Below are positions 1 through 64,000 of a stretch of DNA of 64,000 nt, in pieces. The stretch's first letter is position 1. Every line of letters starts with the position of its first letter. A program made the position numbers and the translations under genes. The stretch comes from Elusimicrobiota bacterium. Lineage in GTDB: Bacteria; Elusimicrobiota; Elusimicrobia; F11. Location of the stretch: assembly GCA_022072025.1 (NCBI GenBank), contig JAJVIP010000033.1, forward strand, positions 1 to 64,000, written 5' to 3'. Under the pieces are notes generated by a model that was not told where the DNA came from, searched no databases, and saw only the letters and a list, made by a program, of their open reading frames with translations.

Positions 1-120
1 GAAAGCCAATGCTTGAAGTGTCCATGGTAAGCCGTATGATCGGAAAGGTCACGTACGGTTTGATAGGGGGACTCAGGAAACCGGCGCTATATTATATGGC
101 CACCGGCGCCTGAGTTCTAC
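1..120 (+). mobile_element. 3' end of a group II intron (domains V and VI)
   Basis: Positions 28-61 form the catalytic domain V hairpin of bacterial group II introns: an AAGCCGTA arm pairs with TACGGTTT, a second stem is closed by a GAAA-containing loop, and the AGC triad is present. Positions 71-117 fold as a long domain VI-like hairpin with ACTCAGG pairing to CCTGAGT. The intron should end at about 119-120 with the usual AY dinucleotide. The rest of the intron and any reverse transcriptase lie left of the window. The 3' splice site is 2-4 bases before the ATG of the next gene, so spliced and unspliced mRNAs would carry different ribosome-binding regions. Confidence 0.75.
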
Positions 121-122
121 CA

Positions 123-566
123 ATGAATACTCCCATTCAGAAATTGGTGATGGTCCTATTTTTTATCTCCTCATCGGGATTTGTTTTTGCGCGTGAGGGG
201 GGGCTTGAATCAAACCCGAAATCTATTGAAATCGAGACATTATGGGAGCAAGGTCAAATTTCTCAAGCCCAGCGGTTGTTGGACAAATGGAAACAGGAAG
301 AGAAACAATCGCCCTTGCCATGGGTCCAGGCCGCTTCGTTGAGTATTCGGAAGAAAAATTTTAGTCGATCCGTCTCAAATCTTAAAACAGCCTTGGAAAA
401 ATCCCCTCAATGCGCGGATGCTTATTATTGGAGAGGCCGAACCTTTGAAGCTCAAAACAAGCCAATGGAAGCGGCCAATGAATATCGGGCCGCTCTTATT
501 GCGGATGAAAATTTTCAAGAAGCCCAAGAAGCCCTCACGCGCGTTCTCGCTCTTCTTGGGTCCTAG
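123..566 (+). CDS. small secreted TPR-repeat protein
   Basis: 147 residues. The first 23 look like a Sec signal peptide (Lys, hydrophobic core, cleavage near VFAR). The rest is helical with at least two TPR units; the clearest reads DAYYWRGRTFEAQNKPMEAA, near residues 97-116. TPRs usually bind proteins, and a secreted TPR protein of this size is probably a periplasmic scaffold or assembly factor. No Shine-Dalgarno sequence precedes the ATG because the group II intron ends right there, so the native leader may be supplied only after splicing. The stop is 3 bases before tRNA-Leu. The specific function is unknown. Confidence 0.7.
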   Translation: MNTPIQKLVMVLFFISSSGFVFAREGGLESNPKSIEIETLWEQGQISQAQRLLDKWKQEEKQSPLPWVQAASLSIRKKNFSRSVSNLKTALEKSPQCADAYYWRGRTFEAQNKPMEAANEYRAALIADENFQEAQEALTRVLALLGS

Positions 567-569
567 CAA

Positions 570-652
570 GCGCAGGTGGTGGAACGGCAGACACGCCAGC
601 CTCAGGAGCTGGTGGGCGAAAGCCCTTGCGGGTTCAAATCCCGCTCTGCGCA
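570..652 (+). tRNA. tRNA-Leu (anticodon CAG)
   Basis: Class II tRNA with a long variable arm. The acceptor GCGCAGG pairs with TCTGCGC (one G-U). Anticodon stem CCAGC/GCTGG carries loop CTCAGGA, giving anticodon CAG. The T arm contains GGTTCAAATCC. CCA is not encoded. Confidence 0.95.
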
Positions 653-653
653 A

Positions 654-706
654 TCCGCCGAAGGCGGATAGTCTATGGACTATAGTCAATGGTCTATAGA
701 CCATAG
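654..706. repeat. palindromic repeat cluster left of smpB
   Basis: A perfect palindrome TCCGCCGAAGGCGGA (654-668) is followed by a run of overlapping CTATGGAC/CTATAGACCATAG palindromes up to 706. A related cluster in inverted orientation lies right of smpB (1218-1278). The TCCGCCG..GGCGGA palindrome recurs inside two damaged tRNA-Ala copies near 15010 and 15430. Confidence 0.7.
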
Positions 707-714
707 ATTGATGT

Positions 715-1212
715 ATGGCGAAATCTAAAACTCAAAGCGACGAAGTAGTCCGAAAAATTGTTGCCACCAATCGAAAGGCTTCCATGCGTTATGAAATTCT
801 CGAGACCATGGAGGCTGGTATTGTCCTGACGGGGCCGGAGGTCAAATCATTAAGGGCGGGTGGCGCGAGTTTGCAAGATGGGTTTGCGCGCGTCGTCGGA
901 GAGCAGTTATTCTTGTGGAATACGCATATTGCGCCCTACAATAGGGGCTCGCTTCATGTAGAACAAGATCCGCTGCGGACAAGGAAGCTTCTCATGCATC
1001 ACAAAGAGATCCTACGCTTGATGGGAAAAACGACCGTGAAAGGGTTAACCATCGTTCCGCTTGAAATTTATTTCAACAAACGGAACAAAGCCAAGATAAC
1101 GCTGGCCTTGGCCAAAGGAAAGCGCGGGCCGGACCAACGACAAGATTTGAAACGCAAGACAATTGACAGGGAGCTTCGCAAAGATTTTGCAGGGAAATTT
1201 AAAGTGAAATAA
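715..1212 (+). CDS. smpB: SsrA-binding protein SmpB
   Basis: 165 residues, normal length. SmpB binds tmRNA and delivers it to stalled ribosomes for trans-translation. The family core is clear: NRKASMRYEILETMEAGIVL, then TGPEVKSLR and a GKRGPDQRQDLKRKTIDRE-like segment leading to the basic C-terminal tail that enters the mRNA channel. The ATG at 715 gives the expected N-terminus, although no Shine-Dalgarno sequence is visible. A TATAGA box at 695-700 within the palindromic repeat could serve as a -10 element. The gene stands alone between tRNA genes, with inverted palindromic repeats on both sides. Confidence 0.95.
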   Translation: MAKSKTQSDEVVRKIVATNRKASMRYEILETMEAGIVLTGPEVKSLRAGGASLQDGFARVVGEQLFLWNTHIAPYNRGSLHVEQDPLRTRKLLMHHKEILRLMGKTTVKGLTIVPLEIYFNKRNKAKITLALAKGKRGPDQRQDLKRKTIDRELRKDFAGKFKVK

Positions 1213-1217
1213 TTTTT

Positions 1218-1278
1218 CCATGGGCCATGGCCTATGGACCATAGTCCATGGTCTATAGACTATTCGCCTTCGGCGAAT
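1218..1278. repeat. palindromic repeat cluster right of smpB
   Basis: Overlapping palindromes (CCATGG, CTATGGACCATAG, GGTCTATAGAC) followed by ATTCGCCTTCGGCGAAT at 1262-1278. Its reverse complement resembles the cluster at 654-706 (GGCGAATAGTCTATAGAC against GGCGGATAGTCTATGGAC), so smpB sits between inverted copies. It ends one base before the tRNA-Ser fragment at 1280. Confidence 0.7.
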
Positions 1279-1279
1279 T

Positions 1280-1340
1280 GGAGAGGTGCCTGAGCGGTCC
1301 GTGTCGTGTACGGCCCAGCGGTTTTAAGCTGGGTGAAAGG
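1280..1340 (+). pseudogene. tRNA-Ser 5' fragment with a 35-nt D-loop insertion
   Basis: Starts GGAGAGGTGCCTGAGCGGT like the intact tRNA-Ser(CGA) 95 bases downstream, then carries a 35-base insertion before the tRNA sequence resumes at TGAAAGG and is lost. The insertion folds into two hairpins: CCGT/ACGG around GTCGTGT, and CCCAGC/GCTGGG around an 8-base loop. The same insertion occurs in the copies at 4370 and 14706. No 3' half is present, so it cannot be a working tRNA. Confidence 0.75.
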
Positions 1341-1374
1341 ATTGGCGCATGACTGGAATGGGACTGGAAAATTT

Positions 1375-1461
1375 GGAGAGGTGCCTGAGTGGTTGAAAGG
1401 GCTCGCCTCGAAAGCGAGTAGGGTCGCAAGACTCTCGTGGGTTCGAATCCCACCCTCTCCG
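1375..1461 (+). tRNA. tRNA-Ser (anticodon CGA)
   Basis: Class II tRNA of 87 nt. Acceptor GGAGAGG pairs with CCTCTCC. Anticodon stem CTCGC/GCGAG with loop CTCGAAA gives CGA. The long variable arm is AGGGTCGCAAGACTCT and the T loop contains GGTTCGAATCC. CCA is not encoded. Confidence 0.95.
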
Positions 1462-1504
1462 TACCGGAGATTTTTTTTACATATGTTTCAGGAAGGACAT
1501 TTTT

Positions 1505-2629
1505 ATGAATAAAAAGTTAATTTTTTCTTTTATTGTTTTTTCTATTGGAGCATTGCCTCTTTATTCCAAAGAGGAACCCAACTCTCTCCAGTTGCGTATT
1601 GAACCTGCCTATATTTCACCCAACGATGATGGGTTAAAAGATCAACTGTTTATTTATCCGGTTCTCCAAACACACGTGCGCATCAAAAGTTGGACTGTTG
1701 ATATTTTGACCAAGAAAAACCATCGGCGTGTGGCGCGTCTTTCCGGAAGCGGTTTTCCCGCTCTTATCAAATGGGATGGATTGGACCGGAAAGCCATGAA
1801 GGTTCAAGATGGTGCTTATCTAGCGAAGATGTCTATTTTTGGGATAAAGAAAACGTTTGTTTCCGAACAATCTTTTTGGGTGGATACAAGAGCGCCAGAG
1901 GTGGGGGTGTCACTGTCCACTCAGGTGTTCGACCGCAGTTTCCTGGATAAGGGACAGTTAATAATTTTTCCCCAAGCTCAAGATGCGTCTCCCCTTGATC
2001 AATGGCTCATTCAGGTTATCGGTCAATCCGGTGTTACAGTGCATCTGATTTTGTCGAGTGGAACAATTCGGGAAATCGATTGGGACGGCACTGATCGCAA
2101 TACGCAGGTTCTCGTTCCTCAGGGAGATTATCGGGTTATTTTCCAAGCTTGGGACGCTGCGGGCAATGAAAGCTTTCCTGCTTTTTCAGATTTCAAGGCC
2201 AATGTGACTCCGCGTGAAATGTTGGGGCATTCGCTGCGTTTAATCCAAGTCAATGAAACAGACCTGGGACTGATCGTTTCAATTGGATCTCAAAATCTTT
2301 TTCATACAGTCAATAAAAAGCTTGAGTTGTCTGAAACGGGGAAGGAATGGATGCGTGAAGTGGCGATCCTCGCCAATGCCTATCCGCAAGTGAATGTAAA
2401 AGTCGATGGCTATTCGCGTTCTATGAAGAAATCAAATCTCGATCAGGAGCTGTCCAGTGTCTATGCCTGGAGAGTGTACAGCCATCTCACCAAAATAGGG
2501 AATGTGAAAGCATCGCGGTTAACGGTTAAAGGCAGGGGCAGGTCTCCGATGTTTGATCGACGGGCGGCGGGCGTTCCAGTCGTTCAAAATGGGGTGGAAA
2601 TTATTTTGGAGGGCGGGGGGCCGTGGTGA
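1505..2629 (+). CDS. secreted FlgD-like Ig plus OmpA-like domain protein
   Basis: 374 residues with a signal peptide at residues 1-21 and a clear Shine-Dalgarno sequence (AGGAAGGA) before the ATG. Residues about 35-125 contain YISPNDDGLKDQ and IKWDGLD, typical of the FlgD-like Ig repeat seen in secreted proteins of diderm candidate phyla. A second such unit (WDGTDRN, residues about 190-235) follows. Residues about 245-374 resemble the OmpA/MotB peptidoglycan-binding fold (NVKVDGYSR, then RLTVKGRGRSPMFDRRA). It probably anchors a cell-surface or envelope structure to peptidoglycan. It overlaps the convergent gene on the minus strand by 29 bases. Confidence 0.7.
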   Translation: MNKKLIFSFIVFSIGALPLYSKEEPNSLQLRIEPAYISPNDDGLKDQLFIYPVLQTHVRIKSWTVDILTKKNHRRVARLSGSGFPALIKWDGLDRKAMKVQDGAYLAKMSIFGIKKTFVSEQSFWVDTRAPEVGVSLSTQVFDRSFLDKGQLIIFPQAQDASPLDQWLIQVIGQSGVTVHLILSSGTIREIDWDGTDRNTQVLVPQGDYRVIFQAWDAAGNESFPAFSDFKANVTPREMLGHSLRLIQVNETDLGLIVSIGSQNLFHTVNKKLELSETGKEWMREVAILANAYPQVNVKVDGYSRSMKKSNLDQELSSVYAWRVYSHLTKIGNVKASRLTVKGRGRSPMFDRRAAGVPVVQNGVEIILEGGGPW

Positions 2630-4253
2630 CCACGGCCGTTATAAAATCAAGCCAATTTTTCGCTCGCGCGGATTCAGGATTGATGGTGACGGCCCGATGT
2701 GTTTCAGAAAACAAGCGCTCCAGTCGTTTTCTGTCCATTCCATTCATTTTTTCAGTGAAATAATGGATGCCCGCGTCCGGTAAAATTTCCCTGTATTCCC
2801 ATATGTCAATTAATTCCCGATGTTCAGGGATTCTTCTCAGGAAGAATAAGCACACGTCATCCCAGTAAACAAGCGCCCAATCTTTCGAAGGAAATTGAAC
2901 TTCGATTAAAGATGGATACGGGCTATTAAAAATGTACTTCACCATGGCGGCGTTGATGGAGTATTTTTTTAGGAATTTGTGCCAATGTTCTGGTTGGGCA
3001 TAACGGGCCCGCTCCATTTCGATGAAGAGATCTTTATAACCCTCCACGGCCGGATATCGTCCATCTATAAAAACGGGGGGAGTTCCACCAAAACGCCACA
3101 TCCAATACCCCCCGAACAGATAATCATTATAGAAAGGCCCTTTTATTTCACTGTTTTCAATGAAATCAAAACATCGGACCGGGAAGATGTGGGAGTCGAC
3201 GACGTTTGGTATCCGGGTGGAATAGATGGAAAACAGTGCGGCCATTGAAAACAAGGCCAAGCCGATGGGTGAGATCTTGTCGTAAATTTTGACGAGGTTA
3301 CGGCCTTTGTTCCAAAGTTGAATGAACAGATACGGAACAGCGGCCGCCATAAAGAGAGGAACTCCAAAAAAATGTTTTACCCCCAGATAACTCAATAAAA
3401 GAAAACTGAACAACTGGTTCCATCTTATCCTCCGGGTTTTAATGGTTTGAAATAAAAAAGTCAGCCAGAAAATAATGAAAGTACACCAAAATACCTGATA
3501 TGAAGCCCATGTGGGACGATCCCAACTTTTGATGTGTTGGCTGGAAAGGACCATGTCGTCCCACATCATGAAATATGTTTTTATTCCAAATGGAGTGGCC
3601 AGAGTCGCACCCAGGCAGAGAAGGAGAACCGTTAACAAAACAAATCTTTTTTTTCTTTCTAAATTTTGAGCAAAAATAAAATTGAGGCCCAAGACCATGA
3701 GTCCAATTAAAAAGCCACGATGCAAATTCGCCCATAGCATGAATAGAAAGGGGCTCATCCATATTGATTTTCCCCATCCCTCTTCCTGCCATTTATTAAT
3801 AAAGGCCAAAAGAAAAGTGGTGAACAAAACGCTTATTAAGCTGGCTTGTTTTCCCCAGCCTCCCGTCAAGCTGTCACTTCCCAAAAAAAGAATAAGAAGC
3901 GCGCAAGCGCGTATGAAGAGTGGAATGCCGGAATCTTTCAAACGTTTCTCTTGAATCCACAGCACAGTCAGAACCAAAAGAGCATGGAAACACAAGACAC
4001 CGATAAATCCGGCCCATTTGTAGGCGCCATAAAACAAGATTGCAAAAAGCCAGTAGGTGTTAATCCAGGGGGTTCCATAAGCTGTAAGAGAGAAGACATC
4101 GACTCGGGGAAGGGTCCAATTTTCTACCATGAATTTTCCAGAAGCCAGATGTAACCAGGCATCAGGGTCGGTAATGGGGTCTATGAGAGCGAAAAAAAAC
4201 GCAGCGTAGAACAATAGGCGGAACAACTGGTGGGGGCGACAATGATCCATCAT
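2601..4253 (-). CDS. polytopic membrane protein with a GT-C-like layout
   Basis: 550 residues with about ten predicted membrane helices in the first 350, then a soluble C-terminal part of about 170 residues. The N-terminus has DPDAWLHLASGKFM followed by LPRVDVFSLTAYGTPWINTY. This pattern (D-x-D-x-W-x-H-L-A-x-G ... DxFSxT..G.PW) defines a widespread family of uncharacterised bacterial membrane proteins that resemble GT-C glycosyltransferases in topology. A lipid-linked sugar transferase role is possible but unproven. It is the only clear minus-strand gene in the window. Its end overlaps the convergent OmpA-like gene. Two ATGs (4253 and 4250) are equally good starts. Confidence 0.6.
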   Translation of the reverse strand: MMDHCRPHQLFRLLFYAAFFFALIDPITDPDAWLHLASGKFMVENWTLPRVDVFSLTAYGTPWINTYWLFAILFYGAYKWAGFIGVLCFHALLVLTVLWIQEKRLKDSGIPLFIRACALLILFLGSDSLTGGWGKQASLISVLFTTFLLAFINKWQEEGWGKSIWMSPFLFMLWANLHRGFLIGLMVLGLNFIFAQNLERKKRFVLLTVLLLCLGATLATPFGIKTYFMMWDDMVLSSQHIKSWDRPTWASYQVFWCTFIIFWLTFLFQTIKTRRIRWNQLFSFLLLSYLGVKHFFGVPLFMAAAVPYLFIQLWNKGRNLVKIYDKISPIGLALFSMAALFSIYSTRIPNVVDSHIFPVRCFDFIENSEIKGPFYNDYLFGGYWMWRFGGTPPVFIDGRYPAVEGYKDLFIEMERARYAQPEHWHKFLKKYSINAAMVKYIFNSPYPSLIEVQFPSKDWALVYWDDVCLFFLRRIPEHRELIDIWEYREILPDAGIHYFTEKMNGMDRKRLERLFSETHRAVTINPESARAKNWLDFITAVVTTAPRPPK

Positions 4254-4369
4254 TGAAATGGATTCTTACATTTTTGGGGGATGTGTTTTTGCAGAAGGCA
4301 GCCAAATAGGGCCCCTAAAAATGGGACGTCCTCTCGTAAACTGATAAAAGGGGCTGTTTCGCAATGTGT

Positions 4370-4452
4370 GGAGAGGTGTGTGAGGGTCCGTGTCGTTTAC
4401 GGCTCAGCGCCGTCCAGCTGGGTGAAACGGCACGCCTGGAAAGCGGATGAAA
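4370..4452 (+). pseudogene. tRNA-Ser(GGA) 5' half with D-loop insertion; likely attachment-site remnant
   Basis: GGAGAGGTGTGTGAG begins like tRNA-Ser(GGA). The two-hairpin 35-base insertion follows, then TGAAACGGCACGCCTGGAAAG, the rest of the D arm and the anticodon arm. It then leaves the tRNA at GCGGATGAA. The same departure sequence, followed by TTTTGATGGAGTTTGAT, is seen at the 11746 copy. The 4254-4577 gap otherwise holds only this remnant and the TGGACACC pair. Confidence 0.7.
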
Positions 4453-4550
4453 GTTTTTTGATGGAGTTTGATGATTATTGATCTCATAGAGAAAAAGATA
4501 GTTTTACCCCCGCCTCACTTTGATCCATTTGGATGGATTTTGATACCGAA

Positions 4551-4569
4551 TGGACACCTATTGGACACC
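4551..4569 (+). repeat. paired TGGACACC direct repeat
   Basis: Two TGGACACC copies 11 bases apart. Similar pairs occur at 11882-11900 (11 bases) and 14633-14652 (12 bases). Each lies near a tRNA-Ser 5'-half copy. They may be recombinase binding or att-flanking sites of the integrated elements. Confidence 0.5.
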
Positions 4570-4577
4570 TTCGCCCC

Positions 4578-5159
4578 ATGAACCTTGGCACCGGTATTTT
4601 TCTATCAACCCTGCTCCTTTCCATTGTTCTGCTCGTCATTTTTACCAGAGACAAATGGAACTGGAAGAAAATTCTGCTTTGGACATTAGGCACCCCGATT
4701 GTAATTGGCCTTCTATGGGGCGGGGGTTATTGGGCTTATCTCAAGTACCAAAACCGCCCACGGAAAATTAATGAGTATTGGGACATCAAGTTCGGCATGA
4801 CACGGGAAGATGTCAAATTTATTAAAGGTGCCCCGAAATATGAAGATTCCGAAAGTCTTATCTATGAAACCTATTCGTCAACCCACGAAATTTTATTTTC
4901 AACAAGCACAAAGAAGGCTTGGCTTATTTTTTGCACCGCTGGTTCATGCGATGATTTACTCGGCATTGGGACATGGGACACCACTGAAAAATTAGAGAAA
5001 AAACTTGGAGATCCGTCCAAAATCGTGGTTTCAAAAGATGGATTTAAGAGAACTTATTTTTACAATGACTACAACGTGATTTTTGAATTACGGGAAAATC
5101 GTGTTAAGGAAATCGGTATCCGAGATGTTGATAATCTCCCTAGTAAGCAGAAGAGTTGA
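4578..5159 (+). CDS. membrane protein with an SmpA/OmlA-like domain
   Basis: About 193 residues from the ATG at 4578. An in-frame ATG at 4533 exists, but the 15 residues it adds are encoded by the TGGACACC repeat segment. Two membrane helices (residues about 3-22 and 32-53) are followed by a soluble domain starting YWDIKFGMTREDVKFIKGAP. This resembles the first helix of the SmpA/OmlA (BamE-like) fold, in which FGMTxxxVxxxxGxP is typical. A role in lipoprotein or envelope assembly is only suggested by this motif. It is the first gene of the tRNA-Ser-linked accessory region, 22 bases before the next gene. Confidence 0.5.
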   Translation: MNLGTGIFLSTLLLSIVLLVIFTRDKWNWKKILLWTLGTPIVIGLLWGGGYWAYLKYQNRPRKINEYWDIKFGMTREDVKFIKGAPKYEDSESLIYETYSSTHEILFSTSTKKAWLIFCTAGSCDDLLGIGTWDTTEKLEKKLGDPSKIVVSKDGFKRTYFYNDYNVIFELRENRVKEIGIRDVDNLPSKQKS

Positions 5160-5180
5160 TTCCCGCCGTAACTGCGATCG

Positions 5181-6005
5181 ATGATCCCTTCAATTGAACT
5201 CCATATAGAAAAGGAAAATCTCGAAGCTGTTCACTCCAAATTCCAAGCTCTTTTTGAACTAGCTCATCAGACTTGGCAAATTTCACTTACATGTTTTTCT
5301 GAAAAGGAAATTTTTGGAGTTGGGAAGCAACCATATTTCAATTGGAGCATGACGGCGGTTTTTACCAAGCAGATGAGGCTTTTTTACACTTCCTATAAAT
5401 TATGCGGAATGGGATTGGGTTCCGAAGGGCAGTTGGCTTGCCGAGCCATGTTTGAAACGTTCATAAACCTAAAGGCGTTGACTCAAGAGAAGGATCCGGA
5501 GGAATATGCTCGCTTGTGGATGCTTTGGGATTTTGCAAACGACGAAAAGACAGGTAGATATATTGTTTCTCGCCATCCAGAAGCAAAAGCGAAGTTGGGC
5601 GAATTGCAGGGCCGGTTGGCCGATGACAAAAAGACGATGGGAACCGAAAAATGGAAAAACTTCGTGAAGAGAGGCCCTTCATTACTTTCAGTCAAAGAAT
5701 TGTGCGACAAAATTAATTTGCCCGATGCGTATTCTTTGCTTTATCCAATTTCATCTGGTGTGGCACATAGTTACGATCTTGTCTCATATGCCCGCCCATT
5801 GAGGAGCGGTCAAATTGAAACTGACTTAACTCCATCCTTTGACTTCATTGATACGTGCCTCGCAACCTCTATCGCTCTTCTTAGGGATACGCTGGCTCAC
5901 TTGGACAATCAGCTTCAGCTCAAGAAGGACAAAGAAATCCATGCGTTGACTGAAATTGTCCACAAAGTGAACAATTTATCAGGTGTAAATTCCTCCGCGA
6001 ATTAA
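5181..6005 (+). CDS. DUF5677-like helical protein
   Basis: 274 residues, soluble and mostly helical. The segments LACRAMFETFINLKALTQ (residues about 85-102) and YPISSGVAHSYDLVSYARP (about 188-206) match the layout of DUF5677-type proteins: an R..FE helix, then a YxxxSxxxHS segment. That family is common in mobile and accessory islands and has no assigned activity. The assignment comes from motif recall and is moderate. It lies alone on the plus strand and precedes the promoter of the padR operon by about 80 bases. Confidence 0.45.
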   Translation: MIPSIELHIEKENLEAVHSKFQALFELAHQTWQISLTCFSEKEIFGVGKQPYFNWSMTAVFTKQMRLFYTSYKLCGMGLGSEGQLACRAMFETFINLKALTQEKDPEEYARLWMLWDFANDEKTGRYIVSRHPEAKAKLGELQGRLADDKKTMGTEKWKNFVKRGPSLLSVKELCDKINLPDAYSLLYPISSGVAHSYDLVSYARPLRSGQIETDLTPSFDFIDTCLATSIALLRDTLAHLDNQLQLKKDKEIHALTEIVHKVNNLSGVNSSAN

Positions 6006-6086
6006 GTCCTTCCGATCCTTCGTCAAAAATTAACCTCAAAAACTTACCGGTTTTTCGACCCAAATTCCGCTTCATCGAAAATTACC

Positions 6087-6115
6087 TTGACAGGACAGGT
6101 ACCTTGCATTACGAT
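6087..6115 (+). promoter_or_regulatory. promoter of the padR-exosortase operon (leaderless)
   Basis: TTGACA at 6087-6092 and TACGAT at 6110-6115 with an ideal 17-base spacer. The transcription start should fall at 6121-6123, exactly on the ATG at 6122, so the mRNA is predicted leaderless. The palindrome AGGTACCT (6097-6104) lies inside the spacer and could be the operator of the PadR protein itself. Confidence 0.65.
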
Positions 6116-6121
6116 GTAGCC

Positions 6122-6448
6122 ATGGACACATTTGATAATTGGACAGTCCAAGTACGAAAAGGGGTGCTGGAGCTCTGCATCCTGAACGCGCTCCGAGAAC
6201 AGGAGCGATATGGCTATGACCTTGTGAAGATGTTGGTTGATCTTCCGGCTTTGGGAATTACTGAAGGAACGATTTATCCGTTGTTATCGAGACTCCGTGT
6301 TCAGGGACTTGTTGAAACACGCTTGGAAGAGTCGGCGAGTGGGCCTGCACGAAAGTATTACACCCTAACCAAAGAGGGAAAGAGAACCGTGGAATTAATG
6401 AACTTTCACCTCGAGACGTTGATGAAGGGGATACGATCTCTTCAGTAA
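6122..6448 (+). CDS. PadR family transcriptional regulator
   Basis: 108 residues, a normal size for a short PadR repressor. The winged-helix features are clear: GVLELCILNALREQERYGYD, then TEGTIYPLLSRLRVQGLVE for the recognition helix and wing, then GPARKYYTLTKEGKR. I take the ATG at 6122 because it coincides with the predicted transcription start; a TTG at 6104 would overlap the -10 region. PadR proteins often repress their own operon and regulate HAAS-domain membrane proteins encoded next door. The following gene begins with exactly such a domain, 15 bases downstream. Confidence 0.9.
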   Translation: MDTFDNWTVQVRKGVLELCILNALREQERYGYDLVKMLVDLPALGITEGTIYPLLSRLRVQGLVETRLEESASGPARKYYTLTKEGKRTVELMNFHLETLMKGIRSLQ

Positions 6449-6463
6449 AGGAGAAACCAAATT

Positions 6464-9115
6464 ATGGAATGGACAAAATCAGCCAAAGAAGAACTGGAAA
6501 AATATCTGGAACATATAAGGTCCAACGCCCAATTATCCGGTGCCGACCCTATTGAGGTCACGGAGGACATTAAGAGACATATTGACGAAGAGCTTTCGGC
6601 GATGAAGTTAGATGTGGTGACGGCTGACGATCTTAAACACGTTTTGTCCAAGATGGGGTTGCCTGAAGACGGACCTCAAGATAGGGCCGAGAAGCTTCTT
6701 GAGATTGGCGCACTCATTAGAAAGTCCATGGGAACATTATTTGATTCTTTGATCGTCATCTTCGGAATAATTCTCCCTGCGGCTACGCTTGGTATTGAGC
6801 TCGTTACGCACATGTGCGGCCAGTCCTTTTTCGATCCTATTCCTACATTTGGTCACGTGATCCTTGTCGGTTTTGTCCCGCTTGCCAACCTTCTCGTTTG
6901 GGGTGCGCTGAAGAAAGAAAATTTTACTCGGATGAAGACTCTTGGGTTTCTCAATGCCATTGCCTTGGGCGTTTCCTTTTTCTTCACGTTGTTATTTCTC
7001 CCGATTCTTCCTCTTTCTGCCATCGCCGTTATCTATATGGGCTTTGGATTACTCCCCATGGCGCCACTCCTGTCGTTTTTAACGGCTATTGCACTAAGGA
7101 AAAAGCTTCGTACAGTCAATCAGGCATTGGGGCATCCAAAGGTTTATGGGCTCTGGCGTGGTGTGGCGATCGGAATGGGCATTCTGTTTTTAATCGAACT
7201 GCCGTCGGCATTGACTCGTGCTGGTCTTGAGTTGGCCAAATCAGAATCGTCACAAAAAAGTCTCATGGGTGTTAAGGTGCTCCGTAGCATTGGGAATCAA
7301 GAATCAATGCTAAGGCTATGCTACCAACGTCCTGGACGAGCAACGGACATCATCAGTTTTGTTTTCAACTTACACGACCCCGTTGTTCCGGACGAAGCTA
7401 GAACGATTTTCTATCGGGTTTACGGTGTCCCCTTCAATTCCATGCCAGCTCCCAAGTTATCCAGTCGTCGTGGTGGAGACTTTGATTTGTGGGATTTTGA
7501 CGAAGACCAAGGTGGAGAAGCGGTTGCGGGTGTTTTGAAGGGGATGGAACTCGCAAGCTCTCGAATTGATACTTCGATTGATGCAGAAGGCGGACTTGCT
7601 TATACAGAATGGATCTTTGAATTCAAAAATAACTCTCGCTTTCAACAACAAGAAGCACGCGCACAAATCGCCCTTCCTCCAAATGGCTTCGTTTCTCGCT
7701 TAACTCTTTGGATCAACGGAGAAGAAAGAGAGGCCGCTTTTGCAGGGAGGGGCAAGGTCCGCCAAGCTTATCAACAGGTTGTACGGCGCCAGAGAGATCC
7801 GGTGTTGGTCACGACAAGCGGATCGAATCGTGTCCTCATGCAATGTTTCCCCGTTCCTCCAAATGGTGGGACAATGAAGGTGCGTATCGGAATAACCTCA
7901 CCTCTTATCATCAAAAAACCATCCGAAGGTTTTTATCGCCTGCCCTATTTTGTCGAACGGAACTTCAAAATCCCAAAAGAATTGTCGCACTCCGTTTGGG
8001 TTGAAGCCAAAAAGCCTATTAAGTCGAACAATGGATCTTTTGTCACGGAACAACCCAAGAAAGAATTGTTTGCGCTACGAGGATCATTGAAAGACGCTGA
8101 TATGCCCAAAGGCGAGAACACGATACGTGCAGAACGCTCTCCGGATTTGTTGCGTGCATGGAGCATTGATCCAGCCAATCAAGGGACAGCGGTGAAGCAA
8201 GTGCTTGTGGAGAAACAGCCAGTAACGCATGGACATGTGGTTATTGTCGTGGACGGGTCCAGAAGCATGAAGGAAATTTCACCTTCGATTATGGAAGCTC
8301 TCAAGGCCGTTCCGCAGAACGTCAAACCTTCTCTGTTGTTTGCCTCTAATGAAATTCCGGCAGAGAAAGATCAGATTCATATCGTTGATTCTGCGAATGG
8401 CCAAAAGATCGAAGAGTTATTTAAGGCGTCGGAATTTATAGGAGGGCAGGACAATATTCCAGCCTTGCTCAAGGCATGGGAAGAAGCGTCTCGCCGAGAG
8501 AATGGCTTGATCATTTGGGTCCATGGGCCTCAACCAATTGTGATGAAGCCGGTAGAAGAACTCAAGCAACGGTGGGAAAGACGGCCAGACGGTCCCCGAT
8601 TGATCGAGATACAGGGAGCCTATGGACCGAACAAGATATTGGAACTGTTGGATGGCGTTTCGTATGTCGAATCGACTCCACGATTGGGAGATATTAAAGA
8701 AGATCTCATTGCCCTCTTTGTGAATTCCACTTCCCCTAATAAAACTTGGGAGTTTCAACGAGACAGAATTGGCCGGTCCGGTGTTTCCGCTTTAGCGGCA
8801 AAGCAAACATCCGATCACCTTGCTCGTCTATGGGCCTATGATGAAGTCCTCCGAATTATTGGGACATCCAGTAAAACCAAAGTCGACGATGCAATCAAAA
8901 TTGCGGCGTCCTACCATTTGGTTACTCCCGTCAGCGGCGCTGTCGTTCTCGAAAATAAGGAGCAGTATAAACAAGCTGGACTTGAGCCAGTCGACTCCTC
9001 CAATGTTCCGACAATTCCGGAGCCGGAAGTTTGGGCCATGCTAATCATTGTCGCTTTGATTTTGGGTTGGCAGATCTACAAGAGAAAAGGATATTTCTCA
9101 TGGCAAAGGCCATAG
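6464..9115 (+). CDS. HAAS-VIT-vWA membrane protein with PEP-CTERM sorting tail
   Basis: 883 residues with a strong Shine-Dalgarno sequence (AAGGAGA). Residues 1-90 form a helical HAAS-type domain (KEELEKYLEHI ... VTEDIKRHIDEELSAM), the kind linked to PadR regulators. Several membrane helices follow to about residue 270. A VIT domain (residues about 370-520; EARAQIALPPNGFVSRLTLW, YQQVVRRQRDPVLV) precedes a vWA domain with the metal-site motif DGSRS (Asp597, Ser599, Ser601). The C-terminus has PEPEVWAM (852-859), a hydrophobic helix and a basic tail, which is a textbook PEP-CTERM signal. The exosortase gene starts inside this gene, which implies it is the enzyme's dedicated substrate. VIT/vWA proteins usually mediate protein-protein adhesion. 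Confidence 0.85.
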   Translation: MEWTKSAKEELEKYLEHIRSNAQLSGADPIEVTEDIKRHIDEELSAMKLDVVTADDLKHVLSKMGLPEDGPQDRAEKLLEIGALIRKSMGTLFDSLIVIFGIILPAATLGIELVTHMCGQSFFDPIPTFGHVILVGFVPLANLLVWGALKKENFTRMKTLGFLNAIALGVSFFFTLLFLPILPLSAIAVIYMGFGLLPMAPLLSFLTAIALRKKLRTVNQALGHPKVYGLWRGVAIGMGILFLIELPSALTRAGLELAKSESSQKSLMGVKVLRSIGNQESMLRLCYQRPGRATDIISFVFNLHDPVVPDEARTIFYRVYGVPFNSMPAPKLSSRRGGDFDLWDFDEDQGGEAVAGVLKGMELASSRIDTSIDAEGGLAYTEWIFEFKNNSRFQQQEARAQIALPPNGFVSRLTLWINGEEREAAFAGRGKVRQAYQQVVRRQRDPVLVTTSGSNRVLMQCFPVPPNGGTMKVRIGITSPLIIKKPSEGFYRLPYFVERNFKIPKELSHSVWVEAKKPIKSNNGSFVTEQPKKELFALRGSLKDADMPKGENTIRAERSPDLLRAWSIDPANQGTAVKQVLVEKQPVTHGHVVIVVDGSRSMKEISPSIMEALKAVPQNVKPSLLFASNEIPAEKDQIHIVDSANGQKIEELFKASEFIGGQDNIPALLKAWEEASRRENGLIIWVHGPQPIVMKPVEELKQRWERRPDGPRLIEIQGAYGPNKILELLDGVSYVESTPRLGDIKEDLIALFVNSTSPNKTWEFQRDRIGRSGVSALAAKQTSDHLARLWAYDEVLRIIGTSSKTKVDDAIKIAASYHLVTPVSGAVVLENKEQYKQAGLEPVDSSNVPTIPEPEVWAMLIIVALILGWQIYKRKGYFSWQRP

Positions 9116-9903
9116 AAAGGAAATTTCTCCTCGCTTTTTTAGCGATACCCTTCTGGCCGGTTGTCGGATGGTACGTATTTCGACTTAGCCAATCACCGGA
9201 GGAGCTTGGCGGTCTATTTGCGATCCTACTTGCCACGATATTTGTCTTGAAGGATAAAAGGCAAAGCAATGAGCCGACGTCGGTTCAGTCCATTGACGCC
9301 TATACTTCTTTGTTGATCCTTGGCTATGCCTGTCTCTTTCATTTCGTACCACCACTTGTTCGAGCCATTTTTGCAATGACGGTAGTAGCGAGAATATTAA
9401 GCGTTTCCTTTCTGCGGCAAAGGATCCACATCGGGCTTTGGATGCTTCTCATTTTGTCATTACCTGTCATTCCATCTCTACAGTTCTATTTGGGTTATCC
9501 GTTACGAATGCTGGTCGCTCAAATCGCCTTGCCGCTTATTCGAGCTTCTGGATTTTCAGTTATCCAAGAAGGCGCATGTTTTAATTTCGGCGGGGAGTTG
9601 GTATGGATTGATGCTCCTTGTAGCGGGATCAAAATGCTTTGGGCCGCACTTCTATTGGCATCGGCATATTCTTGTTTTTATCGGTTAAATGGAATCCGAA
9701 CAATAGTCGCCGTCATTTCTGCGACTGGACTGGCAATCGTTGCTAACGCGATCCGAGCGGCGGCATTGTTTTTCACCGAGGCTCACATTCTTAAGGCGCC
9801 CACTTGGTTCCATGAAGGAACTGGCCTCGTTGTTTTTGGTGCTTTGGCATTAAGCATGTTGTTGACTTTTGACAAGCTTGAGCGACTACGAGGGCTCAGA
9901 TGA
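9100..9903 (+). CDS. exosortase family transpeptidase
   Basis: 267 residues from the ATG at 9100 (AAAAGGA upstream), overlapping the end of its presumed substrate gene by 16 bases. It is a multi-pass membrane protein with the three catalytic landmarks of exosortases: Cys174 in DAPCSGIKM, Arg219 in NAIRAA and His238 in WFHEGTGL. These enzymes cleave PEP-CTERM tails and transfer the protein to an envelope or extracellular carrier. The small size and single-substrate neighbourhood resemble dedicated exosortase subtypes rather than the EPS-linked XrtA type, but I cannot assign the subtype. The next gene overlaps by 4 bases (ATGA). Confidence 0.9.
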   Translation: MAKAIERKFLLAFLAIPFWPVVGWYVFRLSQSPEELGGLFAILLATIFVLKDKRQSNEPTSVQSIDAYTSLLILGYACLFHFVPPLVRAIFAMTVVARILSVSFLRQRIHIGLWMLLILSLPVIPSLQFYLGYPLRMLVAQIALPLIRASGFSVIQEGACFNFGGELVWIDAPCSGIKMLWAALLLASAYSCFYRLNGIRTIVAVISATGLAIVANAIRAAALFFTEAHILKAPTWFHEGTGLVVFGALALSMLLTFDKLERLRGLR

Positions 9904-10430
9904 AACGCACAATTTTCTTTTTGCTTTCCTGTTTAATGGCCGCACTTATCCCACTTTTGCCAACAGGGAGCGAAGCGAATATTGCCAATACGTTTCCTGC
10001 AAATTGGCCCAGAACCTTTGATGGAAAGCAGTTGGTTCAAATATCGATATCAGACCGAGAAAAGAGATTTCTAGCGGAATTCCCTGGACATATGGCCAAG
10101 TTTACGGACGGTAATAACGAAATTCTGATCAGGCATGTGTTTACGCCAACTCGTAAGCTCCATCCTAGTATGCATTGCTATAAAGGTTTTGGTTTCACCA
10201 TCGTCCCCAAACCTTTGTGGACCGACAAGAGTGGTCAACTTTGGGGATGTTTCGTGGCCCAAAAGAAGAACTCCCCTCCATTGGTCGTCAAAGAGCAGAT
10301 CGTTGATCCAACAGGAAAAGTATGGACCGATGTTTCGGCCTGGTACTGGAGCGCTGTTTTAGGACGGACAAAGGGTCCGTGGCAAGCGTTTACTATCGCG
10401 GAGCCAGAGGTAAAGGAGGATGCGTCATGA
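9900..10430 (+). CDS. EpsI-like exosortase-associated protein
   Basis: 176 residues with a signal peptide (cleavage near residue 25, SEA). The core segment LHPSMHCYKGFGFTIV holds His88, His92 and Cys93. This matches the HPxxCYxGxG pattern of EpsI/DUF3485-type proteins that accompany exosortases, either as a fused domain or as a separate protein. Its ATG overlaps the exosortase stop (ATGA), so the two are translationally coupled. It probably works outside the membrane with the exosortase, perhaps on the acceptor or substrate; the exact role of this family is not established. Its own stop again overlaps the next ATG. Confidence 0.75.
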   Translation: MKRTIFFLLSCLMAALIPLLPTGSEANIANTFPANWPRTFDGKQLVQISISDREKRFLAEFPGHMAKFTDGNNEILIRHVFTPTRKLHPSMHCYKGFGFTIVPKPLWTDKSGQLWGCFVAQKKNSPPLVVKEQIVDPTGKVWTDVSAWYWSAVLGRTKGPWQAFTIAEPEVKEDAS

Positions 10431-11392
10431 TTTTGGGAAGAAAAATCGTTTTATGGGTAACAGCCCTTGTTGCAAGCGGCACGTTTCTATTCACGGCGAC
10501 TGCATTCTTCGGATTGAATAATTGGCCGCTTGAACTAACCAGCCATTTCCGAGTCCAGTATTTGATAATTCAAACTGCCTGCTTGTTAATTTTCGTGGCA
10601 TTGAAAAATAGGGCATGGGTGATTACCACCCTTGGTGTGGGGGTGATCAATTTTGCTCTGGTTTATTCGTGGGGATTTTCGTTTCCGTCCGTTATGGCAA
10701 ACACGCCGCCACAACCGACGCTCAAGATCCTTCAAATCAATCTCAATATCGCCAATCGGGATGTGAGGAGGGTAAGTCAACTCATAAACGCGTCCAATGC
10801 CGATATAGTGGGATTGGAGGAATTAACCGGATGGTGGCTTGACGCTTTGAAACCAACTCTCGAGACATATGCGCACCAGAAGGTTGAAACGCAGGAGGGT
10901 TGTTTTGGGATAGGCTTATTTAGTCGAGTTCCGCTGGACAAGGCGACTATAAAACGTTTCAGTCGAGTGGATATCCCAACGGTTCTTGCGAGCATTAAAC
11001 TGGATGGTCGTGCCATTGATATCATTCATACCCATCCATTGCCTCCTGGCAATCCAGAAACATTCGCGATTCGCAATGAGCAACTGGAAAACATTGGAAA
11101 CTACCGGAAGGAGTTAGGCAAAACCTTAATTGTTATGGGTGACTTGAACGTGTCTCCATGGTCGCCCCATTTCCAGCGACTTATAAAGAAAATGGATTTG
11201 CAGGATACGCGAAAAGGATTTGGAATTCAGCCGTCATGGCCAACCATGTTGCCGATTCTGCGGACACCCATTGATCATTTTTTGGTCAGCAAGGATTTGG
11301 TGACGATCAAAAGGAAAGTAGGGCCAAACGTAAGCTCGGATCATTATCCAGTCTATGTGGAGCTTGCGCTGAAAGAGAACGGAATGGAGTGA
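10427..11392 (+). CDS. membrane-anchored endonuclease/exonuclease/phosphatase family protein
   Basis: 321 residues from the ATG at 10427, which overlaps the upstream stop (ATGA). Three membrane helices in residues 1-90 are followed by an EEP-fold domain: LKILQINLN, ADIVGLEELTGWW (metal-binding Glu), GIGLFSR, VMGDLNVSP (GDxN) and SSDHYPVYVEL (Ser-Asp-His). EEP proteins hydrolyse phosphodiesters or phosphomonoesters in nucleic acids, inositides or phospholipids. With a membrane anchor and an extracytoplasmic domain, a lipid or lipid-linked carrier phosphate is the likelier substrate here. It is the last gene of the padR-exosortase operon. A remnant of integrase sequence follows about 70 bases later. 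Confidence 0.8.
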   Translation: MILGRKIVLWVTALVASGTFLFTATAFFGLNNWPLELTSHFRVQYLIIQTACLLIFVALKNRAWVITTLGVGVINFALVYSWGFSFPSVMANTPPQPTLKILQINLNIANRDVRRVSQLINASNADIVGLEELTGWWLDALKPTLETYAHQKVETQEGCFGIGLFSRVPLDKATIKRFSRVDIPTVLASIKLDGRAIDIIHTHPLPPGNPETFAIRNEQLENIGNYRKELGKTLIVMGDLNVSPWSPHFQRLIKKMDLQDTRKGFGIQPSWPTMLPILRTPIDHFLVSKDLVTIKRKVGPNVSSDHYPVYVELALKENGME

Positions 11393-11460
11393 GCCCCTAG
11401 GATTGGACACCGAAAAGGTCTTATATAGGAACATTTTCTCGTCGCACTTCACCATTAGAA

Positions 11461-11664
11461 CAGGTTACCAACCTACACTTCAAAAAATTACTCGGCCACC
11501 AACCCCCGTCAATGACTTAGCGCTATGCTCATTTGTCCAAAGGGCATTTGTCGGTCGGGATGATGACGATTGATGCAGGGATGGATGTTGTGACAGTGGC
11601 TCAATCCAGCAAGGAGGAAGGAGTCCAATTACAAGGATTATCCTCTGAAAAACATTCAGTTTAA
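11461..11664 (+). pseudogene. tyrosine recombinase C-terminal remnant
   Basis: Reading the frame ending TAA at 11664 gives KKLLGHQPPSMT, an amber codon (11518-11520), then RYAHLSKGHLSVGMMTIDAG and about 25 more residues. This parallels the integrase fragment at 13039, which has KLLGHHSPAMTQRYAHLSKG. The box II His and the catalytic Tyr region remain, but everything N-terminal is lost. The 11393-11969 gap contains this remnant, a tRNA-Ser 5' half and a TGGACACC pair, and no intact gene. Confidence 0.75.
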
Positions 11665-11745
11665 TCTTCGGATGGACACCATTGGGACATCAGCCAAATT
11701 GGCCGACTTCTCTCAAACTGCTAAAAGCGTTGACGTTGACCATTT

Positions 11746-11814
11746 GGAGAGGTGCGTGAGCGGTTGAAACGGCACGCCTGGAAAGCGGATGAATTGATTT
11801 TGATGGAGTTTGAT
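11746..11814 (+). pseudogene. tRNA-Ser(GGA) 5' half plus conserved flank; likely attachment-site remnant
   Basis: Positions 11746-11785 match the first 40 bases of tRNA-Ser(GGA) at 14782, from GGAGAGGTGCGTGAGCGG to the anticodon loop CTGGAAA, without the D-loop insertion. Sequence then changes to GCGGATGAA and TTTTGATGGAGTTTGAT, the same flank as at the 4370 copy. The integrase remnant ends 80 bases before it. Confidence 0.75.
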
Positions 11815-11881
11815 CAGATTTGACCATCGTCGGAAAGCCTGCCTTAATTGCCCACATGACTTTGACCAAGTATGATGGATT

Positions 11882-11900
11882 TGGACACCAAATGGACACC
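11882..11900 (+). repeat. paired TGGACACC direct repeat
   Basis: Two TGGACACC copies, starting 11 bases apart, following GATGGATT, as at 4551. It lies 67 bases after the tRNA-Ser 5'-half remnant. Confidence 0.5.
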
Positions 11901-11969
11901 AGGTAGGCACCAAAGGCTTAGACCAAAAAACATAGCAATTCATTTCGACTAAAAGGGGATTTGAAATTG

Positions 11970-12503
11970 ATGAAACTGTTCTTGATGCTGGTAATGTTTA
12001 ATCTTATTGGATGCGCACAATTGAACAAATTAGTCCAAAGTCCACCTCCGAAAGCATATATATCCAACATTCCGAAAGATCAAACCATGGTTGTAATACC
12101 GTTCAACGACTATATCAATCAAATCGAAGTGGCTAGGAAGGTTGAGATGATCTTGGTCAATTATGGATTCAGTGTTAGATCTTTACCTTCAGATTTCAAA
12201 GAAATCGAAAAACGGACTGACTCGGGCATTTCTGGTTCTAGTGCGAAAGGTCAAGTCGGAAGAACTGAAGAAATTGGAGCGGAGGCAAAGGAAACAACAA
12301 TTGAGCGATACCGCGCATATTCGCCGGTAGACGTACAAATCATTTTTGAAGTTCTTTTATCGGAAGGGTGGATCACTGTTAAAGTCGTAAGGGCAAAAGA
12401 TAGAGCGGTGATCGGAGTGAGCAAGGCTTACGAGTCAAATCTTGAGAGCGAGCTTGAGGATTTTTTACTAAAAAACAAATTAATAATTGAGAAAACTTCA
12501 TAA
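11970..12503 (+). CDS. small lipoprotein of unknown function
   Basis: 177 residues from the ATG at 11970, preceded by AAAAGGGG. The N-terminus MKLFLMLVMFNLIGC ends in a lipobox with Cys15, so it should be lipidated and held at the inner or outer membrane. The mature part is mixed alpha/beta with no motif I recognise. A TTG three codons upstream is possible but too close to the Shine-Dalgarno sequence. Its end overlaps a possible TTG start of the next small gene. It is cargo of the segment between two tRNA-Ser copies. Confidence 0.55.
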   Translation: MKLFLMLVMFNLIGCAQLNKLVQSPPPKAYISNIPKDQTMVVIPFNDYINQIEVARKVEMILVNYGFSVRSLPSDFKEIEKRTDSGISGSSAKGQVGRTEEIGAEAKETTIERYRAYSPVDVQIIFEVLLSEGWITVKVVRAKDRAVIGVSKAYESNLESELEDFLLKNKLIIEKTS

Positions 12504-12534
12504 GTGTATTGTTTGGAATCTTGCGATTGAATCA

Positions 12535-12810
12535 GTGATTAAAAAAATATTTCTTCTTTTGTTGACACTAACCTTCAGTCCTTTGGCTTTTGCAGGAAAG
12601 AAATCTTCCAGTGGTTACAAATCAAAAGGATATGGATACACTAATTCTAAATCCACTCGAGTAAAGGGAAGTATTAACAAGAAAACGGGAAGTTATACCG
12701 CACCCCACCGCCGAACCACCTCAAACAAAACACAGAAAGATAACTATTCGACCAGCGGAAACCAGAATCCTTGGACAGGGAAGAAAGGCTCAAGGGGTGC
12801 AGATAAATAA
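12535..12810 (+). CDS. small secreted basic Gly/Lys/Ser-rich protein
   Basis: About 91 residues from a GTG at 12535 (a TTG at 12487 is possible). The N-terminus is a signal peptide ending near LAFAGKK. The mature part is basic and low in hydrophobics. It contains RVKGSINKKTGSYTAPHRRT and then NQNPWTGKKGSRG. This matches a common small secreted family with the pattern xGYxxKxGTYVxPHxRT...GNxNPxTGKxG, whose function is unknown. Confidence 0.55.
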   Translation: MIKKIFLLLLTLTFSPLAFAGKKSSSGYKSKGYGYTNSKSTRVKGSINKKTGSYTAPHRRTTSNKTQKDNYSTSGNQNPWTGKKGSRGADK

Positions 12811-12820
12811 ATGAGGGACC

Positions 12821-13006
12821 TTGCTTAAGCGGCAACTCTTCAACATTATTGTTTTTGGTGGCTTAGCAGCCTGGACCATAAAAGGTATCGCAAAAAAGTT
12901 TGGTTTTGATCCCTCGCTAGGGGCATTATTTCCCGTAGCGTGGTTTGTTGGCGCAGTAGTTTCCTGGAAAGATGAAAGGGGTTCCTATGATGATCCCGAT
13001 GAATAG
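12821..13006 (+). CDS. short hypothetical protein with one membrane helix
   Basis: 61 residues from a TTG at 12821. A glycine-containing membrane helix lies around residues 34-50 (LGALFPVAWFVGAVVSW), after a basic N-terminus. There is no good Shine-Dalgarno sequence and no recognisable motif. It may be real because it fills the gap between two other genes in the same direction, but the evidence is thin. Confidence 0.3.
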   Translation: MLKRQLFNIIVFGGLAAWTIKGIAKKFGFDPSLGALFPVAWFVGAVVSWKDERGSYDDPDE

Positions 13007-13038
13007 GGACCCCCTTAGCTTGCGACTGAAGGAATCTT

Positions 13039-13425
13039 ATGGTTTCTGTTTTTGAATCTATGACAAGTCGTGATAGAATAAGCACGCTTTTTGATGTTTC
13101 TGAGGATGTACTCCACACGGAGTTCACCAAGGCTGTGAAAGCAGCTGGGATTCAAGATTTTCGATTTCACGATCTTCGTCATTCGTTCGCCAGTCACTTT
13201 ATTATGAGGACAAATGACTTGCCCACCTTACAGAAACTCCTAGGCCATCATTCACCAGCGATGACCCAACGATACGCACACCTGTCGAAAGGTCATATTC
13301 AAGTTGGGATGCTAACGTTTGATGCGGGGATGGATGTAATCTTGGTTTCAAATCCTCAAAAGCAGCTTGTCGCAGAAAATTCTGAAACAGTTAGTGCACC
13401 AATAGAACGGATAGAGAGGGTATGA
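13039..13425 (+). pseudogene. tyrosine recombinase (phage-type integrase) fragment
   Basis: 128 residues covering only the C-terminal third of a tyrosine recombinase. HDLRHSFASHF supplies the HxxR box, LLGHHSPAMTQRYAHLS the second His and the catalytic Tyr. The SAM-like core-binding domain and the box I Arg are missing, so it cannot be active alone. The stop overlaps the ATG of the following YhcG-like gene (ATGA). It is the better preserved relative of the remnant at 11461. Such enzymes usually insert elements at tRNA genes, consistent with the tRNA-Ser copies here. Confidence 0.8.
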
Positions 13426-14582
13426 AAAAAACTGCCGCCAAACTTGATAACCGCCTGTTTTCCCTGATCAATCGTGTCCGAACGATTCTCCATTCGGCTC
13501 GGTCCCAGGCATTTCGCGCGATTAATACTGAAATGATTCTTGCCTACTGGAAAGTTGGTCGGGAAATTGTGGAGGAAGAGCAGCACGGAAAAGCCCGTGC
13601 GGAGTATGGAAAGCGCATTATTGAGGACCTGGCCAGCCGACTTACGGCGGAATTTGGTTCTGGCATCTCAAAAGACAACCTCTGGTATATGCGGCGGTTT
13701 TATCTCACTTACCCGCCTGCCGTTCTTCAAGAGAAACTTGACGCAGTGCGTCAAGAATCCACCAAATTGAGTGAAAAGAACATTATTGACGCACTGCGTG
13801 GAGAATTGACCTGGACCCACTACAGGCTGCTTTTGGGTGTTGAAAATCCGGAAGCGCGCAAATTTTAGGAGTCGGAATCGGTCCGCTCTCATTGGTCCAC
13901 ACGTGACCTTGAACGCCAAATCTCATCGCAATTTTATGAGCGGCTTTTAATGAGTCGTGACAAGAAGGGAATGGTTCTTCTAGCCCGAAAGGGCCATGAA
14001 CCACAGAAACCGGTTGATCTCATTAAAGACCCATACGTGCTTGAGTTCACAGGTCTGCCGGAAATTTCTCGATTACGAGAGAGCGATTTGGAAACCGCGT
14101 TGGTCGATAAGATGAAAGATTTTTTGTTGGAGTTGGGCCGAGGGTTCGCATTTGTAGCTCGTCAGAAACGGATCACTTTGGATGGCGATCACCATTGGAT
14201 TGATCTCGTTCTCTATCATATCCCTTTGAGGCGGTACGTTTTGATTGATCTTAAGACCGGAAAGCTGGCGCACCACGACATAGGCCAAATGCAGATGTAC
14301 GTGAATTACTTTGATCGAGAACTTCGAGAGCAGGGGACAAATGAAACGATCGGAATTGTCCTTTGCGCCAAGAAAAATGAGGCGGTCGTGAAATACACGT
14401 TGCCAAAAGGCAACAAACAGATATTCGCGTCCAAGTACCAACTCTATCTTCCAACGGTCCAAGAACTGGAAACCGAACTGCGGCGTGAGCGGGAAGCTTT
14501 GGAACTGGAATATAAGTTGCACGGCACCAACGATCTGGCGGGCGTGACCAAAGGTTTGTTGGCTCAAAAAACCAAACGATAA
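13422..14582 (+). pseudogene. YhcG/DUF1016 nuclease interrupted by one in-frame amber codon
   Basis: Two open segments, 13422-13868 and 13869-14582, lie in the same frame, separated only by a TAG at 13866-13868. The first is the DUF1016 N-terminal helical domain (INTEMILAYWKVGREIVEEE, WTHYRLLLGVENPEAR). The second contains the rest of that domain (WSTRDLERQISSQFYERLL) and a PD-(D/E)xK nuclease domain (WIDLVLYHIPLRRYVLIDLK, with the Asp...Asp-x-Lys core). At the TAG the family usually has Tyr, so one base change explains it. YhcG proteins are nucleases found in defence and mobile contexts. A separate start at 13950 could still give a nuclease-only fragment. Confidence 0.8.
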
Positions 14583-14632
14583 GAGCTAAAACTGCAGGCA
14601 CTGTGTGCAGAAATGCCTGGACGGCTGGTGAG

Positions 14633-14652
14633 TGGACACCAAAATGGACACC
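14633..14652 (+). repeat. paired TGGACACC direct repeat
   Basis: Two TGGACACC copies starting 12 bases apart, 54 bases before the tRNA-Ser fragment at 14706. The 14583-14705 gap otherwise shows no gene. Confidence 0.5.
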
Positions 14653-14705
14653 AAACCGATTTTTCCAGAGTCGGGAAATTGTAAAGTCATTGAATATCAG
14701 TAATT

Positions 14706-14770
14706 GGAGAGGTGCGTGAGCGGTCCGTGTCGTATACGGCCCAGCGCCGTTCAGCTGGGTGAAACGGCAG
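14706..14770 (+). pseudogene. tRNA-Ser 5' fragment with a 35-nt D-loop insertion
   Basis: GGAGAGGTGCGTGAGCGGT matches tRNA-Ser(GGA), followed by the two-hairpin insertion (CCGT/ACGG around GTCGTAT; CCCAGC/GCTGGG around GCCGTTCA), then TGAAACGGCA, then unrelated sequence. It lies 11 bases before the intact tRNA-Ser(GGA), much as the 1280 copy precedes tRNA-Ser(CGA). Confidence 0.75.
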
Positions 14771-14781
14771 GGTGAGAATGT

Positions 14782-14868
14782 GGAGAGGTGCGTGAGCGGT
14801 TGAAACGGCACGCCTGGAAAGTGTGTAGGGTCGCAAGATCCTCGAGGGTTCGAATCCCTCCCTCTCCG
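14782..14868 (+). tRNA. tRNA-Ser (anticodon GGA)
   Basis: Class II tRNA of 87 nt. Acceptor GGAGAGG/CCTCTCC. Anticodon stem CACGC/GTGTG with loop CTGGAAA gives GGA. The variable arm and the GGTTCGAATCC T loop are present. CCA is not encoded. This is the intact gene matched by the 5'-half copies at 4370, 11746 and 14706. Confidence 0.93.
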
Positions 14869-14966
14869 AATTTCGGGTACTTACGCGCCATTTAGCTTAG
14901 CGTCGTTACCATTGAAAATCGAAAATGGTAGATAGAAAATGGATGATAAGTTTCCTGGAAATTTTC

Positions 14967-15036
14967 GGGGCTGTAGCTCACCCTCCTACGGCGGGCAGGG
15001 CTGGGAGAGCGTCCGCCGGCGGCGGAAGGTCGTCGG
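14967..15036 (+). pseudogene. damaged tRNA-Ala copy (D-loop insert, anticodon arm replaced)
   Basis: GGGGCTGTAGCTCA is the tRNA-Ala start. About 20 bases (CCTCCTACGGCGGGCAGG core) are inserted in the D loop, then GCTGGGAGAGCG resumes. The anticodon arm is replaced by the palindrome TCCGCCGGCGGCGGA, then AGGTCGTCGG resumes and the T arm and 3' acceptor are lost. Confidence 0.75.
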
Positions 15037-15079
15037 ATTTGTAGTTTGGATTTGGCAGTACACATGAATTTTGATTTTC

Positions 15080-15155
15080 GGGGCTGTAGCTCAGCTGGGA
15101 GAGCGCATCGTTCGCAACGATGAGGTCGTCGGTTCGATCCCGATCAGCTCCACCA
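15080..15155 (+). tRNA. tRNA-Ala (anticodon CGC), CCA encoded
   Basis: 76 nt including CCA. Acceptor GGGGCTG/CAGCTCC, anticodon stem CATCG/CGATG with loop TTCGCAA gives CGC, and the T loop has GGTTCGATCC. It is the only intact member of three tRNA-Ala-like copies here. A GIY-YIG gene starts 10 bases after its CCA. Confidence 0.95.
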
Positions 15156-15164
15156 ATTTCAACC

Positions 15165-15416
15165 ATGTATTACGTTTACGTTCTCGCAAGTTTAAAGAAC
15201 GGTAGACTTTACACTGGCCACACCAATGACATTCAGCGAAGGTTGTTGGAGCACAACAGCGGCCAAACTCCCTCGACTCGTTCAAAAGGACCCTATCGGC
15301 TTATTCATCTGGAGAAATTTCCAAGCCGGTCAGAGGCTTACTGTCGAGAGATGTATTTTAAAACAGGGCAGGGACGGGAAGACCTTAAAATTATTTTGCG
15401 GAGGAAGGTTGAATAA
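15165..15416 (+). CDS. GIY-YIG nuclease domain protein, copy 1
   Basis: 83 residues. The N-terminus YYVYVLASLKNGRLYTGHTN is the GIY-YIG signature (YVYVL ... LYTGHT). It is followed by RRLLEHN and then EAYCREMYFK, which contribute the catalytic Arg- and Glu-bearing helices of the fold. It belongs to the small single-domain group (URI/YhbQ-like), related to the UvrC N-terminal and homing endonuclease domains. The ATG lies 10 bases after the tRNA-Ala CCA, with no Shine-Dalgarno sequence. The C-terminus (RRKVE) differs from copy 2. The location at a tRNA 3' end and the tandem copy suggest mobility. Confidence 0.85.
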   Translation: MYYVYVLASLKNGRLYTGHTNDIQRRLLEHNSGQTPSTRSKGPYRLIHLEKFPSRSEAYCREMYFKTGQGREDLKIILRRKVE

Positions 15417-15417
15417 A

Positions 15418-15476
15418 CTGGGAGAGCGTCCGCCGCAGGCGGAAGGTCGTCGGTTCGATCCCGATCAGCTCCACCA
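15418..15476 (+). pseudogene. tRNA-Ala 3' fragment with anticodon arm replaced
   Basis: CTGGGAGAGCG (D arm), then the palindrome TCCGCCGCAGGCGGA in place of the anticodon arm, then the full variable/T-arm and acceptor 3' strand with CCA. The 5' acceptor strand and most of the D arm are missing. It overlaps the start of duplication copy 2. Confidence 0.8.
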
Positions 15477-15485
15477 ATTTCAACC

Positions 15486-15749
15486 ATGTATTACGTTTAC
15501 GTTCTCGCAAGTTTAAAGAACGGTAGACTTTACACTGGCCACACCAATGACATTCAGCGAAGGTTGTTGGAGCACAACAGCGGCCAAACTCCCTCGACTC
15601 GTTCAAAAGGACCCTATCGGCTTATTCATCTGGAGAAATTTCCAAGCCGGTCAGAGGCTTACTGTCGAGAGATGTATTTTAAAACAGGGCAGGGACGGGA
15701 AGACCTTAAAATTATTTTGCGGAGGATGAAATTCATTTTCCGCTCTTGA
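15486..15749 (+). CDS. GIY-YIG nuclease domain protein, copy 2
   Basis: 87 residues, identical to copy 1 through ILRR and then ending MKFIFRS because the duplication stops there. The same catalytic motifs are present, so both copies may be active. It starts 10 bases after the CCA of the tRNA-Ala 3' fragment, reproducing the arrangement of copy 1. The proximity of the next gene (15781) leaves little room for a separate promoter. Confidence 0.85.
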   Translation: MYYVYVLASLKNGRLYTGHTNDIQRRLLEHNSGQTPSTRSKGPYRLIHLEKFPSRSEAYCREMYFKTGQGREDLKIILRRMKFIFRS

Positions 15750-15780
15750 AAACAGGCTGATTTTCAAGCACGCTTGTCGG

Positions 15781-17691
15781 GTGCGCACCTGTATAACCTC
15801 TCCATTTAAAATTGGATTTTTTCTTATTCTTTTTGGCGTCTCGTTGCTTTGGGCTGACGTTAAACTGCGCATTTATCTTCAAGATGGAACCCTTCAGGCC
15901 GGCAACCTTGTCGCTGAAACCCCCGAGTCCTTTGTTATCTTGAATAAAGAGGAGCGCCTCGAGATCAAGAAAGACAAAATAATGTTCATTAATGGAAAAA
16001 CGTTGAAGCAATGGGAAGAACGGCCCGATAAATTTTTTCAAACAGAAATTATTCCCTCAGAAATTCCGAACCCCGCCTATGTGAACGACAAAGCCGCCAT
16101 TCCAACACTTCCTCCACCCGTCACCAAAGTCGAACCGGTCAAAGTCGTTCCAGAAAAGAAATCGGTGGATGTCCCCAAAGAGAAACCCGCCTCAAAGTCA
16201 CCACCCTCAGTCACTACGTCCGCTGTTCCACCTGCGCCCCAAGCGCCTCCTCAGGCGGTGCCCCCTCCCACGCCCGTCGTGGAGCCTGTCAAACCGATGG
16301 TTCAAAAAACAGTTGTTCCTGCTGCGATAAAAGCAGAAGCCCCAAAGGGTGAAGTTATAACTCAACCTCAATATCCAAACCTTCCACCCAAAAGAAGACG
16401 GAGAAAAAAGCCTCAGGTCGTAGAAAGCGCTTCTGTTGAAGGAGTGGTTCCGCCCGTTGTTGCGCAAGAGCAAATAAAATCTTCACCAGAAAAGGGAAGG
16501 GTTCCACCCGGCCGGTTCAACAGAAAGGAATATGCCGAGTTTTATTTTGACCGGGCTAAAAAGTATGTCGAGACTGGATCGAAGGGGAAAGCCCTTCAAG
16601 ATTTACATCTGGCCACGGTATTGGACCGGCAAACCAGTGATCCCGTTGTATTGTTAGGGCAACTCTATATGCGGGAGGGCCTGAGTGAAAAAGCGAAAAA
16701 ATATTTTTCGATTCCTTTGGTGAGAAAACTCGACATTGTAAAAACCTGGACAGAACAGATGGAACATGAGGGGAAGAAAACAAAACAGGCTCAATGGATA
16801 TTGTATGGGGCCACAGCTGTCGGAACGCTGGTTTGGATTCCCCTGTTGTGGGGATGGAGGGCCCTCAAGAAGCCATCCCAAACGATTATTACCGCTGATG
16901 AGATTTCAGACAAATTGTTGGAATCCCCATTGCCTCCGCAGAAACCTATTGATAAGGATGAGCCACCGGGTCCAACACCGGAGGTTTTGGAGCAAGCTAT
17001 TCAACAAGTTGATACGGAATGGGCGGGTTTGAAAGACCTGGCAATGATCAAAGATTCGGAAACTCGCGCGGAGTTGCCCAAACCCCCCACTCAGCCACTT
17101 CAACCACCCAGTGCTTTTCCGCCATCAGAAAAGAAACCTGAACAATCCATCAAACCAGTGTCTTTGCAACCCGATGTTCCAAGGGTTCCCATTGAACCCA
17201 TTGTTCCGCCGCCTCTTCCGCCGCCCATTATTCCGCCAGCGATTCCTCCGCCTTTGCCTGTGGTGGAGGCCGTTCCTGTCAGTGAAAAACCTCATGTCCC
17301 GGAGATGGATGTGGAATCGGTGTTGCGGATGGCCAGCCAGGTGGAGACCGCCGTTCGAAAAGGCAATGGCTTGGTGTTGGAAGGACAAGAAGATCTGGCA
17401 CGCCGTGAGTACAGAACCGCTTTGGTTCTTAATCCCGCTTGCGTCGAAGCCCATTTGGGGTTGGGTTATTTGTGTTTTGCCAAATCGCAATGGGATTTGG
17501 CGCTCGAACATTACGCCCGGGCCCTATCCATTGACTCCAATTCAGCGGACGCCCACTATGGGGTGGGGAGAGTTTTTCTTGAAACAGACAAGATTGACGA
17601 AGCGATTCTTGAATTCCAAAAAACTCTTTCGTTGGACCCTGCTTTTGACGATGCAAGAGAAACCCTCACGGCGCTCGGCGTCATGGCCTAG
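15781..17691 (+). CDS. secreted proline-rich TPR protein
   Basis: 636 residues from a GTG at 15781. A signal peptide is followed by a short beta domain (LRIYLQDGTLQAGNLVAETP, residues about 27-75), then a long Pro/Val/Lys-rich linker. A first helical TPR-like part lies around residues 245-340. A membrane helix (TAVGTLVWIPLLWGW, residues about 345-360) leads to a second Pro-rich linker. The C-terminus has three TPRs (about 535-636; LGLGYLCFAKSQWDLALEHY, AHYGVGRVFLETDKIDEAIL). The layout of sensor-like domain, extended linkers and TPRs suggests an envelope-spanning scaffold. The membrane helix in the middle puts the TPRs on one side and the beta domain on the other. Function unknown. Confidence 0.6.
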   Translation: MRTCITSPFKIGFFLILFGVSLLWADVKLRIYLQDGTLQAGNLVAETPESFVILNKEERLEIKKDKIMFINGKTLKQWEERPDKFFQTEIIPSEIPNPAYVNDKAAIPTLPPPVTKVEPVKVVPEKKSVDVPKEKPASKSPPSVTTSAVPPAPQAPPQAVPPPTPVVEPVKPMVQKTVVPAAIKAEAPKGEVITQPQYPNLPPKRRRRKKPQVVESASVEGVVPPVVAQEQIKSSPEKGRVPPGRFNRKEYAEFYFDRAKKYVETGSKGKALQDLHLATVLDRQTSDPVVLLGQLYMREGLSEKAKKYFSIPLVRKLDIVKTWTEQMEHEGKKTKQAQWILYGATAVGTLVWIPLLWGWRALKKPSQTIITADEISDKLLESPLPPQKPIDKDEPPGPTPEVLEQAIQQVDTEWAGLKDLAMIKDSETRAELPKPPTQPLQPPSAFPPSEKKPEQSIKPVSLQPDVPRVPIEPIVPPPLPPPIIPPAIPPPLPVVEAVPVSEKPHVPEMDVESVLRMASQVETAVRKGNGLVLEGQEDLARREYRTALVLNPACVEAHLGLGYLCFAKSQWDLALEHYARALSIDSNSADAHYGVGRVFLETDKIDEAILEFQKTLSLDPAFDDARETLTALGVMA

Positions 17692-17718
17692 ACATTTTTC
17701 CTTCGTTTTTTCTTCGAA

Positions 17719-17747
17719 TTGACACACCCCCAGTGTTTTGTTAGAAA
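17719..17747 (+). promoter_or_regulatory. promoter upstream of korAB
   Basis: TTGACA (17719-17724) and TAGAAA (17742-17747) separated by exactly 17 bases. The transcript would start near 17754 and have a leader of about 104 bases before korA, long enough for regulation, although I see no obvious riboswitch. Confidence 0.6.
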
Positions 17748-17857
17748 CCGCGCACAATTTCCTCCCCGCAGACCTCAATGACTTGGGTCGCCTTCACCAA
17801 AAACATTGGATGAATGAACTTTTCAGGGGTGCAATCAATCAAGGAGACTCAATTCTT

Positions 17858-19693
17858 ATGTCAACTAAAGACCGCGCCGTCGTATGGATAGGTGGAGCAG
17901 CAGGTGAAGGTATCGCTTCCACTGGAGACATCTTCTGTAAAACAGCTTCCCGAATGGGGCTTTGGGTATTCGCCTATAACAGCTATCAGTCGGTGATTCG
18001 CGGCGGACATGTTTATTATCAAGTTCAAATTGGAGGCGGAGAAAAAGTCCTCTCCCAAGGCGATGAACCGGATGTGCTGGTGGCTTTAAACCAAGATACC
18101 ATGAATCGCCATGCCGCCAAAGTTGTTGAAGGCGGAGCTATTATCTTCAATCAAGATAAAATTAAATGTGAAAATATTCCTCTTCGAAAAAATGTTCAGT
18201 TGATAGGAATCCCCGTCGAAAAACTCACCGCCGAATTTGGTCGCAATCCCGTCATGCAAAATACCGTTGACTCTGGAGCCTTGATCCAAATTTTGGGTCT
18301 CGATTGGGCCACCTACGAAGGCGCCATTCGTTCCATATTCGGATCCAAGAAAAGTGAAATTGCCGACCTCAACATTAAATTGGCCTCCAAGGGTGCCGAG
18401 TTTGCAAAGGCAGGATTTAAACCGCTCAATATCAAAGTGCAAGGGGACGGAAAAAAACGCGCCATTGCGACCGGCAACTCCATGATCGCTTTTGGGGCCT
18501 TAACTGGCGGCGTGAAATTTTACAGCGCCTATCCCATGACCCCCGCCTCCAGCATCATGCACTGGTTGGCTCCTCGCGGTGCGAAATATGGGTTGGTCAT
18601 GAAACAAATGGAAGACGAAATTGCCGCTATGGCTTCTACCGTTGGCGCCGGACATGTGGGTTGCCGGTCCATGACGGGCACCTCGGGCGGTGGATTTGCC
18701 TTGATGACTGAAGCCATTGGTCTGGCGGCCATGACAGAAACTCCTTGTGTGGTGGCCCATGTCATGCGCGGGGGCCCCTCAACAGGTCTTCCAACCAAAA
18801 CGGAACAAGCGGACTTGTTCCAAGATTTGGGAGCGGGCCAGGGGGATTATCCCAAAGCCATTATTGCTCCGATCAGCGTAGACGATTGTTACCATGCCAC
18901 CATCGACGCATTGAACCTCAGCGAAAAGTATCAAACCCCCGTCATCCTCGTCTCCGATCTCTTCCTCTCCGAACATGCCGAAACCATGGATGATGGATTG
19001 GTCAACCCCAATATTAAAATTGAGCGGGGAGAAATTGTTACGTCTTGGAAACCATCCGATCCTGCCAAAACAATCACCACAGGGCATTTCGACAAAAATC
19101 CCGATGATTATCTTCGATTTAAAGACACCCCCACCGGTGTTTCACCACGAGCTTTTCCGGGAACGGAGAACACGTTGTTCGTCGCCGCCTCGGATGAACA
19201 TGACGAAGAAGGGGTGGTTATTTCAGACGTGTTTACCGATGAAGCCACCCGTATCAAAATGATGGACAAACGCATGCGGAAAATGGCTGGTATTGAAAAA
19301 GACACCAAAGGCCCCATTGTGACAGGCCCCAAAAATGCGGATGTGAGCCTCGTGGGATGGGGATCCACCTATCAAATCATTGAGGAAGTCCGACTGGCTT
19401 TGGAGAAAAAAGGAAAATCCGTGAACCATATTCATTTCAGAACTGTGTGGCCCATTCACGCCGAAGAAACCTCTAAACTTCTGAATGCCGCCAAGAAGAC
19501 AATCAACATCGAAGTGAACTTCACCAGCCAAATGGCGAAAATTATTCGTATGGAAACAGGGTATCAGATGCATCATTTCATCAACAAATATGACGGGGAG
19601 CCCTATACGTTTTTGGGGCTGCTCAAGCAAGTGGAAGCCTGTATGAGCGGTCAGACCACAAAAAAAGTGGCTGAGCTCGCAGGCACACGGTAA
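17858..19693 (+). CDS. korA: 2-oxoacid:ferredoxin oxidoreductase, fused gamma-alpha subunit
   Basis: 611 residues from the ATG at 17858, chosen for the AAGGAG upstream and because the family N-terminus (WIGGAAGEGIASTGDIFCKT) follows at once. An upstream in-frame start at 17738 would overlap the promoter. Residues 1-190 are the gamma domain (YQSVIRGGHVYYQVQIG). The remainder is the alpha (pyrimidine-binding) domain, including YPMTPASSIMHWLA, GTSGGGFALMTEAIGLAAMT and GPSTGLPTKTEQADL. The enzyme decarboxylates a 2-oxoacid such as 2-oxoglutarate with CoA and reduces ferredoxin, typically in anaerobes. Substrate preference cannot be read from sequence by eye. It pairs with the beta subunit 14 bases downstream. 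Confidence 0.9.
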   Translation: MSTKDRAVVWIGGAAGEGIASTGDIFCKTASRMGLWVFAYNSYQSVIRGGHVYYQVQIGGGEKVLSQGDEPDVLVALNQDTMNRHAAKVVEGGAIIFNQDKIKCENIPLRKNVQLIGIPVEKLTAEFGRNPVMQNTVDSGALIQILGLDWATYEGAIRSIFGSKKSEIADLNIKLASKGAEFAKAGFKPLNIKVQGDGKKRAIATGNSMIAFGALTGGVKFYSAYPMTPASSIMHWLAPRGAKYGLVMKQMEDEIAAMASTVGAGHVGCRSMTGTSGGGFALMTEAIGLAAMTETPCVVAHVMRGGPSTGLPTKTEQADLFQDLGAGQGDYPKAIIAPISVDDCYHATIDALNLSEKYQTPVILVSDLFLSEHAETMDDGLVNPNIKIERGEIVTSWKPSDPAKTITTGHFDKNPDDYLRFKDTPTGVSPRAFPGTENTLFVAASDEHDEEGVVISDVFTDEATRIKMMDKRMRKMAGIEKDTKGPIVTGPKNADVSLVGWGSTYQIIEEVRLALEKKGKSVNHIHFRTVWPIHAEETSKLLNAAKKTINIEVNFTSQMAKIIRMETGYQMHHFINKYDGEPYTFLGLLKQVEACMSGQTTKKVAELAGTR

Positions 19694-19707
19694 AGAGGAG
19701 TATTTTC

Positions 19708-20595
19708 ATGGCAGAAGCAACAGCAACGAAAGCGACCCCAGGGGCGGAATACAAAAGCAAGATTTCACCGGATTGGTGCCCTGGATGCGGTGACTATGGC
19801 GTGTTGAGCGCGCTTCAAAAAGCGGCTTCCAATTGCGGCATTCAACCCAAAGACCTTATGGTGGTTTCGGGAATTGGATGCTCATCCAACCTTCCAGGCT
19901 TCATTAATTCTTATGGATTTCACAGCTTGCACGGTCGCGGAATTGCCGTCGCTACAGGTATGAAATTGGGGAACCCAGATCTCAATGTCGTTGCGACCGG
20001 CGGAGATGGAGATGGTTTTGGGATTGGCGTTGGGCACTTTATTCATGCCATGCGCCGGAATGTGAACATTACCTACATCGTCATGAACAACCAAATTTAT
20101 GGTTTGACCACTGGACAAGCCTCGCCCACCACCGCACGCCTGCATAAAACCAAATCCACTCCGAATGGCAATTTCGAATTCCCATTCAATCCGGAAGGTG
20201 TGGCTCTCATGGCGGGGGCCTCCTTTGTATCCCGCGGATTTTCGGGGGATGGAGCTCACTTGGCCAAAATTATGGAACGAGCCATTAAACACAAAGGCTT
20301 TTCATTGGTCGTCGTCATGAGCCCCTGTGTGACCTACAACAAACTGAACACTTACGCATGGTTCAGAGATAAAGTTTACAAGCTTGAAGATGAAGGTCAC
20401 GATGTGAACAACTTCGAATTGGCCGTCAAAAAATCCATGGAATGGGAAAATCGAATCCCTCTGGGCGTATTCTACGAGGCGGATAAACCTGTCTACGAAG
20501 AAGTGGAGCCCGCCTATGAATTTGGCTCTCCCGCCAAACAAAAATTGGGGCTTAAATCCGAAGACTGGAACGTTCTCTACGACAGTTTTAGGTAA
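19708..20595 (+). CDS. korB: 2-oxoacid:ferredoxin oxidoreductase beta subunit
   Basis: 295 residues with a strong Shine-Dalgarno sequence (AAGAGGAG). WCPGCGDYGV provides cysteines typical of the beta subunit. GGDGDGFGIGVGHFIHAMRR followed by NNQIYGLTTGQASPTT is the thiamine diphosphate/Mg binding region. No ferredoxin (4Fe-4S) domain is fused, so a separate ferredoxin accepts the electrons. It forms the catalytic complex with korA. A terminator-like hairpin follows. Confidence 0.93.
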   Translation: MAEATATKATPGAEYKSKISPDWCPGCGDYGVLSALQKAASNCGIQPKDLMVVSGIGCSSNLPGFINSYGFHSLHGRGIAVATGMKLGNPDLNVVATGGDGDGFGIGVGHFIHAMRRNVNITYIVMNNQIYGLTTGQASPTTARLHKTKSTPNGNFEFPFNPEGVALMAGASFVSRGFSGDGAHLAKIMERAIKHKGFSLVVVMSPCVTYNKLNTYAWFRDKVYKLEDEGHDVNNFELAVKKSMEWENRIPLGVFYEADKPVYEEVEPAYEFGSPAKQKLGLKSEDWNVLYDSFR

Positions 20596-20620
20596 ATCAG
20601 CCGTTCTGATTTGACATTGA

Positions 20621-20655
20621 AGGGCCTCCTCGCTATGGCGGGCAGGCCCTTTTTG
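20621..20655 (+). terminator. rho-independent terminator after korB
   Basis: AGGGCCT pairs with AGGCCCT, followed by a T run. The loop region CCTCGCTATGGCGGGCAGG resembles the repeat core inserted in the damaged tRNA-Ala at 14967, so the terminator may derive from an intergenic repeat. Confidence 0.75.
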
Positions 20656-20660
20656 TTGAG

Positions 20661-21254
20661 GTGTTGAAAAATTCAAAAATGATGACCACACACAATTACT
20701 TTCCTGTGGCGCTTAACGTAAAAGGCAAAGCCTGTCTTGTGATTGGTGAAGCCCATGATAAAGAGACGCTTCAAAAGTCCGAGCGGCTTCGCGAAGCGGG
20801 CGCCCAGTTGACCGTGGTGCCCCCTGCGAATTTTTCATTGGATCAAATTCAAGACCAATTCCTCGTGATATTTTGCGTGAAGACGGATCCCACCCTGACC
20901 GAAGAAATTGCCGCTCGATGTAAAGAGAAACGGGTGTTGTTGTGCGCCATCGATCAACCGGCCTATTGCGATGTGGTCAATGTGTCGATCTACGACAAAG
21001 GCCGTTTGCGAATGACCATGGGGACAGGAGGGGCCGCTCCGGCCATCTCGAGGAAAATACGGCAGGGGTTAGAGGAATCTTTAAAAGAAGTTCCGTTGGA
21101 TGAATATCTGGAAACATTGGCGGAACTCCGGAAAAGATTGGAACATGAAATTCCACACCCCCCCAATAGAATTCCACATTTGTTAAAAGCAACCGAGGGG
21201 TTTGAATTTAAGGCCCACGTTACTTTGCCTCCCGATTGGAGAAAATCCAAATGA
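20661..21254 (+). CDS. siroheme-synthase N-domain-like (precorrin-2 dehydrogenase family) protein
   Basis: 197 residues from a GTG at 20661; ATGs at 20679 and 20682 are equally possible. NYFPVALNVKGKACLVIG fits the start of the CysG N-domain/Met8p family. Further support comes from SERLREAGAQLTVVPP, VNVSIYDKGRLRMTMGTGGA and PAISRKIRQGLEE, the usual P.fS..iR..ie helix. In that family an NAD-binding GGGxVAxxK loop follows LVxG; here it reads GEAHDKETLQKS, so the glycine loop is lost and NAD binding or dehydrogenase activity is doubtful. Normal members make sirohydrochlorin for siroheme or haem d1. It overlaps the following gene by 4 bases. Confidence 0.7.
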   Translation: MLKNSKMMTTHNYFPVALNVKGKACLVIGEAHDKETLQKSERLREAGAQLTVVPPANFSLDQIQDQFLVIFCVKTDPTLTEEIAARCKEKRVLLCAIDQPAYCDVVNVSIYDKGRLRMTMGTGGAAPAISRKIRQGLEESLKEVPLDEYLETLAELRKRLEHEIPHPPNRIPHLLKATEGFEFKAHVTLPPDWRKSK

Positions 21255-22045
21255 AAAATAAGCTGTTTTTTTTAATGTTGCTCCTGACAGGCGTTGGTTC
21301 CTTAAGGGCGACGACTAATATCGCTCTTGTTTATGAAAATGAAGGCGCGGTAACCCAAGGTAAATTTTTCGTGTCCAGTCTGGTTCCTGAAGGGGTGTTG
21401 GTTTCAGCCCAGTGGGCTTTAAAAGCGGGAGGAACAATTTTGGCCGGACCCGTGAACGGACCCTTGTCCCACGCCAGTTTGGTGCGGCTTGATAACGATC
21501 TCGATTTGGCGGTGCTGAGATTGGGGGAGGTGGTTCAAAACTCCCAAACGCAAGGGTGGCACAAGATCAAATCGAAGTCTATTGTGGATTTTTTGCCGAA
21601 CATATCGGATATGTCGTCCGTTTCAATACCCTCTCCTTCGTCTAATAATTCTTTCCCTGAGGGCCCGTTGGCCTTAAAAATCAATGGAACTATGGTGGGG
21701 GCTGCTCCGATCTTGCTTAAGCCCAATAGCTTGAAGAAATGCAAATTCAAACTGGAGGTGGTCATTTTGAGTACCACGCCGGTGTGGGGTTTTTCTGTTG
21801 AACTCAAGTCTGACCCCAAGCTCTCGTTCTGGAAACCCGGGCGAACCACAACTCTCAACGAAGTTCCACGCCCCGTTTTCACTCACGATCATCAAGCGCT
21901 TTTCGTTCCGCTCAAAGAGGGTAAATCCATTTCAATTCCAGTGGAAGCCCATTTTATTGACAAAGAAAAAATCTATACCTGGACACTTTCTGTCAAAAGC
22001 AAACAAGGCAATTTGGTTCAAGACGTCAAAATTAAATTTCAATAA
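21251..22045 (+). CDS. secreted protein of unknown function
   Basis: 264 residues from the ATG at 21251, which overlaps the previous stop (ATGA). A signal peptide (residues 1-21, cleavage near LRA) precedes a beta-rich body. TTPVWGFSVELKSDPKLSFW and later FTHDHQALFVPLKEGKSISI suggest one or two Ig-like beta sandwiches. No catalytic motif is visible. Coupling to the siroheme-synthase-like gene may only reflect tight gene packing. Confidence 0.5.
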   Translation: MKNKLFFLMLLLTGVGSLRATTNIALVYENEGAVTQGKFFVSSLVPEGVLVSAQWALKAGGTILAGPVNGPLSHASLVRLDNDLDLAVLRLGEVVQNSQTQGWHKIKSKSIVDFLPNISDMSSVSIPSPSSNNSFPEGPLALKINGTMVGAAPILLKPNSLKKCKFKLEVVILSTTPVWGFSVELKSDPKLSFWKPGRTTTLNEVPRPVFTHDHQALFVPLKEGKSISIPVEAHFIDKEKIYTWTLSVKSKQGNLVQDVKIKFQ

Positions 22046-22060
22046 TAAGGGGAGGAGATC

Positions 22061-23002
22061 ATGTCACGAAAAAAAGTAACGGTGGTGGGAGCGGGAAATG
22101 TGGGGGCTTCGTTGGCTCAAGCGGTGGCCCTGACCAATTTGGCGGACGTCGTTTTAATAGATATTCCAGAAACCGGTGGGATGCCGGCTGGAAAGGGATT
22201 GGATATTTTGGAAGCGGGGCCTGTGTATGGATACAGCACCCGCATATCAGGAGGAACCGATTGGGCGTTGGCCCAAGGTTCTCACATTGTGGTGGTAACG
22301 GCGGGGGTGCCGCGTAAGCCGGGCATGTCTCGGGACGATCTTTTGGCCATCAATGCAAAAATTGTGGGTGAGGTCGGGAAAAAAATAAAAGAATGGGCCC
22401 CCGATTCCCTGGTGATTGTGGTGAGCAATCCCTTGGACGCGATGTGCACGGTCATTCAGCGCGCCACTTCTTTTCCCAGAGAACGCATTCTCGGAATGGC
22501 CGGAGTTTTGGATTCGGCGCGCATGAAGGCCTTCATCGCCATGGAGGCGGGCGTGTCCGTTGAGAATATTGATGGGTTTGTTCTGGGCGGACATGGAGAT
22601 ACCATGGTGCCCCTCCCCCGGTTCACCACCATTTCAGGGATTCCGCTTTCAGAGTTTTTGTCTCCTGAAAAGATTCAGGCCCTGATGCAACGCACCCGCG
22701 ATGGCGGCGCCGAAATTGTGAAGTTGCTTGAAAAAGGGTCGGCCTATTACGCGCCGGCGGCCAGCGTGTGTGAAATGATTTCCGCCATTCTTCTCGACAA
22801 GAAAAAAATTCTCCCCTGCGCGGTTATGCTCAATGGTGAGTATGGAGTGAAAGGACTCTTTGTGGGAGTTTTGGTCCGCTTGGGGGCTGGCGGAATGGAA
22901 AAAGTCATTGAACTCAAGCTAAACGCCGAAGAAGAGGCCGGTTTTAAAAAGTCGGTGAAAGCGGTGGAGGACTTGGTGGCCGCTTTGGACAAAATGAAGT
23001 GA
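22061..23002 (+). CDS. mdh: malate dehydrogenase
   Basis: 313 residues, Shine-Dalgarno GGGGAGGAG. VTVVGAGNVGASLAQAVA is the NAD-binding loop and VLIDIPE gives the acidic end of strand 2. TAGVPRKPGMSRDDLL holds the mobile-loop arginines that select dicarboxylates, which separates it from lactate dehydrogenase (Gln there). VSNPLDAM and GGHGDTMVPL carry the substrate Arg/Asn and catalytic His regions. It interconverts malate and oxaloacetate with NAD(H). The lactate dehydrogenase-like malate dehydrogenase type fits the length. Its stop overlaps the next start (GTGA). Confidence 0.93.
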   Translation: MSRKKVTVVGAGNVGASLAQAVALTNLADVVLIDIPETGGMPAGKGLDILEAGPVYGYSTRISGGTDWALAQGSHIVVVTAGVPRKPGMSRDDLLAINAKIVGEVGKKIKEWAPDSLVIVVSNPLDAMCTVIQRATSFPRERILGMAGVLDSARMKAFIAMEAGVSVENIDGFVLGGHGDTMVPLPRFTTISGIPLSEFLSPEKIQALMQRTRDGGAEIVKLLEKGSAYYAPAASVCEMISAILLDKKKILPCAVMLNGEYGVKGLFVGVLVRLGAGGMEKVIELKLNAEEEAGFKKSVKAVEDLVAALDKMK

Positions 23003-23337
23003 CGCAAAAGCCCGCCGCCGACAAGCAAAAAGAGCCGCTCACTCCCCAAGAAATTCAAGAACGGCTTTCGACGCTGCCCGATTGGAAACACGTGGACAAG
23101 TATCTCCTCCGCGTGAAAACATTTCCTTCCTACAAAGACGCGCTTGATTATGTTTACGCGGTTGGAATGACAGCCGAAAAATTCAATCATCATCCCGATA
23201 TCGTGATGAATTTTAAACGGGTGGAGGTTCGATATTGGACCCACACCGCCCGCGGCCTTTCCGCGTTGGATTTCAAACTGGCCGCCGAAGTCGAAGCCCT
23301 CCTCAAGAAGATTCCCACCCCCAGCGTTTCGAGCTGA
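22999..23337 (+). CDS. pterin-4a-carbinolamine dehydratase
   Basis: 112 residues from a GTG that overlaps the mdh stop. EKFNHHPDIVMNFKRVEVRY holds the conserved His-His-Pro, and WTHTARGLSALDFKLA the third active-site His with the GLxxxD tail. The enzyme dehydrates 4a-hydroxytetrahydropterin, supporting aromatic amino acid hydroxylases. In bacteria without those enzymes it has been linked to molybdopterin metabolism. The N-terminal 20 residues are a basic extension. The 23338-23436 gap that follows holds the promoter of the first giant gene. Confidence 0.9.
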   Translation: MTQKPAADKQKEPLTPQEIQERLSTLPDWKHVDKYLLRVKTFPSYKDALDYVYAVGMTAEKFNHHPDIVMNFKRVEVRYWTHTARGLSALDFKLAAEVEALLKKIPTPSVSS

Positions 23338-23403
23338 ACATTCCCGGTCTATTTCGCAATTGGGGCATGATTTCTTAATCGAAATTTAATCTCGCCTAAA
23401 GGT

Positions 23404-23429
23404 TTTCTTAAGGGGTTTTCATCTATAAA
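23404..23429 (+). promoter_or_regulatory. putative promoter of giant gene 1
   Basis: TATAAA at 23424-23429 lies 7 bases before the ATG at 23437, so transcription would begin on or next to the start codon. No Shine-Dalgarno sequence is present. TTTCTTAA occurs at 23371 and again at 23404, exactly 33 bases (three helical turns of 11) apart, which could be activator sites. Confidence 0.45.
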
Positions 23430-23436
23430 GAATGTA

Positions 23437-26400
23437 ATGAGGATCCCGGTCAAAAAATCGATTTGTGTCGCGCTTTCGCTCTGTTATTTCTCTACCCAAG
23501 TGGCGTTGGGGGGGATCGCGGAGTCCAATATTTGGACGGAACGAAAGAACGCGGCGCGTTTAAACAACAAATCCACCTCCTCTCAATCGCAATTCGCTCA
23601 ACTGCCCGCCTCCCATTCGACCTCCATTTTTAGGCAACTTCCTTCAGTGGCCTCGGCCTTGCCCCACTTGCCAAGGTCAAATGACACTCTCTTCTCTGGA
23701 AAACTGAAACTTTCGCCCCCTCTGAGAAATCTGGCGGAGGCCCTCCCTCTGGCCTATGCAACCCTTCAAGACGTCCATAACTCCGGGGAAGATCAAGTGC
23801 CGCCCGTGGTGCTCTTGCAAGATGTTCATATGAATACGGAGGCTCAAACCAACATTGCGCGGGTGTTGCAAGAATTGATCAATCGAAAATCTGTTGGTTT
23901 GGTTGCCGTGGAAGGGGCTTTTGAGAAGTTTGACTTTAAGCCTTTCCGAGAATTCCCCGATAAAAAAATCGCTCATGAGGTCACGCAGATCTTTCTCGAC
24001 AAGAACGTGTTGGCCGCCCCTTCTTATGTCGGCATTAGGAGCGCCCAAGAACCTCCTCTGTTCCTGGGTGTCGACGACCGTCCCCACTACGAAGCCAACG
24101 TCCAAGCCTATCTCGATTCCCGTCCCTTAATGGAACGGTTGCACAAGGAGATAGATCAACAAGAAGCGAAACTGAGCGGTGAAAAGCGGGGCGCTTTCTC
24201 TCCCGATCTTTTACGGTTTGATGCTGACCGTTGTGAATATGCGAAGGGACAGATGGGGCTTGGGGAGTACGTCAGCAAGTTGTCAGCTATCAGTTCTCAG
24301 TTTTGTCATCCTGAGCGCAGCGAAGGATCTCTTGGTTTTATAAGTCCTAAAGAGATCCCTCGTCCTTTGAGACGGACTCGGGATGACACTGTCAATAACC
24401 TGCGTCGTTCTGTTGAAACGCATCACTTGGTCATAGAGCAATTTTTAGAGGCTTACGATCTCGAAACCCGCCTCGACTTTAATCGCGTGGAACGCGAACG
24501 GAAAAGCGTGTTGGAAAAATTAAGCCCGACCCTCAACGAGCGGGAGATGACCGATCTTGTGGCCGCCAGTTTCGCCTATCGCATGGGAAAAATTGGTTTC
24601 GGGGCCTATTATCAAAATCTTAAGAGGTTATGCGCCGAGAAAGGAATTTTACTTCGCCACACTCCCGCCTTTGATGATTACATTCGCTATGTGCTTCTTT
24701 CAGACGGTGTCCAAGGCGGACAACTCTTTTCGGAAATCAAGGCGTTGGAGAGAAAAATATTTTCCTCGCTGGCCCGCACGGAAGAAGAGAAAAACCTGAT
24801 CAGGGAAAGCGAACATTTGGATCTTACGCGGAAGCTGATTGATTTTTCTCTGACGCCGGAGGAGTGGCAGAAATATAGAGAGGCGGACCGTGGTACAAAG
24901 GCCCAAGGTCCAAGTACTTCTTTAAAAGACTTCGAGTCTTTCTACGAACAAGCCGATCTCCGCAGCCGCAAGATGGTGGAGAATCTTTTGAAACAAATTC
25001 CAAACCCTAAATTCGAAATTCCAACCCAAATAAGTCAGTTGAATCGTCGCCCCGGCAATCTTTTGGCCGGGGCCCAGGTTTTCCCCATGAAGAAAACCTG
25101 GATCCCGGCCAGAAAGCATGCCGGGATGACGGCACTAAAATATTCACCGTTGATAGAAGGTAATGGCCGTTCAACTGAATTATTCGGCCTAAATTCTCAT
25201 GAAGAACCCAATTCCGAAGAATTTCGAGGACCCATGGTTCTGGTCGCTGGCGGTTTCCACACTCAGGAAATCGCGCGCCTGCTGCGCGATAAAAAAATCT
25301 CATATATCGTTGTTTCACCAAAAATCACTCGCTTCAACCATGAGGCTGGAGGCCCAGCCGAATATCTCAGCGTGTTTGCCCGAGAAAAAACTCCGCTTGA
25401 TAAGTTGTTTGAAGGAAAAAAACTTTTCTTAAGCGACAAAGCCACCCATCTGACCCATGCGCCCACGGCCCTCCGGTGGGCCGCATTTGCGTATTCCATT
25501 CTAACGGAGACTGTTGCGAAAGTAAGCTTTAAGCCGTCATCCCGGCAATCTTTTGGCCGGGATCCAGGTTTACCGTCGGGAGAAAACCTGGGCCCCGGCC
25601 AAAAACATGCCGGGGCGACGAATTTGTCCATTTTTCAACTGTCCCTAACGAGACTTTCGAAAGTAACCTTTTTCTTTGGTTCTAAAAAATTCAGAGCGGA
25701 ATTGAAGGGCGATAAGGTCCTATCGATTCAAGATGTTACCCCGGGGCGTCTCGCCTCATTCTTCATTCTCCAAGGGATTGTTCCCTTGATCCTATTCAGT
25801 TTGGTTCTCGCCGGTCAGATTCCGTTGGCTCTTCTCCTCCTGGCGGATTTGGTGGTGATTCGAGGTTCCTATCACTGGTGGATGAAAATGAAGCTCAAGT
25901 TCGCCGCGGCCAGGTCTGAGGAATTTGAGAACCCAGTCCAAAACATCAATCGATCGAAATCCATTACGATTTTATCTCGAACCGTTAACGTTTTCGTATC
26001 CATTCTTCCCATTGTCACCACCATTCTGGGTTCCTTCATTCCAACCGGGTCGCGCGAGATTCGAACCATTCTGGGTCTCAGTGGGTTTGCATTGGGGGCG
26101 GGTCTCGTCTATGTGATTCGCTTGTATCAACACAGGGCCAGCGGTCAGAAAGGATGGCCTTCTTTTCATGACCTCTCCAGCGACCTGCTCATCAATGCCT
26201 CCTTCTTGTCCTTTGCTTTGAGGGGCATCCTTCCTGATGAAATACATCCGGTCGAGTATGGTTGGTTTCAAACCACTTTCCTATCGGATTATTGGACTTG
26301 GATTGTTGGATTTCACTTTTTCTTTGGTTTTGTCGTGATGGGAATCTCATTCGGAATGGCCCGGGCTTGGAAGAGGTATCAAAACAGACGAGAAGGACAG

Positions 26401-29400
26401 GCGGATGATGGAAACCCCTATTATTTCAACATCTCACCCCGTTCCACTCGTTTTTGGTTGTTGGCTCTTCCTCTTTTGGACGTGATGATGAAATTTGTCG
26501 GAATCCATTTCCCGGAAATGACGGCTTTTCATGCGGGGTCAGCTTCGGCCCTGATCTCCTCTATTCACTATTTGTTGTGGATCGCTCTATATGTTTCCTC
26601 TTTTTACATACGGATTCCGTTGGGGGGTGTGTTGCATGTGTCAGGACTGATGGTGAATCTGACGGAACTTCTTTTGTGGGGAGGAGTGTTTGACCCCTTG
26701 TTTGTTTTGAATGTGCGCCCCAATTTGGCGGACCTGTTGGGTTTGGTGGGCTTTGGGGTGATGATTGCCGATGTGTTTCATGTTTTTTTCAGCCGAGATT
26801 TAGAGTTGAGAAATATTTTCCGCCACCGACAACCCCAGGCCTTCCTCCGCTCGCTTTTCATGGGGCTTGTTTTGTTGACTCCAGTTCTAGGAATTATTTC
26901 ATGGTCGGCCAAAGGCCCACCACTCGCGCCACCGGGTCTTTCGGTTGTCACGGAGGACTATGCCTTTATGCTCAAGCCTGATTCGGCTGGACTGGAAAAT
27001 AATCCCCAAGATTTCAAACGTTATGTTGAATGGGTGCTGCGGCGTCAGTCGTTTGGAGACCCGGAAAAAAGTTCCATTAATTTCTCTGGTTTGGAGGGCC
27101 GGGAATTGGTGACACGTTTTCCACATCAAACGTTATCGGTTCTTCTTGAGTTGGAGAAAAAATTTCCGCCCATAAAAAAACACATTCCAAAACCCGCAGG
27201 TTTTGTCTATTCCGTTCAAACGTTTCAGGATGAACGGTATCCACTTGCGATTCAACATCTCAAAGCAGTTGTTGAGGCTTATCTGGATATTCAAAATCTC
27301 ACTGATTTGGATTCTGTGTCTCCGGGCAAAGGTCTATTGGTTGTCAGTCGGCCTATCATTGGGGACACTCTATTTTTGCGAGAATTTTCCCGAAAACAAA
27401 TTGAACAGCGATGGATAATAAATCCAGGCGCGCGCGAGCTGGATATCGATCAAGGGTTCACGGCTGAAACCGCGCATTCCCTAAAAAATTCTGTCGACCC
27501 ATTCTGGAAAAGGGTTGTGGATGAGTGGATGTCGAGGCATCCAAAAGAGATTCAAGAATATTTGGACTCTCTCAAGCCGCCCCAAGAAACCTCAGAACCT
27601 GCTTATGGCTTGGGCCAGAAAGCGGGGGTAAATTTTGAACCAACCCGTCCCGCTTCCTCTAACGACGCAACAAGCCCTCTTTTTTTAAACCCAGATTCCT
27701 CGGATGAATCTTCGGATCTCTCTTGGCCTTGGCTTTTGGCCATCACGGGGGGAGCGTTCTTGTGGGCGGGGTGGTTCGTGAACGCTTTAAGGAGAAAATC
27801 ATCTGCCATCCGCTGGGTGATTGAACGCCGAGCTGTTGGGCCGCATAAGGCATTGTTCCGAAAATTAATCGATATTAAACATCCATCTGTTCCAAAACAC
27901 CGAGTCAATTCACAAGGGGAAATCGAGGTTCAATGGATTAAGGGAATCAGACTCGACGAAGCAGCGAAAAATCTGCATTCAAAACCGAGTCAGGTGTTTT
28001 TTGAACAATTGGCAGAGTGGGTTTCTCAGGTTGCAGAGGCCTGTGTGTTATTGGAAAGCCAAGGGCTTCAGCATGGAGACCTCTTTGAAAACAATGTGAT
28101 CATTGAAACCGAAACAAACCTCGCTCTATTAATTGACTTTTTTGATCCGAGATGGATTCTGTGGAACAACAGAACCAATTCATTTGAAGTTCGAGACCAA
28201 GACGCAAATATGATTCGAGAGGTTCTCAAAGAACCATTAGTCCATTGGCTGCTGGCGAATCAGACTCAAAACCTGGGGATAAACGAGCAGGACCCCCTTT
28301 TCCGGGATCTGTGGCAGTTTGCCTCAGCTCGATATGATTCTGTTGCCGAATTCAATCGCGCCCTCCAAAACGTTCGAAAAAAAATTAAAGACGGATCAGG
28401 TCGGGGAACTCCAAGACGGGACCTCTCCGCAGGGGTCGTTTTCATGCCGATGGTGGAAACTTTGGTCTTTCAAGTCATGATCAATTCAATTTTGGGCCCG
28501 TGGTGGACCGCCGGGCTCTTCGCGGCCGCTCATGTCATCACGCGTTGGGTCAAACGCGCGCTTGCGGAGGGGTTCAATAGAGAAACATTAGCCGGGATGA
28601 CGGCACTAAAATTTCCAAAAACCGTTTTTCAAATGGCCCTCCTCTTCATCCTTTCCGTTGATTTCACAATCCCCTTCCAATACTTTGATCCTGTCACCGC
28701 CTTCTTTATCTCCGCTGCCATTCACTCCGCCTACAATGCCTTTGTTTTGTTCGTCCGTTCTCTGGGGCGCCGGCTAGAAAGCTCTCTTATCCAAACCCTC
28801 GGCGACTGGCTGCCGCTGGCGTCGTTGGGCGGCGAGGCGCGTTCCGCGAAGCCAAAAAACCAGACTCAAACCAAGTCACCAGCATATATTCCAAGGGTGC
28901 ATAGCGTTTCCACTTTGCTTGAAGATGAAAAACCGAAGTTGGAGGAGAACAAGAGTTCAGTATCCCAATCCGTGTTGGGTTTTATTTCACGAAACTTTTC
29001 GGACCCGGACATTCATGCTTTGCATCATGAGATGATGGTCCGATCCTCAACTTATCGGGATAATTTCCCAAACACTGAAAGGTCGGCAGAAAAAATAGAG
29101 GCAAACACCATACGGCAATATTGGGATGAGTTAGAAACCGCGAAATTGTTGTTGGAAGAATCTTTTCAAACAGGAATTCCTCTTCAAGCCCAGCTTCAGG
29201 ACGAGATTTTGGGCGGGTATAAAATCATTCGCCAGATCAACCAAGGCGGGTTTGGAATCCTATACGAAGCCAAGTCCTTGGCCGATCCAAATGGACCCTC
29301 TGTGGCCATCAAGGTGCCATCCATCCGAACCATTGATCCGCTTTCAGGTCGGCCGATCCCAACGCCCCTCACGCATTTGATTGTGGCTATCGCCGCCCTT

Positions 29401-32400
29401 CGGCAAGAACATAAAAATCTCGAACAAGCGCGGAAAAGAACAGGTGTGGCGCCGCGTCCCATCGGGCTTGGACGGGACAGAAATACCGGAACATCATTTT
29501 TGGTCATGGAGTTCATTGAGGGCCCCAATCTTGCCGAAAGGAAAATTCCCCTGACCCTTCAAGAGGCCATTCGATTGGGCGAAGCGGTATTGGAATTGCA
29601 TCAGGCCGGTTTGGTCCATGGCGATTTAAAGCCGGAAAATATATTGATTTCGTTTGAGGGTCGGGTCCGACTGGTGGATTTGGGCGCCGCGGTTTCTTCT
29701 TCTCACACCCCCCAAAAACAATTCGGCGATTATTTCTTTAGCTTGATCCATGTTGACTCCGGTCGTATCACAGGAGAATTTTCAACCACAGCCTCAGACG
29801 TCTTTTCACTGGCCATGGTCATTTCGCATCTTCTCCCAAAGGATATTGAAGTCCGGAAAGATGTGCGGTCTATTCTTGTTCGAGCCACCAATGAAAACGT
29901 CGGCGAACGTTCTCTTCTGACCAAATTGTTGGATGATTTACGTTCCGTTGACCTCGCTTCCCAGGTTCCAAAAGTTGAGGGGCGCGGCTCCCTTTTTTCT
30001 CAACTGACAAAATCGATTCAATTTAAAGATACCCCGTTGGATCCCATGCAAGTGACCCAGCCAGATACTTGGCGTGGGTTTAAGGCTTCATTACGTGATG
30101 GTGCGATCGGCCGAGATTTGACATTCCATTTATCTCCCAACCCCATCAATCCCCGCAATTCCTCGGTCGCTTCGGGGTTGGGGCAAATTGCGCCGGCAAT
30201 AATTTTTGTTTCTTGGGCTCAGGGGCACGCCTGGATAACCTTCGCGGTCTTTCTCATGGTTCTTGCGATTGTCGTCATTGTGCGGTTCATCCTTTCCACT
30301 CAGTCAGATTCTGGGCCAGAGGTCAAAGCATTCACTATGAATGACTATAACCGGGATATATTTCCCATCCTGAACAAAGCGTTTGAAGAACTTCCTGAAA
30401 ATGTGAAAACGGTGATGTTAAAGACGGGGGTCACACAAGATTGGATTCAAGTGATGAAGCGAGAAAAAGAAAATTTAAACCCGCTCTCATGGGCCATGAC
30501 CGAAACCGTCAAGGCGTTTCCGGATCCAAATGCGTGGCCAACTTTGCTTCAACTCTGCCGCCAAGCAGACAAATATGGAGCAGGACTTATTGGGAACACA
30601 TTGCCCACCCTGGCTGGCTCATTAAAAACCGTGGCCGATATTAGACGTATTGGCCTGGGCTTGATACTCATTGCAGACCGACATGAAACCGAAGGGTTTA
30701 AAGATGCCGTTTTTTCTTATATGGCTTTTCGATTTGATGAATTTTTCGGTGAAAGACTCATGGACCATTGGGATGAAATAATGGAACTATCCGAACTTTA
30801 TGGACCTGAGACACATACCCTGTTTCAGGATGGATTAAATTTCCCTTATCGTGAAATCGGACAAAATCGGTTTTATGATCGGTGGCCTCTCTATCGAAAA
30901 ATTGCTCTTCAAGCCAAAGGACAAGCACTGGGACTCCTCCAGCAAACGATTCCGAAACTTGAAACCAAAAATCCGGCGATTTTGGACAAGATTGTCGATG
31001 ACCTCATTCGTATAGCCAACGGTATGCCCGCGGGAGAAACCTACGTATTGAGGTGGGGCATTCCTGCTGCGCTGGACGTTTTCAATTACGACCCAAATTA
31101 CTGGCCGGCCATCCTTGGCCCCGCTCTCAGAGGAAACGAGAGATCCTATGAGCTGCTCGACAAGGGGTATGTGGCGCTGAAGCCTTTATTGGCCACTCCA
31201 GATTTGGCGGAAAAGTATGGGACAGATCTCGTGGGCGCTTTTCTCTCAAATCCGGAATTGCAGTCGTCGGAGAGGTCTCATTTTTGTGAAAAGGTTCTCC
31301 CTTCTCTTATTGATAATTGGGGGGAGGATTTTCCCATGTACTGGCCATCGATCATAAAGGTGTTGGGAGACGCCAAAAACAGTCACGGAATTGTCGAAGC
31401 ATTATCAGTGATTCATGAGATGAAAACGGTTATCCACAACCGATCTGATTTTGAGAAATATGCCCGCGACCTGGCACGTCTGTCAAACGCCAGCGGTCGA
31501 CACTTTCATGGGTTGCCCGCTGAACTGAAATCTTTCAAACGCGCAATGCCAAACGAATGGCAAACAAGGTGGGATGATGTCGTCGCTATGGCAGTGCGGT
31601 CTGAGGGAAATATACATGAGTTCTTCATGGCAGGAATTTCCAATGCCCAAAAAGCGCTTGGAGATCGATGGAGTGATGAGGAGTATTGGCAAACATTAAA
31701 AAGAGTTTCGGAAAGTGCAGGAGAATGGGGCGCGCACATACTCTCTTACGGCATTCCGTTTCTGATTCAGCACAATTTGGTTAGTTCACCCACGGATCTG
31801 GAAAGATACGCAATCGACATGGCGAAAATGGCTGGGGCCATGGAGGGCAATGGAAGTCAACTTTTCTATACCGTGCTTAACGCTATGGCTGATTTGTCAG
31901 CAGGAAATTTGGTCACCCATTGGCCGGATTACATGAAGATTTGTCTGGCCAATGGCGATAAGGCTCATGAATTGATTCGAGACGGCTTCCAAACAGTTAA
32001 AAATAATATTGCTGATGACCTTTTCGATCAATTCTGGACGCCCTTGGTGAAGTTCTCTTTGGAGGCGCCAAAGGCAGCCCAGTTAACGATGAGGATTTCG
32101 TTTCGGTTGCTGCTCACAAAATCCACCACAAAAGAGGAGTTCAGTTCTTATGTTGATGATTTCATCGCGCTCGGGAAATCGGTTAACAAAGCCTTCTTCT
32201 ATTCTGGCGGGCTTCCAGACTGGCAACATTCTGCGGGTCGGCATCTACATGAACTGTGGCCCGGTATCCGCGATCTGTCGCTTGCTTGCGGCTCACTCGC
32301 TCATGAAGTTCTTAATAACAAGAACAAATTTTTAAGCAACATTCGTAACGGCAGAGAGACTCCTGGAATCGCTTCTGAAACCGACCGGGTGCGTTTGGCG

Positions 32401-35400
32401 TCGGATTATTTGACTTCGTTGGCCCATATCGTGCGGTCGATCAGAAAAAGCGACCTAGCGGAATTTGAACAAACAACAGTGATCAATTACTTGCTCAAGT
32501 CCAAGCGCAATCCGTACCGGTTACGCGCCATCTACGATATCTATTTCAATCCCAATGAGACCATGAAGATTCAAGACCCCACATCACCAGTGGAAGCCTG
32601 TCACAGAATGTACATTGACCGGCTGAATTTAAAACACAAAAAGAAACAACCATATGCCTTCTACGATGCTATGCCCGATGAATTTCTGCGCGCCCATCAA
32701 CAACACCCGCGACGGCTGCCCATCACATTGTTACCGGCATTTATTGATTTGTTTCTCAAAGAAGATATGACGCTTTTAGCCGATTATGATTTTGAAGATA
32801 ATAAGAAAGTTCCTACCGCTGAGCTTTTCTTCAAACTTTTAACGAGCGCCAATCGTCTCCAGGGATGGGAAGGCCTCAAGCTGCGCGTCCGCCAGAAAAT
32901 GGACCTTCTGCAAGTATTTAAAGACAAAGAAGCGGTTGGAAAATACGTTCGATTGGGACTCATTTTTCTTGAGAAGAAATACGGCCTGGCAACGTTGAAA
33001 GGCAAAGATTTATCCAAAGAAACACTCATCAACAACATTCCGGATGGTCCCGCCTATGAAATAACACGATTCTTGATCGACTGGCTGGAACTTTCATTTG
33101 AATTACTGGAAATTGAACGCGCCGCAGAAGAAATAGGCAACCAAAACATCCCTGTTTATGAATTGCGAACAAGGGTGCTCACGCGTGTCGATCAATTCAT
33201 TGCCGCCACAAGCGAACAGAGAGAAAAATCCTTCGCTGCGTATCAATCGGAAGTGAAAAAGTTTCGAAAAGCATTCCGAGTTCTGAAGCTGAATCTTTTG
33301 GCGGGGTTCTTGAAGAATCATGCGCGTGAATCTCATCAAGATTTTGAAGTTGGCGTTCGCCACCTGCGCCTTTACGAAGAAATTTCCGGGAGAAACCAGG
33401 ACGGAAAAACCGAGTTCGACAACCTGTACGAATTGGCGGTTTCCAATAAAAATGACCCGGACGCGATCGACAGCCTTTACCGCGTCGCGGTGGCTCAGGC
33501 CAAAGGTCAATACCAAGCGTATCGATATGAATCCGCTGACTACCTTGATGCGTTAAATCGTTGGGAAAAAGCGCGATTGGAAAAAGGTCAAAAACCTGAG
33601 GAAGTCAAACTCGAACGTCAGAGGAGTCAAAAAGCCTGGGAAGAGAACCAATATTATTCCGCGACTGATCCCAACACAGGCAAAGAAGTATCGATGGCCT
33701 TTACGGATGACTTCACAACGACATTGAACATGGGCAACCCCGTCAATTTCGGATCCTGCCAAGCCACTTACAAGCCCACTTACAACCGCGGATTGACCGG
33801 AACATTATCCAATGGGGGAAATAAGCTGGAAGTGTTGTTTTCAGAAGGGAAGTTTATCGGTCGCCGGATTGTCAGATTAAAAGCCACAGACGAAGGCGAG
33901 CTGATCGTTTTTAGAGAGCCGCTTTATTTTGATGGACAACTGGGATTCCCAATAGAATCCGTGAAAGAGAACCTGGATCAAATTCATGCGCTGGTAACCT
34001 CACGCCTGGGATTGCGTCATGACCAAATAGATGATGAACCTTACGAATCGGCTTCCGTAACATGGCCGGCGGTTAGAGGCAACGCCGCATGGGATTATTC
34101 AGACACTTACGGCAAACAGTTTTCAGACCAGCCGGCAGGGCTCGTTTATGTGAATGAAAAAACAGATTTTTCGGTGTCCTTAGAACTTCGGCTGGTTTCG
34201 GCTCAAAAAGCCACCGTCCCTCAGAATTGGATTCAAATTAATGAACTGGAGTTCGCGCAACGAAATTTCGGAAAGAGCCGACTCGGTATCGATGTTTCCC
34301 GTGTGTCCGTCAAGGAAGACGACAATTCGAAAAGCGTAATCCTTCCTATCCGTCTTGCACTCATTAGTGGGAATGTCAAAAAATCCGCCTCCCTCCTTCC
34401 CATCAACAATCCCTTCTATCTCATCGTAATCGCGCCGATATGGGAGACGCTGGCGTTTCACAACGGCGCGGAGAGTTGGGCGGCTCAGGGGTTGTCTTGG
34501 CTTTTGGGAATTGACTATTCCGGCAATACCATGGCGCTGGTTCTTATCGGCTCGGTTCTTTTCGCATTCGCGCACACGATTGTCATGTGGATTGTGCGGG
34601 CGCATCACTCCGGGCGCGCGGCCTTGAGCTACGGCCGCAAAAACAACCTCTCTCTTTCCCAAACCTTTTTCATCTTCCTGCAGCTCGCTTACCGACTCAA
34701 CCACAACCATTTTAAACGCGATATACATCATCTCCTGGTTCGCTCCATTCTCGGCTTTTGTTTGACGGTCCTTCCCAGCCCAACGGTCCTACACGGCGCT
34801 TACAATTTCCTCGTTTTTTCCTTCTTCGGGAAGAAGCTTCCAATCGGAGCGATTGGATCAACAAAAGGCAATGGGAGCAAAGAAACCGACAACCCTGAGC
34901 AGCGTGTTCTACAAGCCGCCATCGACAAAATGAACGAAGAAGTTCCGAGCATTTACAATTCCATTAATCAGCAATTGGACCAAACAACAAAAAACCAGGT
35001 GACTCTTCAGTCAAGTATCAACGATCAACTTAAAAAGCTTTTTGAAGAGGTCGCGGCATTGGGCGTTGGAATCCAAGAATTTAATGCGCTTTCACAAGCC
35101 CTCCAGCAAGGGACGTTTTCACCGACCCTGGTCATGAACACGCTTTCCCAGGTTTTTTACCGTCATGGCTTGTATTTATCGTTCGATTATTATTCCACGG
35201 CACGTATTTCAAACGTCCCTCATATAGGAATTTGGGAGATCATCAAAACGGAAGTCGACGAGAGAAACGGCACCGTCGTCATCGAGTTGGGCAAGAACCG
35301 CGTGCCTACGTATTTTATGTCCGAAGAAATGGAAGACGCAGCGTGCGCTTTCACCACAGATAAGGTCATATATGATGGGAAAATCCCCATCGTTCTCAAC

Positions 35401-36792
35401 ACTTTGACGATGATTGGAGAGTTGAAGGATTATCACGACATCATGACGCAGTTGTGGAATGATGGGGGCCTTATGGATCGCGCCGGCGTCAACGATCCGG
35501 GACTCGGCGACGTGACTGGTGAGATTAATAAGACATTGCAAAATCTGCTTTTGCGGCAATGGGGAAATCAGACCGTTAAGTGGAAGGAATTTCTTGAAAG
35601 CGAATATCCGAAATACAAGGCGACGGCCATTGCCCATGAAATCGGGCACATTCAAAACGGCTTTCAGCCGGATGAAAGAATTCCCTATCTCATAGAATTT
35701 GCCGCAACTCCTTACAAATGGCTGAAGCTTTATCAGGTCATCAAGAATAAATTCCGTCCCCGCCGATTTGAATCAACATTTCATAAAAAAGCCATCAACT
35801 ACATTCTGCATGATTTCTTAACCGGGATATTCAGCAAACCGGCAGGCTCCATAGCCGATATATCTGAAAAGTTACACCAGGACGCAGCCGACATCGATGA
35901 GAACGGCGATTTCACAACAGGACGTTTGGAAGCGGCTGCGCTTTTGCCCAAGGACTTGCTGGTGACTGCGGCATCAGCAACTATTCAACGACTCAAAGCC
36001 CCTTTGGCTGCGCGTATGGTGACTATCGCCGCGGACAATATGAAAGCTCAAAGAGACACCATCGCATCGCTTCGTGACATCCAAACATTGATTTTGGAAG
36101 GCGAGGCATTGTCGCCAATGGGTCTTGATCAAAAAATTGCCTCGCATGTGCCATCCCATCCCATTGCAGATACTCTCATAAACGATTTGGCTCAAGAGCT
36201 GAGCGACCGTGTTGCATCCAGGCGATTAAGCGAGGCTGAGGCCCAGGAGATTGCGGCTTTGTTGTCGGCGGTTCTTTGTTTGAGTTCCTCCAATAGGGGC
36301 GGCCTTCAATTGGTTTCCGTGGAAAATCTTTCCTCAAAAGCCAATAAGCCCAACGTGTTTGTGAAATGGATGCCCAGAAATGCGGAGGTCATCCAAATTA
36401 AGATTCAACAAGAAGCCAGTCGGTCAAAATCTCTCTCAAAGGGCGATCGCACCATTTTAATGGTGGATGGAAGTGTGGCAAAACTGGAGGATCTGAAAAA
36501 ACAATTCCCTTCGGTTGAAATTTTGGACTCCAGAAGTTATTCCAGTGTGACCGGTCTGTTGGAAACCATTCATAAGCGTGAAACAGAGGGGAATAAATGG
36601 ACGAATTATTTCCACCAGTTTATTTTGCGGCCCGAGGCGATGCCGCCGGGAAATTTCTTCAAGGTTGATGACGACAAGCTACGCGCAGCCTTCGAGGTCT
36701 TTCTGCTCTTAAATGACACCGAAGCCTTGCTCATTCCAGGAAACCTTCTCAACAATTTCGCAACCATGAGACACCGCCTTATCCAAGCGTAA
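23437..36792 (+). CDS. giant multidomain secreted/membrane protein 1 (4451 aa)
   Basis: Residues 1-25: signal peptide. About 110-690: a ChaN/Tiki-like module (LLQDVH with His131; GGFHTQEIA), shared with giant 2 and interrupted by three repeat-derived inserts. About 770-1155: membrane helices. 1480-1600: a kinase-like domain with QHGDLFENN (His1546) and LIDFFD but no visible glycine loop. About 1665-1780: a CPBP-like membrane protease (METLVFQ at 1673, HSAYNAF). 1930-2170: a Hanks-type kinase (GGFG near 1937, Lys1959, HGDLKPEN from 2061, DLG at 2081 instead of DFG). About 2350-2970: helical repeats. 3660-3810: a second CPBP-like domain. HEIGH at 4067-4071: zinc metalloprotease. Overall function unknown; a surface or periplasmic machine is likely. 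Domain calls are from motifs only. Confidence 0.8.
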   Translation: MRIPVKKSICVALSLCYFSTQVALGGIAESNIWTERKNAARLNNKSTSSQSQFAQLPASHSTSIFRQLPSVASALPHLPRSNDTLFSGKLKLSPPLRNLAEALPLAYATLQDVHNSGEDQVPPVVLLQDVHMNTEAQTNIARVLQELINRKSVGLVAVEGAFEKFDFKPFREFPDKKIAHEVTQIFLDKNVLAAPSYVGIRSAQEPPLFLGVDDRPHYEANVQAYLDSRPLMERLHKEIDQQEAKLSGEKRGAFSPDLLRFDADRCEYAKGQMGLGEYVSKLSAISSQFCHPERSEGSLGFISPKEIPRPLRRTRDDTVNNLRRSVETHHLVIEQFLEAYDLETRLDFNRVERERKSVLEKLSPTLNEREMTDLVAASFAYRMGKIGFGAYYQNLKRLCAEKGILLRHTPAFDDYIRYVLLSDGVQGGQLFSEIKALERKIFSSLARTEEEKNLIRESEHLDLTRKLIDFSLTPEEWQKYREADRGTKAQGPSTSLKDFESFYEQADLRSRKMVENLLKQIPNPKFEIPTQISQLNRRPGNLLAGAQVFPMKKTWIPARKHAGMTALKYSPLIEGNGRSTELFGLNSHEEPNSEEFRGPMVLVAGGFHTQEIARLLRDKKISYIVVSPKITRFNHEAGGPAEYLSVFAREKTPLDKLFEGKKLFLSDKATHLTHAPTALRWAAFAYSILTETVAKVSFKPSSRQSFGRDPGLPSGENLGPGQKHAGATNLSIFQLSLTRLSKVTFFFGSKKFRAELKGDKVLSIQDVTPGRLASFFILQGIVPLILFSLVLAGQIPLALLLLADLVVIRGSYHWWMKMKLKFAAARSEEFENPVQNINRSKSITILSRTVNVFVSILPIVTTILGSFIPTGSREIRTILGLSGFALGAGLVYVIRLYQHRASGQKGWPSFHDLSSDLLINASFLSFALRGILPDEIHPVEYGWFQTTFLSDYWTWIVGFHFFFGFVVMGISFGMARAWKRYQNRREGQADDGNPYYFNISPRSTRFWLLALPLLDVMMKFVGIHFPEMTAFHAGSASALISSIHYLLWIALYVSSFYIRIPLGGVLHVSGLMVNLTELLLWGGVFDPLFVLNVRPNLADLLGLVGFGVMIADVFHVFFSRDLELRNIFRHRQPQAFLRSLFMGLVLLTPVLGIISWSAKGPPLAPPGLSVVTEDYAFMLKPDSAGLENNPQDFKRYVEWVLRRQSFGDPEKSSINFSGLEGRELVTRFPHQTLSVLLELEKKFPPIKKHIPKPAGFVYSVQTFQDERYPLAIQHLKAVVEAYLDIQNLTDLDSVSPGKGLLVVSRPIIGDTLFLREFSRKQIEQRWIINPGARELDIDQGFTAETAHSLKNSVDPFWKRVVDEWMSRHPKEIQEYLDSLKPPQETSEPAYGLGQKAGVNFEPTRPASSNDATSPLFLNPDSSDESSDLSWPWLLAITGGAFLWAGWFVNALRRKSSAIRWVIERRAVGPHKALFRKLIDIKHPSVPKHRVNSQGEIEVQWIKGIRLDEAAKNLHSKPSQVFFEQLAEWVSQVAEACVLLESQGLQHGDLFENNVIIETETNLALLIDFFDPRWILWNNRTNSFEVRDQDANMIREVLKEPLVHWLLANQTQNLGINEQDPLFRDLWQFASARYDSVAEFNRALQNVRKKIKDGSGRGTPRRDLSAGVVFMPMVETLVFQVMINSILGPWWTAGLFAAAHVITRWVKRALAEGFNRETLAGMTALKFPKTVFQMALLFILSVDFTIPFQYFDPVTAFFISAAIHSAYNAFVLFVRSLGRRLESSLIQTLGDWLPLASLGGEARSAKPKNQTQTKSPAYIPRVHSVSTLLEDEKPKLEENKSSVSQSVLGFISRNFSDPDIHALHHEMMVRSSTYRDNFPNTERSAEKIEANTIRQYWDELETAKLLLEESFQTGIPLQAQLQDEILGGYKIIRQINQGGFGILYEAKSLADPNGPSVAIKVPSIRTIDPLSGRPIPTPLTHLIVAIAALRQEHKNLEQARKRTGVAPRPIGLGRDRNTGTSFLVMEFIEGPNLAERKIPLTLQEAIRLGEAVLELHQAGLVHGDLKPENILISFEGRVRLVDLGAAVSSSHTPQKQFGDYFFSLIHVDSGRITGEFSTTASDVFSLAMVISHLLPKDIEVRKDVRSILVRATNENVGERSLLTKLLDDLRSVDLASQVPKVEGRGSLFSQLTKSIQFKDTPLDPMQVTQPDTWRGFKASLRDGAIGRDLTFHLSPNPINPRNSSVASGLGQIAPAIIFVSWAQGHAWITFAVFLMVLAIVVIVRFILSTQSDSGPEVKAFTMNDYNRDIFPILNKAFEELPENVKTVMLKTGVTQDWIQVMKREKENLNPLSWAMTETVKAFPDPNAWPTLLQLCRQADKYGAGLIGNTLPTLAGSLKTVADIRRIGLGLILIADRHETEGFKDAVFSYMAFRFDEFFGERLMDHWDEIMELSELYGPETHTLFQDGLNFPYREIGQNRFYDRWPLYRKIALQAKGQALGLLQQTIPKLETKNPAILDKIVDDLIRIANGMPAGETYVLRWGIPAALDVFNYDPNYWPAILGPALRGNERSYELLDKGYVALKPLLATPDLAEKYGTDLVGAFLSNPELQSSERSHFCEKVLPSLIDNWGEDFPMYWPSIIKVLGDAKNSHGIVEALSVIHEMKTVIHNRSDFEKYARDLARLSNASGRHFHGLPAELKSFKRAMPNEWQTRWDDVVAMAVRSEGNIHEFFMAGISNAQKALGDRWSDEEYWQTLKRVSESAGEWGAHILSYGIPFLIQHNLVSSPTDLERYAIDMAKMAGAMEGNGSQLFYTVLNAMADLSAGNLVTHWPDYMKICLANGDKAHELIRDGFQTVKNNIADDLFDQFWTPLVKFSLEAPKAAQLTMRISFRLLLTKSTTKEEFSSYVDDFIALGKSVNKAFFYSGGLPDWQHSAGRHLHELWPGIRDLSLACGSLAHEVLNNKNKFLSNIRNGRETPGIASETDRVRLASDYLTSLAHIVRSIRKSDLAEFEQTTVINYLLKSKRNPYRLRAIYDIYFNPNETMKIQDPTSPVEACHRMYIDRLNLKHKKKQPYAFYDAMPDEFLRAHQQHPRRLPITLLPAFIDLFLKEDMTLLADYDFEDNKKVPTAELFFKLLTSANRLQGWEGLKLRVRQKMDLLQVFKDKEAVGKYVRLGLIFLEKKYGLATLKGKDLSKETLINNIPDGPAYEITRFLIDWLELSFELLEIERAAEEIGNQNIPVYELRTRVLTRVDQFIAATSEQREKSFAAYQSEVKKFRKAFRVLKLNLLAGFLKNHARESHQDFEVGVRHLRLYEEISGRNQDGKTEFDNLYELAVSNKNDPDAIDSLYRVAVAQAKGQYQAYRYESADYLDALNRWEKARLEKGQKPEEVKLERQRSQKAWEENQYYSATDPNTGKEVSMAFTDDFTTTLNMGNPVNFGSCQATYKPTYNRGLTGTLSNGGNKLEVLFSEGKFIGRRIVRLKATDEGELIVFREPLYFDGQLGFPIESVKENLDQIHALVTSRLGLRHDQIDDEPYESASVTWPAVRGNAAWDYSDTYGKQFSDQPAGLVYVNEKTDFSVSLELRLVSAQKATVPQNWIQINELEFAQRNFGKSRLGIDVSRVSVKEDDNSKSVILPIRLALISGNVKKSASLLPINNPFYLIVIAPIWETLAFHNGAESWAAQGLSWLLGIDYSGNTMALVLIGSVLFAFAHTIVMWIVRAHHSGRAALSYGRKNNLSLSQTFFIFLQLAYRLNHNHFKRDIHHLLVRSILGFCLTVLPSPTVLHGAYNFLVFSFFGKKLPIGAIGSTKGNGSKETDNPEQRVLQAAIDKMNEEVPSIYNSINQQLDQTTKNQVTLQSSINDQLKKLFEEVAALGVGIQEFNALSQALQQGTFSPTLVMNTLSQVFYRHGLYLSFDYYSTARISNVPHIGIWEIIKTEVDERNGTVVIELGKNRVPTYFMSEEMEDAACAFTTDKVIYDGKIPIVLNTLTMIGELKDYHDIMTQLWNDGGLMDRAGVNDPGLGDVTGEINKTLQNLLLRQWGNQTVKWKEFLESEYPKYKATAIAHEIGHIQNGFQPDERIPYLIEFAATPYKWLKLYQVIKNKFRPRRFESTFHKKAINYILHDFLTGIFSKPAGSIADISEKLHQDAADIDENGDFTTGRLEAAALLPKDLLVTAASATIQRLKAPLAARMVTIAADNMKAQRDTIASLRDIQTLILEGEALSPMGLDQKIASHVPSHPIADTLINDLAQELSDRVASRRLSEAEAQEIAALLSAVLCLSSSNRGGLQLVSVENLSSKANKPNVFVKWMPRNAEVIQIKIQQEASRSKSLSKGDRTILMVDGSVAKLEDLKKQFPSVEILDSRSYSSVTGLLETIHKRETEGNKWTNYFHQFILRPEAMPPGNFFKVDDDKLRAAFEVFLLLNDTEALLIPGNLLNNFATMRHRLIQA
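24304..24388. repeat. intergenic-type palindromic repeat inserted in frame in giant gene 1
   Basis: TGTCATCCTGAGCGCAGCG at one end and GGACTCGGGATGACAC at the other form an imperfect inverted repeat. Translated it reads CHPERSEGS ... RRTRDD, the familiar spurious peptide of this intergenic repeat class. The paralogous module of giant 2 lacks it. Confidence 0.8.
25046..25133. repeat. second in-frame palindromic repeat in giant gene 1
   Basis: GTCGCCCCGGC ... GCCGGGATGACGGC with internal GGCCGGGGCCCAGG and CCTGGATCCCGGCC arms. It encodes LLAGAQVFPMKKTWIPARKH followed by AGMT, the translation of a common dispersed repeat. It is absent from giant 2. Confidence 0.8.
25534..25620. repeat. third in-frame palindromic repeat in giant gene 1
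   Basis: CGTCATCCCGGC ... GCCGGGGCGACG with inner GGATCCAGG and CCTGGGCCCC arms. It has the same family as 25046-25133 but in the opposite overall orientation. It is flanked by similar sequences (GAGACTGTTGCGAAAGTAA and GAGACTTTCGAAAGTAA). Confidence 0.75.
28591..28612 (+). repeat. fragment of the same repeat in giant gene 1
   Basis: Twenty-two bases beginning GCCGGGATGACGGC are identical to 25120-25141 and again encode AGMTALK in the same frame. They lie inside the first CPBP-protease-like domain. It is either a remnant of a repeat insertion or a short conversion tract. Confidence 0.6.
30480..32370 (+). other. alternating ~38-residue alpha-helical repeats in giant protein 1
   Basis: Tryptophan codons at 30535, 30769, 30883, 31102, 31342, 31570, 31687, 31921, 32035 and 32257 mark a repeated motif (for example YWPAILGPAL, YWPSIIKVLG, HWPDYMKICL, LWPGIRDLSL). 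Spacings are 78, 38, 73, 80, 76, 39, 78, 38 and 74 residues, meaning one or two units of about 38. Intervening W-less units look alike too (LERYAIDMAKMAG, FEKYARDLARLSN). It is probably a superhelical scaffold like HEAT or TPR, but I do not recognise the family. Confidence 0.65.
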
Positions 36793-36820
36793 AAGAAACA
36801 GCCCCCCCCCCTGAAATTTC

Positions 36821-36882
36821 ATTAGGATTTAGAACTTAGAAATTAGGATTTAACGGCGAATGACTAAACTCTAAATCCTAAT
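36821..36882. repeat. inverted repeat between the two giant genes
   Basis: ATTAGGATTTAGA (36821-36833) pairs with TCTAAATCCTAAT (36870-36882), with an extra ATTAGGATTTA in between. It may act as a bidirectional transcript end for giant gene 1, as TTTTATTTT follows. The nearby run of ten C bases at 36802-36811 is a likely sequencing-error spot but is non-coding. Confidence 0.6.
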
Positions 36883-36897
36883 GGATTTTATTTTCCC

Positions 36898-36941
36898 GTT
36901 ACAGAAGCGTTACAAATTTGTTTCAGAAGATTTACAGATTC
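36898..36941 (+). promoter_or_regulatory. four 11-bp direct repeats upstream of giant gene 2 (PHO-box-like)
   Basis: GTTACAG, GTTACAA, GTTTCAG and TTTACAG begin at 36898, 36909, 36920 and 36931, exactly 11 bases apart. Direct 7-mers in 11-bp register are how OmpR/PhoB-type response regulators bind, and TT(A/T)ACA-type units recall the Bacillus PhoP box. A TTTAAT box follows at 36952. Which regulator binds is unknown. Confidence 0.5.
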
Positions 36942-37051
36942 TTAAGAGGAATTTAATTTTGATTCACTAGCATTCTTCCGAAAACAGGATTCAAAAACCA
37001 TTCGATTTGAAAGTTTTTGACGCCCAAATATTTTATTTCTCGGGGGAAATA

Positions 37052-40000
37052 ATGAAAAAACAATTGGCCGGTGTCCTCTCGGTCGTGTTGTTGCACACTC
37101 AAGTCGTATTCGCCTATCAACCACAAAAGTCCTTTTGGCAAGAGCGCCAGAAACAAATTCAATATGCTTCATTGCCTCTCCCGCCACATAAATCACTCGG
37201 TTCTTCTTCCGCTCTCCTCCCTGAAATCAATACGAACTCCGCGCTAACAAAAAAAACCAAGGACCTAAAAGGCGCGGACCGGTTGGCTCGAATAACGCCG
37301 CATGTCACATTTCAAGATAATTTTAACGGGAAGTCGGATCGCACAATTCTCTTGTTGCAGGACATTCACCAGAACCAAGAGGCCCAAACGCAACTTTCCT
37401 CCGCGTTAAAGGCCCTGGTTGAAGGGCCGGGAAAGGGCGCCGTGGTGGTGGGTCTTGAAGGCGCGCATGGACATTTTCTTTACGATCTTTATAAAAAGTT
37501 TTCCGATCGCAAGGCGGCGACCCAAGTGGCCGATGAATTTTTCCAAGCCGGGGACATCAGCGGGCCCGCCCATGCGGGTTTCACCAGCTACCAACAACAG
37601 GGGCACCCGTCTCTCTTTTTTTGGGGAATCGAGGATCCGGACTTGTATCGAAAAAATGTCCAGGCTTATCGAAATTCTCATCAGGAAAAAAAGAGCGCGC
37701 AAAGACAAGTCAACGCGCTGATCTCTGAGATTCGTGATCAAAAGAAGTCAGTCTATTCCAAAAGTCTGTTGGCCTTTGACCAAAAACTGTCCAGCTATCG
37801 TCAAGGAACCTTGTCGTTGGCTGATTATGTCGAAGCGTTGCGCCTCCACGCGCCCACTCTCTCCTTGCAACTGCAAGTTTTTCTCGAGGCCGCCCGAATG
37901 GAGAAATCATTAAATTTCTCTCGTATTGAAAAAGAACGCCCCTCGCTACTTGAAAGATTGCTGTCCCGTTTAACACCAGCAGAGACGAATGAACTTTTGT
38001 CCCGAAGCGTGTCCCTGGAAAGACGTTTGGAAACCTATGGCCAGTATTACCAGTGGTTTCGCCGCTTGTGCGAGCAACATGAAATTTCGCTATCAGACAC
38101 TCCGGCTTTTGACGACTATATCCGTTATGTGCTCTTGACCAATGAGTTGCGCGCGGACGAGCTCATGGAAAGCGTTAAGCGGTTGGAAGATCAAGTTCTT
38201 AACCAATTGGCGGGTTCCCCCTCAGCTCTTGAGTTGGCACAGAGAGATCAATATGCCTTTTTGGCGGGCCGTTTGTTGGAGTTTGGACTAACCCCGCAAG
38301 AATGGGTCCAGTATCAAACGCGGAAAAGAGACGTTCGTCCCCTTAACCTTTCCACCTTTGAATCTTTTTACCAAGCCGCTGACGCGCGCAACGAAAAGTT
38401 GGCGGACAACTTATTGTCCGTAACCCATCGAGCCTCATTGGTCGCGCCGGGCACTGAGCTTGCGGTGTTGGTGGTGGGGGGCTATCACACCCCCGGCATT
38501 ACGGAGGTTTTTAAAAGGAAAAATATCTCCTATGTGGTGGCCTCTCCTAAAATTTCAAAGGTCGAAACCGCGCAGGGCAGCGCTTACCTTTCAGTTTTTG
38601 ACCAGGAAAAAACATCTCTCGAAAAAATTCTGTCCGGAGAGAAACTTTTCTTAAGCGCCGTTCCGGCCGGCACCGCTCGGTCCTTGATCCCGTGGCCCTC
38701 GGTGCTTCTGCGCATGGCCGAACGCGTTAAAACCCTTTCCAGAAATTTCAATGCCTTGGATGAAAAGATCGCAGAGCGGTTAAGAGAACATCAATCCCCC
38801 CAAAAATGGTTGATCGCCGGCGTTTTGTTGGGGGGGATCCTTTGGTCCACCGATTCAATTTTTTCTTTTAATTTGTTGTGGGGGCTTCTTTCCGTCTGTT
38901 TTTTGGGCGCTGTCATTGTTGGTCAAGGGAAAGGAGGGTCTGATCAGAATTCTCAAGTTGAGATATTAAAGGAATTGGGTGTCAATTTTGATCCGAGGTT
39001 TCAAGCGCGGGCTCTCGCTTTGTTGGAAAAAGGAGAGGCGAACTGGACTGCTGAAGATAGGCAGGAACGGGACGCTCTCATGACGGAGGCCCGGAAGGCC
39101 CATGATTGGATGATGGGTTGGATAAAAAAATCCCCCCATTACGCCAACCTCAAAGGAAACCCGCCCATTTTGATCAGCCTTGAAGGCATTATCAGCGCCA
39201 TCGAAGAAAATTCAGGTCGTCGCCTCACCAGTTATGCGGGAGGCCTGGGAGTATTGTTTGGCGAGTGGGTGCGCGCCATTGCCTATTTGGGGGGCACGTC
39301 ATTTGACCCCGATCCCGATGCGCCGCAATTCACCATCATCATTCCCAATTATTCAGAAGGAGTGAAAAAATCACACTTGAGTTGGTGCGATATCCCTTTG
39401 GCAAACGAACGGGTGTCCGTGCGGCCCCAGAATTATGGAATTGACCGGCTGAAAGAGGCCGACGGCAGCCCGCTTCAAGTTGAAATCCCTGTTTCTTTTG
39501 GTGACGAGGGTGTCCAACTGGTCAAGGTGGAGTTCTCCGCCGTTTCAGTTGGGAATATAAAAATCGCCATGCCAATGACGGATATTGAGGGCCAACCTGA
39601 CAACCATAGGACCATCCTTCGTCAACTTTACGATGGGGAACTCTCAAGCGAGACAAGATTTCGTCAGGAATGGGTGATTGGCCTCAGCGCTTATGAACTG
39701 AGGAAAAAATGGGGACTCACGGAGGGCCCCATTCACCTCAACGAAACGGCGACCTTTGCCTATTTGATCGGCATGATTCGGGAGGTCACGGAAGAATATG
39801 TTAAGCAAGGGGCCCCGCTCTCTGAAGCTTACGACCTGGCTTTGGAACGTGTGGGATCCCAAATTGTGTTTTTTACCCATACTTTGGTAGCAGCGGGAAT
39901 TGACAAATTTTATTCTGAAATCCGTATGCTGCATTATGTTCGCAAGTATATGTCCATGTCCGAGGTGATCATGCGATCGGTGGATCATGACCTCATGGCA

Positions 40001-43000
40001 TCCTGGGTGGTAACGGGGAAAACTTCAGATTTAGGAAGCAAAAAACTCCCTTCGCTTTTACACCGCTCGCATTATTCTCCTCTCAACTTCATCGTTCGCC
40101 TCATCGTTCAAAGTAAAGGCGGATCCATTGTGGCGGTGAGCAAACGCAATGCGGATAAAGCAAGAGAATTCATCGTTGAAGAAGGTATTATCGACAAGGT
40201 GGATGCTTGGCGGCTGCCGCTTACTTGGGTGACCAATGGGGTGGATCACCTGTTCTGGATGAACAGGGTTGTGGCCAAAGTAATGAATTGGTTCCGGTCC
40301 GATCCCGATCAAAGAACCCCGTGGAGAATCTTAAACCCCCAAGATCCTTTGGCATTAGAAATGGTGACGGAAATATTTAATAAATCTTTGCCCTCCAACT
40401 ACAAAAAGGTTGGCCTTAAAGACAGAAAGCTTAAACGATCACTCCAACAAAACAAAAAGAAAGCCATTGCCATGGTGAGAAAATCAACCAAAGTCCGCTA
40501 TTTGCGGGTTCTTTCCGACCTGAAGGAAAAATTCCAAACCGATGGCCAGCATTCAGAGGCTTTGTATCAAGCCCAATATGAACGGGTTAAAACTCGCTGG
40601 GAATCTTATTCGGGCGAGACCCTGCCGTTGTCTCTTGCAGACCTCGATACCGAAGAAATTCAAAACCACTCCTTTGATCGGCTGTTGGATTCCAACCTAT
40701 TCCTTGTGACCTGGGCGCGCCGCATTGTGGAATACAAACGGATCCTGTTGACGCTTTTTGGGGAACAACTCCCAATGGTTGAAAGAAGAATAGTTCGCTT
40801 TGTGAAAATTAACGGACAAATTGATGAAAATGATTTGGGTTACATTGAAAGCGCCGGGAACCTCGCAGATGAAATTATTCGTGACTTGGGAGATGAAAGC
40901 CTTCGGAGATTTGTTGACTTGGTCCTGCAGCGCCAGACCCAGTTCATTTTTGCCGGCAATGCTTTTTCTCGCGATGGTCGGTTGATGATTTTTCTTTTAC
41001 ATCGGGTCATTGATCATTTGGCCAAATCACACCCCGCCCTCATGAACCGGGTGGTTTTCTTGGAGGGTTACAACGAAGAGAAATCTCAATTGTTGGTGCG
41101 GGGGGCGGACGCTTGGTTAAACACGCCGCGACTGTGGGAGGAGGCCTCGGGCACCAGCGGAATGAAGGGAGAAGCCGTTCCCATCACCAGTTTAGACGGC
41201 TGGGCCGCCACCGGCTTTTTCCCTGGCTTGATTGGGTTTGGAATTGAGTCTCCCATGGTGGGGCCAGATCCCGATCATCCCACGCCAGAACACCCCAAAA
41301 ATTGGGCTCCAGCGTTAAATGAATCTTCAGGTGACTATAGAGAAAAATTAGAAGAGAGAATGGATTCCCTTCTGGCAAAGGAATATTTGAAACAAGAGGC
41401 GGCCAATCTTTATGATGCTTTGAACAGAGCAGTCGATATGAAAACAAATCGCCCTAACGATTGGCTTAATTTGGTTCGGCGTTGGAGCTATTACCGCGCC
41501 ATGGTTTATGATATTCGCGGAGAGATTACCGGTCGTTTGGTGCCCGATGTGAGTGGCACGGGGAGTGAGAAGTACGTTCACAATTCCGATGATTTTGAAC
41601 CAGGAATCCTGGCTTTATACGACAAGGCCATTGAGGGACGCCGCAGGATCAGAAGGCTTCACGCCGTCCGTCTTTCCCCTCAGTTAAAGGATTTGTTTTC
41701 CAGAATTAAACGAGAGTTTAAATTTGCGCCAGCACAAGTGCAGTTGAACGGACAACCACCCACCCTTCAGTTTGATTTTACGGCAGATCCTGAATTGTTA
41801 TCCCAAGTCCAAATTGTCGCTCACTGGGGCAATGAAATACGTGGACAACATTGGCGCAATACGGTTATCCCGGCCCAAAACATTGCTCGAACAAAAGTTG
41901 ATGAAAAATGGGTGGGGGATATAAAAATTTCTGAAACCCATCACCATCAAGTCACCTTCCAGCTTCCAAATGAGCTCATCCCTGGAGATAAATACGGGGT
42001 TATATTTTTTGTGGCGCCGAAAGAAGTGCCGATTGATGAAATCGATATCTTTCGACACTGGATGGATTCCGGTAACGTGTTGGTGACAATCCCTCATAAC
42101 ATCTCCACAACTCCTGATCCGATACCTCATGACCTTAGAAGCGCGCTGCTTCCCATGGTTGGGACGTTAATCCTGGCAAGTTTGGATCCCAGCCTCCTGC
42201 CCTATGTGGGAGCGGTGGTGGGAATTGTGGCAATAAGTTTTTTCTTGGCTTTTCTGATTTATTTCTTTCGCGGGGCCCCCAGAGTTAATGGATACATCGA
42301 AGAGTTTGGCAAGGAACTCGCACAGGGGAAATTCGACGAAGACTTATTAATGAAGGCTATTCAGTCTCTGGCCCAGGATGAAAATTTTATTGAGTCTCAG
42401 ACGGATAAGATTCCGTTCGTTGATATTCGAGAAAAAATGCTGGTTCAATTGGCCGATGCCATTCGACAATCCACTTTGCGTGATGAGATTATCGTTCGGA
42501 TTCAAGAAGTGGATATTCTTTTCAATAGGGACATTGGGGTTCGTAAATCCGCTCGAAGAATTTTGAAGGCCCTTGACGTTTATAACGATTTGGAGAATCA
42601 GGTTAATATGGCAGGTTCTGAACCTCCTTCCATTGATCTTATGTCCAGAAGCATCCTGGGGGGGCTTGTGGGGGCTTGGGTCCCCAGTATTTTAAAAGCT
42701 TTAAGGCATGGGGACCGTGATTTGATCGGAGCTGCTTATGAGGTTTCCAAATCGGAAAAGATTGAAGTCGAGGGTATTAAAGATCGCATCGACATTGTGG
42801 CCATGTACGCCTTTCAATATGTGTTTAAAAAATACGGTATCACAGGAAAGGCCATGGCCAGTGAAGGAGAGGGACGAGATGAAGTTAAGGCGATTGTCGC
42901 TGGAGAATTGGTGGCTCCCCCCGTTTTTTGGAAACGGATTTCCCTGAATCTTTCACATGTTTTCCTTTTGTGTTTGTTGTTGCCCTTGAAATCTTTCGGG

Positions 43001-45154
43001 TTTAATGTTCGTGTTCCCGAAAGATTTTGGGAAATTCCTTTTTCTGTAGATGTGGTTGAAAATACAAACGCCGCCTCAACCAACAACAAGGGAAAAGAAT
43101 TTTCTCGACTTTCATCATCTGAAGGAGGAGCAACCACTCCCATGGTTTATGGTCCCGGTGTGGCTTCTTTGGGAATTATGCCGGATGTCTATGCGGACCT
43201 CATTACAACGAGTGTTCCTGAAGAATTCAAGTCTCAGTTTGACGATTTGGATCCCATGGTCAAAGACGATCCCCTTCAACATGACATTCCTGATGAAAAT
43301 GGGATGCCAACGGCGGGCGGGAGGAACGTCTATCACGAAGTAAAAAGACAGTTGGAGAAAATTGCATCGGCCAACAATATTGGGCTGGGAGAGATAGAAG
43401 TTATTTGGCTGAATCGAGGAAAAACGGCCAAGGATTCTGATGGACATCGTGATACATTGCGAGGCCGTGCCTTCGAAAAAATTGCTGATGAGACCGGACT
43501 CACGTTGTCTGTCATCAATGATGGGACGTTGGATGCGGCCATATCCGCGGGGATAGGTCGCAAAGAAGGAAAACATTTGGTTTTTTGGGGGACGTCCGGA
43601 TCCCCTGAGGCCATGCAAACCCTTCAAACATTGGCTCCTTTTTTCCGGGCTAGACAGGTTGGTGTTCCCGGTCTCCATCCCAGGTATGGGCGTCGAGTCG
43701 CTGTTGCGGCCATGAGATTTTATTCTAAAAATATCAATCATGCCCAAGCCTATAGGTCAAAAGAGGAAGCAAAATCGAAGCGGGCTAGCAAAGACGCGAT
43801 TGATATGAGAAACCGTTTTCATTGGATGGAAAATGAGCGATTGGAAATAGCCAAAAATCCCTTTTCTCAAGAAATTTTAGACGGAAATAAAGTGTTTCGA
43901 CTCAATGATGTCAAAGGGAGTATCCACTCCATCAGGGGACTCATTACGGACAGTGGAATCTATTCATTACGAGGTGCCATCCGTATTCCTAATGCATCGA
44001 ATGGTCAACCTCGATATGCGGTTCATGTGGTTCATGTCAGCCAAGAAACAAGTGGAAAACCAACTTGGTGGGTAGAAAAAGTGGTGGTTCGAGATCCGCT
44101 TTCTATTCTTCCCAAGAAATTCAGAAATCAGGGGGATGCAAAAAATTCCCAGAAAAACCCAACCATAGAGAAGGCCCAATCCGCACTTCTGCCCATGTTG
44201 GGGGCTCTATTCCTGGCAAGTTTGGATCCCAGCCTCCTGCCCTATGTGGGAGCAGTGGTGGTGTTCGTCCTGGGGTCGGTGTTGTTCCTATTCTTGGGCG
44301 GATGGGGGAAAAAGGGGGTGGATCTTCTATCTCACATTATTAGAGTGAGGGTATTGGTTTCACGCGTTGGTCGCATGGAGCAAGCCTTGTCCCGTCCAGA
44401 ACAGGCTGATTCCTCAAGTGTCCTCGCAACTTTGCTTCGCTTGGCGCGCCCCAAGAAAATACTGGAAGGGGTCGGCCAAAGCCATGTGTTGTCCACGATT
44501 GCGGACCAGGTTCAAAGCAGTTCGCCTGCCCAACGTCCGCGACGTTTAATCTTGCTGTCGCTTTTCGCATCACTTGTGATGGCGGCCTCCAATGCAAACG
44601 CAAATCAATCATTAGGATCGGCGCTTAGGCCGTCCTCGAATGCGAATCAATCCGAAGTTGTTTCCATTCACGTGGGGGAACGCGCTCTGAAACCGGGTGA
44701 AACCATTGACCAATATATTCAAACTGAAATTAAACGGTTAAAGGGTCATGTGGTTAGTCTTGAAAAGGGTTATGAGAGAATAATTTTCGTAGGGGATGGT
44801 TTAAAATCGCACTCCGCTATTCAATCCCGACTCTTGGATGAAATAAGTCATGATAATGGACTTATTGTTCCAATTACGGACGAGGTCATGGTTGAGGGAT
44901 CCGTTGATTACAACAGGTTGTTAATGTTGGCCGATCGGAAAGCCGCTTCTGGTTTGGTTGGACTGAACGCCTTGGCTGATAAAAAATATGGTGAAGCCCG
45001 CCTCGTCACCATTACAGAAAATCCTGGTCTTTATACCGGCGATGAGGACCTGATGAAGGTTTGGACCCTCGTTACGCTTATTGGCAGTGCCTGGGTTTCA
45101 GTCCATATGGGGGCCATTTTAGAAGCCGCCCAAATGGCCGCCAAGCATGCCTAA
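37052..45154 (+). CDS. giant multidomain protein 2 with alpha-glucan phosphorylase domain
   Basis: 2700 residues from the ATG at 37052 (GGGGGAAA upstream); an in-frame start at 37007 would precede the signal peptide (residues 1-21). About 90-570: the ChaN/Tiki-like module shared with giant 1 (LLQDIH with His106; AFDDYIRYVLL; GGYHT). Membrane helices lie near 590-630. About 640-1540: a GT35-type alpha-glucan phosphorylase (SYAGGLGVLFG near 728, VTNGVDHLFW, RRIVEYKR, EASGTSGMK from 1364, the PLP/phosphate region). A beta domain follows. A membrane hairpin SALLPM..LASLDPSLLPYV occurs at 1697 and again at 2377. Between them sits a GlpX-like (class II fructose-bisphosphatase) domain (VINDGTLDAAIS near 2157, VFWGTSGSPEAM). 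The C-terminal domain is unrecognised. How cytosolic-type sugar enzymes work behind a signal peptide is unclear. Confidence 0.8.
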   Translation: MKKQLAGVLSVVLLHTQVVFAYQPQKSFWQERQKQIQYASLPLPPHKSLGSSSALLPEINTNSALTKKTKDLKGADRLARITPHVTFQDNFNGKSDRTILLLQDIHQNQEAQTQLSSALKALVEGPGKGAVVVGLEGAHGHFLYDLYKKFSDRKAATQVADEFFQAGDISGPAHAGFTSYQQQGHPSLFFWGIEDPDLYRKNVQAYRNSHQEKKSAQRQVNALISEIRDQKKSVYSKSLLAFDQKLSSYRQGTLSLADYVEALRLHAPTLSLQLQVFLEAARMEKSLNFSRIEKERPSLLERLLSRLTPAETNELLSRSVSLERRLETYGQYYQWFRRLCEQHEISLSDTPAFDDYIRYVLLTNELRADELMESVKRLEDQVLNQLAGSPSALELAQRDQYAFLAGRLLEFGLTPQEWVQYQTRKRDVRPLNLSTFESFYQAADARNEKLADNLLSVTHRASLVAPGTELAVLVVGGYHTPGITEVFKRKNISYVVASPKISKVETAQGSAYLSVFDQEKTSLEKILSGEKLFLSAVPAGTARSLIPWPSVLLRMAERVKTLSRNFNALDEKIAERLREHQSPQKWLIAGVLLGGILWSTDSIFSFNLLWGLLSVCFLGAVIVGQGKGGSDQNSQVEILKELGVNFDPRFQARALALLEKGEANWTAEDRQERDALMTEARKAHDWMMGWIKKSPHYANLKGNPPILISLEGIISAIEENSGRRLTSYAGGLGVLFGEWVRAIAYLGGTSFDPDPDAPQFTIIIPNYSEGVKKSHLSWCDIPLANERVSVRPQNYGIDRLKEADGSPLQVEIPVSFGDEGVQLVKVEFSAVSVGNIKIAMPMTDIEGQPDNHRTILRQLYDGELSSETRFRQEWVIGLSAYELRKKWGLTEGPIHLNETATFAYLIGMIREVTEEYVKQGAPLSEAYDLALERVGSQIVFFTHTLVAAGIDKFYSEIRMLHYVRKYMSMSEVIMRSVDHDLMASWVVTGKTSDLGSKKLPSLLHRSHYSPLNFIVRLIVQSKGGSIVAVSKRNADKAREFIVEEGIIDKVDAWRLPLTWVTNGVDHLFWMNRVVAKVMNWFRSDPDQRTPWRILNPQDPLALEMVTEIFNKSLPSNYKKVGLKDRKLKRSLQQNKKKAIAMVRKSTKVRYLRVLSDLKEKFQTDGQHSEALYQAQYERVKTRWESYSGETLPLSLADLDTEEIQNHSFDRLLDSNLFLVTWARRIVEYKRILLTLFGEQLPMVERRIVRFVKINGQIDENDLGYIESAGNLADEIIRDLGDESLRRFVDLVLQRQTQFIFAGNAFSRDGRLMIFLLHRVIDHLAKSHPALMNRVVFLEGYNEEKSQLLVRGADAWLNTPRLWEEASGTSGMKGEAVPITSLDGWAATGFFPGLIGFGIESPMVGPDPDHPTPEHPKNWAPALNESSGDYREKLEERMDSLLAKEYLKQEAANLYDALNRAVDMKTNRPNDWLNLVRRWSYYRAMVYDIRGEITGRLVPDVSGTGSEKYVHNSDDFEPGILALYDKAIEGRRRIRRLHAVRLSPQLKDLFSRIKREFKFAPAQVQLNGQPPTLQFDFTADPELLSQVQIVAHWGNEIRGQHWRNTVIPAQNIARTKVDEKWVGDIKISETHHHQVTFQLPNELIPGDKYGVIFFVAPKEVPIDEIDIFRHWMDSGNVLVTIPHNISTTPDPIPHDLRSALLPMVGTLILASLDPSLLPYVGAVVGIVAISFFLAFLIYFFRGAPRVNGYIEEFGKELAQGKFDEDLLMKAIQSLAQDENFIESQTDKIPFVDIREKMLVQLADAIRQSTLRDEIIVRIQEVDILFNRDIGVRKSARRILKALDVYNDLENQVNMAGSEPPSIDLMSRSILGGLVGAWVPSILKALRHGDRDLIGAAYEVSKSEKIEVEGIKDRIDIVAMYAFQYVFKKYGITGKAMASEGEGRDEVKAIVAGELVAPPVFWKRISLNLSHVFLLCLLLPLKSFGFNVRVPERFWEIPFSVDVVENTNAASTNNKGKEFSRLSSSEGGATTPMVYGPGVASLGIMPDVYADLITTSVPEEFKSQFDDLDPMVKDDPLQHDIPDENGMPTAGGRNVYHEVKRQLEKIASANNIGLGEIEVIWLNRGKTAKDSDGHRDTLRGRAFEKIADETGLTLSVINDGTLDAAISAGIGRKEGKHLVFWGTSGSPEAMQTLQTLAPFFRARQVGVPGLHPRYGRRVAVAAMRFYSKNINHAQAYRSKEEAKSKRASKDAIDMRNRFHWMENERLEIAKNPFSQEILDGNKVFRLNDVKGSIHSIRGLITDSGIYSLRGAIRIPNASNGQPRYAVHVVHVSQETSGKPTWWVEKVVVRDPLSILPKKFRNQGDAKNSQKNPTIEKAQSALLPMLGALFLASLDPSLLPYVGAVVVFVLGSVLFLFLGGWGKKGVDLLSHIIRVRVLVSRVGRMEQALSRPEQADSSSVLATLLRLARPKKILEGVGQSHVLSTIADQVQSSSPAQRPRRLILLSLFASLVMAASNANANQSLGSALRPSSNANQSEVVSIHVGERALKPGETIDQYIQTEIKRLKGHVVSLEKGYERIIFVGDGLKSHSAIQSRLLDEISHDNGLIVPITDEVMVEGSVDYNRLLMLADRKAASGLVGLNALADKKYGEARLVTITENPGLYTGDEDLMKVWTLVTLIGSAWVSVHMGAILEAAQMAAKHA
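42171..42220 (+). repeat. near-identical 50-bp direct repeat, copy 1 (inside giant gene 2)
   Basis: TCCTGGCAAGTTTGGATCCC and the following 30 bases match 44211-44260 with one difference (G/A at 42214). Both encode LASLDPSLLPYVGAVV in the same frame. Confidence 0.85.
44211..44260 (+). repeat. near-identical 50-bp direct repeat, copy 2 (inside giant gene 2)
   Basis: Second copy, 2040 bases (680 codons) after the first, just behind the GlpX-like domain. The surrounding protein is also similar (SALLPMLGALF against SALLPMVGTLI), but the DNA identity is limited to the 50 bases. Confidence 0.85.
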
Positions 45155-45204
45155 AGGGGATATGGCGATGGTCAAAAAATTCATTTGCAGGGTTTGGTGG
45201 CATT

Positions 45205-45232
45205 TTGATATACACCGCGCCAGTCTTATAAA
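45205..45232 (+). promoter_or_regulatory. promoter of the rpsF operon
   Basis: TTGATA (45205-45210) and TATAAA (45227-45232) with a 16-base spacer. The leader of about 67 bases before rpsF contains CACC (45233-45236) complementary to GGTG near 45279. An S6:S18 autoregulatory structure is possible there but not demonstrated by eye. Confidence 0.5.
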
Positions 45233-45305
45233 CACCTCCCCATGTCATCTTCCCCTTATTATGGCTTTGAGGATCGGGTGAATTATTTTTTGGAGCTGAC
45301 TTTCT

Positions 45306-45740
45306 ATGGCAAAACACTTAGCGGCGGAACGTGCATATGAAACATTGTTCGTATGCCCGACCGATACACCGCAAAAAACAATTGATACCTTTATCGAAAA
45401 GATAAAGACCGCGATTTCTCCCACGAAGGGCGTTCTACGTAGCGTTCAAATATGGGGCCGTCGCAAACTCACCTATCCGATCAAACACCAAAAAGACGGG
45501 CTTTACATTTTTATTGATTACACCGGGGAGCCTGGCACCACGGAGGCATTGAAATCACTTTTTCGTGTGACCGATTTCGTCATTCGTTATGTGACCACCG
45601 ACAAAATGAATTTGAGACCCCCTTACGTTCGCAAATCCCCCGTTCCAGGCGAACCAACCGAAGCGGCGCATGCTCCGGCAGCGGCTCAAGCCTCAACCAG
45701 CACAACCGAAACCCCGCAGGCCACTCCCTCGCAAAAGTAA
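45306..45740 (+). CDS. rpsF: ribosomal protein S6 (bS6)
   Basis: 144 residues. The S6 core is clear: ERAYETLFVCPTDTPQKTID at the N-terminus, WGRRKLTYPIKHQKDGLYIF, then LFRVTDFVIRYVTTDK. A Pro/Ala/Thr-rich tail of about 35 residues is longer than usual. S6 binds S18 on the 30S platform, and rpsR lies two genes downstream. First gene of the conserved rpsF-ssb-rpsR-rplI cluster. Confidence 0.97.
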   Translation: MAKHLAAERAYETLFVCPTDTPQKTIDTFIEKIKTAISPTKGVLRSVQIWGRRKLTYPIKHQKDGLYIFIDYTGEPGTTEALKSLFRVTDFVIRYVTTDKMNLRPPYVRKSPVPGEPTEAAHAPAAAQASTSTTETPQATPSQK

Positions 45741-45752
45741 AGGAGTATTTTT

Positions 45753-46235
45753 ATGGCAAATCTCAGATTACACAGTCTTAATGATGTCAAACTTATCGGG
45801 CGGCTCACACGCGATCCGGAACTCCGTTACACCGCGCAGGGGACCCCCGTCTGTCATTTCCGTATTGCTGTGAGCCGAAGTTATAAAGACCGCAATTCAA
45901 GTGAGTGGAAAGAAGAAGTGGCTTTTATTCCCTGCAGCGTATGGCGTGAAACGGCGGAGCGATGCGGTCAGCGTCTCAAAAAGGGGAGCCCTGTGTTTGT
46001 CGAAGGACGGCTTAAGTCCCGTGAATGGCAAACGAAAGAGGGTCAAAAAAGAAGTGATTTGGAAGTGGATATTCTGCGAATACAATTTCTAGAAATGATG
46101 GGAGAGGGCGTCCCCACGGAATCCGTGGCGGATGACGCTTCTCAAGAATCCGCCCCTGCCCCCGTGGGTGTGGGAGCCGGTTCCAGTTCGTCTCAACCTG
46201 CCGCACAATTTAATGATGATGAGGTGCCTTTTTAA
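45753..46235 (+). CDS. ssb: single-stranded DNA-binding protein
   Basis: 160 residues with Shine-Dalgarno AAAGGAG. OB-fold motifs NDVKLIGRLTRDPELRYT, GTPVCHFRIAVSR, EEVAFIPCSVWRETAERCGQ and GSPVFVEGRLKSREW are typical. The acidic C-terminal tip DDDEVPF-like (NDDEVPF) that docks replication proteins is intact after a flexible linker. Its stop overlaps the rpsR start by one base (TAATG). Confidence 0.97.
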   Translation: MANLRLHSLNDVKLIGRLTRDPELRYTAQGTPVCHFRIAVSRSYKDRNSSEWKEEVAFIPCSVWRETAERCGQRLKKGSPVFVEGRLKSREWQTKEGQKRSDLEVDILRIQFLEMMGEGVPTESVADDASQESAPAPVGVGAGSSSSQPAAQFNDDEVPF

Positions 46236-46639
46236 TGTCTACAGAATCCGCTGACAAACCCGTTTCCGAAACTGCTCCCGCCGGAGCATCACGACCCCGC
46301 CCCGCCACCAGCGCTGGCGGAGCAGGCCCCTCTCGTTACTCCTCCGGATCTTCTTCCTATGGCGACAAACGAGGCCGCGGCCCCATGGGTCCTGCTGGTC
46401 AAGGAGGCCCCGCCGGTCGAGGTCGTCCGATGATTCGCCGCCGCGTGTGCCGAATTTGTATGGAACGCCAAGGCGGGGTCGATTGGAAAGCGGCCAATTT
46501 CCTTAGAAATTTCATCACGGAACGCGGAAAAATTCTTTCCGGCCGTTCCACCGGAACTTGTTCAAGATGCCAACGTCAACTGACGCAGGCCATTAAACGG
46601 GCGCGGAACATTGCGCTCATTCCCACATCTCCTATCTAG
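46235..46639 (+). CDS. rpsR: ribosomal protein S18 (bS18), zinc-binding type with long N-terminal extension
   Basis: 134 residues, about 55 more than a typical S18. The first 65 are a low-complexity Ser/Pro/Gly/Arg extension. The core contains CRICMERQGG and CSRCQRQLTQAIKRARNIAL. The two CxxC pairs mark the zinc-binding (C+) form; many bacteria have lost these cysteines. Interacts with S6. The start overlaps the ssb stop; a downstream start would avoid the extension, but none is obviously better. Confidence 0.95.
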   Translation: MSTESADKPVSETAPAGASRPRPATSAGGAGPSRYSSGSSSYGDKRGRGPMGPAGQGGPAGRGRPMIRRRVCRICMERQGGVDWKAANFLRNFITERGKILSGRSTGTCSRCQRQLTQAIKRARNIALIPTSPI

Positions 46640-46650
46640 AGGTCCCAATC

Positions 46651-47181
46651 ATGTCACAGTCCATCATTCTTCTTTCCGACGTTCCCGGTTTGGGACAACT
46701 CGGAGATAATTGCAAAGTTAAAAATGGTTACGCGCATAATTATTTGATTCCCCATCGGTTGGCCATGTTGGCCACCCCCGATGCGCTGCGTCGGTTTGAA
46801 AAGCAAAAAGAACGCCTCATGAAAGAGCGAGAAAAGAATTTGAGCCGATCAAAATCATTGGCTGAAAAAGTGTCCCAAATGGGTTTGGTTTTTGACCGGC
46901 CTGTGGGCCAAGGCGGCCGACTCTTTGGGTCCGTCACAGCCATGGACATTGCCGCTGAGCTCTCCAAGCAAGGCGCCACGGTAGAAAAGAAATCTATCCT
47001 CATGAACGGCCCCATCAAAACCGTGGGAGATCACACCATTCGCGTTCGAATCCATTCCCAAGTGGTGGTGGACGTCCCGGTCAAAGTGATCGGCCGTGAA
47101 GCCCAAAAAACCAGTGAATATGCCGAACATCCGGAATCGCTGGTTGAAACCCCGCTGCAACAAGCCGACGACGACTACTAA
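46651..47181 (+). CDS. rplI: ribosomal protein L9 (bL9)
   Basis: 176 residues. The N-terminal domain IILLSDVPGLGQLGDNCKVK followed by NGYAHNYLIPHRLA is the L9 signature. A long charged helix (KEREKNLSRSKSLAEKV) connects to the C-terminal domain with GRLFGSVTAMDIAAELSKQG. A tail of about 25 residues extends past the normal end. Last gene of the ribosomal cluster; a strong hairpin follows 10 bases later. Confidence 0.97.
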   Translation: MSQSIILLSDVPGLGQLGDNCKVKNGYAHNYLIPHRLAMLATPDALRRFEKQKERLMKEREKNLSRSKSLAEKVSQMGLVFDRPVGQGGRLFGSVTAMDIAAELSKQGATVEKKSILMNGPIKTVGDHTIRVRIHSQVVVDVPVKVIGREAQKTSEYAEHPESLVETPLQQADDDY

Positions 47182-47190
47182 ATAATTTAA

Positions 47191-47260
47191 AAATAGGCTG
47201 GGCTTATCAGACTTCGTTCGGGCTGCGCAAGTCCCTGTGTCTGACCAGACCAGCCTATTT
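47191..47260 (+). terminator. long hairpin terminator after rplI
   Basis: AAATAGGCTGG (47191-47201) pairs with CCAGCCTATTT (47250-47260), and inner TCAGAC pairs with GTCTGA (47207-47212/47239-47244). A T-rich stretch follows the stem. The right arm touches the dnaB promoter. Confidence 0.8.
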
Positions 47261-47289
47261 GCATTTAGATTTCTCTCACGTGATATAAT
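47259..47289 (+). promoter_or_regulatory. extended -10 promoter of dnaB
   Basis: TATAAT (47284-47289) is preceded by TGA, making an extended -10. A weak TTGCAT lies at 47259 with a 19-base spacer. Transcription should start near 47296, leaving a leader of about 5 bases; no Shine-Dalgarno sequence exists. Confidence 0.65.
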
Positions 47290-47300
47290 CCCAACCCCTT

Positions 47301-48668
47301 ATGGCCGAACAAAACGAAACTTTACCCCCGCACAGTATCGAAGCTGAAATGGCGGTTTTGGGCAGCATGCTTGTGGAGAGAGAAGCGGTGGTCAAAGCCG
47401 CCGATATTCTCAAAGCCGAAGATTTTTATAAAGAAGCCCACCGAAAAATTTATTCCACCATTCTCAAATTAAACAGCGCGAACGTTGAAGCGGATGTGAT
47501 CACCGTATCCGATGCCCTTAAGTCCGACGCTATTTTTACAAGCGTGGCTGGACCTTCCATTATTTTTGAATTGGCGGAACGGGTTCCCACCGCGCTTCAT
47601 GTTGAACATTACGCAAAGATCGTTCACGAAAAATCTCTGCTTCGAGCCCTTATTCAAAATGCCCGCGAATTAATTCGGGATGCGCATGCCGATAAAATTC
47701 CCGCCAATGATTTGGTGGACAAGGCCCAGGAACATTTTTTTACGGTCGGTCAACGAAAAGCGCGGCGCGACTTTATGAGCGCCGGGGATTTGATGCAAAA
47801 CGCAGTCGAAACTTTGGAGCAGATGGCGGAGTCTGGAAAAATTGTTACGGGTGTTCCCACGGGGTACATTGAGTTGGATACCATGACGGCCGGGCTTCAA
47901 CCCACGAACCTTATTATCGTGGCGGGCCGACCGTCCATGGGGAAAACCACCATTGTGATGAATATGGCTGAACATATCGCGGTGGATCAGAAAATTCCGG
48001 TTGTTTTCTTTTCTCTGGAAATGAGTCATCAAGAATTGGCGCTTCGTCTGCTTTGCTCACGGGCCTTGCTCAACATGGGAGAGGTTCGCCGGGGATACCT
48101 GGCCCGAAAAAATTGGCCGCGCATCACCAGCACCGCTTCCGATATCGCTGAAGCCCCGCTTTTCTTTGATTTTTCCACCTCACCCACGGTTCTTGAAATT
48201 CGTTCCGCCTCTCGGCGCTATGCGCATGATTTGGCGCGCAAAGGCCAAAAGCTGGGTCTCATCATCATCGACTACTTGCAACTCATGCGGGGGGACGGTT
48301 CTCAAGAGAGTCGTCAACAAGAGATATCTGAAATCTCCCGCAGCCTAAAAGGCTTGGCGAGAGAATTGGGTGTTCCCGTCATCGCTCTTTCCCAGCTCAA
48401 CCGGAAACCGGAAGATCGCACGCGTGATGGCCGTCCTCAATTGTCGGATTTGAGGGAATCGGGCGCCATCGAACAAGACGCCGATGTGGTGATGGCCATC
48501 TACCGGGAAGAAGTTTATAAGCGGGACGATCCAGATTTAAAAGGAAAAGCCAAAATTTTCGTGCTCAAACAGCGCAATGGCCCTGTGGGCGATGTGAACC
48601 TGACCTTCATCGATGAGTGCACCCGGTTTGTTAACCCTGAGAGAGAACTTGAACCCGCCTCCAACTGA
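47301..48668 (+). CDS. dnaB: replicative DNA helicase DnaB
   Basis: 455 residues, full length. The N-terminal collar domain (PHSIEAEMAVLGSMLVEREA) is followed by the RecA-like motor. Walker A is GRPSMGKTT (Lys215), then FFSLEMSHQELALRLL and Walker B LIIIDYLQLM. The DNA-binding and sensor region is SQLNRKPEDR...PQLSDLRESGAIEQDADVV. No intein is present, although dnaB is a frequent intein host. It unwinds DNA ahead of the replication fork. Follows the ribosomal cluster in the common rplI-dnaB order and overlaps alr. Confidence 0.97.
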   Translation: MAEQNETLPPHSIEAEMAVLGSMLVEREAVVKAADILKAEDFYKEAHRKIYSTILKLNSANVEADVITVSDALKSDAIFTSVAGPSIIFELAERVPTALHVEHYAKIVHEKSLLRALIQNARELIRDAHADKIPANDLVDKAQEHFFTVGQRKARRDFMSAGDLMQNAVETLEQMAESGKIVTGVPTGYIELDTMTAGLQPTNLIIVAGRPSMGKTTIVMNMAEHIAVDQKIPVVFFSLEMSHQELALRLLCSRALLNMGEVRRGYLARKNWPRITSTASDIAEAPLFFDFSTSPTVLEIRSASRRYAHDLARKGQKLGLIIIDYLQLMRGDGSQESRQQEISEISRSLKGLARELGVPVIALSQLNRKPEDRTRDGRPQLSDLRESGAIEQDADVVMAIYREEVYKRDDPDLKGKAKIFVLKQRNGPVGDVNLTFIDECTRFVNPERELEPASN

Positions 48669-49800
48669 ACCGGCCAGCTCTCCGGTTCGCTTCTATCGAC
48701 CCACCTGGGTCGAAATCTCAACGCATTGTTTCGCCTCCAATCTTCGTCAAATCAAACAGTGGGTGGGCCCGAATGCGCACGTGTTGGCGGTACTCAAAGC
48801 GGATGGATATGGCCACGGCGCTTTGCCGCTGGCCCAAGTGGCCGCTTCCCAAGGAGCCGCCATGATTGGGGTGTCGAGTTTGGAAGAGGGAATACATTTG
48901 CGCGAGGGGGGCGTCGAAATCCCGATTTTGATTCTGGGCAGCATTTACCCCTTAGAGAATTTCAATGTGGCTTTGCAATACAACCTCACCCCCACGGTTT
49001 CAAGTTTGGAGGCCGCTCGGCATTTATCCCAAATCGCGGAGAGTAAAAATACGGTTGCGGATTTCCATTTAAAGATCGATACCGGCATGGGGCGGCTGGG
49101 CGTTTCACCTTTGGGAGCCAAACCCATTTTGGAATGGCTGATGACCCAGAAAAGGGTGCGTTTGGCCGGTGTGTATAGCCATTTTGCGAGCGCCGATACC
49201 GATCCGGGTTTCGTTCAAGAACAAATGAACCAATTTCATCAGGTGAGAGACCTGGTGTTGCATCACGGGTTTCAGGGTGTATTGTTTCACATGGCCAATA
49301 CCGCCGCGGCGCTTCGATTTCCTCAAAGCCGTTTCAATTTGGTCCGTCCCGGTCTTTTTCTCTACGGCGCATCGCTGGTTCCCGTTCCCAAAGAAATTCA
49401 ATTGGAACCGGTGCTTTCCTGGTACACCAAAATTGTTTTCCTGAAAACAGTTCCCGCGGGAACTCCCATTGGATACGGTTCCACGTTCCGCACCCAACGA
49501 GAATCCACCATTGCCACCTTGCCTGTGGGATATGCCGACGGACTTCCGAGAGGCGTTTCGAACAAGGGGTGGGTGTTGGTGAAAGGCCGTCGATGTCCAA
49601 TGGTGGGGCGGGTGACGATGGATCAAGTGACGGTTGATGTGACGGATGTGAAGGTTGATATTGGAGAACTTGTCACTTTAATCGGTCGACAGGAAGGAGA
49701 GACCATCAGCGCCGATGATTGGGCACTTTGGGCGGGAACCATTTCCTATGAAATTTTTTGCGGGATTACGAAGCGGGTTCCGCGTGTGATGATTCCATGA
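48649..49800 (+). CDS. alr: alanine racemase
   Basis: 383 residues from a TTG at 48649 (GAGAGA upstream), overlapping dnaB by 20 bases; an ATG at 48613 would add 12 residues. RPTWVEISTHCFASNLRQIK opens the barrel domain. VLAVLKADGYGHGA carries the PLP lysine (Lys50), and KIDTGMGRLG is the phosphate-side loop. IGYGSTFRTQ contains the second catalytic base, Tyr. RRCPMVGRVTMDQVTVDVT belongs to the C-terminal beta domain. It supplies D-alanine for peptidoglycan, consistent with a walled cell. Its stop overlaps the mlaE start. Confidence 0.95.
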   Translation: MNPPPTEPASSPVRFYRPTWVEISTHCFASNLRQIKQWVGPNAHVLAVLKADGYGHGALPLAQVAASQGAAMIGVSSLEEGIHLREGGVEIPILILGSIYPLENFNVALQYNLTPTVSSLEAARHLSQIAESKNTVADFHLKIDTGMGRLGVSPLGAKPILEWLMTQKRVRLAGVYSHFASADTDPGFVQEQMNQFHQVRDLVLHHGFQGVLFHMANTAAALRFPQSRFNLVRPGLFLYGASLVPVPKEIQLEPVLSWYTKIVFLKTVPAGTPIGYGSTFRTQRESTIATLPVGYADGLPRGVSNKGWVLVKGRRCPMVGRVTMDQVTVDVTDVKVDIGELVTLIGRQEGETISADDWALWAGTISYEIFCGITKRVPRVMIP

Positions 49801-50585
49801 AATGGGTGAATGTGTTGGGTGCCGCGGTGCTGGATTTGGCGGAATCGGTGGGCCGTGTGTGGACCATGTCCCGAAAATCATTTGCGTTGATTCTCAAGGG
49901 AAAATGGGAAAGGTCCACCACCCTCGAGCAGATGAATGAAATTGGAGTGTCCTCTTTTTCAGTGGTGGGTTTAACTTCTCTTTTCACTGGAATGGTGCTT
50001 GCCTTCCAAAGCGGTTTTTCATTCATGAAAGTGTTCAACGAACCGATTTACGTGGGATCGGTGGTGGGGTTGTCCTTGGTGAAGGAATTGGGGCCGGTGT
50101 TGACGTCGGTGGTCATCGCCGGACGCGTGGGCGCCGCCATCACCGCTGAGCTGGGAACCATGAATGTCACCGAACAATTGGACGCTCTCTACACATTGGG
50201 CACAAGCCCCATCCGTTTTCTGGCCGTTCCTCGCTACATCGCCACCATGATTATGGTGCCCATTCTCACGGCGTTGGCCAACATCATCGGCATCATCGGC
50301 GGTTTTTTGGTGGCGATGTTCCAACTAAAAATCCCAAGCAGTATTTATTGGGATGAAGTCAAAACCTACGTGGCCACCGATGATGTGGTCCATGGACTCA
50401 TCAAATCCTTTTTCTTTGGGCTCATCATTGTTACCACCTCCTGTTTTATGGGTTTCAATTGCTCCGGAGGCGCTGAAGGGGTGGGCCGGGCCACCACAAA
50501 AGCGGTCGTTATCTCCATGGTTCTTATTTTGGTGGGCGATTATTTCTTGAGCGCGTTGTTGGTGTCGATGGGAATTGGCGGATGA
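49797..50585 (+). CDS. mlaE: MlaE family ABC transporter permease
   Basis: 262 residues from the ATG at 49797, overlapping the alr stop (ATGA). Five to six membrane helices. The MlaE signature is seen in GMVLAFQSGFSFM, LVKELGPVLTSVVIAGRVGA and AITAELGTMNVTEQLDALYT. Together with MlaF and MlaD it forms an inner-membrane complex that moves phospholipids between inner and outer membranes. This supports a diderm envelope. Confidence 0.93.
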   Translation: MKWVNVLGAAVLDLAESVGRVWTMSRKSFALILKGKWERSTTLEQMNEIGVSSFSVVGLTSLFTGMVLAFQSGFSFMKVFNEPIYVGSVVGLSLVKELGPVLTSVVIAGRVGAAITAELGTMNVTEQLDALYTLGTSPIRFLAVPRYIATMIMVPILTALANIIGIIGGFLVAMFQLKIPSSIYWDEVKTYVATDDVVHGLIKSFFFGLIIVTTSCFMGFNCSGGAEGVGRATTKAVVISMVLILVGDYFLSALLVSMGIGG

Positions 50586-51346
50586 TTAAGATTGAGGGGG
50601 TCGAAAAATCCTTTGGGCGAAATCATGTGCTTCGCGGCCTTGATTTGGAAATTAAAGAAGGGGAAACCTTGACCATTATGGGCGGATCGGGAACCGGGAA
50701 AAGCGTGTTGATCAAACACATGGTGGGTTTGCTCAAACCCGACAAGGGCCGCATCTTCATCGACAATCAAGAAATCACGAACATGACCGAAGAGCAACTT
50801 TTTCCTATTCAACGAAGATTTGGATATTTGTTTCAAAGTGGGGCGCTTTTCGACTCGATGACCGTGGGAGAAAATATTGCTTTTGGTATTCGAAACCTGC
50901 GCCCTGATCTTTTAATAAATTTAAAAGACGTGATTGCCGATAAATTGGCGTTGGTGGGGCTTCGTCCAGAAGTGGGCCAACTCAAACCCGCGGAACTTTC
51001 TGGTGGAATGAAAAAACGCGTGGGGCTGGCGCGCGCGATTGCCTATGAGCCAGACTATATTTTGTACGATGAACCGACCACGGGTTTGGATCCCATTATG
51101 TCAGACGTGATCAATGAATTAATTTTGGGTCTCCAAAAGAAATTGGGTGTGACGTCGGTTGTGGTAACGCACGATATGACTTCGGCCTATAAGATTTCGA
51201 ATCGAATGGCGATGCTCTACGAGGGGAAAATTGTTTCCATCGGAACGCCGAACGAAATTCGAAACACCACCAACCCATTGGTTAAACAGTTCGTAACCGG
51301 TTCTTCACAGGGACCGATCCAGATGAAAGTAAGGGCGGTTGAATAG
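50582..51346 (+). CDS. mlaF: MlaF family ABC transporter ATPase
   Basis: 254 residues, start overlapping mlaE by 4 bases. Walker A GGSGTGKSVL, Q-loop GYLFQSGALFDSM (the SGALFDSM form is typical of MlaF), signature ELSGGMKKRVGLARAI, and Walker B YILYDEPTTGLDPI. It powers the MlaE permease. The gene is followed immediately by mlaD with no gap. Confidence 0.95.
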   Translation: MIKIEGVEKSFGRNHVLRGLDLEIKEGETLTIMGGSGTGKSVLIKHMVGLLKPDKGRIFIDNQEITNMTEEQLFPIQRRFGYLFQSGALFDSMTVGENIAFGIRNLRPDLLINLKDVIADKLALVGLRPEVGQLKPAELSGGMKKRVGLARAIAYEPDYILYDEPTTGLDPIMSDVINELILGLQKKLGVTSVVVTHDMTSAYKISNRMAMLYEGKIVSIGTPNEIRNTTNPLVKQFVTGSSQGPIQMKVRAVE

Positions 51347-52705
51347 TTGAACAACGAAACAAAAGTTGGCCTGTTTTTACTCGCGGCTCTTGGCGCCATT
51401 CTCACCTCGATCCTCACACTCGGGAACGTGCAGTTTTTCTCCCGCAACCACCGATACTATATCGATTTTGAAAATGTGGAGGCCTTGCCCCCGAAAGCGG
51501 CGGTGAAAGTGGCCGGCGTCGAAATTGGAAAAGTGAGGAGAGTTCAACTTATTCAAGGCCGCGCGCGGGTCACCATCAACATCCAACCCGATGTGAAAGT
51601 TTATGCTGACGCGGTGGCTCAGGTTGATTCGACCGGCATTATTGGCACCAAGTATGTTGAACTTAAACCAGGGTCTCCCTCCCAGCCCGAACTTCCCAGG
51701 GATTCCATTATTCGAGGAAACAACACCGGTTCCGTTAATCAAATGATCGCCAAATTGAGCGCTTTGTTTGATACCGACGAAAAAAATGGGAATGTGGTGG
51801 ACAACCTCAAAGAAACCATGGCGAATATCCGTAACGTCACGCGGGCCTTGAATACCGCCATGGGAACGCATGGCCGCGACATGGAAGAGATTGTCATGAA
51901 CGTGCGGGACCTAACGGCCAGCCTCAAAGTGTTTTCCGCGCATCTCGAAGAGATATCGACTGAAAGAAAGGACGATTTTAAAGTCGCCATTGAAAAATTC
52001 CGAGGCGTGGGCGAAAAATTGGACGCCCTCTTGGCCAAGCTTGGTCGCGGAGAAGGAACCATTGGAGCCCTTCTCAATGACAAAGAGACCGAGACCAACA
52101 TGAAAGAAGCGGTGGCTTCGATCAAAGACACGGCCGCTTCTGCCAAAAAAGTGATGGGCCGATTTACCAATATCCATACTTACTGGGATTATCGCTTTCG
52201 TTATGATCACGATGAGGGAGAAGGGCGTTCAGACTTGGCGATTAAGTTCGTTCCCAAACCCGGGAAATTTTACGCGCTCGGCGCAACCAATCTCGGTCAA
52301 CCTGTTTCAAATGAAAAAAACGTAGAGAAAGAGAGAAAAAATCGTTTTGTGGCCGTCATGGGACAAGATCTGGGCCCGTTCACGGGATATGCGGGCGTCA
52401 TACGGGCCCGTGGTGGCTTCGGACTGAATTTTCGCCCCTTCTATTTTTTACCCAAGTGGAACAGGCGTTTCGAGTTGAATGCCGAAGTGTCTGACTTTTC
52501 ACGGGACCGTGTTGTACAAGGAGAGCATTTGGAAAGCAGTCTTTTGAATGTGGGGGCTCATGTGTCCATCACCCGATGGTTGTGGATTGGTGCGCGAGCG
52601 GAAGATTTGTTTGAAAAAGCCTCTTATCAGACCTATGTCAACATTATATTCCGCGACACGGATCTGAGTTATTTGTTGGGCTTGGCCAGTGTGGCCGGCC
52701 GATAA
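51347..52705 (+). CDS. mlaD: MlaD/MCE domain protein with long C-terminal extension
   Basis: 452 residues from a TTG directly after the mlaF stop. An N-terminal membrane anchor (KVGLFLLAALGAILTSILTL) precedes an MCE domain (residues about 35-115; YYIDFENVEALPPKAAVKVA, GVEIGKVRRV). A helical section follows (about 130-270) with GRGEGTIGALLNDKETETNM. The last 170 residues are beta-rich with alternating aromatic residues (GKFYALGATNL, GGFGLNFRPFYFL), as in a small outer-membrane barrel. MCE proteins form hexameric lipid channels. No MlaC gene is nearby, so this longer protein may bridge the periplasm itself. Confidence 0.9.
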   Translation: MNNETKVGLFLLAALGAILTSILTLGNVQFFSRNHRYYIDFENVEALPPKAAVKVAGVEIGKVRRVQLIQGRARVTINIQPDVKVYADAVAQVDSTGIIGTKYVELKPGSPSQPELPRDSIIRGNNTGSVNQMIAKLSALFDTDEKNGNVVDNLKETMANIRNVTRALNTAMGTHGRDMEEIVMNVRDLTASLKVFSAHLEEISTERKDDFKVAIEKFRGVGEKLDALLAKLGRGEGTIGALLNDKETETNMKEAVASIKDTAASAKKVMGRFTNIHTYWDYRFRYDHDEGEGRSDLAIKFVPKPGKFYALGATNLGQPVSNEKNVEKERKNRFVAVMGQDLGPFTGYAGVIRARGGFGLNFRPFYFLPKWNRRFELNAEVSDFSRDRVVQGEHLESSLLNVGAHVSITRWLWIGARAEDLFEKASYQTYVNIIFRDTDLSYLLGLASVAGR

Positions 52706-52717
52706 AAGGAGAATGCA

Positions 52718-53242
52718 ATGAAATCGGTGGTGACTCGGCTTTACTCTCTTTCTCAAGTGGGGGGTCAATGCGTGATGGTGCTTGAAGAAATTGATGGTCC
52801 GCGGCTTCTGCCGATTTGGATTGGGCTATACGAGGGAGGTGCCATTGGAATGGCCCTGTCCGGCCAGCAATTCCCTCGGCCGTTGACCCACGACCTTTTT
52901 ATGATTGTGATTGAAAAACTGGGTGGCAAAGTGAAGCAGATGGTGATCACGGAATTGAAGGAGTCGACCTTTTACGCCGAAGTGTGCGTGACAAAAGATG
53001 ACAAGGAGATGGTGATTGACGCGCGCCCCAGCGACTCGGTGGCTCTGGCGGTGCGGGCCAATTGCCCAATCCTGGTCAATGAGAGTGTGTTTCAGGCATG
53101 CCCCGAATTGCTCAAACCCATCAGTGAAGAAGAAGTAAGCGATTTTAAAAAGAAGTTGGACACGATGACCCCGGAGGATTTTTTCAAAGACTTGAAGTTA
53201 AAAAAAGACAACCCTCCGGAAGATGAACCCTCAAAAGAATAA
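52718..53242 (+). CDS. bifunctional nuclease family (DUF151) protein
   Basis: 174 residues, Shine-Dalgarno AAAAGGAGA. LPIWIGLYEGGAIGMALSGQ, PRPLTHDLFMIVIEKLGGKV and IDARPSDSVALAVRANCPIL are the DUF151/BFN landmarks. Plant and bacterial members have been reported to have RNase and DNase activity. The acidic C-terminal tail (about 20 residues) is variable. It is followed 12 bases later by the PIN/TRAM gene, so two putative nucleases are adjacent. Confidence 0.9.
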   Translation: MKSVVTRLYSLSQVGGQCVMVLEEIDGPRLLPIWIGLYEGGAIGMALSGQQFPRPLTHDLFMIVIEKLGGKVKQMVITELKESTFYAEVCVTKDDKEMVIDARPSDSVALAVRANCPILVNESVFQACPELLKPISEEEVSDFKKKLDTMTPEDFFKDLKLKKDNPPEDEPSKE

Positions 53243-53254
53243 GGAGATATTTAC

Positions 53255-54274
53255 ATGTTTCATTTGTTAAGAGGTTTGGCCCTCTTGTTGGGCCCAGTGG
53301 TGGGATACACGGTTGGAAAAACCGGCGATGCCGCTTTGGTTGGTTTGGGTGTGGCGGCGCTGGTGGTGGCGGTCGAACTCATCATTGAGAGAATTCCGTT
53401 GGATGTGTTGGTCTTTGGGGCCATTGGCGCTTCGGGGGGCGTGATTGTCGCGAAAGGAATTGATTGGTTGATTTACCGACTGGACAATCCCGTCCTTTAT
53501 CAATTCGTTACCGATCGTTCTCTGTTGGTCAATTTGGTTTTCGCCTATCTCGGCTGCATGATTGCGGTTCGAAAGAAAGGTGAACTCGACTTGTTGGATA
53601 AAAATCTGGTGGTTAAATCCACGAAAACAAAAGAAGTCAAAATTATCGACACCTCTGTTCTCATTGACGGCCGGATCGCCGATGTGGTGGAAACGGGTTT
53701 TTTAAGCGGTAACTTTTTGGTTCCGCGGTTTGTGCTTCAAGAACTCCAAGCTGTGGCCGATTCATCGGATGCCACCAAACGTCAGCGGGGCCGCCGAGGA
53801 CTGGATGTGTTAAAGCGGTTGCAAGACAGCCAAGAGGTGGTGGTTAAAATATTTGATAAAGATTTTCCCGACATTAAAGAAGTCGATGCGAAATTGGTGC
53901 AATTGGCCAAAGATATGAATGGGAAAGTGGCCACGACTGATTTTAATTTGAGCAAAGTGGCCGCGCTTCAAGGGGTGGCGGTTCTCAACGTGAATGATTT
54001 AGCGGGTTCTCTCAAATCTGTCGTGTTGCCTGGAGATAACTTGGTTCTCTTCTTGGCCAAGGAAGGCAAAGAGAAACAGCAAGCGGTGGGATATTTGGAC
54101 GATGGAACCATGGTGGTGGTGGATGATGGCCGGCGGTTTCTGGGCAAACGGGTCAGCGCCCATGTAAATTCTATTTTGCAGACTCCCGCGGGTCGAATGA
54201 TATTTGCCCGCGCCCAAGAAGTAAAGGACACGCCTTTGGAATCGTCCACTCCCCACTCCCCACCCCAGCCTTAA
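53255..54274 (+). CDS. PIN and TRAM domain membrane protein (YacL-like)
   Basis: 339 residues with Shine-Dalgarno AAGGAGA. Four membrane helices (residues 1-110) are followed by a PIN domain: VKIIDTSVLIDGRIADVVET holds the first acidic residues, LQELQAVADSSD the next, and KVATTDFNLSKVA the last. A TRAM-type beta domain (about 260-310; GYLDDGTMVVVDDGRRFLGK) follows. The architecture is that of YacL-family proteins, membrane-bound putative RNases. In many genomes the gene lies directly upstream of ispD, as here (5 bases). Confidence 0.92.
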   Translation: MFHLLRGLALLLGPVVGYTVGKTGDAALVGLGVAALVVAVELIIERIPLDVLVFGAIGASGGVIVAKGIDWLIYRLDNPVLYQFVTDRSLLVNLVFAYLGCMIAVRKKGELDLLDKNLVVKSTKTKEVKIIDTSVLIDGRIADVVETGFLSGNFLVPRFVLQELQAVADSSDATKRQRGRRGLDVLKRLQDSQEVVVKIFDKDFPDIKEVDAKLVQLAKDMNGKVATTDFNLSKVAALQGVAVLNVNDLAGSLKSVVLPGDNLVLFLAKEGKEKQQAVGYLDDGTMVVVDDGRRFLGKRVSAHVNSILQTPAGRMIFARAQEVKDTPLESSTPHSPPQP

Positions 54275-54279
54275 GGTCC

Positions 54280-54948
54280 ATGTCAACAGGGGTCATTCTA
54301 TTGGCCGCCGGGGCGGGTCGCCGTTTTGGGGCAAGCAAGCCCAAACAATTTATGACGCTTGGAGAAGAACCGCTGTTCATGGCCTCTTTGCGGGTGTTCC
54401 TCTCTCTTCCGTCGGTTCGCGAAATCGTGGTGGTGTGCCATCCCAATCATCAGCCCTTTGTTCACAGGTGGTTGAACCAGCTCAAAACAAAAAAAAGAAT
54501 TGGGATCACACGGGGGGGGGAAATCAGAGGAGAGTCGGTAAAAAATGGATTCTATGCGCTTTCCACAACGCATGACGTGGTATTGGTCCATGATTCCGCG
54601 CGGGCGCTTGTGACAAAAGATATTGTGAAGCGCGTGGAGTTGGCCGCGAAGAAAAATGGCGCCGCTTTGGCCGCCTGGCCGCTGGCCGATACGCTCAAAT
54701 CGTCCACCCTCAATGGCCGAGTCAAAAAGACCATCCCCCGCGCGGGACTTTGGTTGGCGCAAACCCCGCAAGGGTTCAAGCGGAGCGTTGCGGCCCAGTG
54801 CTTGCTCAAGCCCTCCCCCCACGTGACAGATGATGTGGAATTGGCTGAGAGAAAAGGGTTCCCTGTGACGCTCGTTGAAGGGTCGGCCACCAATTTTAAA
54901 GTCACCTATGCCAAGGATCTCGATCTATGCCGCTTGCTCTACCGATAA
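54280..54948 (+). CDS. ispD: 2-C-methyl-D-erythritol 4-phosphate cytidylyltransferase
   Basis: 222 residues. LLAAGAGRRFGASKPKQFMT is the CTP-binding loop with the essential Arg and Lys. GGEIRGESVKNGFYAL matches the GGxxRxxSVxxGL motif, and VLVHDSARALV contains the metal-site Asp. It catalyses the third step of the MEP isoprenoid pathway. The end overlaps ispF by 22 bases. Confidence 0.95.
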   Translation: MSTGVILLAAGAGRRFGASKPKQFMTLGEEPLFMASLRVFLSLPSVREIVVVCHPNHQPFVHRWLNQLKTKKRIGITRGGEIRGESVKNGFYALSTTHDVVLVHDSARALVTKDIVKRVELAAKKNGAALAAWPLADTLKSSTLNGRVKKTIPRAGLWLAQTPQGFKRSVAAQCLLKPSPHVTDDVELAERKGFPVTLVEGSATNFKVTYAKDLDLCRLLYR

Positions 54949-55427
54949 CCAGAACCGGATTGGGTTTTGATAGCCATTTGTTTTCCAATACAGGGACCTT
55001 GGTATTGGGAGGGCTCAAGTTTTCGGGGGTTCCTCAACTGCGGGGTCATTCTGACGGGGACGCATTGCTCCATGCGGTGATTGACGCGCTCTTGGGGGCG
55101 GCCTGTTTGGGTGATATTGGCGACTTTTTCCCGGACACCTCCCAAAAACTCAGGGGTATATCCAGCGGTTTGTTGTTAAAACGCGTTCTCAAGAAAATCA
55201 AACAGAAGGGATGGATCCCGGCCCATGTGGATGTGACGGTGCTGGCCAATCAGCCGCGTTTGACGCCGGTCAAATCAAAAATGAAAATGAAACTGGCCCT
55301 GGTTTTGGGTGTGACCAAGGACGCGGTCAGCATCAAAGCCAAAACCCAAGAGGGACTAACCTGGTTTGAGTCTCCAGGGGGGATCGCGGTTTGGGCGGTG
55401 GCCACGGTAGTGAGGAAAAAAGTTTGA
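54927..55427 (+). CDS. ispF: 2-C-methyl-D-erythritol 2,4-cyclodiphosphate synthase
   Basis: 166 residues. GLGFDSHLF has the zinc-binding Asp-x-His; GHSDGDALLHAVIDALLGAA the next His; LGDIGDFFPDT the GDIGxxFPD loop. TKDAVSIKAKTQEGLTWFES is the C-terminal KATTxExLG-equivalent. It forms the cyclic diphosphate in the MEP pathway, directly after IspD, with which it overlaps. The cysS start is nested in its stop. Confidence 0.95.
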   Translation: MPLALPITRTGLGFDSHLFSNTGTLVLGGLKFSGVPQLRGHSDGDALLHAVIDALLGAACLGDIGDFFPDTSQKLRGISSGLLLKRVLKKIKQKGWIPAHVDVTVLANQPRLTPVKSKMKMKLALVLGVTKDAVSIKAKTQEGLTWFESPGGIAVWAVATVVRKKV

Positions 55428-56806
55428 TCCAATTTCACAACACCCTAACAGGGAAAAAAGAAATATTTCAGCCGCTTCACCCAGGCCAGGTGGGCCTTTA
55501 TGTCTGCGGCATCACACCCTATGATGAGACCCATGTCGGTCATGCCCGCTGTTACGTGGTATTCGATGTTTTGAAACGGGTTTTGATGTCGCAGGGTTTG
55601 AAAGTGACACACATCCAAAATTTTACGGACGTAGACGACAAAATCATCAAGCGCGCACAAGAGGTGGGAGTTCCGGCGGAATCTTATCCGAAACCCTTCA
55701 TCCAAAGTTTTCACGCCACCATGAAACGCTTGAACGTTTTACCCGCCGATCAATACCCGCTCGTCACCACCCACATGCGAGAGATCATCGCGCTCATTGA
55801 GAAGTTGTTCGCCCGCGGCTTGGCCTATCAGGTGGAAGGGGACGTCTATTACGCCGTCAGAAAATTTGGCGAGGCCTATGTAACCCTTTCCAAACGGAAA
55901 TTGGATGATCTGGAAAGCGGGGCGCGTGTTGAGGTGGATGAACGGAAAAAAGACCCTTTGGATTTCGCTTTGTGGAAACGTGCGAAAGCGGGAGAACCGT
56001 CCTGGCCGTCCCCGTGGGGCCAAGGGCGGCCGGGCTGGCATATCGAATGTTCGGCCATGTCGATGAAATATTTGGGTGAAGAATTCGATATTCATGGGGG
56101 CGGTTTGGACCTGATTTTTCCCCATCACACCAATGAAATTGCTCAATCGGTCGGTGCCTCTGGGAAATCGTTCGCAAGGGTGTGGATGCACAATGGATTT
56201 GTAACGGTAGACAATGAAAAAATGTCCAAATCATTGGGGAATTTTTTCACGCTCAAAGATATTTTGGCCAAGTTCGACCCCATGGCGGTGCGATATTTTC
56301 TCTTGTCCCAACATTACCGCAGTCCGCTCAATTTCTCCGATCAAGCGCTGACGGTGGCGGCCACCACCTGGTTCCAACGCATCTTGGGGGCTTACCGAAT
56401 TGCCGTTGAGTGGTCTAAGAAGTCGCCTCAGGAGCCGACGGTTGGTCCCTATGTAAAAACTTTTCACGAAGCCTTGGCGAACGATCTCAACACGCCGGAT
56501 GCCTTCGGTGAAATGAACCGTTTTTGTTCAGAAATTTACGAGAGGGATAAAATTCAAAAGGCCGATGATGTTCTGGTTTCAGGGAAAGCTGTGTTGGATG
56601 AGATGTTTCAAACACTGGGACTGCTGCCTCCCGCTGAAATTACTTGGCCCGATGACATTTTGGATCTTGCTCGGGCGCGGGAATTGGCCCGTCGAAATAA
56701 AGAGTGGAAACGTTCAGATGAAATTCGTGACCAATTAAAAGCCAAAGGGGTTTTGGTGGAAGATTCTCCCTCCGGCCAACGTCTGAAAAAGGCCGAACAT
56801 GTCTAA
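55424..56806 (+). CDS. cysS: cysteinyl-tRNA synthetase
   Basis: 460 residues from the TTG at 55424, chosen because GAGGAAA lies at the right distance and the protein then begins LIQFHNTLTGKKEIF, the normal family start. It overlaps ispF by 4 bases. GLYVCGITPYDETHVGHAR holds the first zinc Cys and the HIGH box; GWHIECSAM and FPHHTNEIAQS complete the zinc site. KMSKSLGNFF is the KMSKS loop (near residue 266). It charges tRNA-Cys. The C-terminal helical domain is normal length. It overlaps rlmB by 8 bases. Confidence 0.97.
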   Translation: MIQFHNTLTGKKEIFQPLHPGQVGLYVCGITPYDETHVGHARCYVVFDVLKRVLMSQGLKVTHIQNFTDVDDKIIKRAQEVGVPAESYPKPFIQSFHATMKRLNVLPADQYPLVTTHMREIIALIEKLFARGLAYQVEGDVYYAVRKFGEAYVTLSKRKLDDLESGARVEVDERKKDPLDFALWKRAKAGEPSWPSPWGQGRPGWHIECSAMSMKYLGEEFDIHGGGLDLIFPHHTNEIAQSVGASGKSFARVWMHNGFVTVDNEKMSKSLGNFFTLKDILAKFDPMAVRYFLLSQHYRSPLNFSDQALTVAATTWFQRILGAYRIAVEWSKKSPQEPTVGPYVKTFHEALANDLNTPDAFGEMNRFCSEIYERDKIQKADDVLVSGKAVLDEMFQTLGLLPPAEITWPDDILDLARARELARRNKEWKRSDEIRDQLKAKGVLVEDSPSGQRLKKAEHV

Positions 56807-57539
56807 CGAAACCGATTTGGTGTATGGGCGTTGGCCTGTTCGAGAAGCATTGGAAGCGGGACAGGTGGGAAAATTGTTTTTGGCGCGGGGGGTGAGTGGG
56901 GGTCCCATTCAAGAAATTTTGGCCCTGGCTCAATCAAAAAAAGTGCCCTTTCATTGGATCGAACGGCGGAAACTTGAGGAAATGGCCGGATTCGGCGCCG
57001 TGCACCAAGGCGTGGCCGCTCAAGTGTCGCCCATTCGGTTTCATGAATTGGACTCGTTGTTGGATTTGGCCAAACGTCACCGGGGGGCGGGTCCCGGACT
57101 CCTTTTTCTTGATGGCGTGGTAGACCCTCACAACTTGGGATCCATCTTGAGGTCGGCCGTTTTTTTCGGGGTCTCAGGGGTGGTCATTCCCAAATGGCGG
57201 GCGGCCGGCGTGACGGCCACTGTGGTTCGTTCTAGCGCGGGGGCGGCTCGGCTGATTCCGATATGTCAGGTAGCCAATCTGGCCCAAAGCTTGGAGAGCG
57301 CGAAGAAGGCCGGAATATGGGTGGTGGGGGCCGACATGGCAGGAGAAGACGTAAAAAAGGCCGATGTGCCTCAACCCTTCGCCTTGGTGATGGGGGGAGA
57401 GGGAGAAGGATTACACGTACTGATTAAGAAGAAATGTGATCTGTTGGTGGCTCTCCAAGGCCATCCTGAACGAAAAGGCATCGATTCCCTCAACGTCGGT
57501 TCCGCCGCCGCCGCCCTGTTACACGCCTTGATTCACTAA
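56799..57539 (+). CDS. rlmB: 23S rRNA 2'-O-ribose methyltransferase, TrmH/RlmB family
   Basis: 246 residues. An N-terminal substrate-binding domain (YGRWPVREALEAGQVGKLFL) precedes the SPOUT domain with motif 1 DPHNLGSILRSAVFFG, motif 2 FALVMGGEGEGL and motif 3 DSLNVGSAAAALLH. The SAM-binding trefoil knot is therefore complete. RlmB methylates G2251 of 23S rRNA in E. coli; a tRNA substrate cannot be excluded here. The cysS-rlmB pairing is common. Last gene of the long overlapping housekeeping run. Confidence 0.92.
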   Translation: MSNETDLVYGRWPVREALEAGQVGKLFLARGVSGGPIQEILALAQSKKVPFHWIERRKLEEMAGFGAVHQGVAAQVSPIRFHELDSLLDLAKRHRGAGPGLLFLDGVVDPHNLGSILRSAVFFGVSGVVIPKWRAAGVTATVVRSSAGAARLIPICQVANLAQSLESAKKAGIWVVGADMAGEDVKKADVPQPFALVMGGEGEGLHVLIKKKCDLLVALQGHPERKGIDSLNVGSAAAALLHALIH

Positions 57540-57572
57540 CCATTTCCCCGCTTTTTTACCTGACATTCCCGT

Positions 57573-57600
57573 TTGCTTTGCGCCCCCCTTTTTATACGAT
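57573..57600 (+). promoter_or_regulatory. putative promoter of tRNA-Thr
   Basis: TTGCTT (57573-57578) and TACGAT (57595-57600) with a 16-base spacer. The remaining leader contains an AAATTTTG/CAAAATTT inverted repeat (about 57650-57670) just before the tRNA. The 57540-57672 gap has no gene. Confidence 0.45.
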
Positions 57601-57672
57601 CAGCGCCGGTCTTTTCGTATCAACCGGGTGCAAGTTTGGCGCAGGCAGAAATTTTGTTGGCGCAAAATTTTT

Positions 57673-57744
57673 GCCGATGTAGCTCAACGGTAGAGCAACG
57701 GTTTTGTAAACCGTAGGTTGGGGGTTCAAATCCCTTCATCGGCT
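57673..57744 (+). tRNA. tRNA-Thr (anticodon TGT)
   Basis: 72 nt. Acceptor GCCGATG/CATCGGC, anticodon stem ACGGT/ACCGT with loop TTTGTAA gives TGT, and the T loop has GGTTCAAATCC. CCA is not encoded. A CAGTTAG/CTAACTG hairpin at about 57749-57771 may end its transcript. Confidence 0.93.
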
Positions 57745-57809
57745 TGTATCAGTTAGCCCCTCCCTAACTGAATTCATCCCAATCACAACATCATAAGGAA
57801 CTCAAACGA

Positions 57810-59102
57810 ATGAAAAAATTGTCATTGATTTCATTAGCAGTTATTGTTGTCCTGACTCCATTCTTGTTTTCATGTAAAAAGTTAACACGTTCTCATGCCG
57901 TTGTGGTTTGGCATTGGATGACCGATCGCGATGAAGCCTTGCAAGAGTTGGCCCGAAAATACAAAGAAGAAACCGGACAAGAAGTTCAATTTCAGCTGTA
58001 TGCCCCTTCTGACGTTTATTCCCAAAAAGTGAAAGTTGGAGCGCAAACCAACAGTCTTCCCGACATTTATGGCGTTCTTGGCGACGCGCAAGATTTGGCC
58101 CATTTTATTGAAGCGGGACACGTTGAAAATTTAACAGGATCTTTAGGAGAAGGACCAGATTCCTGGAGATCCACTTTTTATGAGGAAGCCATCAACACCG
58201 CCTATTTCAAAGCAGGCAATTCTTTTAATGTGCCCGAAGGGACCTATGGTATTCCGTTGGACGTTACAACCATCCCCATGATCTACAACAAGAGCCTTTT
58301 CGCCAAAGCCGGATTGGACCCACAGAAACCCCCTCAAACCTGGACAGAATTTTTGGAGGCGGGAAAAGCGCTTAAAAAAATTGGCGTGACGGGATTCGTG
58401 AGTGGTTGGGCCGAAACATGGCTCATCTATTCTTTGGTGACGGATTTGGCTCACAATTTAATGGGAGCGGAAAAAGTGATGGACACGCATGCCGGCAAAG
58501 TTTCTTATACCGATCCTGATTGGGTGGCTGTGTTCACAGCTTTTGAACAACTTCAAAAAGCCGGATTCGTCGATCCCAGTTTGGTGACCCTTGGAAACAA
58601 GGCGGCGGAGCAGGCTTTTTCCCAAGAACGGTCCGGTATAACTTTTAATGGATCATGGGCTGTCAACGTGTACGCGGGAATGAATGATAAATTGGATTAT
58701 GCTCCCTTCCCTCCTCCACAATTGGGGAACAAGTTCCCGCCATGCGTATGGGGCGGCGCAGGTTCTGTGTTCCTGGTGAATGCCAAATCCGAAGTCAAAG
58801 ATAAAGCGGTGGCCTTTTTGAAATGGCTATCGGATAAAAAACAAGCCAGTTTCATGGTGTCAGCCACCCGGAACCTTTCGGCGGTCAAAGACGTGGGAGG
58901 GGAAGGGGTGTCTCCTGTTTTACAGCAATTCGCTGACTTGATGAAAAATTCGATTCATCCGAACCGTTTCCTCATTTCAGAGGACCCCAAAGTTCAAGAA
59001 GCCATTACCAAGGGAATTCAGTCCATTTTGATTTCGGAAAAAACTCCTTCCAAGGTGGCCGAAGAAGTGCAAAAGGCCAAGGAAAAATCTAAAACCGAAT
59101 AA
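57810..59102 (+). CDS. sugar ABC transporter substrate-binding lipoprotein
   Basis: 430 residues. Signal and lipobox MKKLSLISLAVIV...FLFSC with Cys22. The mature part matches family 1 solute-binding proteins: VVWHWMTDRDEALQELARKY at the start, then YGIPLDVTTIPMIYNKSLFA, GLDPQKPPQTWTEFLEAGKA and AFSQERSGITFNGSWAVNVY. It binds a mono- or oligosaccharide in the periplasm and delivers it to the two permeases downstream (spacing 4 and 1 bases). The conserved WxW...R near the N-terminus resembles maltose- or cellobiose-type binders, but the ligand cannot be named. Confidence 0.9.
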   Translation: MKKLSLISLAVIVVLTPFLFSCKKLTRSHAVVVWHWMTDRDEALQELARKYKEETGQEVQFQLYAPSDVYSQKVKVGAQTNSLPDIYGVLGDAQDLAHFIEAGHVENLTGSLGEGPDSWRSTFYEEAINTAYFKAGNSFNVPEGTYGIPLDVTTIPMIYNKSLFAKAGLDPQKPPQTWTEFLEAGKALKKIGVTGFVSGWAETWLIYSLVTDLAHNLMGAEKVMDTHAGKVSYTDPDWVAVFTAFEQLQKAGFVDPSLVTLGNKAAEQAFSQERSGITFNGSWAVNVYAGMNDKLDYAPFPPPQLGNKFPPCVWGGAGSVFLVNAKSEVKDKAVAFLKWLSDKKQASFMVSATRNLSAVKDVGGEGVSPVLQQFADLMKNSIHPNRFLISEDPKVQEAITKGIQSILISEKTPSKVAEEVQKAKEKSKTE

Positions 59103-59106
59103 ATTC

Positions 59107-60024
59107 ATGGAACAACGCGCCGGCAACACAAAGAAATCAGATTCCCCTTTTACTTGGCACATGGCGGGAAATTATTTTTTTGTGTTGCCGGCGCTCTTGA
59201 TGTTTCTCATCTTCAATTTTTATCCCTACATTCAGGTCTTTTTCCTCTCTGTCTTTAAATGGAATGGCATTTCCCTCAGCAAAACTTTTGTGGGCTTGGC
59301 CAATTATAAAGACATTATTTCCGACAACGTTTCTTGGTGGATCTCCATGAAAAACGCCGCCTATGTTACAGGCCTGGCGCTCACGGTCCAAAACGGCGTG
59401 GCGCTCATGCTGGCCTGGATGGTGGATCGCGACATTCGAGGCGGACAAATTTACCGGTCCATTTTTTTTCTGCCGCCCATTCTATCGGGCATCGTGGTGG
59501 GGCTCATTTGGAATTGGATTTATCAGGGAGATTACGGCCTCTTGAACGGCTTGCTTGATAAGTTTGGCTACGGCCACCTAAAAGAGGCTTGGTTGGCCAA
59601 TCCCAAAACAGCTTTGACGGCGCTCAGTGTTGTTCACATGTGGAAAGGCTTCGGATGGGGTTTCATTATTCTTCTGGCAGGGCTTCAAGGAATACCGCGG
59701 GAGCTTTATGAAGCGGCCCGCGTGGACGGAGCCAGTGAAGTTCGTATTTTTTGGAAAATAACCGTTCCGCTGATGATTCCTGTTTTCATTTTGGTGAGCG
59801 TCTTGACGGTTTTGGGGACCATGCAGATGTATGACTTGGTCATCACCACCACGCGAGGCGGCCCGGGGCTCCACACGGAAGTTCCGATGAAACGGATACT
59901 CGATGAAATCACACCGGGGTCCCGCGTTGGCTATGCGTCGGCCATGGGAGTCGTGTTTGGGGCGGTTTTGCTTGTGGTTTCGATGATTCAAATTCAGTTG
60001 TCAAAATGGTTTAAGGCGGAGTGA
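59107..60024 (+). CDS. sugar ABC transporter permease (MalF type)
   Basis: 305 residues, six membrane helices. FYPYIQVFFLSVFKWNG is the family N-terminus, and the EAA loop that contacts the ATPase is ELYEAARVDGASEVRIFWKI followed by TVPLM. It pairs with the next permease to form the sugar channel. No ATPase gene follows, so a shared MsmX/UgpC-type ATPase encoded elsewhere is expected. Confidence 0.92.
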   Translation: MEQRAGNTKKSDSPFTWHMAGNYFFVLPALLMFLIFNFYPYIQVFFLSVFKWNGISLSKTFVGLANYKDIISDNVSWWISMKNAAYVTGLALTVQNGVALMLAWMVDRDIRGGQIYRSIFFLPPILSGIVVGLIWNWIYQGDYGLLNGLLDKFGYGHLKEAWLANPKTALTALSVVHMWKGFGWGFIILLAGLQGIPRELYEAARVDGASEVRIFWKITVPLMIPVFILVSVLTVLGTMQMYDLVITTTRGGPGLHTEVPMKRILDEITPGSRVGYASAMGVVFGAVLLVVSMIQIQLSKWFKAE

Positions 60025-60025
60025 C

Positions 60026-60913
60026 ATGGAAGCTGAAATTCTCTATCCGGTGCGAAAATGGTTTACGGTTGAACGGATATCGCTTCGGTTGTGGAGAGTT
60101 GTAAAAAGCACGATCAAACACACCATTTTAATATCGGTGGCCATCAGTTGCATCTTCCCCTTGGTTTGGATGTTTTCTTCCGCGCTTAAAACCAACGCCA
60201 CGGTCTTTACCGACATGAGCCTCATCCCCTCCGATCCGCAGTTCATCAATTTCGCCGAGGCTTGGACCAAAGGCAAGTTTGGGGTGTACTTCTTTAACAG
60301 TGTTCTCTATACGCTGGTTTGCGTTTTTGGAGTGCTGTTTATTGCCTCTCTCGCCGCTTTTGCATTCGCCCGGTTCCAGTTCCCGGGCAAAAACGCGCTT
60401 TATTATTTATTTTTAATCACCCTCATGATCCCTGTTCCTGGCGCCATTGTGGCGCTTTATGTCCTCTTGATTCATTTGGGTCTTATTGATACCCGGCTTG
60501 GATACATGCTTCCCCAAATCAATGGAGGACTGGCTTTGGGCCTTTTTATCCTCCGGCCGTTTTTTGAACGGATTCCGAAAGATTTGGAAGATGCCGCTCG
60601 AATCGATGGTTGCGGTCGATGGGGAATTTACTGGCATGTGGCCATCCCCTTGGCGAAACCGGCCTTGGCGGTGGTGGCCCTTTTTACCTCGCTCGCCGTT
60701 TGGAATGAATTCATGCTGGCGCAATTGGTGCTTCAATCCCAATCCTTGATGCCTCTTCAATTGGGTTTGGTTAAATTCTGGGGCGGGACCCTCACTGAAT
60801 ATCCACTCCTCATGGCCGGCATGGCCATTTCGGTGATCCCCATTGTTATCGCGTATATTTTCCTACAGAAACACATCATTGCCGGCGTTACGGCAGGGGC
60901 TTTGAAGGGTTAA
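60026..60913 (+). CDS. sugar ABC transporter permease (MalG type)
   Basis: 295 residues, six membrane helices. FPLVWMFSSALKTNATVF and the EAA loop LEDAARIDGCGRWGIYWHVA then IPLAKPALA are typical. The C-terminus AYIFLQKHIIAGVTAGALKG is the classic end of the MalG family. The gene begins two bases after the MalF-type stop, so the two are co-translated. Confidence 0.93.
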   Translation: MEAEILYPVRKWFTVERISLRLWRVVKSTIKHTILISVAISCIFPLVWMFSSALKTNATVFTDMSLIPSDPQFINFAEAWTKGKFGVYFFNSVLYTLVCVFGVLFIASLAAFAFARFQFPGKNALYYLFLITLMIPVPGAIVALYVLLIHLGLIDTRLGYMLPQINGGLALGLFILRPFFERIPKDLEDAARIDGCGRWGIYWHVAIPLAKPALAVVALFTSLAVWNEFMLAQLVLQSQSLMPLQLGLVKFWGGTLTEYPLLMAGMAISVIPIVIAYIFLQKHIIAGVTAGALKG

Positions 60914-60917
60914 TATT

Positions 60918-62876
60918 TTGAGAAAGGCACTCGCCATCTTGGTTTTGTCCCTCCCGATGGGGCTTCTTCATGCCGATGACACCTATGTTGAGCCTGGAGC
61001 CTTTCGGCTTTCCCATGAAATCGTTTTGGAAAATATCATGCACCGCGTGTATCCCGGTTGGAAAGCCACCAACAATCTTTTGGACAAAACCTATTCCAAA
61101 ACAGGATCCAGCAATCCCCCGTGGAAGTCTGAGTGGGGGCAATCCCTTTTGACTGAGGCCGCAACACGATTGTCTCCTGATATTTTTGGACGAGTTCTGT
61201 TTGAACTTCAAGGCGATTACGCCGACCGGTTTTGGAGACCTGTCAACTATGAACACCACATTGATAACCACGACCGTTACTCGTTTATTCGACAAGCCGA
61301 AGCCAATATCGACAAGGATGAATGGTTCCTTCACGCTTTTAAAGGTGTGGGGCATGGCGATTGGGGGGCGAAAGGTGATTTTTTTGGACTTTATCCCGGA
61401 GCCATTCCCAACGATGACTATTTAGGGCGATCGGGTTTGTATGGAATTTATCCGGCGAATTTTACCCAAGACATGTTTTTGAATATTTCTCGTCGCCATG
61501 CCCCTCGCGGGTTCGAGGGTGGTTTTCAAATGTTGGGATTGGATGTGGCGGGAGCGTATGGAAATGAATTGGTTTATGGCTACGGCGAGGGGGGATATGG
61601 GCGTGTGTCGGCCCCTTTGGGATCTTCGAAACTCACGTTTGTTTATAAAAATGAAGACGTGCCTTACGCGCTCCCTCCGCAAGACGATGAACGTATGTAT
61701 GCCTACGCCCTGTCATGGAGGGCCCCCTTAGAGAATGGAAATTTGTTTGAAGCGGGTGTTAAATATCAACCGTTTCGTTTGGGGGAGCCTTATCAAGTGG
61801 CCAGAGAAGTCGATGCTGGTGCGGGCCTGTTGGGCTCTTCAACAGAAATTTCCAATAAGAAAACCAAAAAAGAGGATGCCTTGGCCGAAAGGATTCGTTA
61901 TGAGCATCGGGCCACTTGGTTCAACCGAGAAGTTCTTTGGTCCGTTGATGGAACCCATGCCGGAGTTGTGGCCGGTAACAAGGATCAGGTGGATCTTCGC
62001 GTGGGATCTTATCTTTCGCCGCTTTTGCGGGGATCGGTTGAATATACCTATCGCCGTCCCTTGGAAGGGCCCATTCCTTTTATATTTGAAGGAACCCCCG
62101 AAAATTTGGGAGCCATCGCCTCGAATCCTCGAGGGCCCTCTGATCCCTTCACCGTAGACTGGAACAACCGGGAAGCCGTTTTTTTAACCACCACTTTTGT
62201 CTTTGATCCCACCCCCGGTACCACATTGTTAACGGCAAACCCTGATACCCTCGAATTTTGGAATGTAAATCAAAAGGAAAATGCGGCTTTTACGATGGCG
62301 TTGCAATACCGAATGTCGGATTACCGAACCACCACCGATCGCCTCTTTTATTATGACGAAAACGGAAACATTGTGTTTGAGCCAGCCGGGCATTCCGGGG
62401 CGTGGGCCACGGATCATCCCCTCAATGAGTTCCGCGTGATGACCATTGGCCAAACCCAGAAATGGAGTTGGATGCTGGGTTTTGCCGGGGGAGAATCTCC
62501 AGCCCTATCTAGCTTGGCCTATTCCGAAGATACCTCTGTCAACAAGCCACTGACGCACTATTACTCCTTTGAGGGAAGAATTGATCTTTGGCCGTTCAGC
62601 TTTTGGGGACATTATGGTTCAGGGGTATGGGGGCCGGAGTCGTACCAACGATTCTTTGGGGAGTCCTTTGATGAATTGTTCGGCGGGGGCGTAAGTTATA
62701 AGATTACCGTCAATACGACAGTTGATATCAGTTATTTGGGAGCCCGCCAAAACGACAATTTATTTGTCGCCCCCGACCTTGGCGCCTATGATGAATTTCG
62801 AACCCTGTTTTCTCATCGCTTTGGTTTTATTTTTCAATTGGATGAGCCAGCCCGGTCCGGTTACCGGGCTCGCTAA
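60918..62876 (+). CDS. outer-membrane beta-barrel-like protein
   Basis: 652 residues from a TTG at 60918, five bases after the permease. A signal peptide (cleavage near LLHADD) is followed by a long beta-rich chain. Strands alternate aromatic and small residues (FGRVLFELQGDYADRFW, GSVEYTYRRPLEG, LWPFSFWGHYGSGVWG) up to the C-terminus. The length and pattern suit a barrel of 16 or more strands, perhaps the outer-membrane port for the sugar handled by the ABC importer. The last residue is Arg, not the usual Phe. A strongly Trp/Tyr-rich composition is consistent with a carbohydrate channel. No close family is recognised. Confidence 0.6.
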   Translation: MRKALAILVLSLPMGLLHADDTYVEPGAFRLSHEIVLENIMHRVYPGWKATNNLLDKTYSKTGSSNPPWKSEWGQSLLTEAATRLSPDIFGRVLFELQGDYADRFWRPVNYEHHIDNHDRYSFIRQAEANIDKDEWFLHAFKGVGHGDWGAKGDFFGLYPGAIPNDDYLGRSGLYGIYPANFTQDMFLNISRRHAPRGFEGGFQMLGLDVAGAYGNELVYGYGEGGYGRVSAPLGSSKLTFVYKNEDVPYALPPQDDERMYAYALSWRAPLENGNLFEAGVKYQPFRLGEPYQVAREVDAGAGLLGSSTEISNKKTKKEDALAERIRYEHRATWFNREVLWSVDGTHAGVVAGNKDQVDLRVGSYLSPLLRGSVEYTYRRPLEGPIPFIFEGTPENLGAIASNPRGPSDPFTVDWNNREAVFLTTTFVFDPTPGTTLLTANPDTLEFWNVNQKENAAFTMALQYRMSDYRTTTDRLFYYDENGNIVFEPAGHSGAWATDHPLNEFRVMTIGQTQKWSWMLGFAGGESPALSSLAYSEDTSVNKPLTHYYSFEGRIDLWPFSFWGHYGSGVWGPESYQRFFGESFDELFGGGVSYKITVNTTVDISYLGARQNDNLFVAPDLGAYDEFRTLFSHRFGFIFQLDEPARSGYRAR

Positions 62877-62923
62877 ATTTCTCAAGACTTTGTTTCACAA
62901 TTAGTTCAGGGAGGAGATCACGA

Positions 62924-63613
62924 ATGAATAAACAAAAGACAATGGCGTCGTTGTTGACGGGAACCGTGTTGATGTTGGCGGGAACCGTGTTCGCTGCGCC
63001 AAAAAAGGAGCAAGCGGCCAAGACGGCTGCCACTGGGGCGGCTGAAAATGTGTTCTATATTTATACCGAAAGAGGCTCTCGGTTGAACCATTATGTTCCT
63101 TCAGGCTGGATGGGCGACTATGGGGACATCAAAATGAATCAAGGCTGGATTAAGAATCAGTCTGCTAAAAAAGAGGCCAAGACGGAGAAGGCCATGGAAC
63201 CAAAACCTGGCGAAGATACGTGTATCCAGGTTCGATACACCGCGGAGCGCAAACAAGGCGCTGGTTGGGCGGGTATTTATTGGCAACATCCGGCCAACAA
63301 CTGGGGAGACAAACGGGGCGGCTTCGATTTATCTTCCTACGCCAAATTGACGTTTATGGCCAGAGGTGAACAGGGGGGCGAAGTGGTGGATAAATTCTTC
63401 ATCGGAGGAATCACCGGCCAAACCGAGGAAGGGGATTCAGATGAGGCGTCCATTAGTCCCGTCACTCTAACGAAAGAGTGGAAGAAATACGAAGTCTCTC
63501 TCAAGGGTCTTGATATGAGTCACATCATTGGTGGATTTGGATTTGCCGCCAATGCTGACGCAAATCCGGATGGTTTCATTATGTATCTCGACGACATTCG
63601 ATTGGAAAAATAA
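62924..63613 (+). CDS. secreted carbohydrate-binding-like beta-sandwich protein
   Basis: 229 residues, Shine-Dalgarno GGGAGGAGA. Signal peptide to about residue 23 (VFAAPKK). The mature domain has FYIYTERGSRLNHYVPSGWM, GWAGIYWQHPANNWG and FDLSSYAKLTFMARGE. It ends FIMYLDDIRLEK, the calcium-type closing strand of galactose-binding-like/CBM folds (family 11 or 4 style). It probably binds polysaccharide outside the cell and hands products to the nearby importer. A paralogue starts 8 bases downstream. Confidence 0.7.
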   Translation: MNKQKTMASLLTGTVLMLAGTVFAAPKKEQAAKTAATGAAENVFYIYTERGSRLNHYVPSGWMGDYGDIKMNQGWIKNQSAKKEAKTEKAMEPKPGEDTCIQVRYTAERKQGAGWAGIYWQHPANNWGDKRGGFDLSSYAKLTFMARGEQGGEVVDKFFIGGITGQTEEGDSDEASISPVTLTKEWKKYEVSLKGLDMSHIIGGFGFAANADANPDGFIMYLDDIRLEK

Positions 63614-63621
63614 GGTTTCCT

Positions 63622-64000
63622 ATGAGTGGCCGCAAAGATCGTCATCCTGGGTCCTCGTCGCTTCGGCCTGTCTTGGGTCGGGGTGACGGGTTCCTCCGTC
63701 CAAGCGGTTGTGGGATGGCGATTTTTTGCGTGCTTCCATTGTTGATCCACGTAATTTTCTTTCCGACGGGGTGTGAGGCCAAGGCGCGCCGTCCGGCGCC
63801 AGGACAATCAACGGATGTTTATTCCCTCGCCGACGCGCAACCGGTCGTTATACCCGCCAGGAAAACAAAATTACCCCTCATCATTTATGGGGAGGAGCAT
63901 GGCGCGAATTCTTCCTATGCCCCCAGCGGATTTATGGGGGATTCAGGATCTCTTAAAGTTAAAACCGCTGACTTTTCCGCTCCTGTTTCTTCTAAAACGG
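63622..64000 (+). CDS. paralogue of the preceding carbohydrate-binding-like protein (cut by window end)
   Basis: Open to the end of the window, 126 codons visible. AAGG lies 7 bases before the ATG at 63622; an alternative ATG at 63715 gives MAIFCVLPLLIHVIFFPTGC, a better signal or lipoprotein start. Near the end, LIIYGEEHGANSSYAPSGFM and GDSGSLKV parallel FYIYTERGSRLNHYVPSGWM and GDYGDIKM in the previous protein. It is therefore a tandem paralogue. The first 31 codons may be non-coding repeat (GTCATCCTGGG ... GGGGTGACGG). Confidence 0.6.
   Translation, partial: MSGRKDRHPGSSSLRPVLGRGDGFLRPSGCGMAIFCVLPLLIHVIFFPTGCEAKARRPAPGQSTDVYSLADAQPVVIPARKTKLPLIIYGEEHGANSSYAPSGFMGDSGSLKVKTADFSAPVSSKT

What the first reader, a model, noticed from the sequence alone, without database searches (positions are those of the whole stretch)
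23437..45154. Pair of giant secreted proteins built on a shared ChaN/Tiki-like N-terminal module
Two adjacent genes (13.4 and 8.1 kb) share signal peptide style and a module of about 600 residues (AFDDYIRYVLL identical; FESFYxxAD; GGxHT...ISYxVxSPKI) but carry different enzymatic cargo behind it. One module type with swapped payloads suggests a platform for exporting or displaying diverse enzymes.
Basis: partly seen in the sequence, partly recalled or inferred. Interest (0 to 1): 0.7.

Follow-up and report, generated by a model that had tools for sequence, protein, structure and literature searches.

The report
Giant exported enzyme-fusion protein family
The two giant genes belong to a set of at least 28 in one uncultured bacterium that share the same front end, the same short tail and the same kind of DNA switch but carry unrelated, apparently working enzymes in between; together they fill about 8% of the genome, and no description of such a set was found.

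Summary
Confirmed and extended. ORFs A (4451 aa) and B (2700 aa) share a ~535-aa exported N-terminal module (blastp 2e-58). The genome (Elusimicrobiota, 3.64 Mb) holds 28 proteins led by this module, 884-7527 aa, 93,404 aa in all, about 7.7% of the genome. Twenty of 60 class relatives carry it, usually in many copies. The module is a divergent ChaN/TIKI-superfamily domain: Asp-x-His, Glu, Arg and GGxHis are invariant in over 100 copies, matching the catalytic set of a solved TIKI protease.

(1) A PhoB/OmpR-like operator of 11-bp repeats lies upstream of about 24 of 28 genes; a genome scan gives 17 hits against 0 control, 15 before family genes. (2) A C-terminal tail ends in Ala in 23/27 proteins against 9/160 background (P=2e-18). 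Both also occur on an 8109-aa giant lacking the module.

Cargo between is mostly unrelated between members and mostly keeps active sites: kinases, adenylate kinase, glucan phosphorylase, starch synthase, transketolase, helicases, phosphatases. Export, processing and purpose are inferred; nothing here shows the proteins are made full-length.

The parts
23380..23413 (+). Operator-like site 57 bp upstream of A (weaker copy)
   Evidence: PWM 20.4 bits, leave-one-out 11.7; one of only two sites of 12 bits or more in the window
23437..36792 (+). Giant ORF A, 4451 aa
23437..23517 (+). Signal peptide-like N-terminus of A
   Evidence: hydropathy and charged N-region
23437..25446 (+). ChaN/TIKI-like module of A (residues 1-670)
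   Evidence: blastp to B 2e-58, alignment A2
24292..24402 (+). In-frame insert of repeat-like DNA in A's module (CHPERSEGS...RDDT)
   Evidence: absent from the other modules; one diverged copy in held DNA
25045..25140 (+). In-frame copy of a palindromic interspersed repeat in A
   Evidence: 47 blastn hits in 0.55 Mb of own genome, some overlapping
25549..25623 (+). In-frame copy of the same repeat family just behind A's module
   Evidence: 44 blastn hits
25744..26916 (+). Hydrophobic multi-helix region of A (residues 770-1160)
   Evidence: hydropathy
27874..28176 (+). APH-like kinase region of A, HGDLFENN motif kept
   Evidence: PF01636 5.8e-8, motif
29485..29856 (+). Protein-kinase domain of A, HGDLKPEN motif kept
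   Evidence: PF00069 1.8e-14, motifs
35635..35649 (+). HEIGH zinc-protease-like motif in A
   Evidence: motif only, no profile hit
36754..36789 (+). C-terminal tail of A, NFATMRHRLIQA
36925..36958 (+). Operator-like site 127 bp upstream of B
   Evidence: 33.4 bits, leave-one-out 29.3; core found by genome scans
37052..45154 (+). Giant ORF B, 2700 aa from ATG
37052..37114 (+). Signal peptide-like N-terminus of B
37052..38656 (+). ChaN/TIKI-like module of B, modelled by AlphaFold2
   Evidence: pLDDT 83; PF04187 0.0064
38867..38923 (+). Hydrophobic segment between module and enzyme in B
   Evidence: hydropathy
39221..41215 (+). Alpha-glucan phosphorylase of B; EASGTSGMK motif kept
   Evidence: TIGR02094 7.8e-44; 42% identical counterpart behind a module in Ca. 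Obscuribacterium
42140..42268 (+). Membrane hairpin, copy 1 (SALLPMVG...SLLPYVGAVV)
44180..44302 (+). Membrane hairpin, copy 2 (SALLPMLG...SLLPYVGAVV)
45116..45151 (+). C-terminal tail of B, ILEAAQMAAKHA

Best explanation
A and B are two members of a co-regulated family of giant multi-enzyme fusion proteins in an Elusimicrobiota bacterium. Shown at sequence level: a shared operator, a signal peptide followed by an NFWxER box, a ChaN/TIKI-superfamily module with a complete conserved active-site set, a long and fast-changing cargo that often holds intact cytosol-type enzymes and membrane helices, and a short tail ending in Ala. Inferred: the signal peptide sends the protein through Sec; the module acts outside the cytoplasmic membrane as a hydrolase/peptidase or ligand-binding domain; the tail is a sorting or processing signal read by a dedicated factor such as a PDZ-type tail protease or docking protein; a PhoB/OmpR-type regulator turns the set on together. 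The bacterium thus uses one leader and tail to place many different enzymes at or beyond its envelope, and replaces the cargo quickly between genera.
For: 28 module-led proteins, none with internal stops, about 7.7% of the genome. Module invariants D104, H106, E136, R446, H479 (B numbering) in all 28 and in 109-111 of 111 sequences line up with E3900/H3902/E3930/R4001/H4030 of the TIKI endopeptidase RRSP (PMC6254334). Operator: motif information 24 bits against 12 in shuffles; 17 genome hits against 0 control, 15 before family genes; only two strong sites in the window, one before each gene; also before relatives' genes. Tail: Ala in 23/27 against 9/160, P=2e-18, with varied codons and unconserved DNA after the stop, so it is conserved as protein; 27 of 39 complete relative frames end in Ala. 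Operator, signal peptide and tail also sit together on an 8109-aa giant without the module. B and its Obscuribacterium counterpart share module and phosphorylase, then diverge completely, yet both end in Ala (KHA, SQA). Most cargo checked keeps catalytic motifs; adenylate kinase and starch synthase also exist elsewhere in the genome as normal standalone genes.
Against: Cytosol-type enzymes needing ATP, SAM or thiamine diphosphate make little sense in a periplasm. Many members have hydrophobic segments between module and enzymes, which could return the cargo to the cytoplasm. No transcript or protein data. No fold-level match to a solved structure. The operator was not found in the pst-phoBR region, so the signal is unknown. 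Five of 28 genes lack a site in the 300 bp scored (one of these has one just beyond), and A's site is weak.
Confidence: 0.58

Rival explanations
1. Membrane-anchored receptors: the module sits outside, the first hydrophobic segment crosses the membrane once, and the enzymes work inside the cytoplasm as outputs of a sensor.
For: Most members have a hydrophobic segment within about 150 residues of the module end; in B a single strong segment lies before the phosphorylase; cofactors are available inside.
Against: Adenylate kinase in C5_125127m and the PLP enzyme in C10_181388m follow the module with no strong hydrophobic segment between; several members have many helices; one has none beyond the signal peptide.
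Confidence: 0.2
2. Secreted effector arsenal: the giants are delivered to prey or host cells, where the cytosol-type enzymes find their cofactors; module and tail are delivery and release parts, in the manner of multi-effector toxins.
For: Kinase, phosphatase, methyltransferase and nucleotide enzyme cargo, fast turnover between genera; giant proteins in related phyla are read as predation or symbiosis factors (PMC10066038).
Against: No known delivery domain, repeat region or autoprocessing domain was found by Pfam; cargo includes ordinary carbohydrate enzymes; the host association of this organism is unknown.
Confidence: 0.15
3. Runaway gene fusion: a mobile or duplicating leader captured neighbouring genes and the giant products are little used, cut up or never completed.
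For: Internal signal-peptide-like stretches and whole-gene starts inside the frames; repeats inserted in frame.
Against: Catalytic motifs kept; phosphorylase better conserved than the module in the one counterpart pair; tail and operator conserved; all 28 frames open.
Confidence: 0.07

Closest known systems
TIKI/ChaN/TraB/Ere superfamily (PF04187, PF01963)
   Same: Acid-x-His, Glu, Arg and GxxHis set in the right order with matching local spacing; alpha/beta model; weak PF04187 matches in 17 of 28 members
   Different: Asp instead of the first Glu, about 270-residue helical insertion, used as leader of giant proteins
Giant ORFs of Omnitrophota (PMC10066038) and huge proteins of Elusimicrobiota (PMC11573180)
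   Same: Same phylum or neighbouring one, very long frames, several membrane helices, poor annotation
   Different: Here one family with a common leader, tail and operator and mostly enzymatic, not adhesive, cargo
Multi-effector giant toxins and polymorphic toxins
   Same: Constant ends and exchangeable enzyme middle
   Different: No RTX-type repeats, no autoprocessing domain found by Pfam; cargo looks like housekeeping enzymes
Type IX secretion cargo with C-terminal sorting domains
   Same: Exported proteins with a common C-terminal signal; a PorV-like gene carries the same operator
   Different: Tail is about 7 residues ending in Ala, no sorting-domain profile hit

Membership tests
TIKI/ChaN superfamily | Profile similarity | tested here: inconclusive
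   PF04187 in 17 of 28 members at E up to 1, best 5e-5; B 16.9 bits against cut-off 27.7
TIKI/ChaN superfamily | 2His/2acid plus Arg active-site set | tested here: met
   Invariant D104/H106/E136/R446/H479; the first acid is Asp, not Glu
TIKI/ChaN superfamily | Common fold | tested here: inconclusive
   Model pLDDT 83; Foldseek has no significant hit, ChaN 2g5g has the highest probability of those listed, 0.11
TIKI/ChaN superfamily | Hydrolase or haem-binding activity | not testable with these tools
   needs protein
Multi-effector (MARTX-like) toxin | RTX-type repeats and autoprocessing domain | tested here: not met
   No such Pfam hit in the 28 members
Polymorphic toxin | Immunity gene directly downstream | not tested
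   downstream genes were not surveyed
Type IX secretion cargo | C-terminal sorting domain | tested here: not met
   No profile hit; tail pattern differs
Omnitrophota-type giant ORF | ORF longer than 20 kb | tested here: inconclusive
   One module-led member (22.6 kb) and the 24.3-kb giant without module exceed it; A and B do not
Pho regulon | Same operator at pst/pho genes | tested here: inconclusive
   11-bp repeats resemble PhoB/PhoP boxes but no convincing site in the pst-phoBR promoter region

The most novel reading that the evidence does not exclude
A dedicated two-ended export and processing system: an N-terminal TIKI hydrolase leader and a C-terminal Ala tail together route whole sets of cytosol-type enzymes, as giant polyproteins under one operator, outside the cell, a way of exporting metabolism that I know of in no bacterium.
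Probability: 0.25. Interest if true: 0.92.

Novelty: new variant of a known kind. Interest (0 to 1): 0.74.

Why it matters
It gives the unexplained abundance of huge proteins in Elusimicrobiota a structure: one leader, one tail and one switch shared by dozens of otherwise unrelated giants. That turns an annotation puzzle into testable questions: what reads the tail, what the TIKI module cuts or binds, what signal turns the set on, and why enzymes that normally work inside the cell carry export signals. It also yields markers (operator, module, tail) to find such proteins elsewhere.

Tried and rejected
Foldseek against PDB with the module model: no significant hit, probably hidden by the helical insertion. 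Profile search of PDB sequences: nothing. Recurrent linker motif SALLP: as a membrane linker only in B. Pho regulon as the signal: not confirmed. A first loose operator pattern had a spacing error and found nothing; corrected. GlgC reading of C6_41332m's nucleotidyltransferase dropped; the sequence looks more like a mannose-1-phosphate guanylyltransferase (inspection). Module in plasmids or phages: none. A stop-codon reassignment as cause of the long frames was rejected because neighbouring genes in the window are of normal length under the standard code. Module swapping between B and its counterpart could not be separated from faster module evolution. The large preprint survey of giant genes is not in the library, so it could not be read.

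Full report
Observation. The two frames exist as described, with B starting at the ATG at 37052. Their N-termini are homologous (blastp 1.7e-58) from signal peptide to the motif ending in KLFLS; behind it they are unrelated.

Scale. A tblastn search of the window's own genome with B's module found 28 distinct loci. Of the extracted frames 27 are complete within their contigs; one runs off a contig end. The chosen starts give 884 to 7527 aa and 93,404 aa in total. That is 280 kb of 3.64 Mb. A third copy lies on the same contig 3.4 kb beyond the window (67,440), with a dockerin domain in its cargo. Records found with the family profile are Elusimicrobiota MAGs and one Omnitrophota. In 60 genomes of the class, 20 carry the module, with 6 to 27 listed matches each; other families have none.

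What the module is. Seventeen of 28 members match Pfam ChaN/Tiki (PF04187), best 5e-5, and two match TraB. In a solved TIKI endopeptidase the essential residues are Glu-x-His, Glu, Arg and a final His (PMC6254334). The module has D104-x-H106, E136 thirty residues on, R446, and GG-x-H479 thirty-three residues after the Arg, against 28 and 29 in that enzyme. All are invariant in 28 own copies and in 109 to 111 of 111 aligned sequences. The relatives were found partly through the QDxH motif, so D104 and H106 are ascertained there, the others not. Between E136 and R446 lies a long mostly helical insertion, which may explain why Foldseek finds nothing significant.

Operator. Gibbs sampling of upstream DNA gave AAAAaaTTTACAAgaTCTTAAGGaGATCTTAAGg, 24 bits against 12 in shuffled sequence. 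A genome scan with up to three mismatches found 17 places and none for the reversed pattern; 15 are just upstream of family genes. In the window only two sites reach 12 bits: one before A (leave-one-out 11.7, weak) and one before B (29.3). Shuffled sequence of ten window lengths gave two, on one strand. The 11-bp repeat spacing resembles PhoB/PhoP-type boxes (established knowledge of these regulators), and more distant relatives show TTACAAAAAGT repeats. The signal is not known: the pst-phoBR operon is divergent from one family gene but shows no strong site.

Tail. Twenty-three of 27 complete proteins end in Ala; the others end in Val, Thr, Thr and Ser. Of 160 other genes in held sequence nine end in Ala (Fisher P=2e-18). 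Arg is favoured at -7, hydrophobic residues at -5 and -6, and Ala is absent at -3 (the positional table pools relatives after I left out fragmentary or atypical ends by hand, so use it as a description only). In the unfiltered relatives 27 of 39 complete frames end in Ala. Codons vary and DNA after the stop is not conserved, so the constraint is on the protein. The strongest independent point is a second giant, C19:22221-46550, 8109 aa: no module detected, but operator, signal peptide of the same style and the tail AELILRQA. Pfam finds almost nothing else in it.

Cargo. Pfam/NCBIfam hits: protein kinase and APH-like kinase (A), alpha-glucan phosphorylase (B), adenylate kinase with TPR, starch synthase, GH77 glucanotransferase, transketolase with CheR-type methyltransferase, SF1 and SF2 helicases, AAA ATPase, PLP enzyme with GNAT, Glu/Leu dehydrogenase with PPDK, PP2C with FHA, low-molecular-weight phosphatase, NUDIX, HEAT with cation efflux. 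Several members have no hit at all. Reading the sequences, most recognised domains keep their catalytic motifs, for example GPPAAGKGT, DGYPR and RADDN in adenylate kinase, CSKNYYRS in the phosphatase, EASGTSGMK in B; a few are partial, such as the GNAT motif. The genome has a separate normal adenylate kinase and starch synthase. In the adenylate kinase and PLP members no strong hydrophobic segment separates module and enzyme, so if the signal peptide works these enzymes leave the cytoplasm. In A and B hydrophobic segments intervene and the side is open.

Turnover. The C-terminal half of A has no counterpart in 20 relatives except 263 residues at the end of a 5224-aa frame. B has one clear counterpart, in Ca. 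Obscuribacterium: phosphorylase 42% identical, module 33% (tenth-best module), unrelated distal part, both tails ending in Ala. This shows cargo exchange with constant ends, though faster module evolution cannot be told from module swapping.

What is known. Elusimicrobiota are reported to be rich in proteins over 5000 aa without assigned functions (PMC11573180), and Omnitrophota have giant frames read as adhesion or predation factors (PMC10066038). I found no description of this leader-tail-operator family, but a large preprint on giant genes is not in the library. Microbial TIKI-PDZ fusions exist (PMC6411480), a lead for the tail reader, not a test.

Judgement. The anatomy is secure. Export as an enzyme platform is the best reading, with membrane-anchored cytoplasmic enzymes and delivered effectors as live rivals. 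Nothing here shows protein, location or activity.

Noticed in passing
window 25045-25140, 25549-25623: Copies of a palindromic interspersed repeat sit in frame inside or just behind A's module (RRPGNLLAGA..., WIPARKHAGMTALK); dozens of hits in 0.55 Mb of the genome, also inside other family genes.
   Followed up: partly
G000:C19:22221-46550 (L197, L168): 8109-aa giant without the module but with the operator, signal peptide and Ala tail.
   Followed up: partly
G000:C5:125542-127583 (L200): A PorV-like outer-membrane protein gene (named by inspection), divergent from a family gene, carries the operator.
   Followed up: no
G000:C5:73490 onward (L198), C17:119376 (L202), C20:67121 (L162): Operator-like sites also precede a giant secreted frame, a 638-aa secreted protein and a secreted D-Ala-D-Ala dipeptidase-like protein; some could be chance.
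   Followed up: no
G000:C30:69382-78338 (L170): A module gene is divergent from a pstS-phoBR-pstSCAB-phoU cluster.
   Followed up: partly
window 40222-40312: ARAGORN calls a tRNA-Glu inside B's phosphorylase coding region, probably a false positive.
   Followed up: no
L023 cargo residues 144-163; L043; window about 44546: Internal signal-peptide-like stretches inside three giant frames, one matching the TAT signal profile.
   Followed up: no
L199 99280, 99794; L202 121292: Secreted proteins nearby end in KLVIVR/KLVIIR/FSVIR, a second type of common C-terminus.
   Followed up: no
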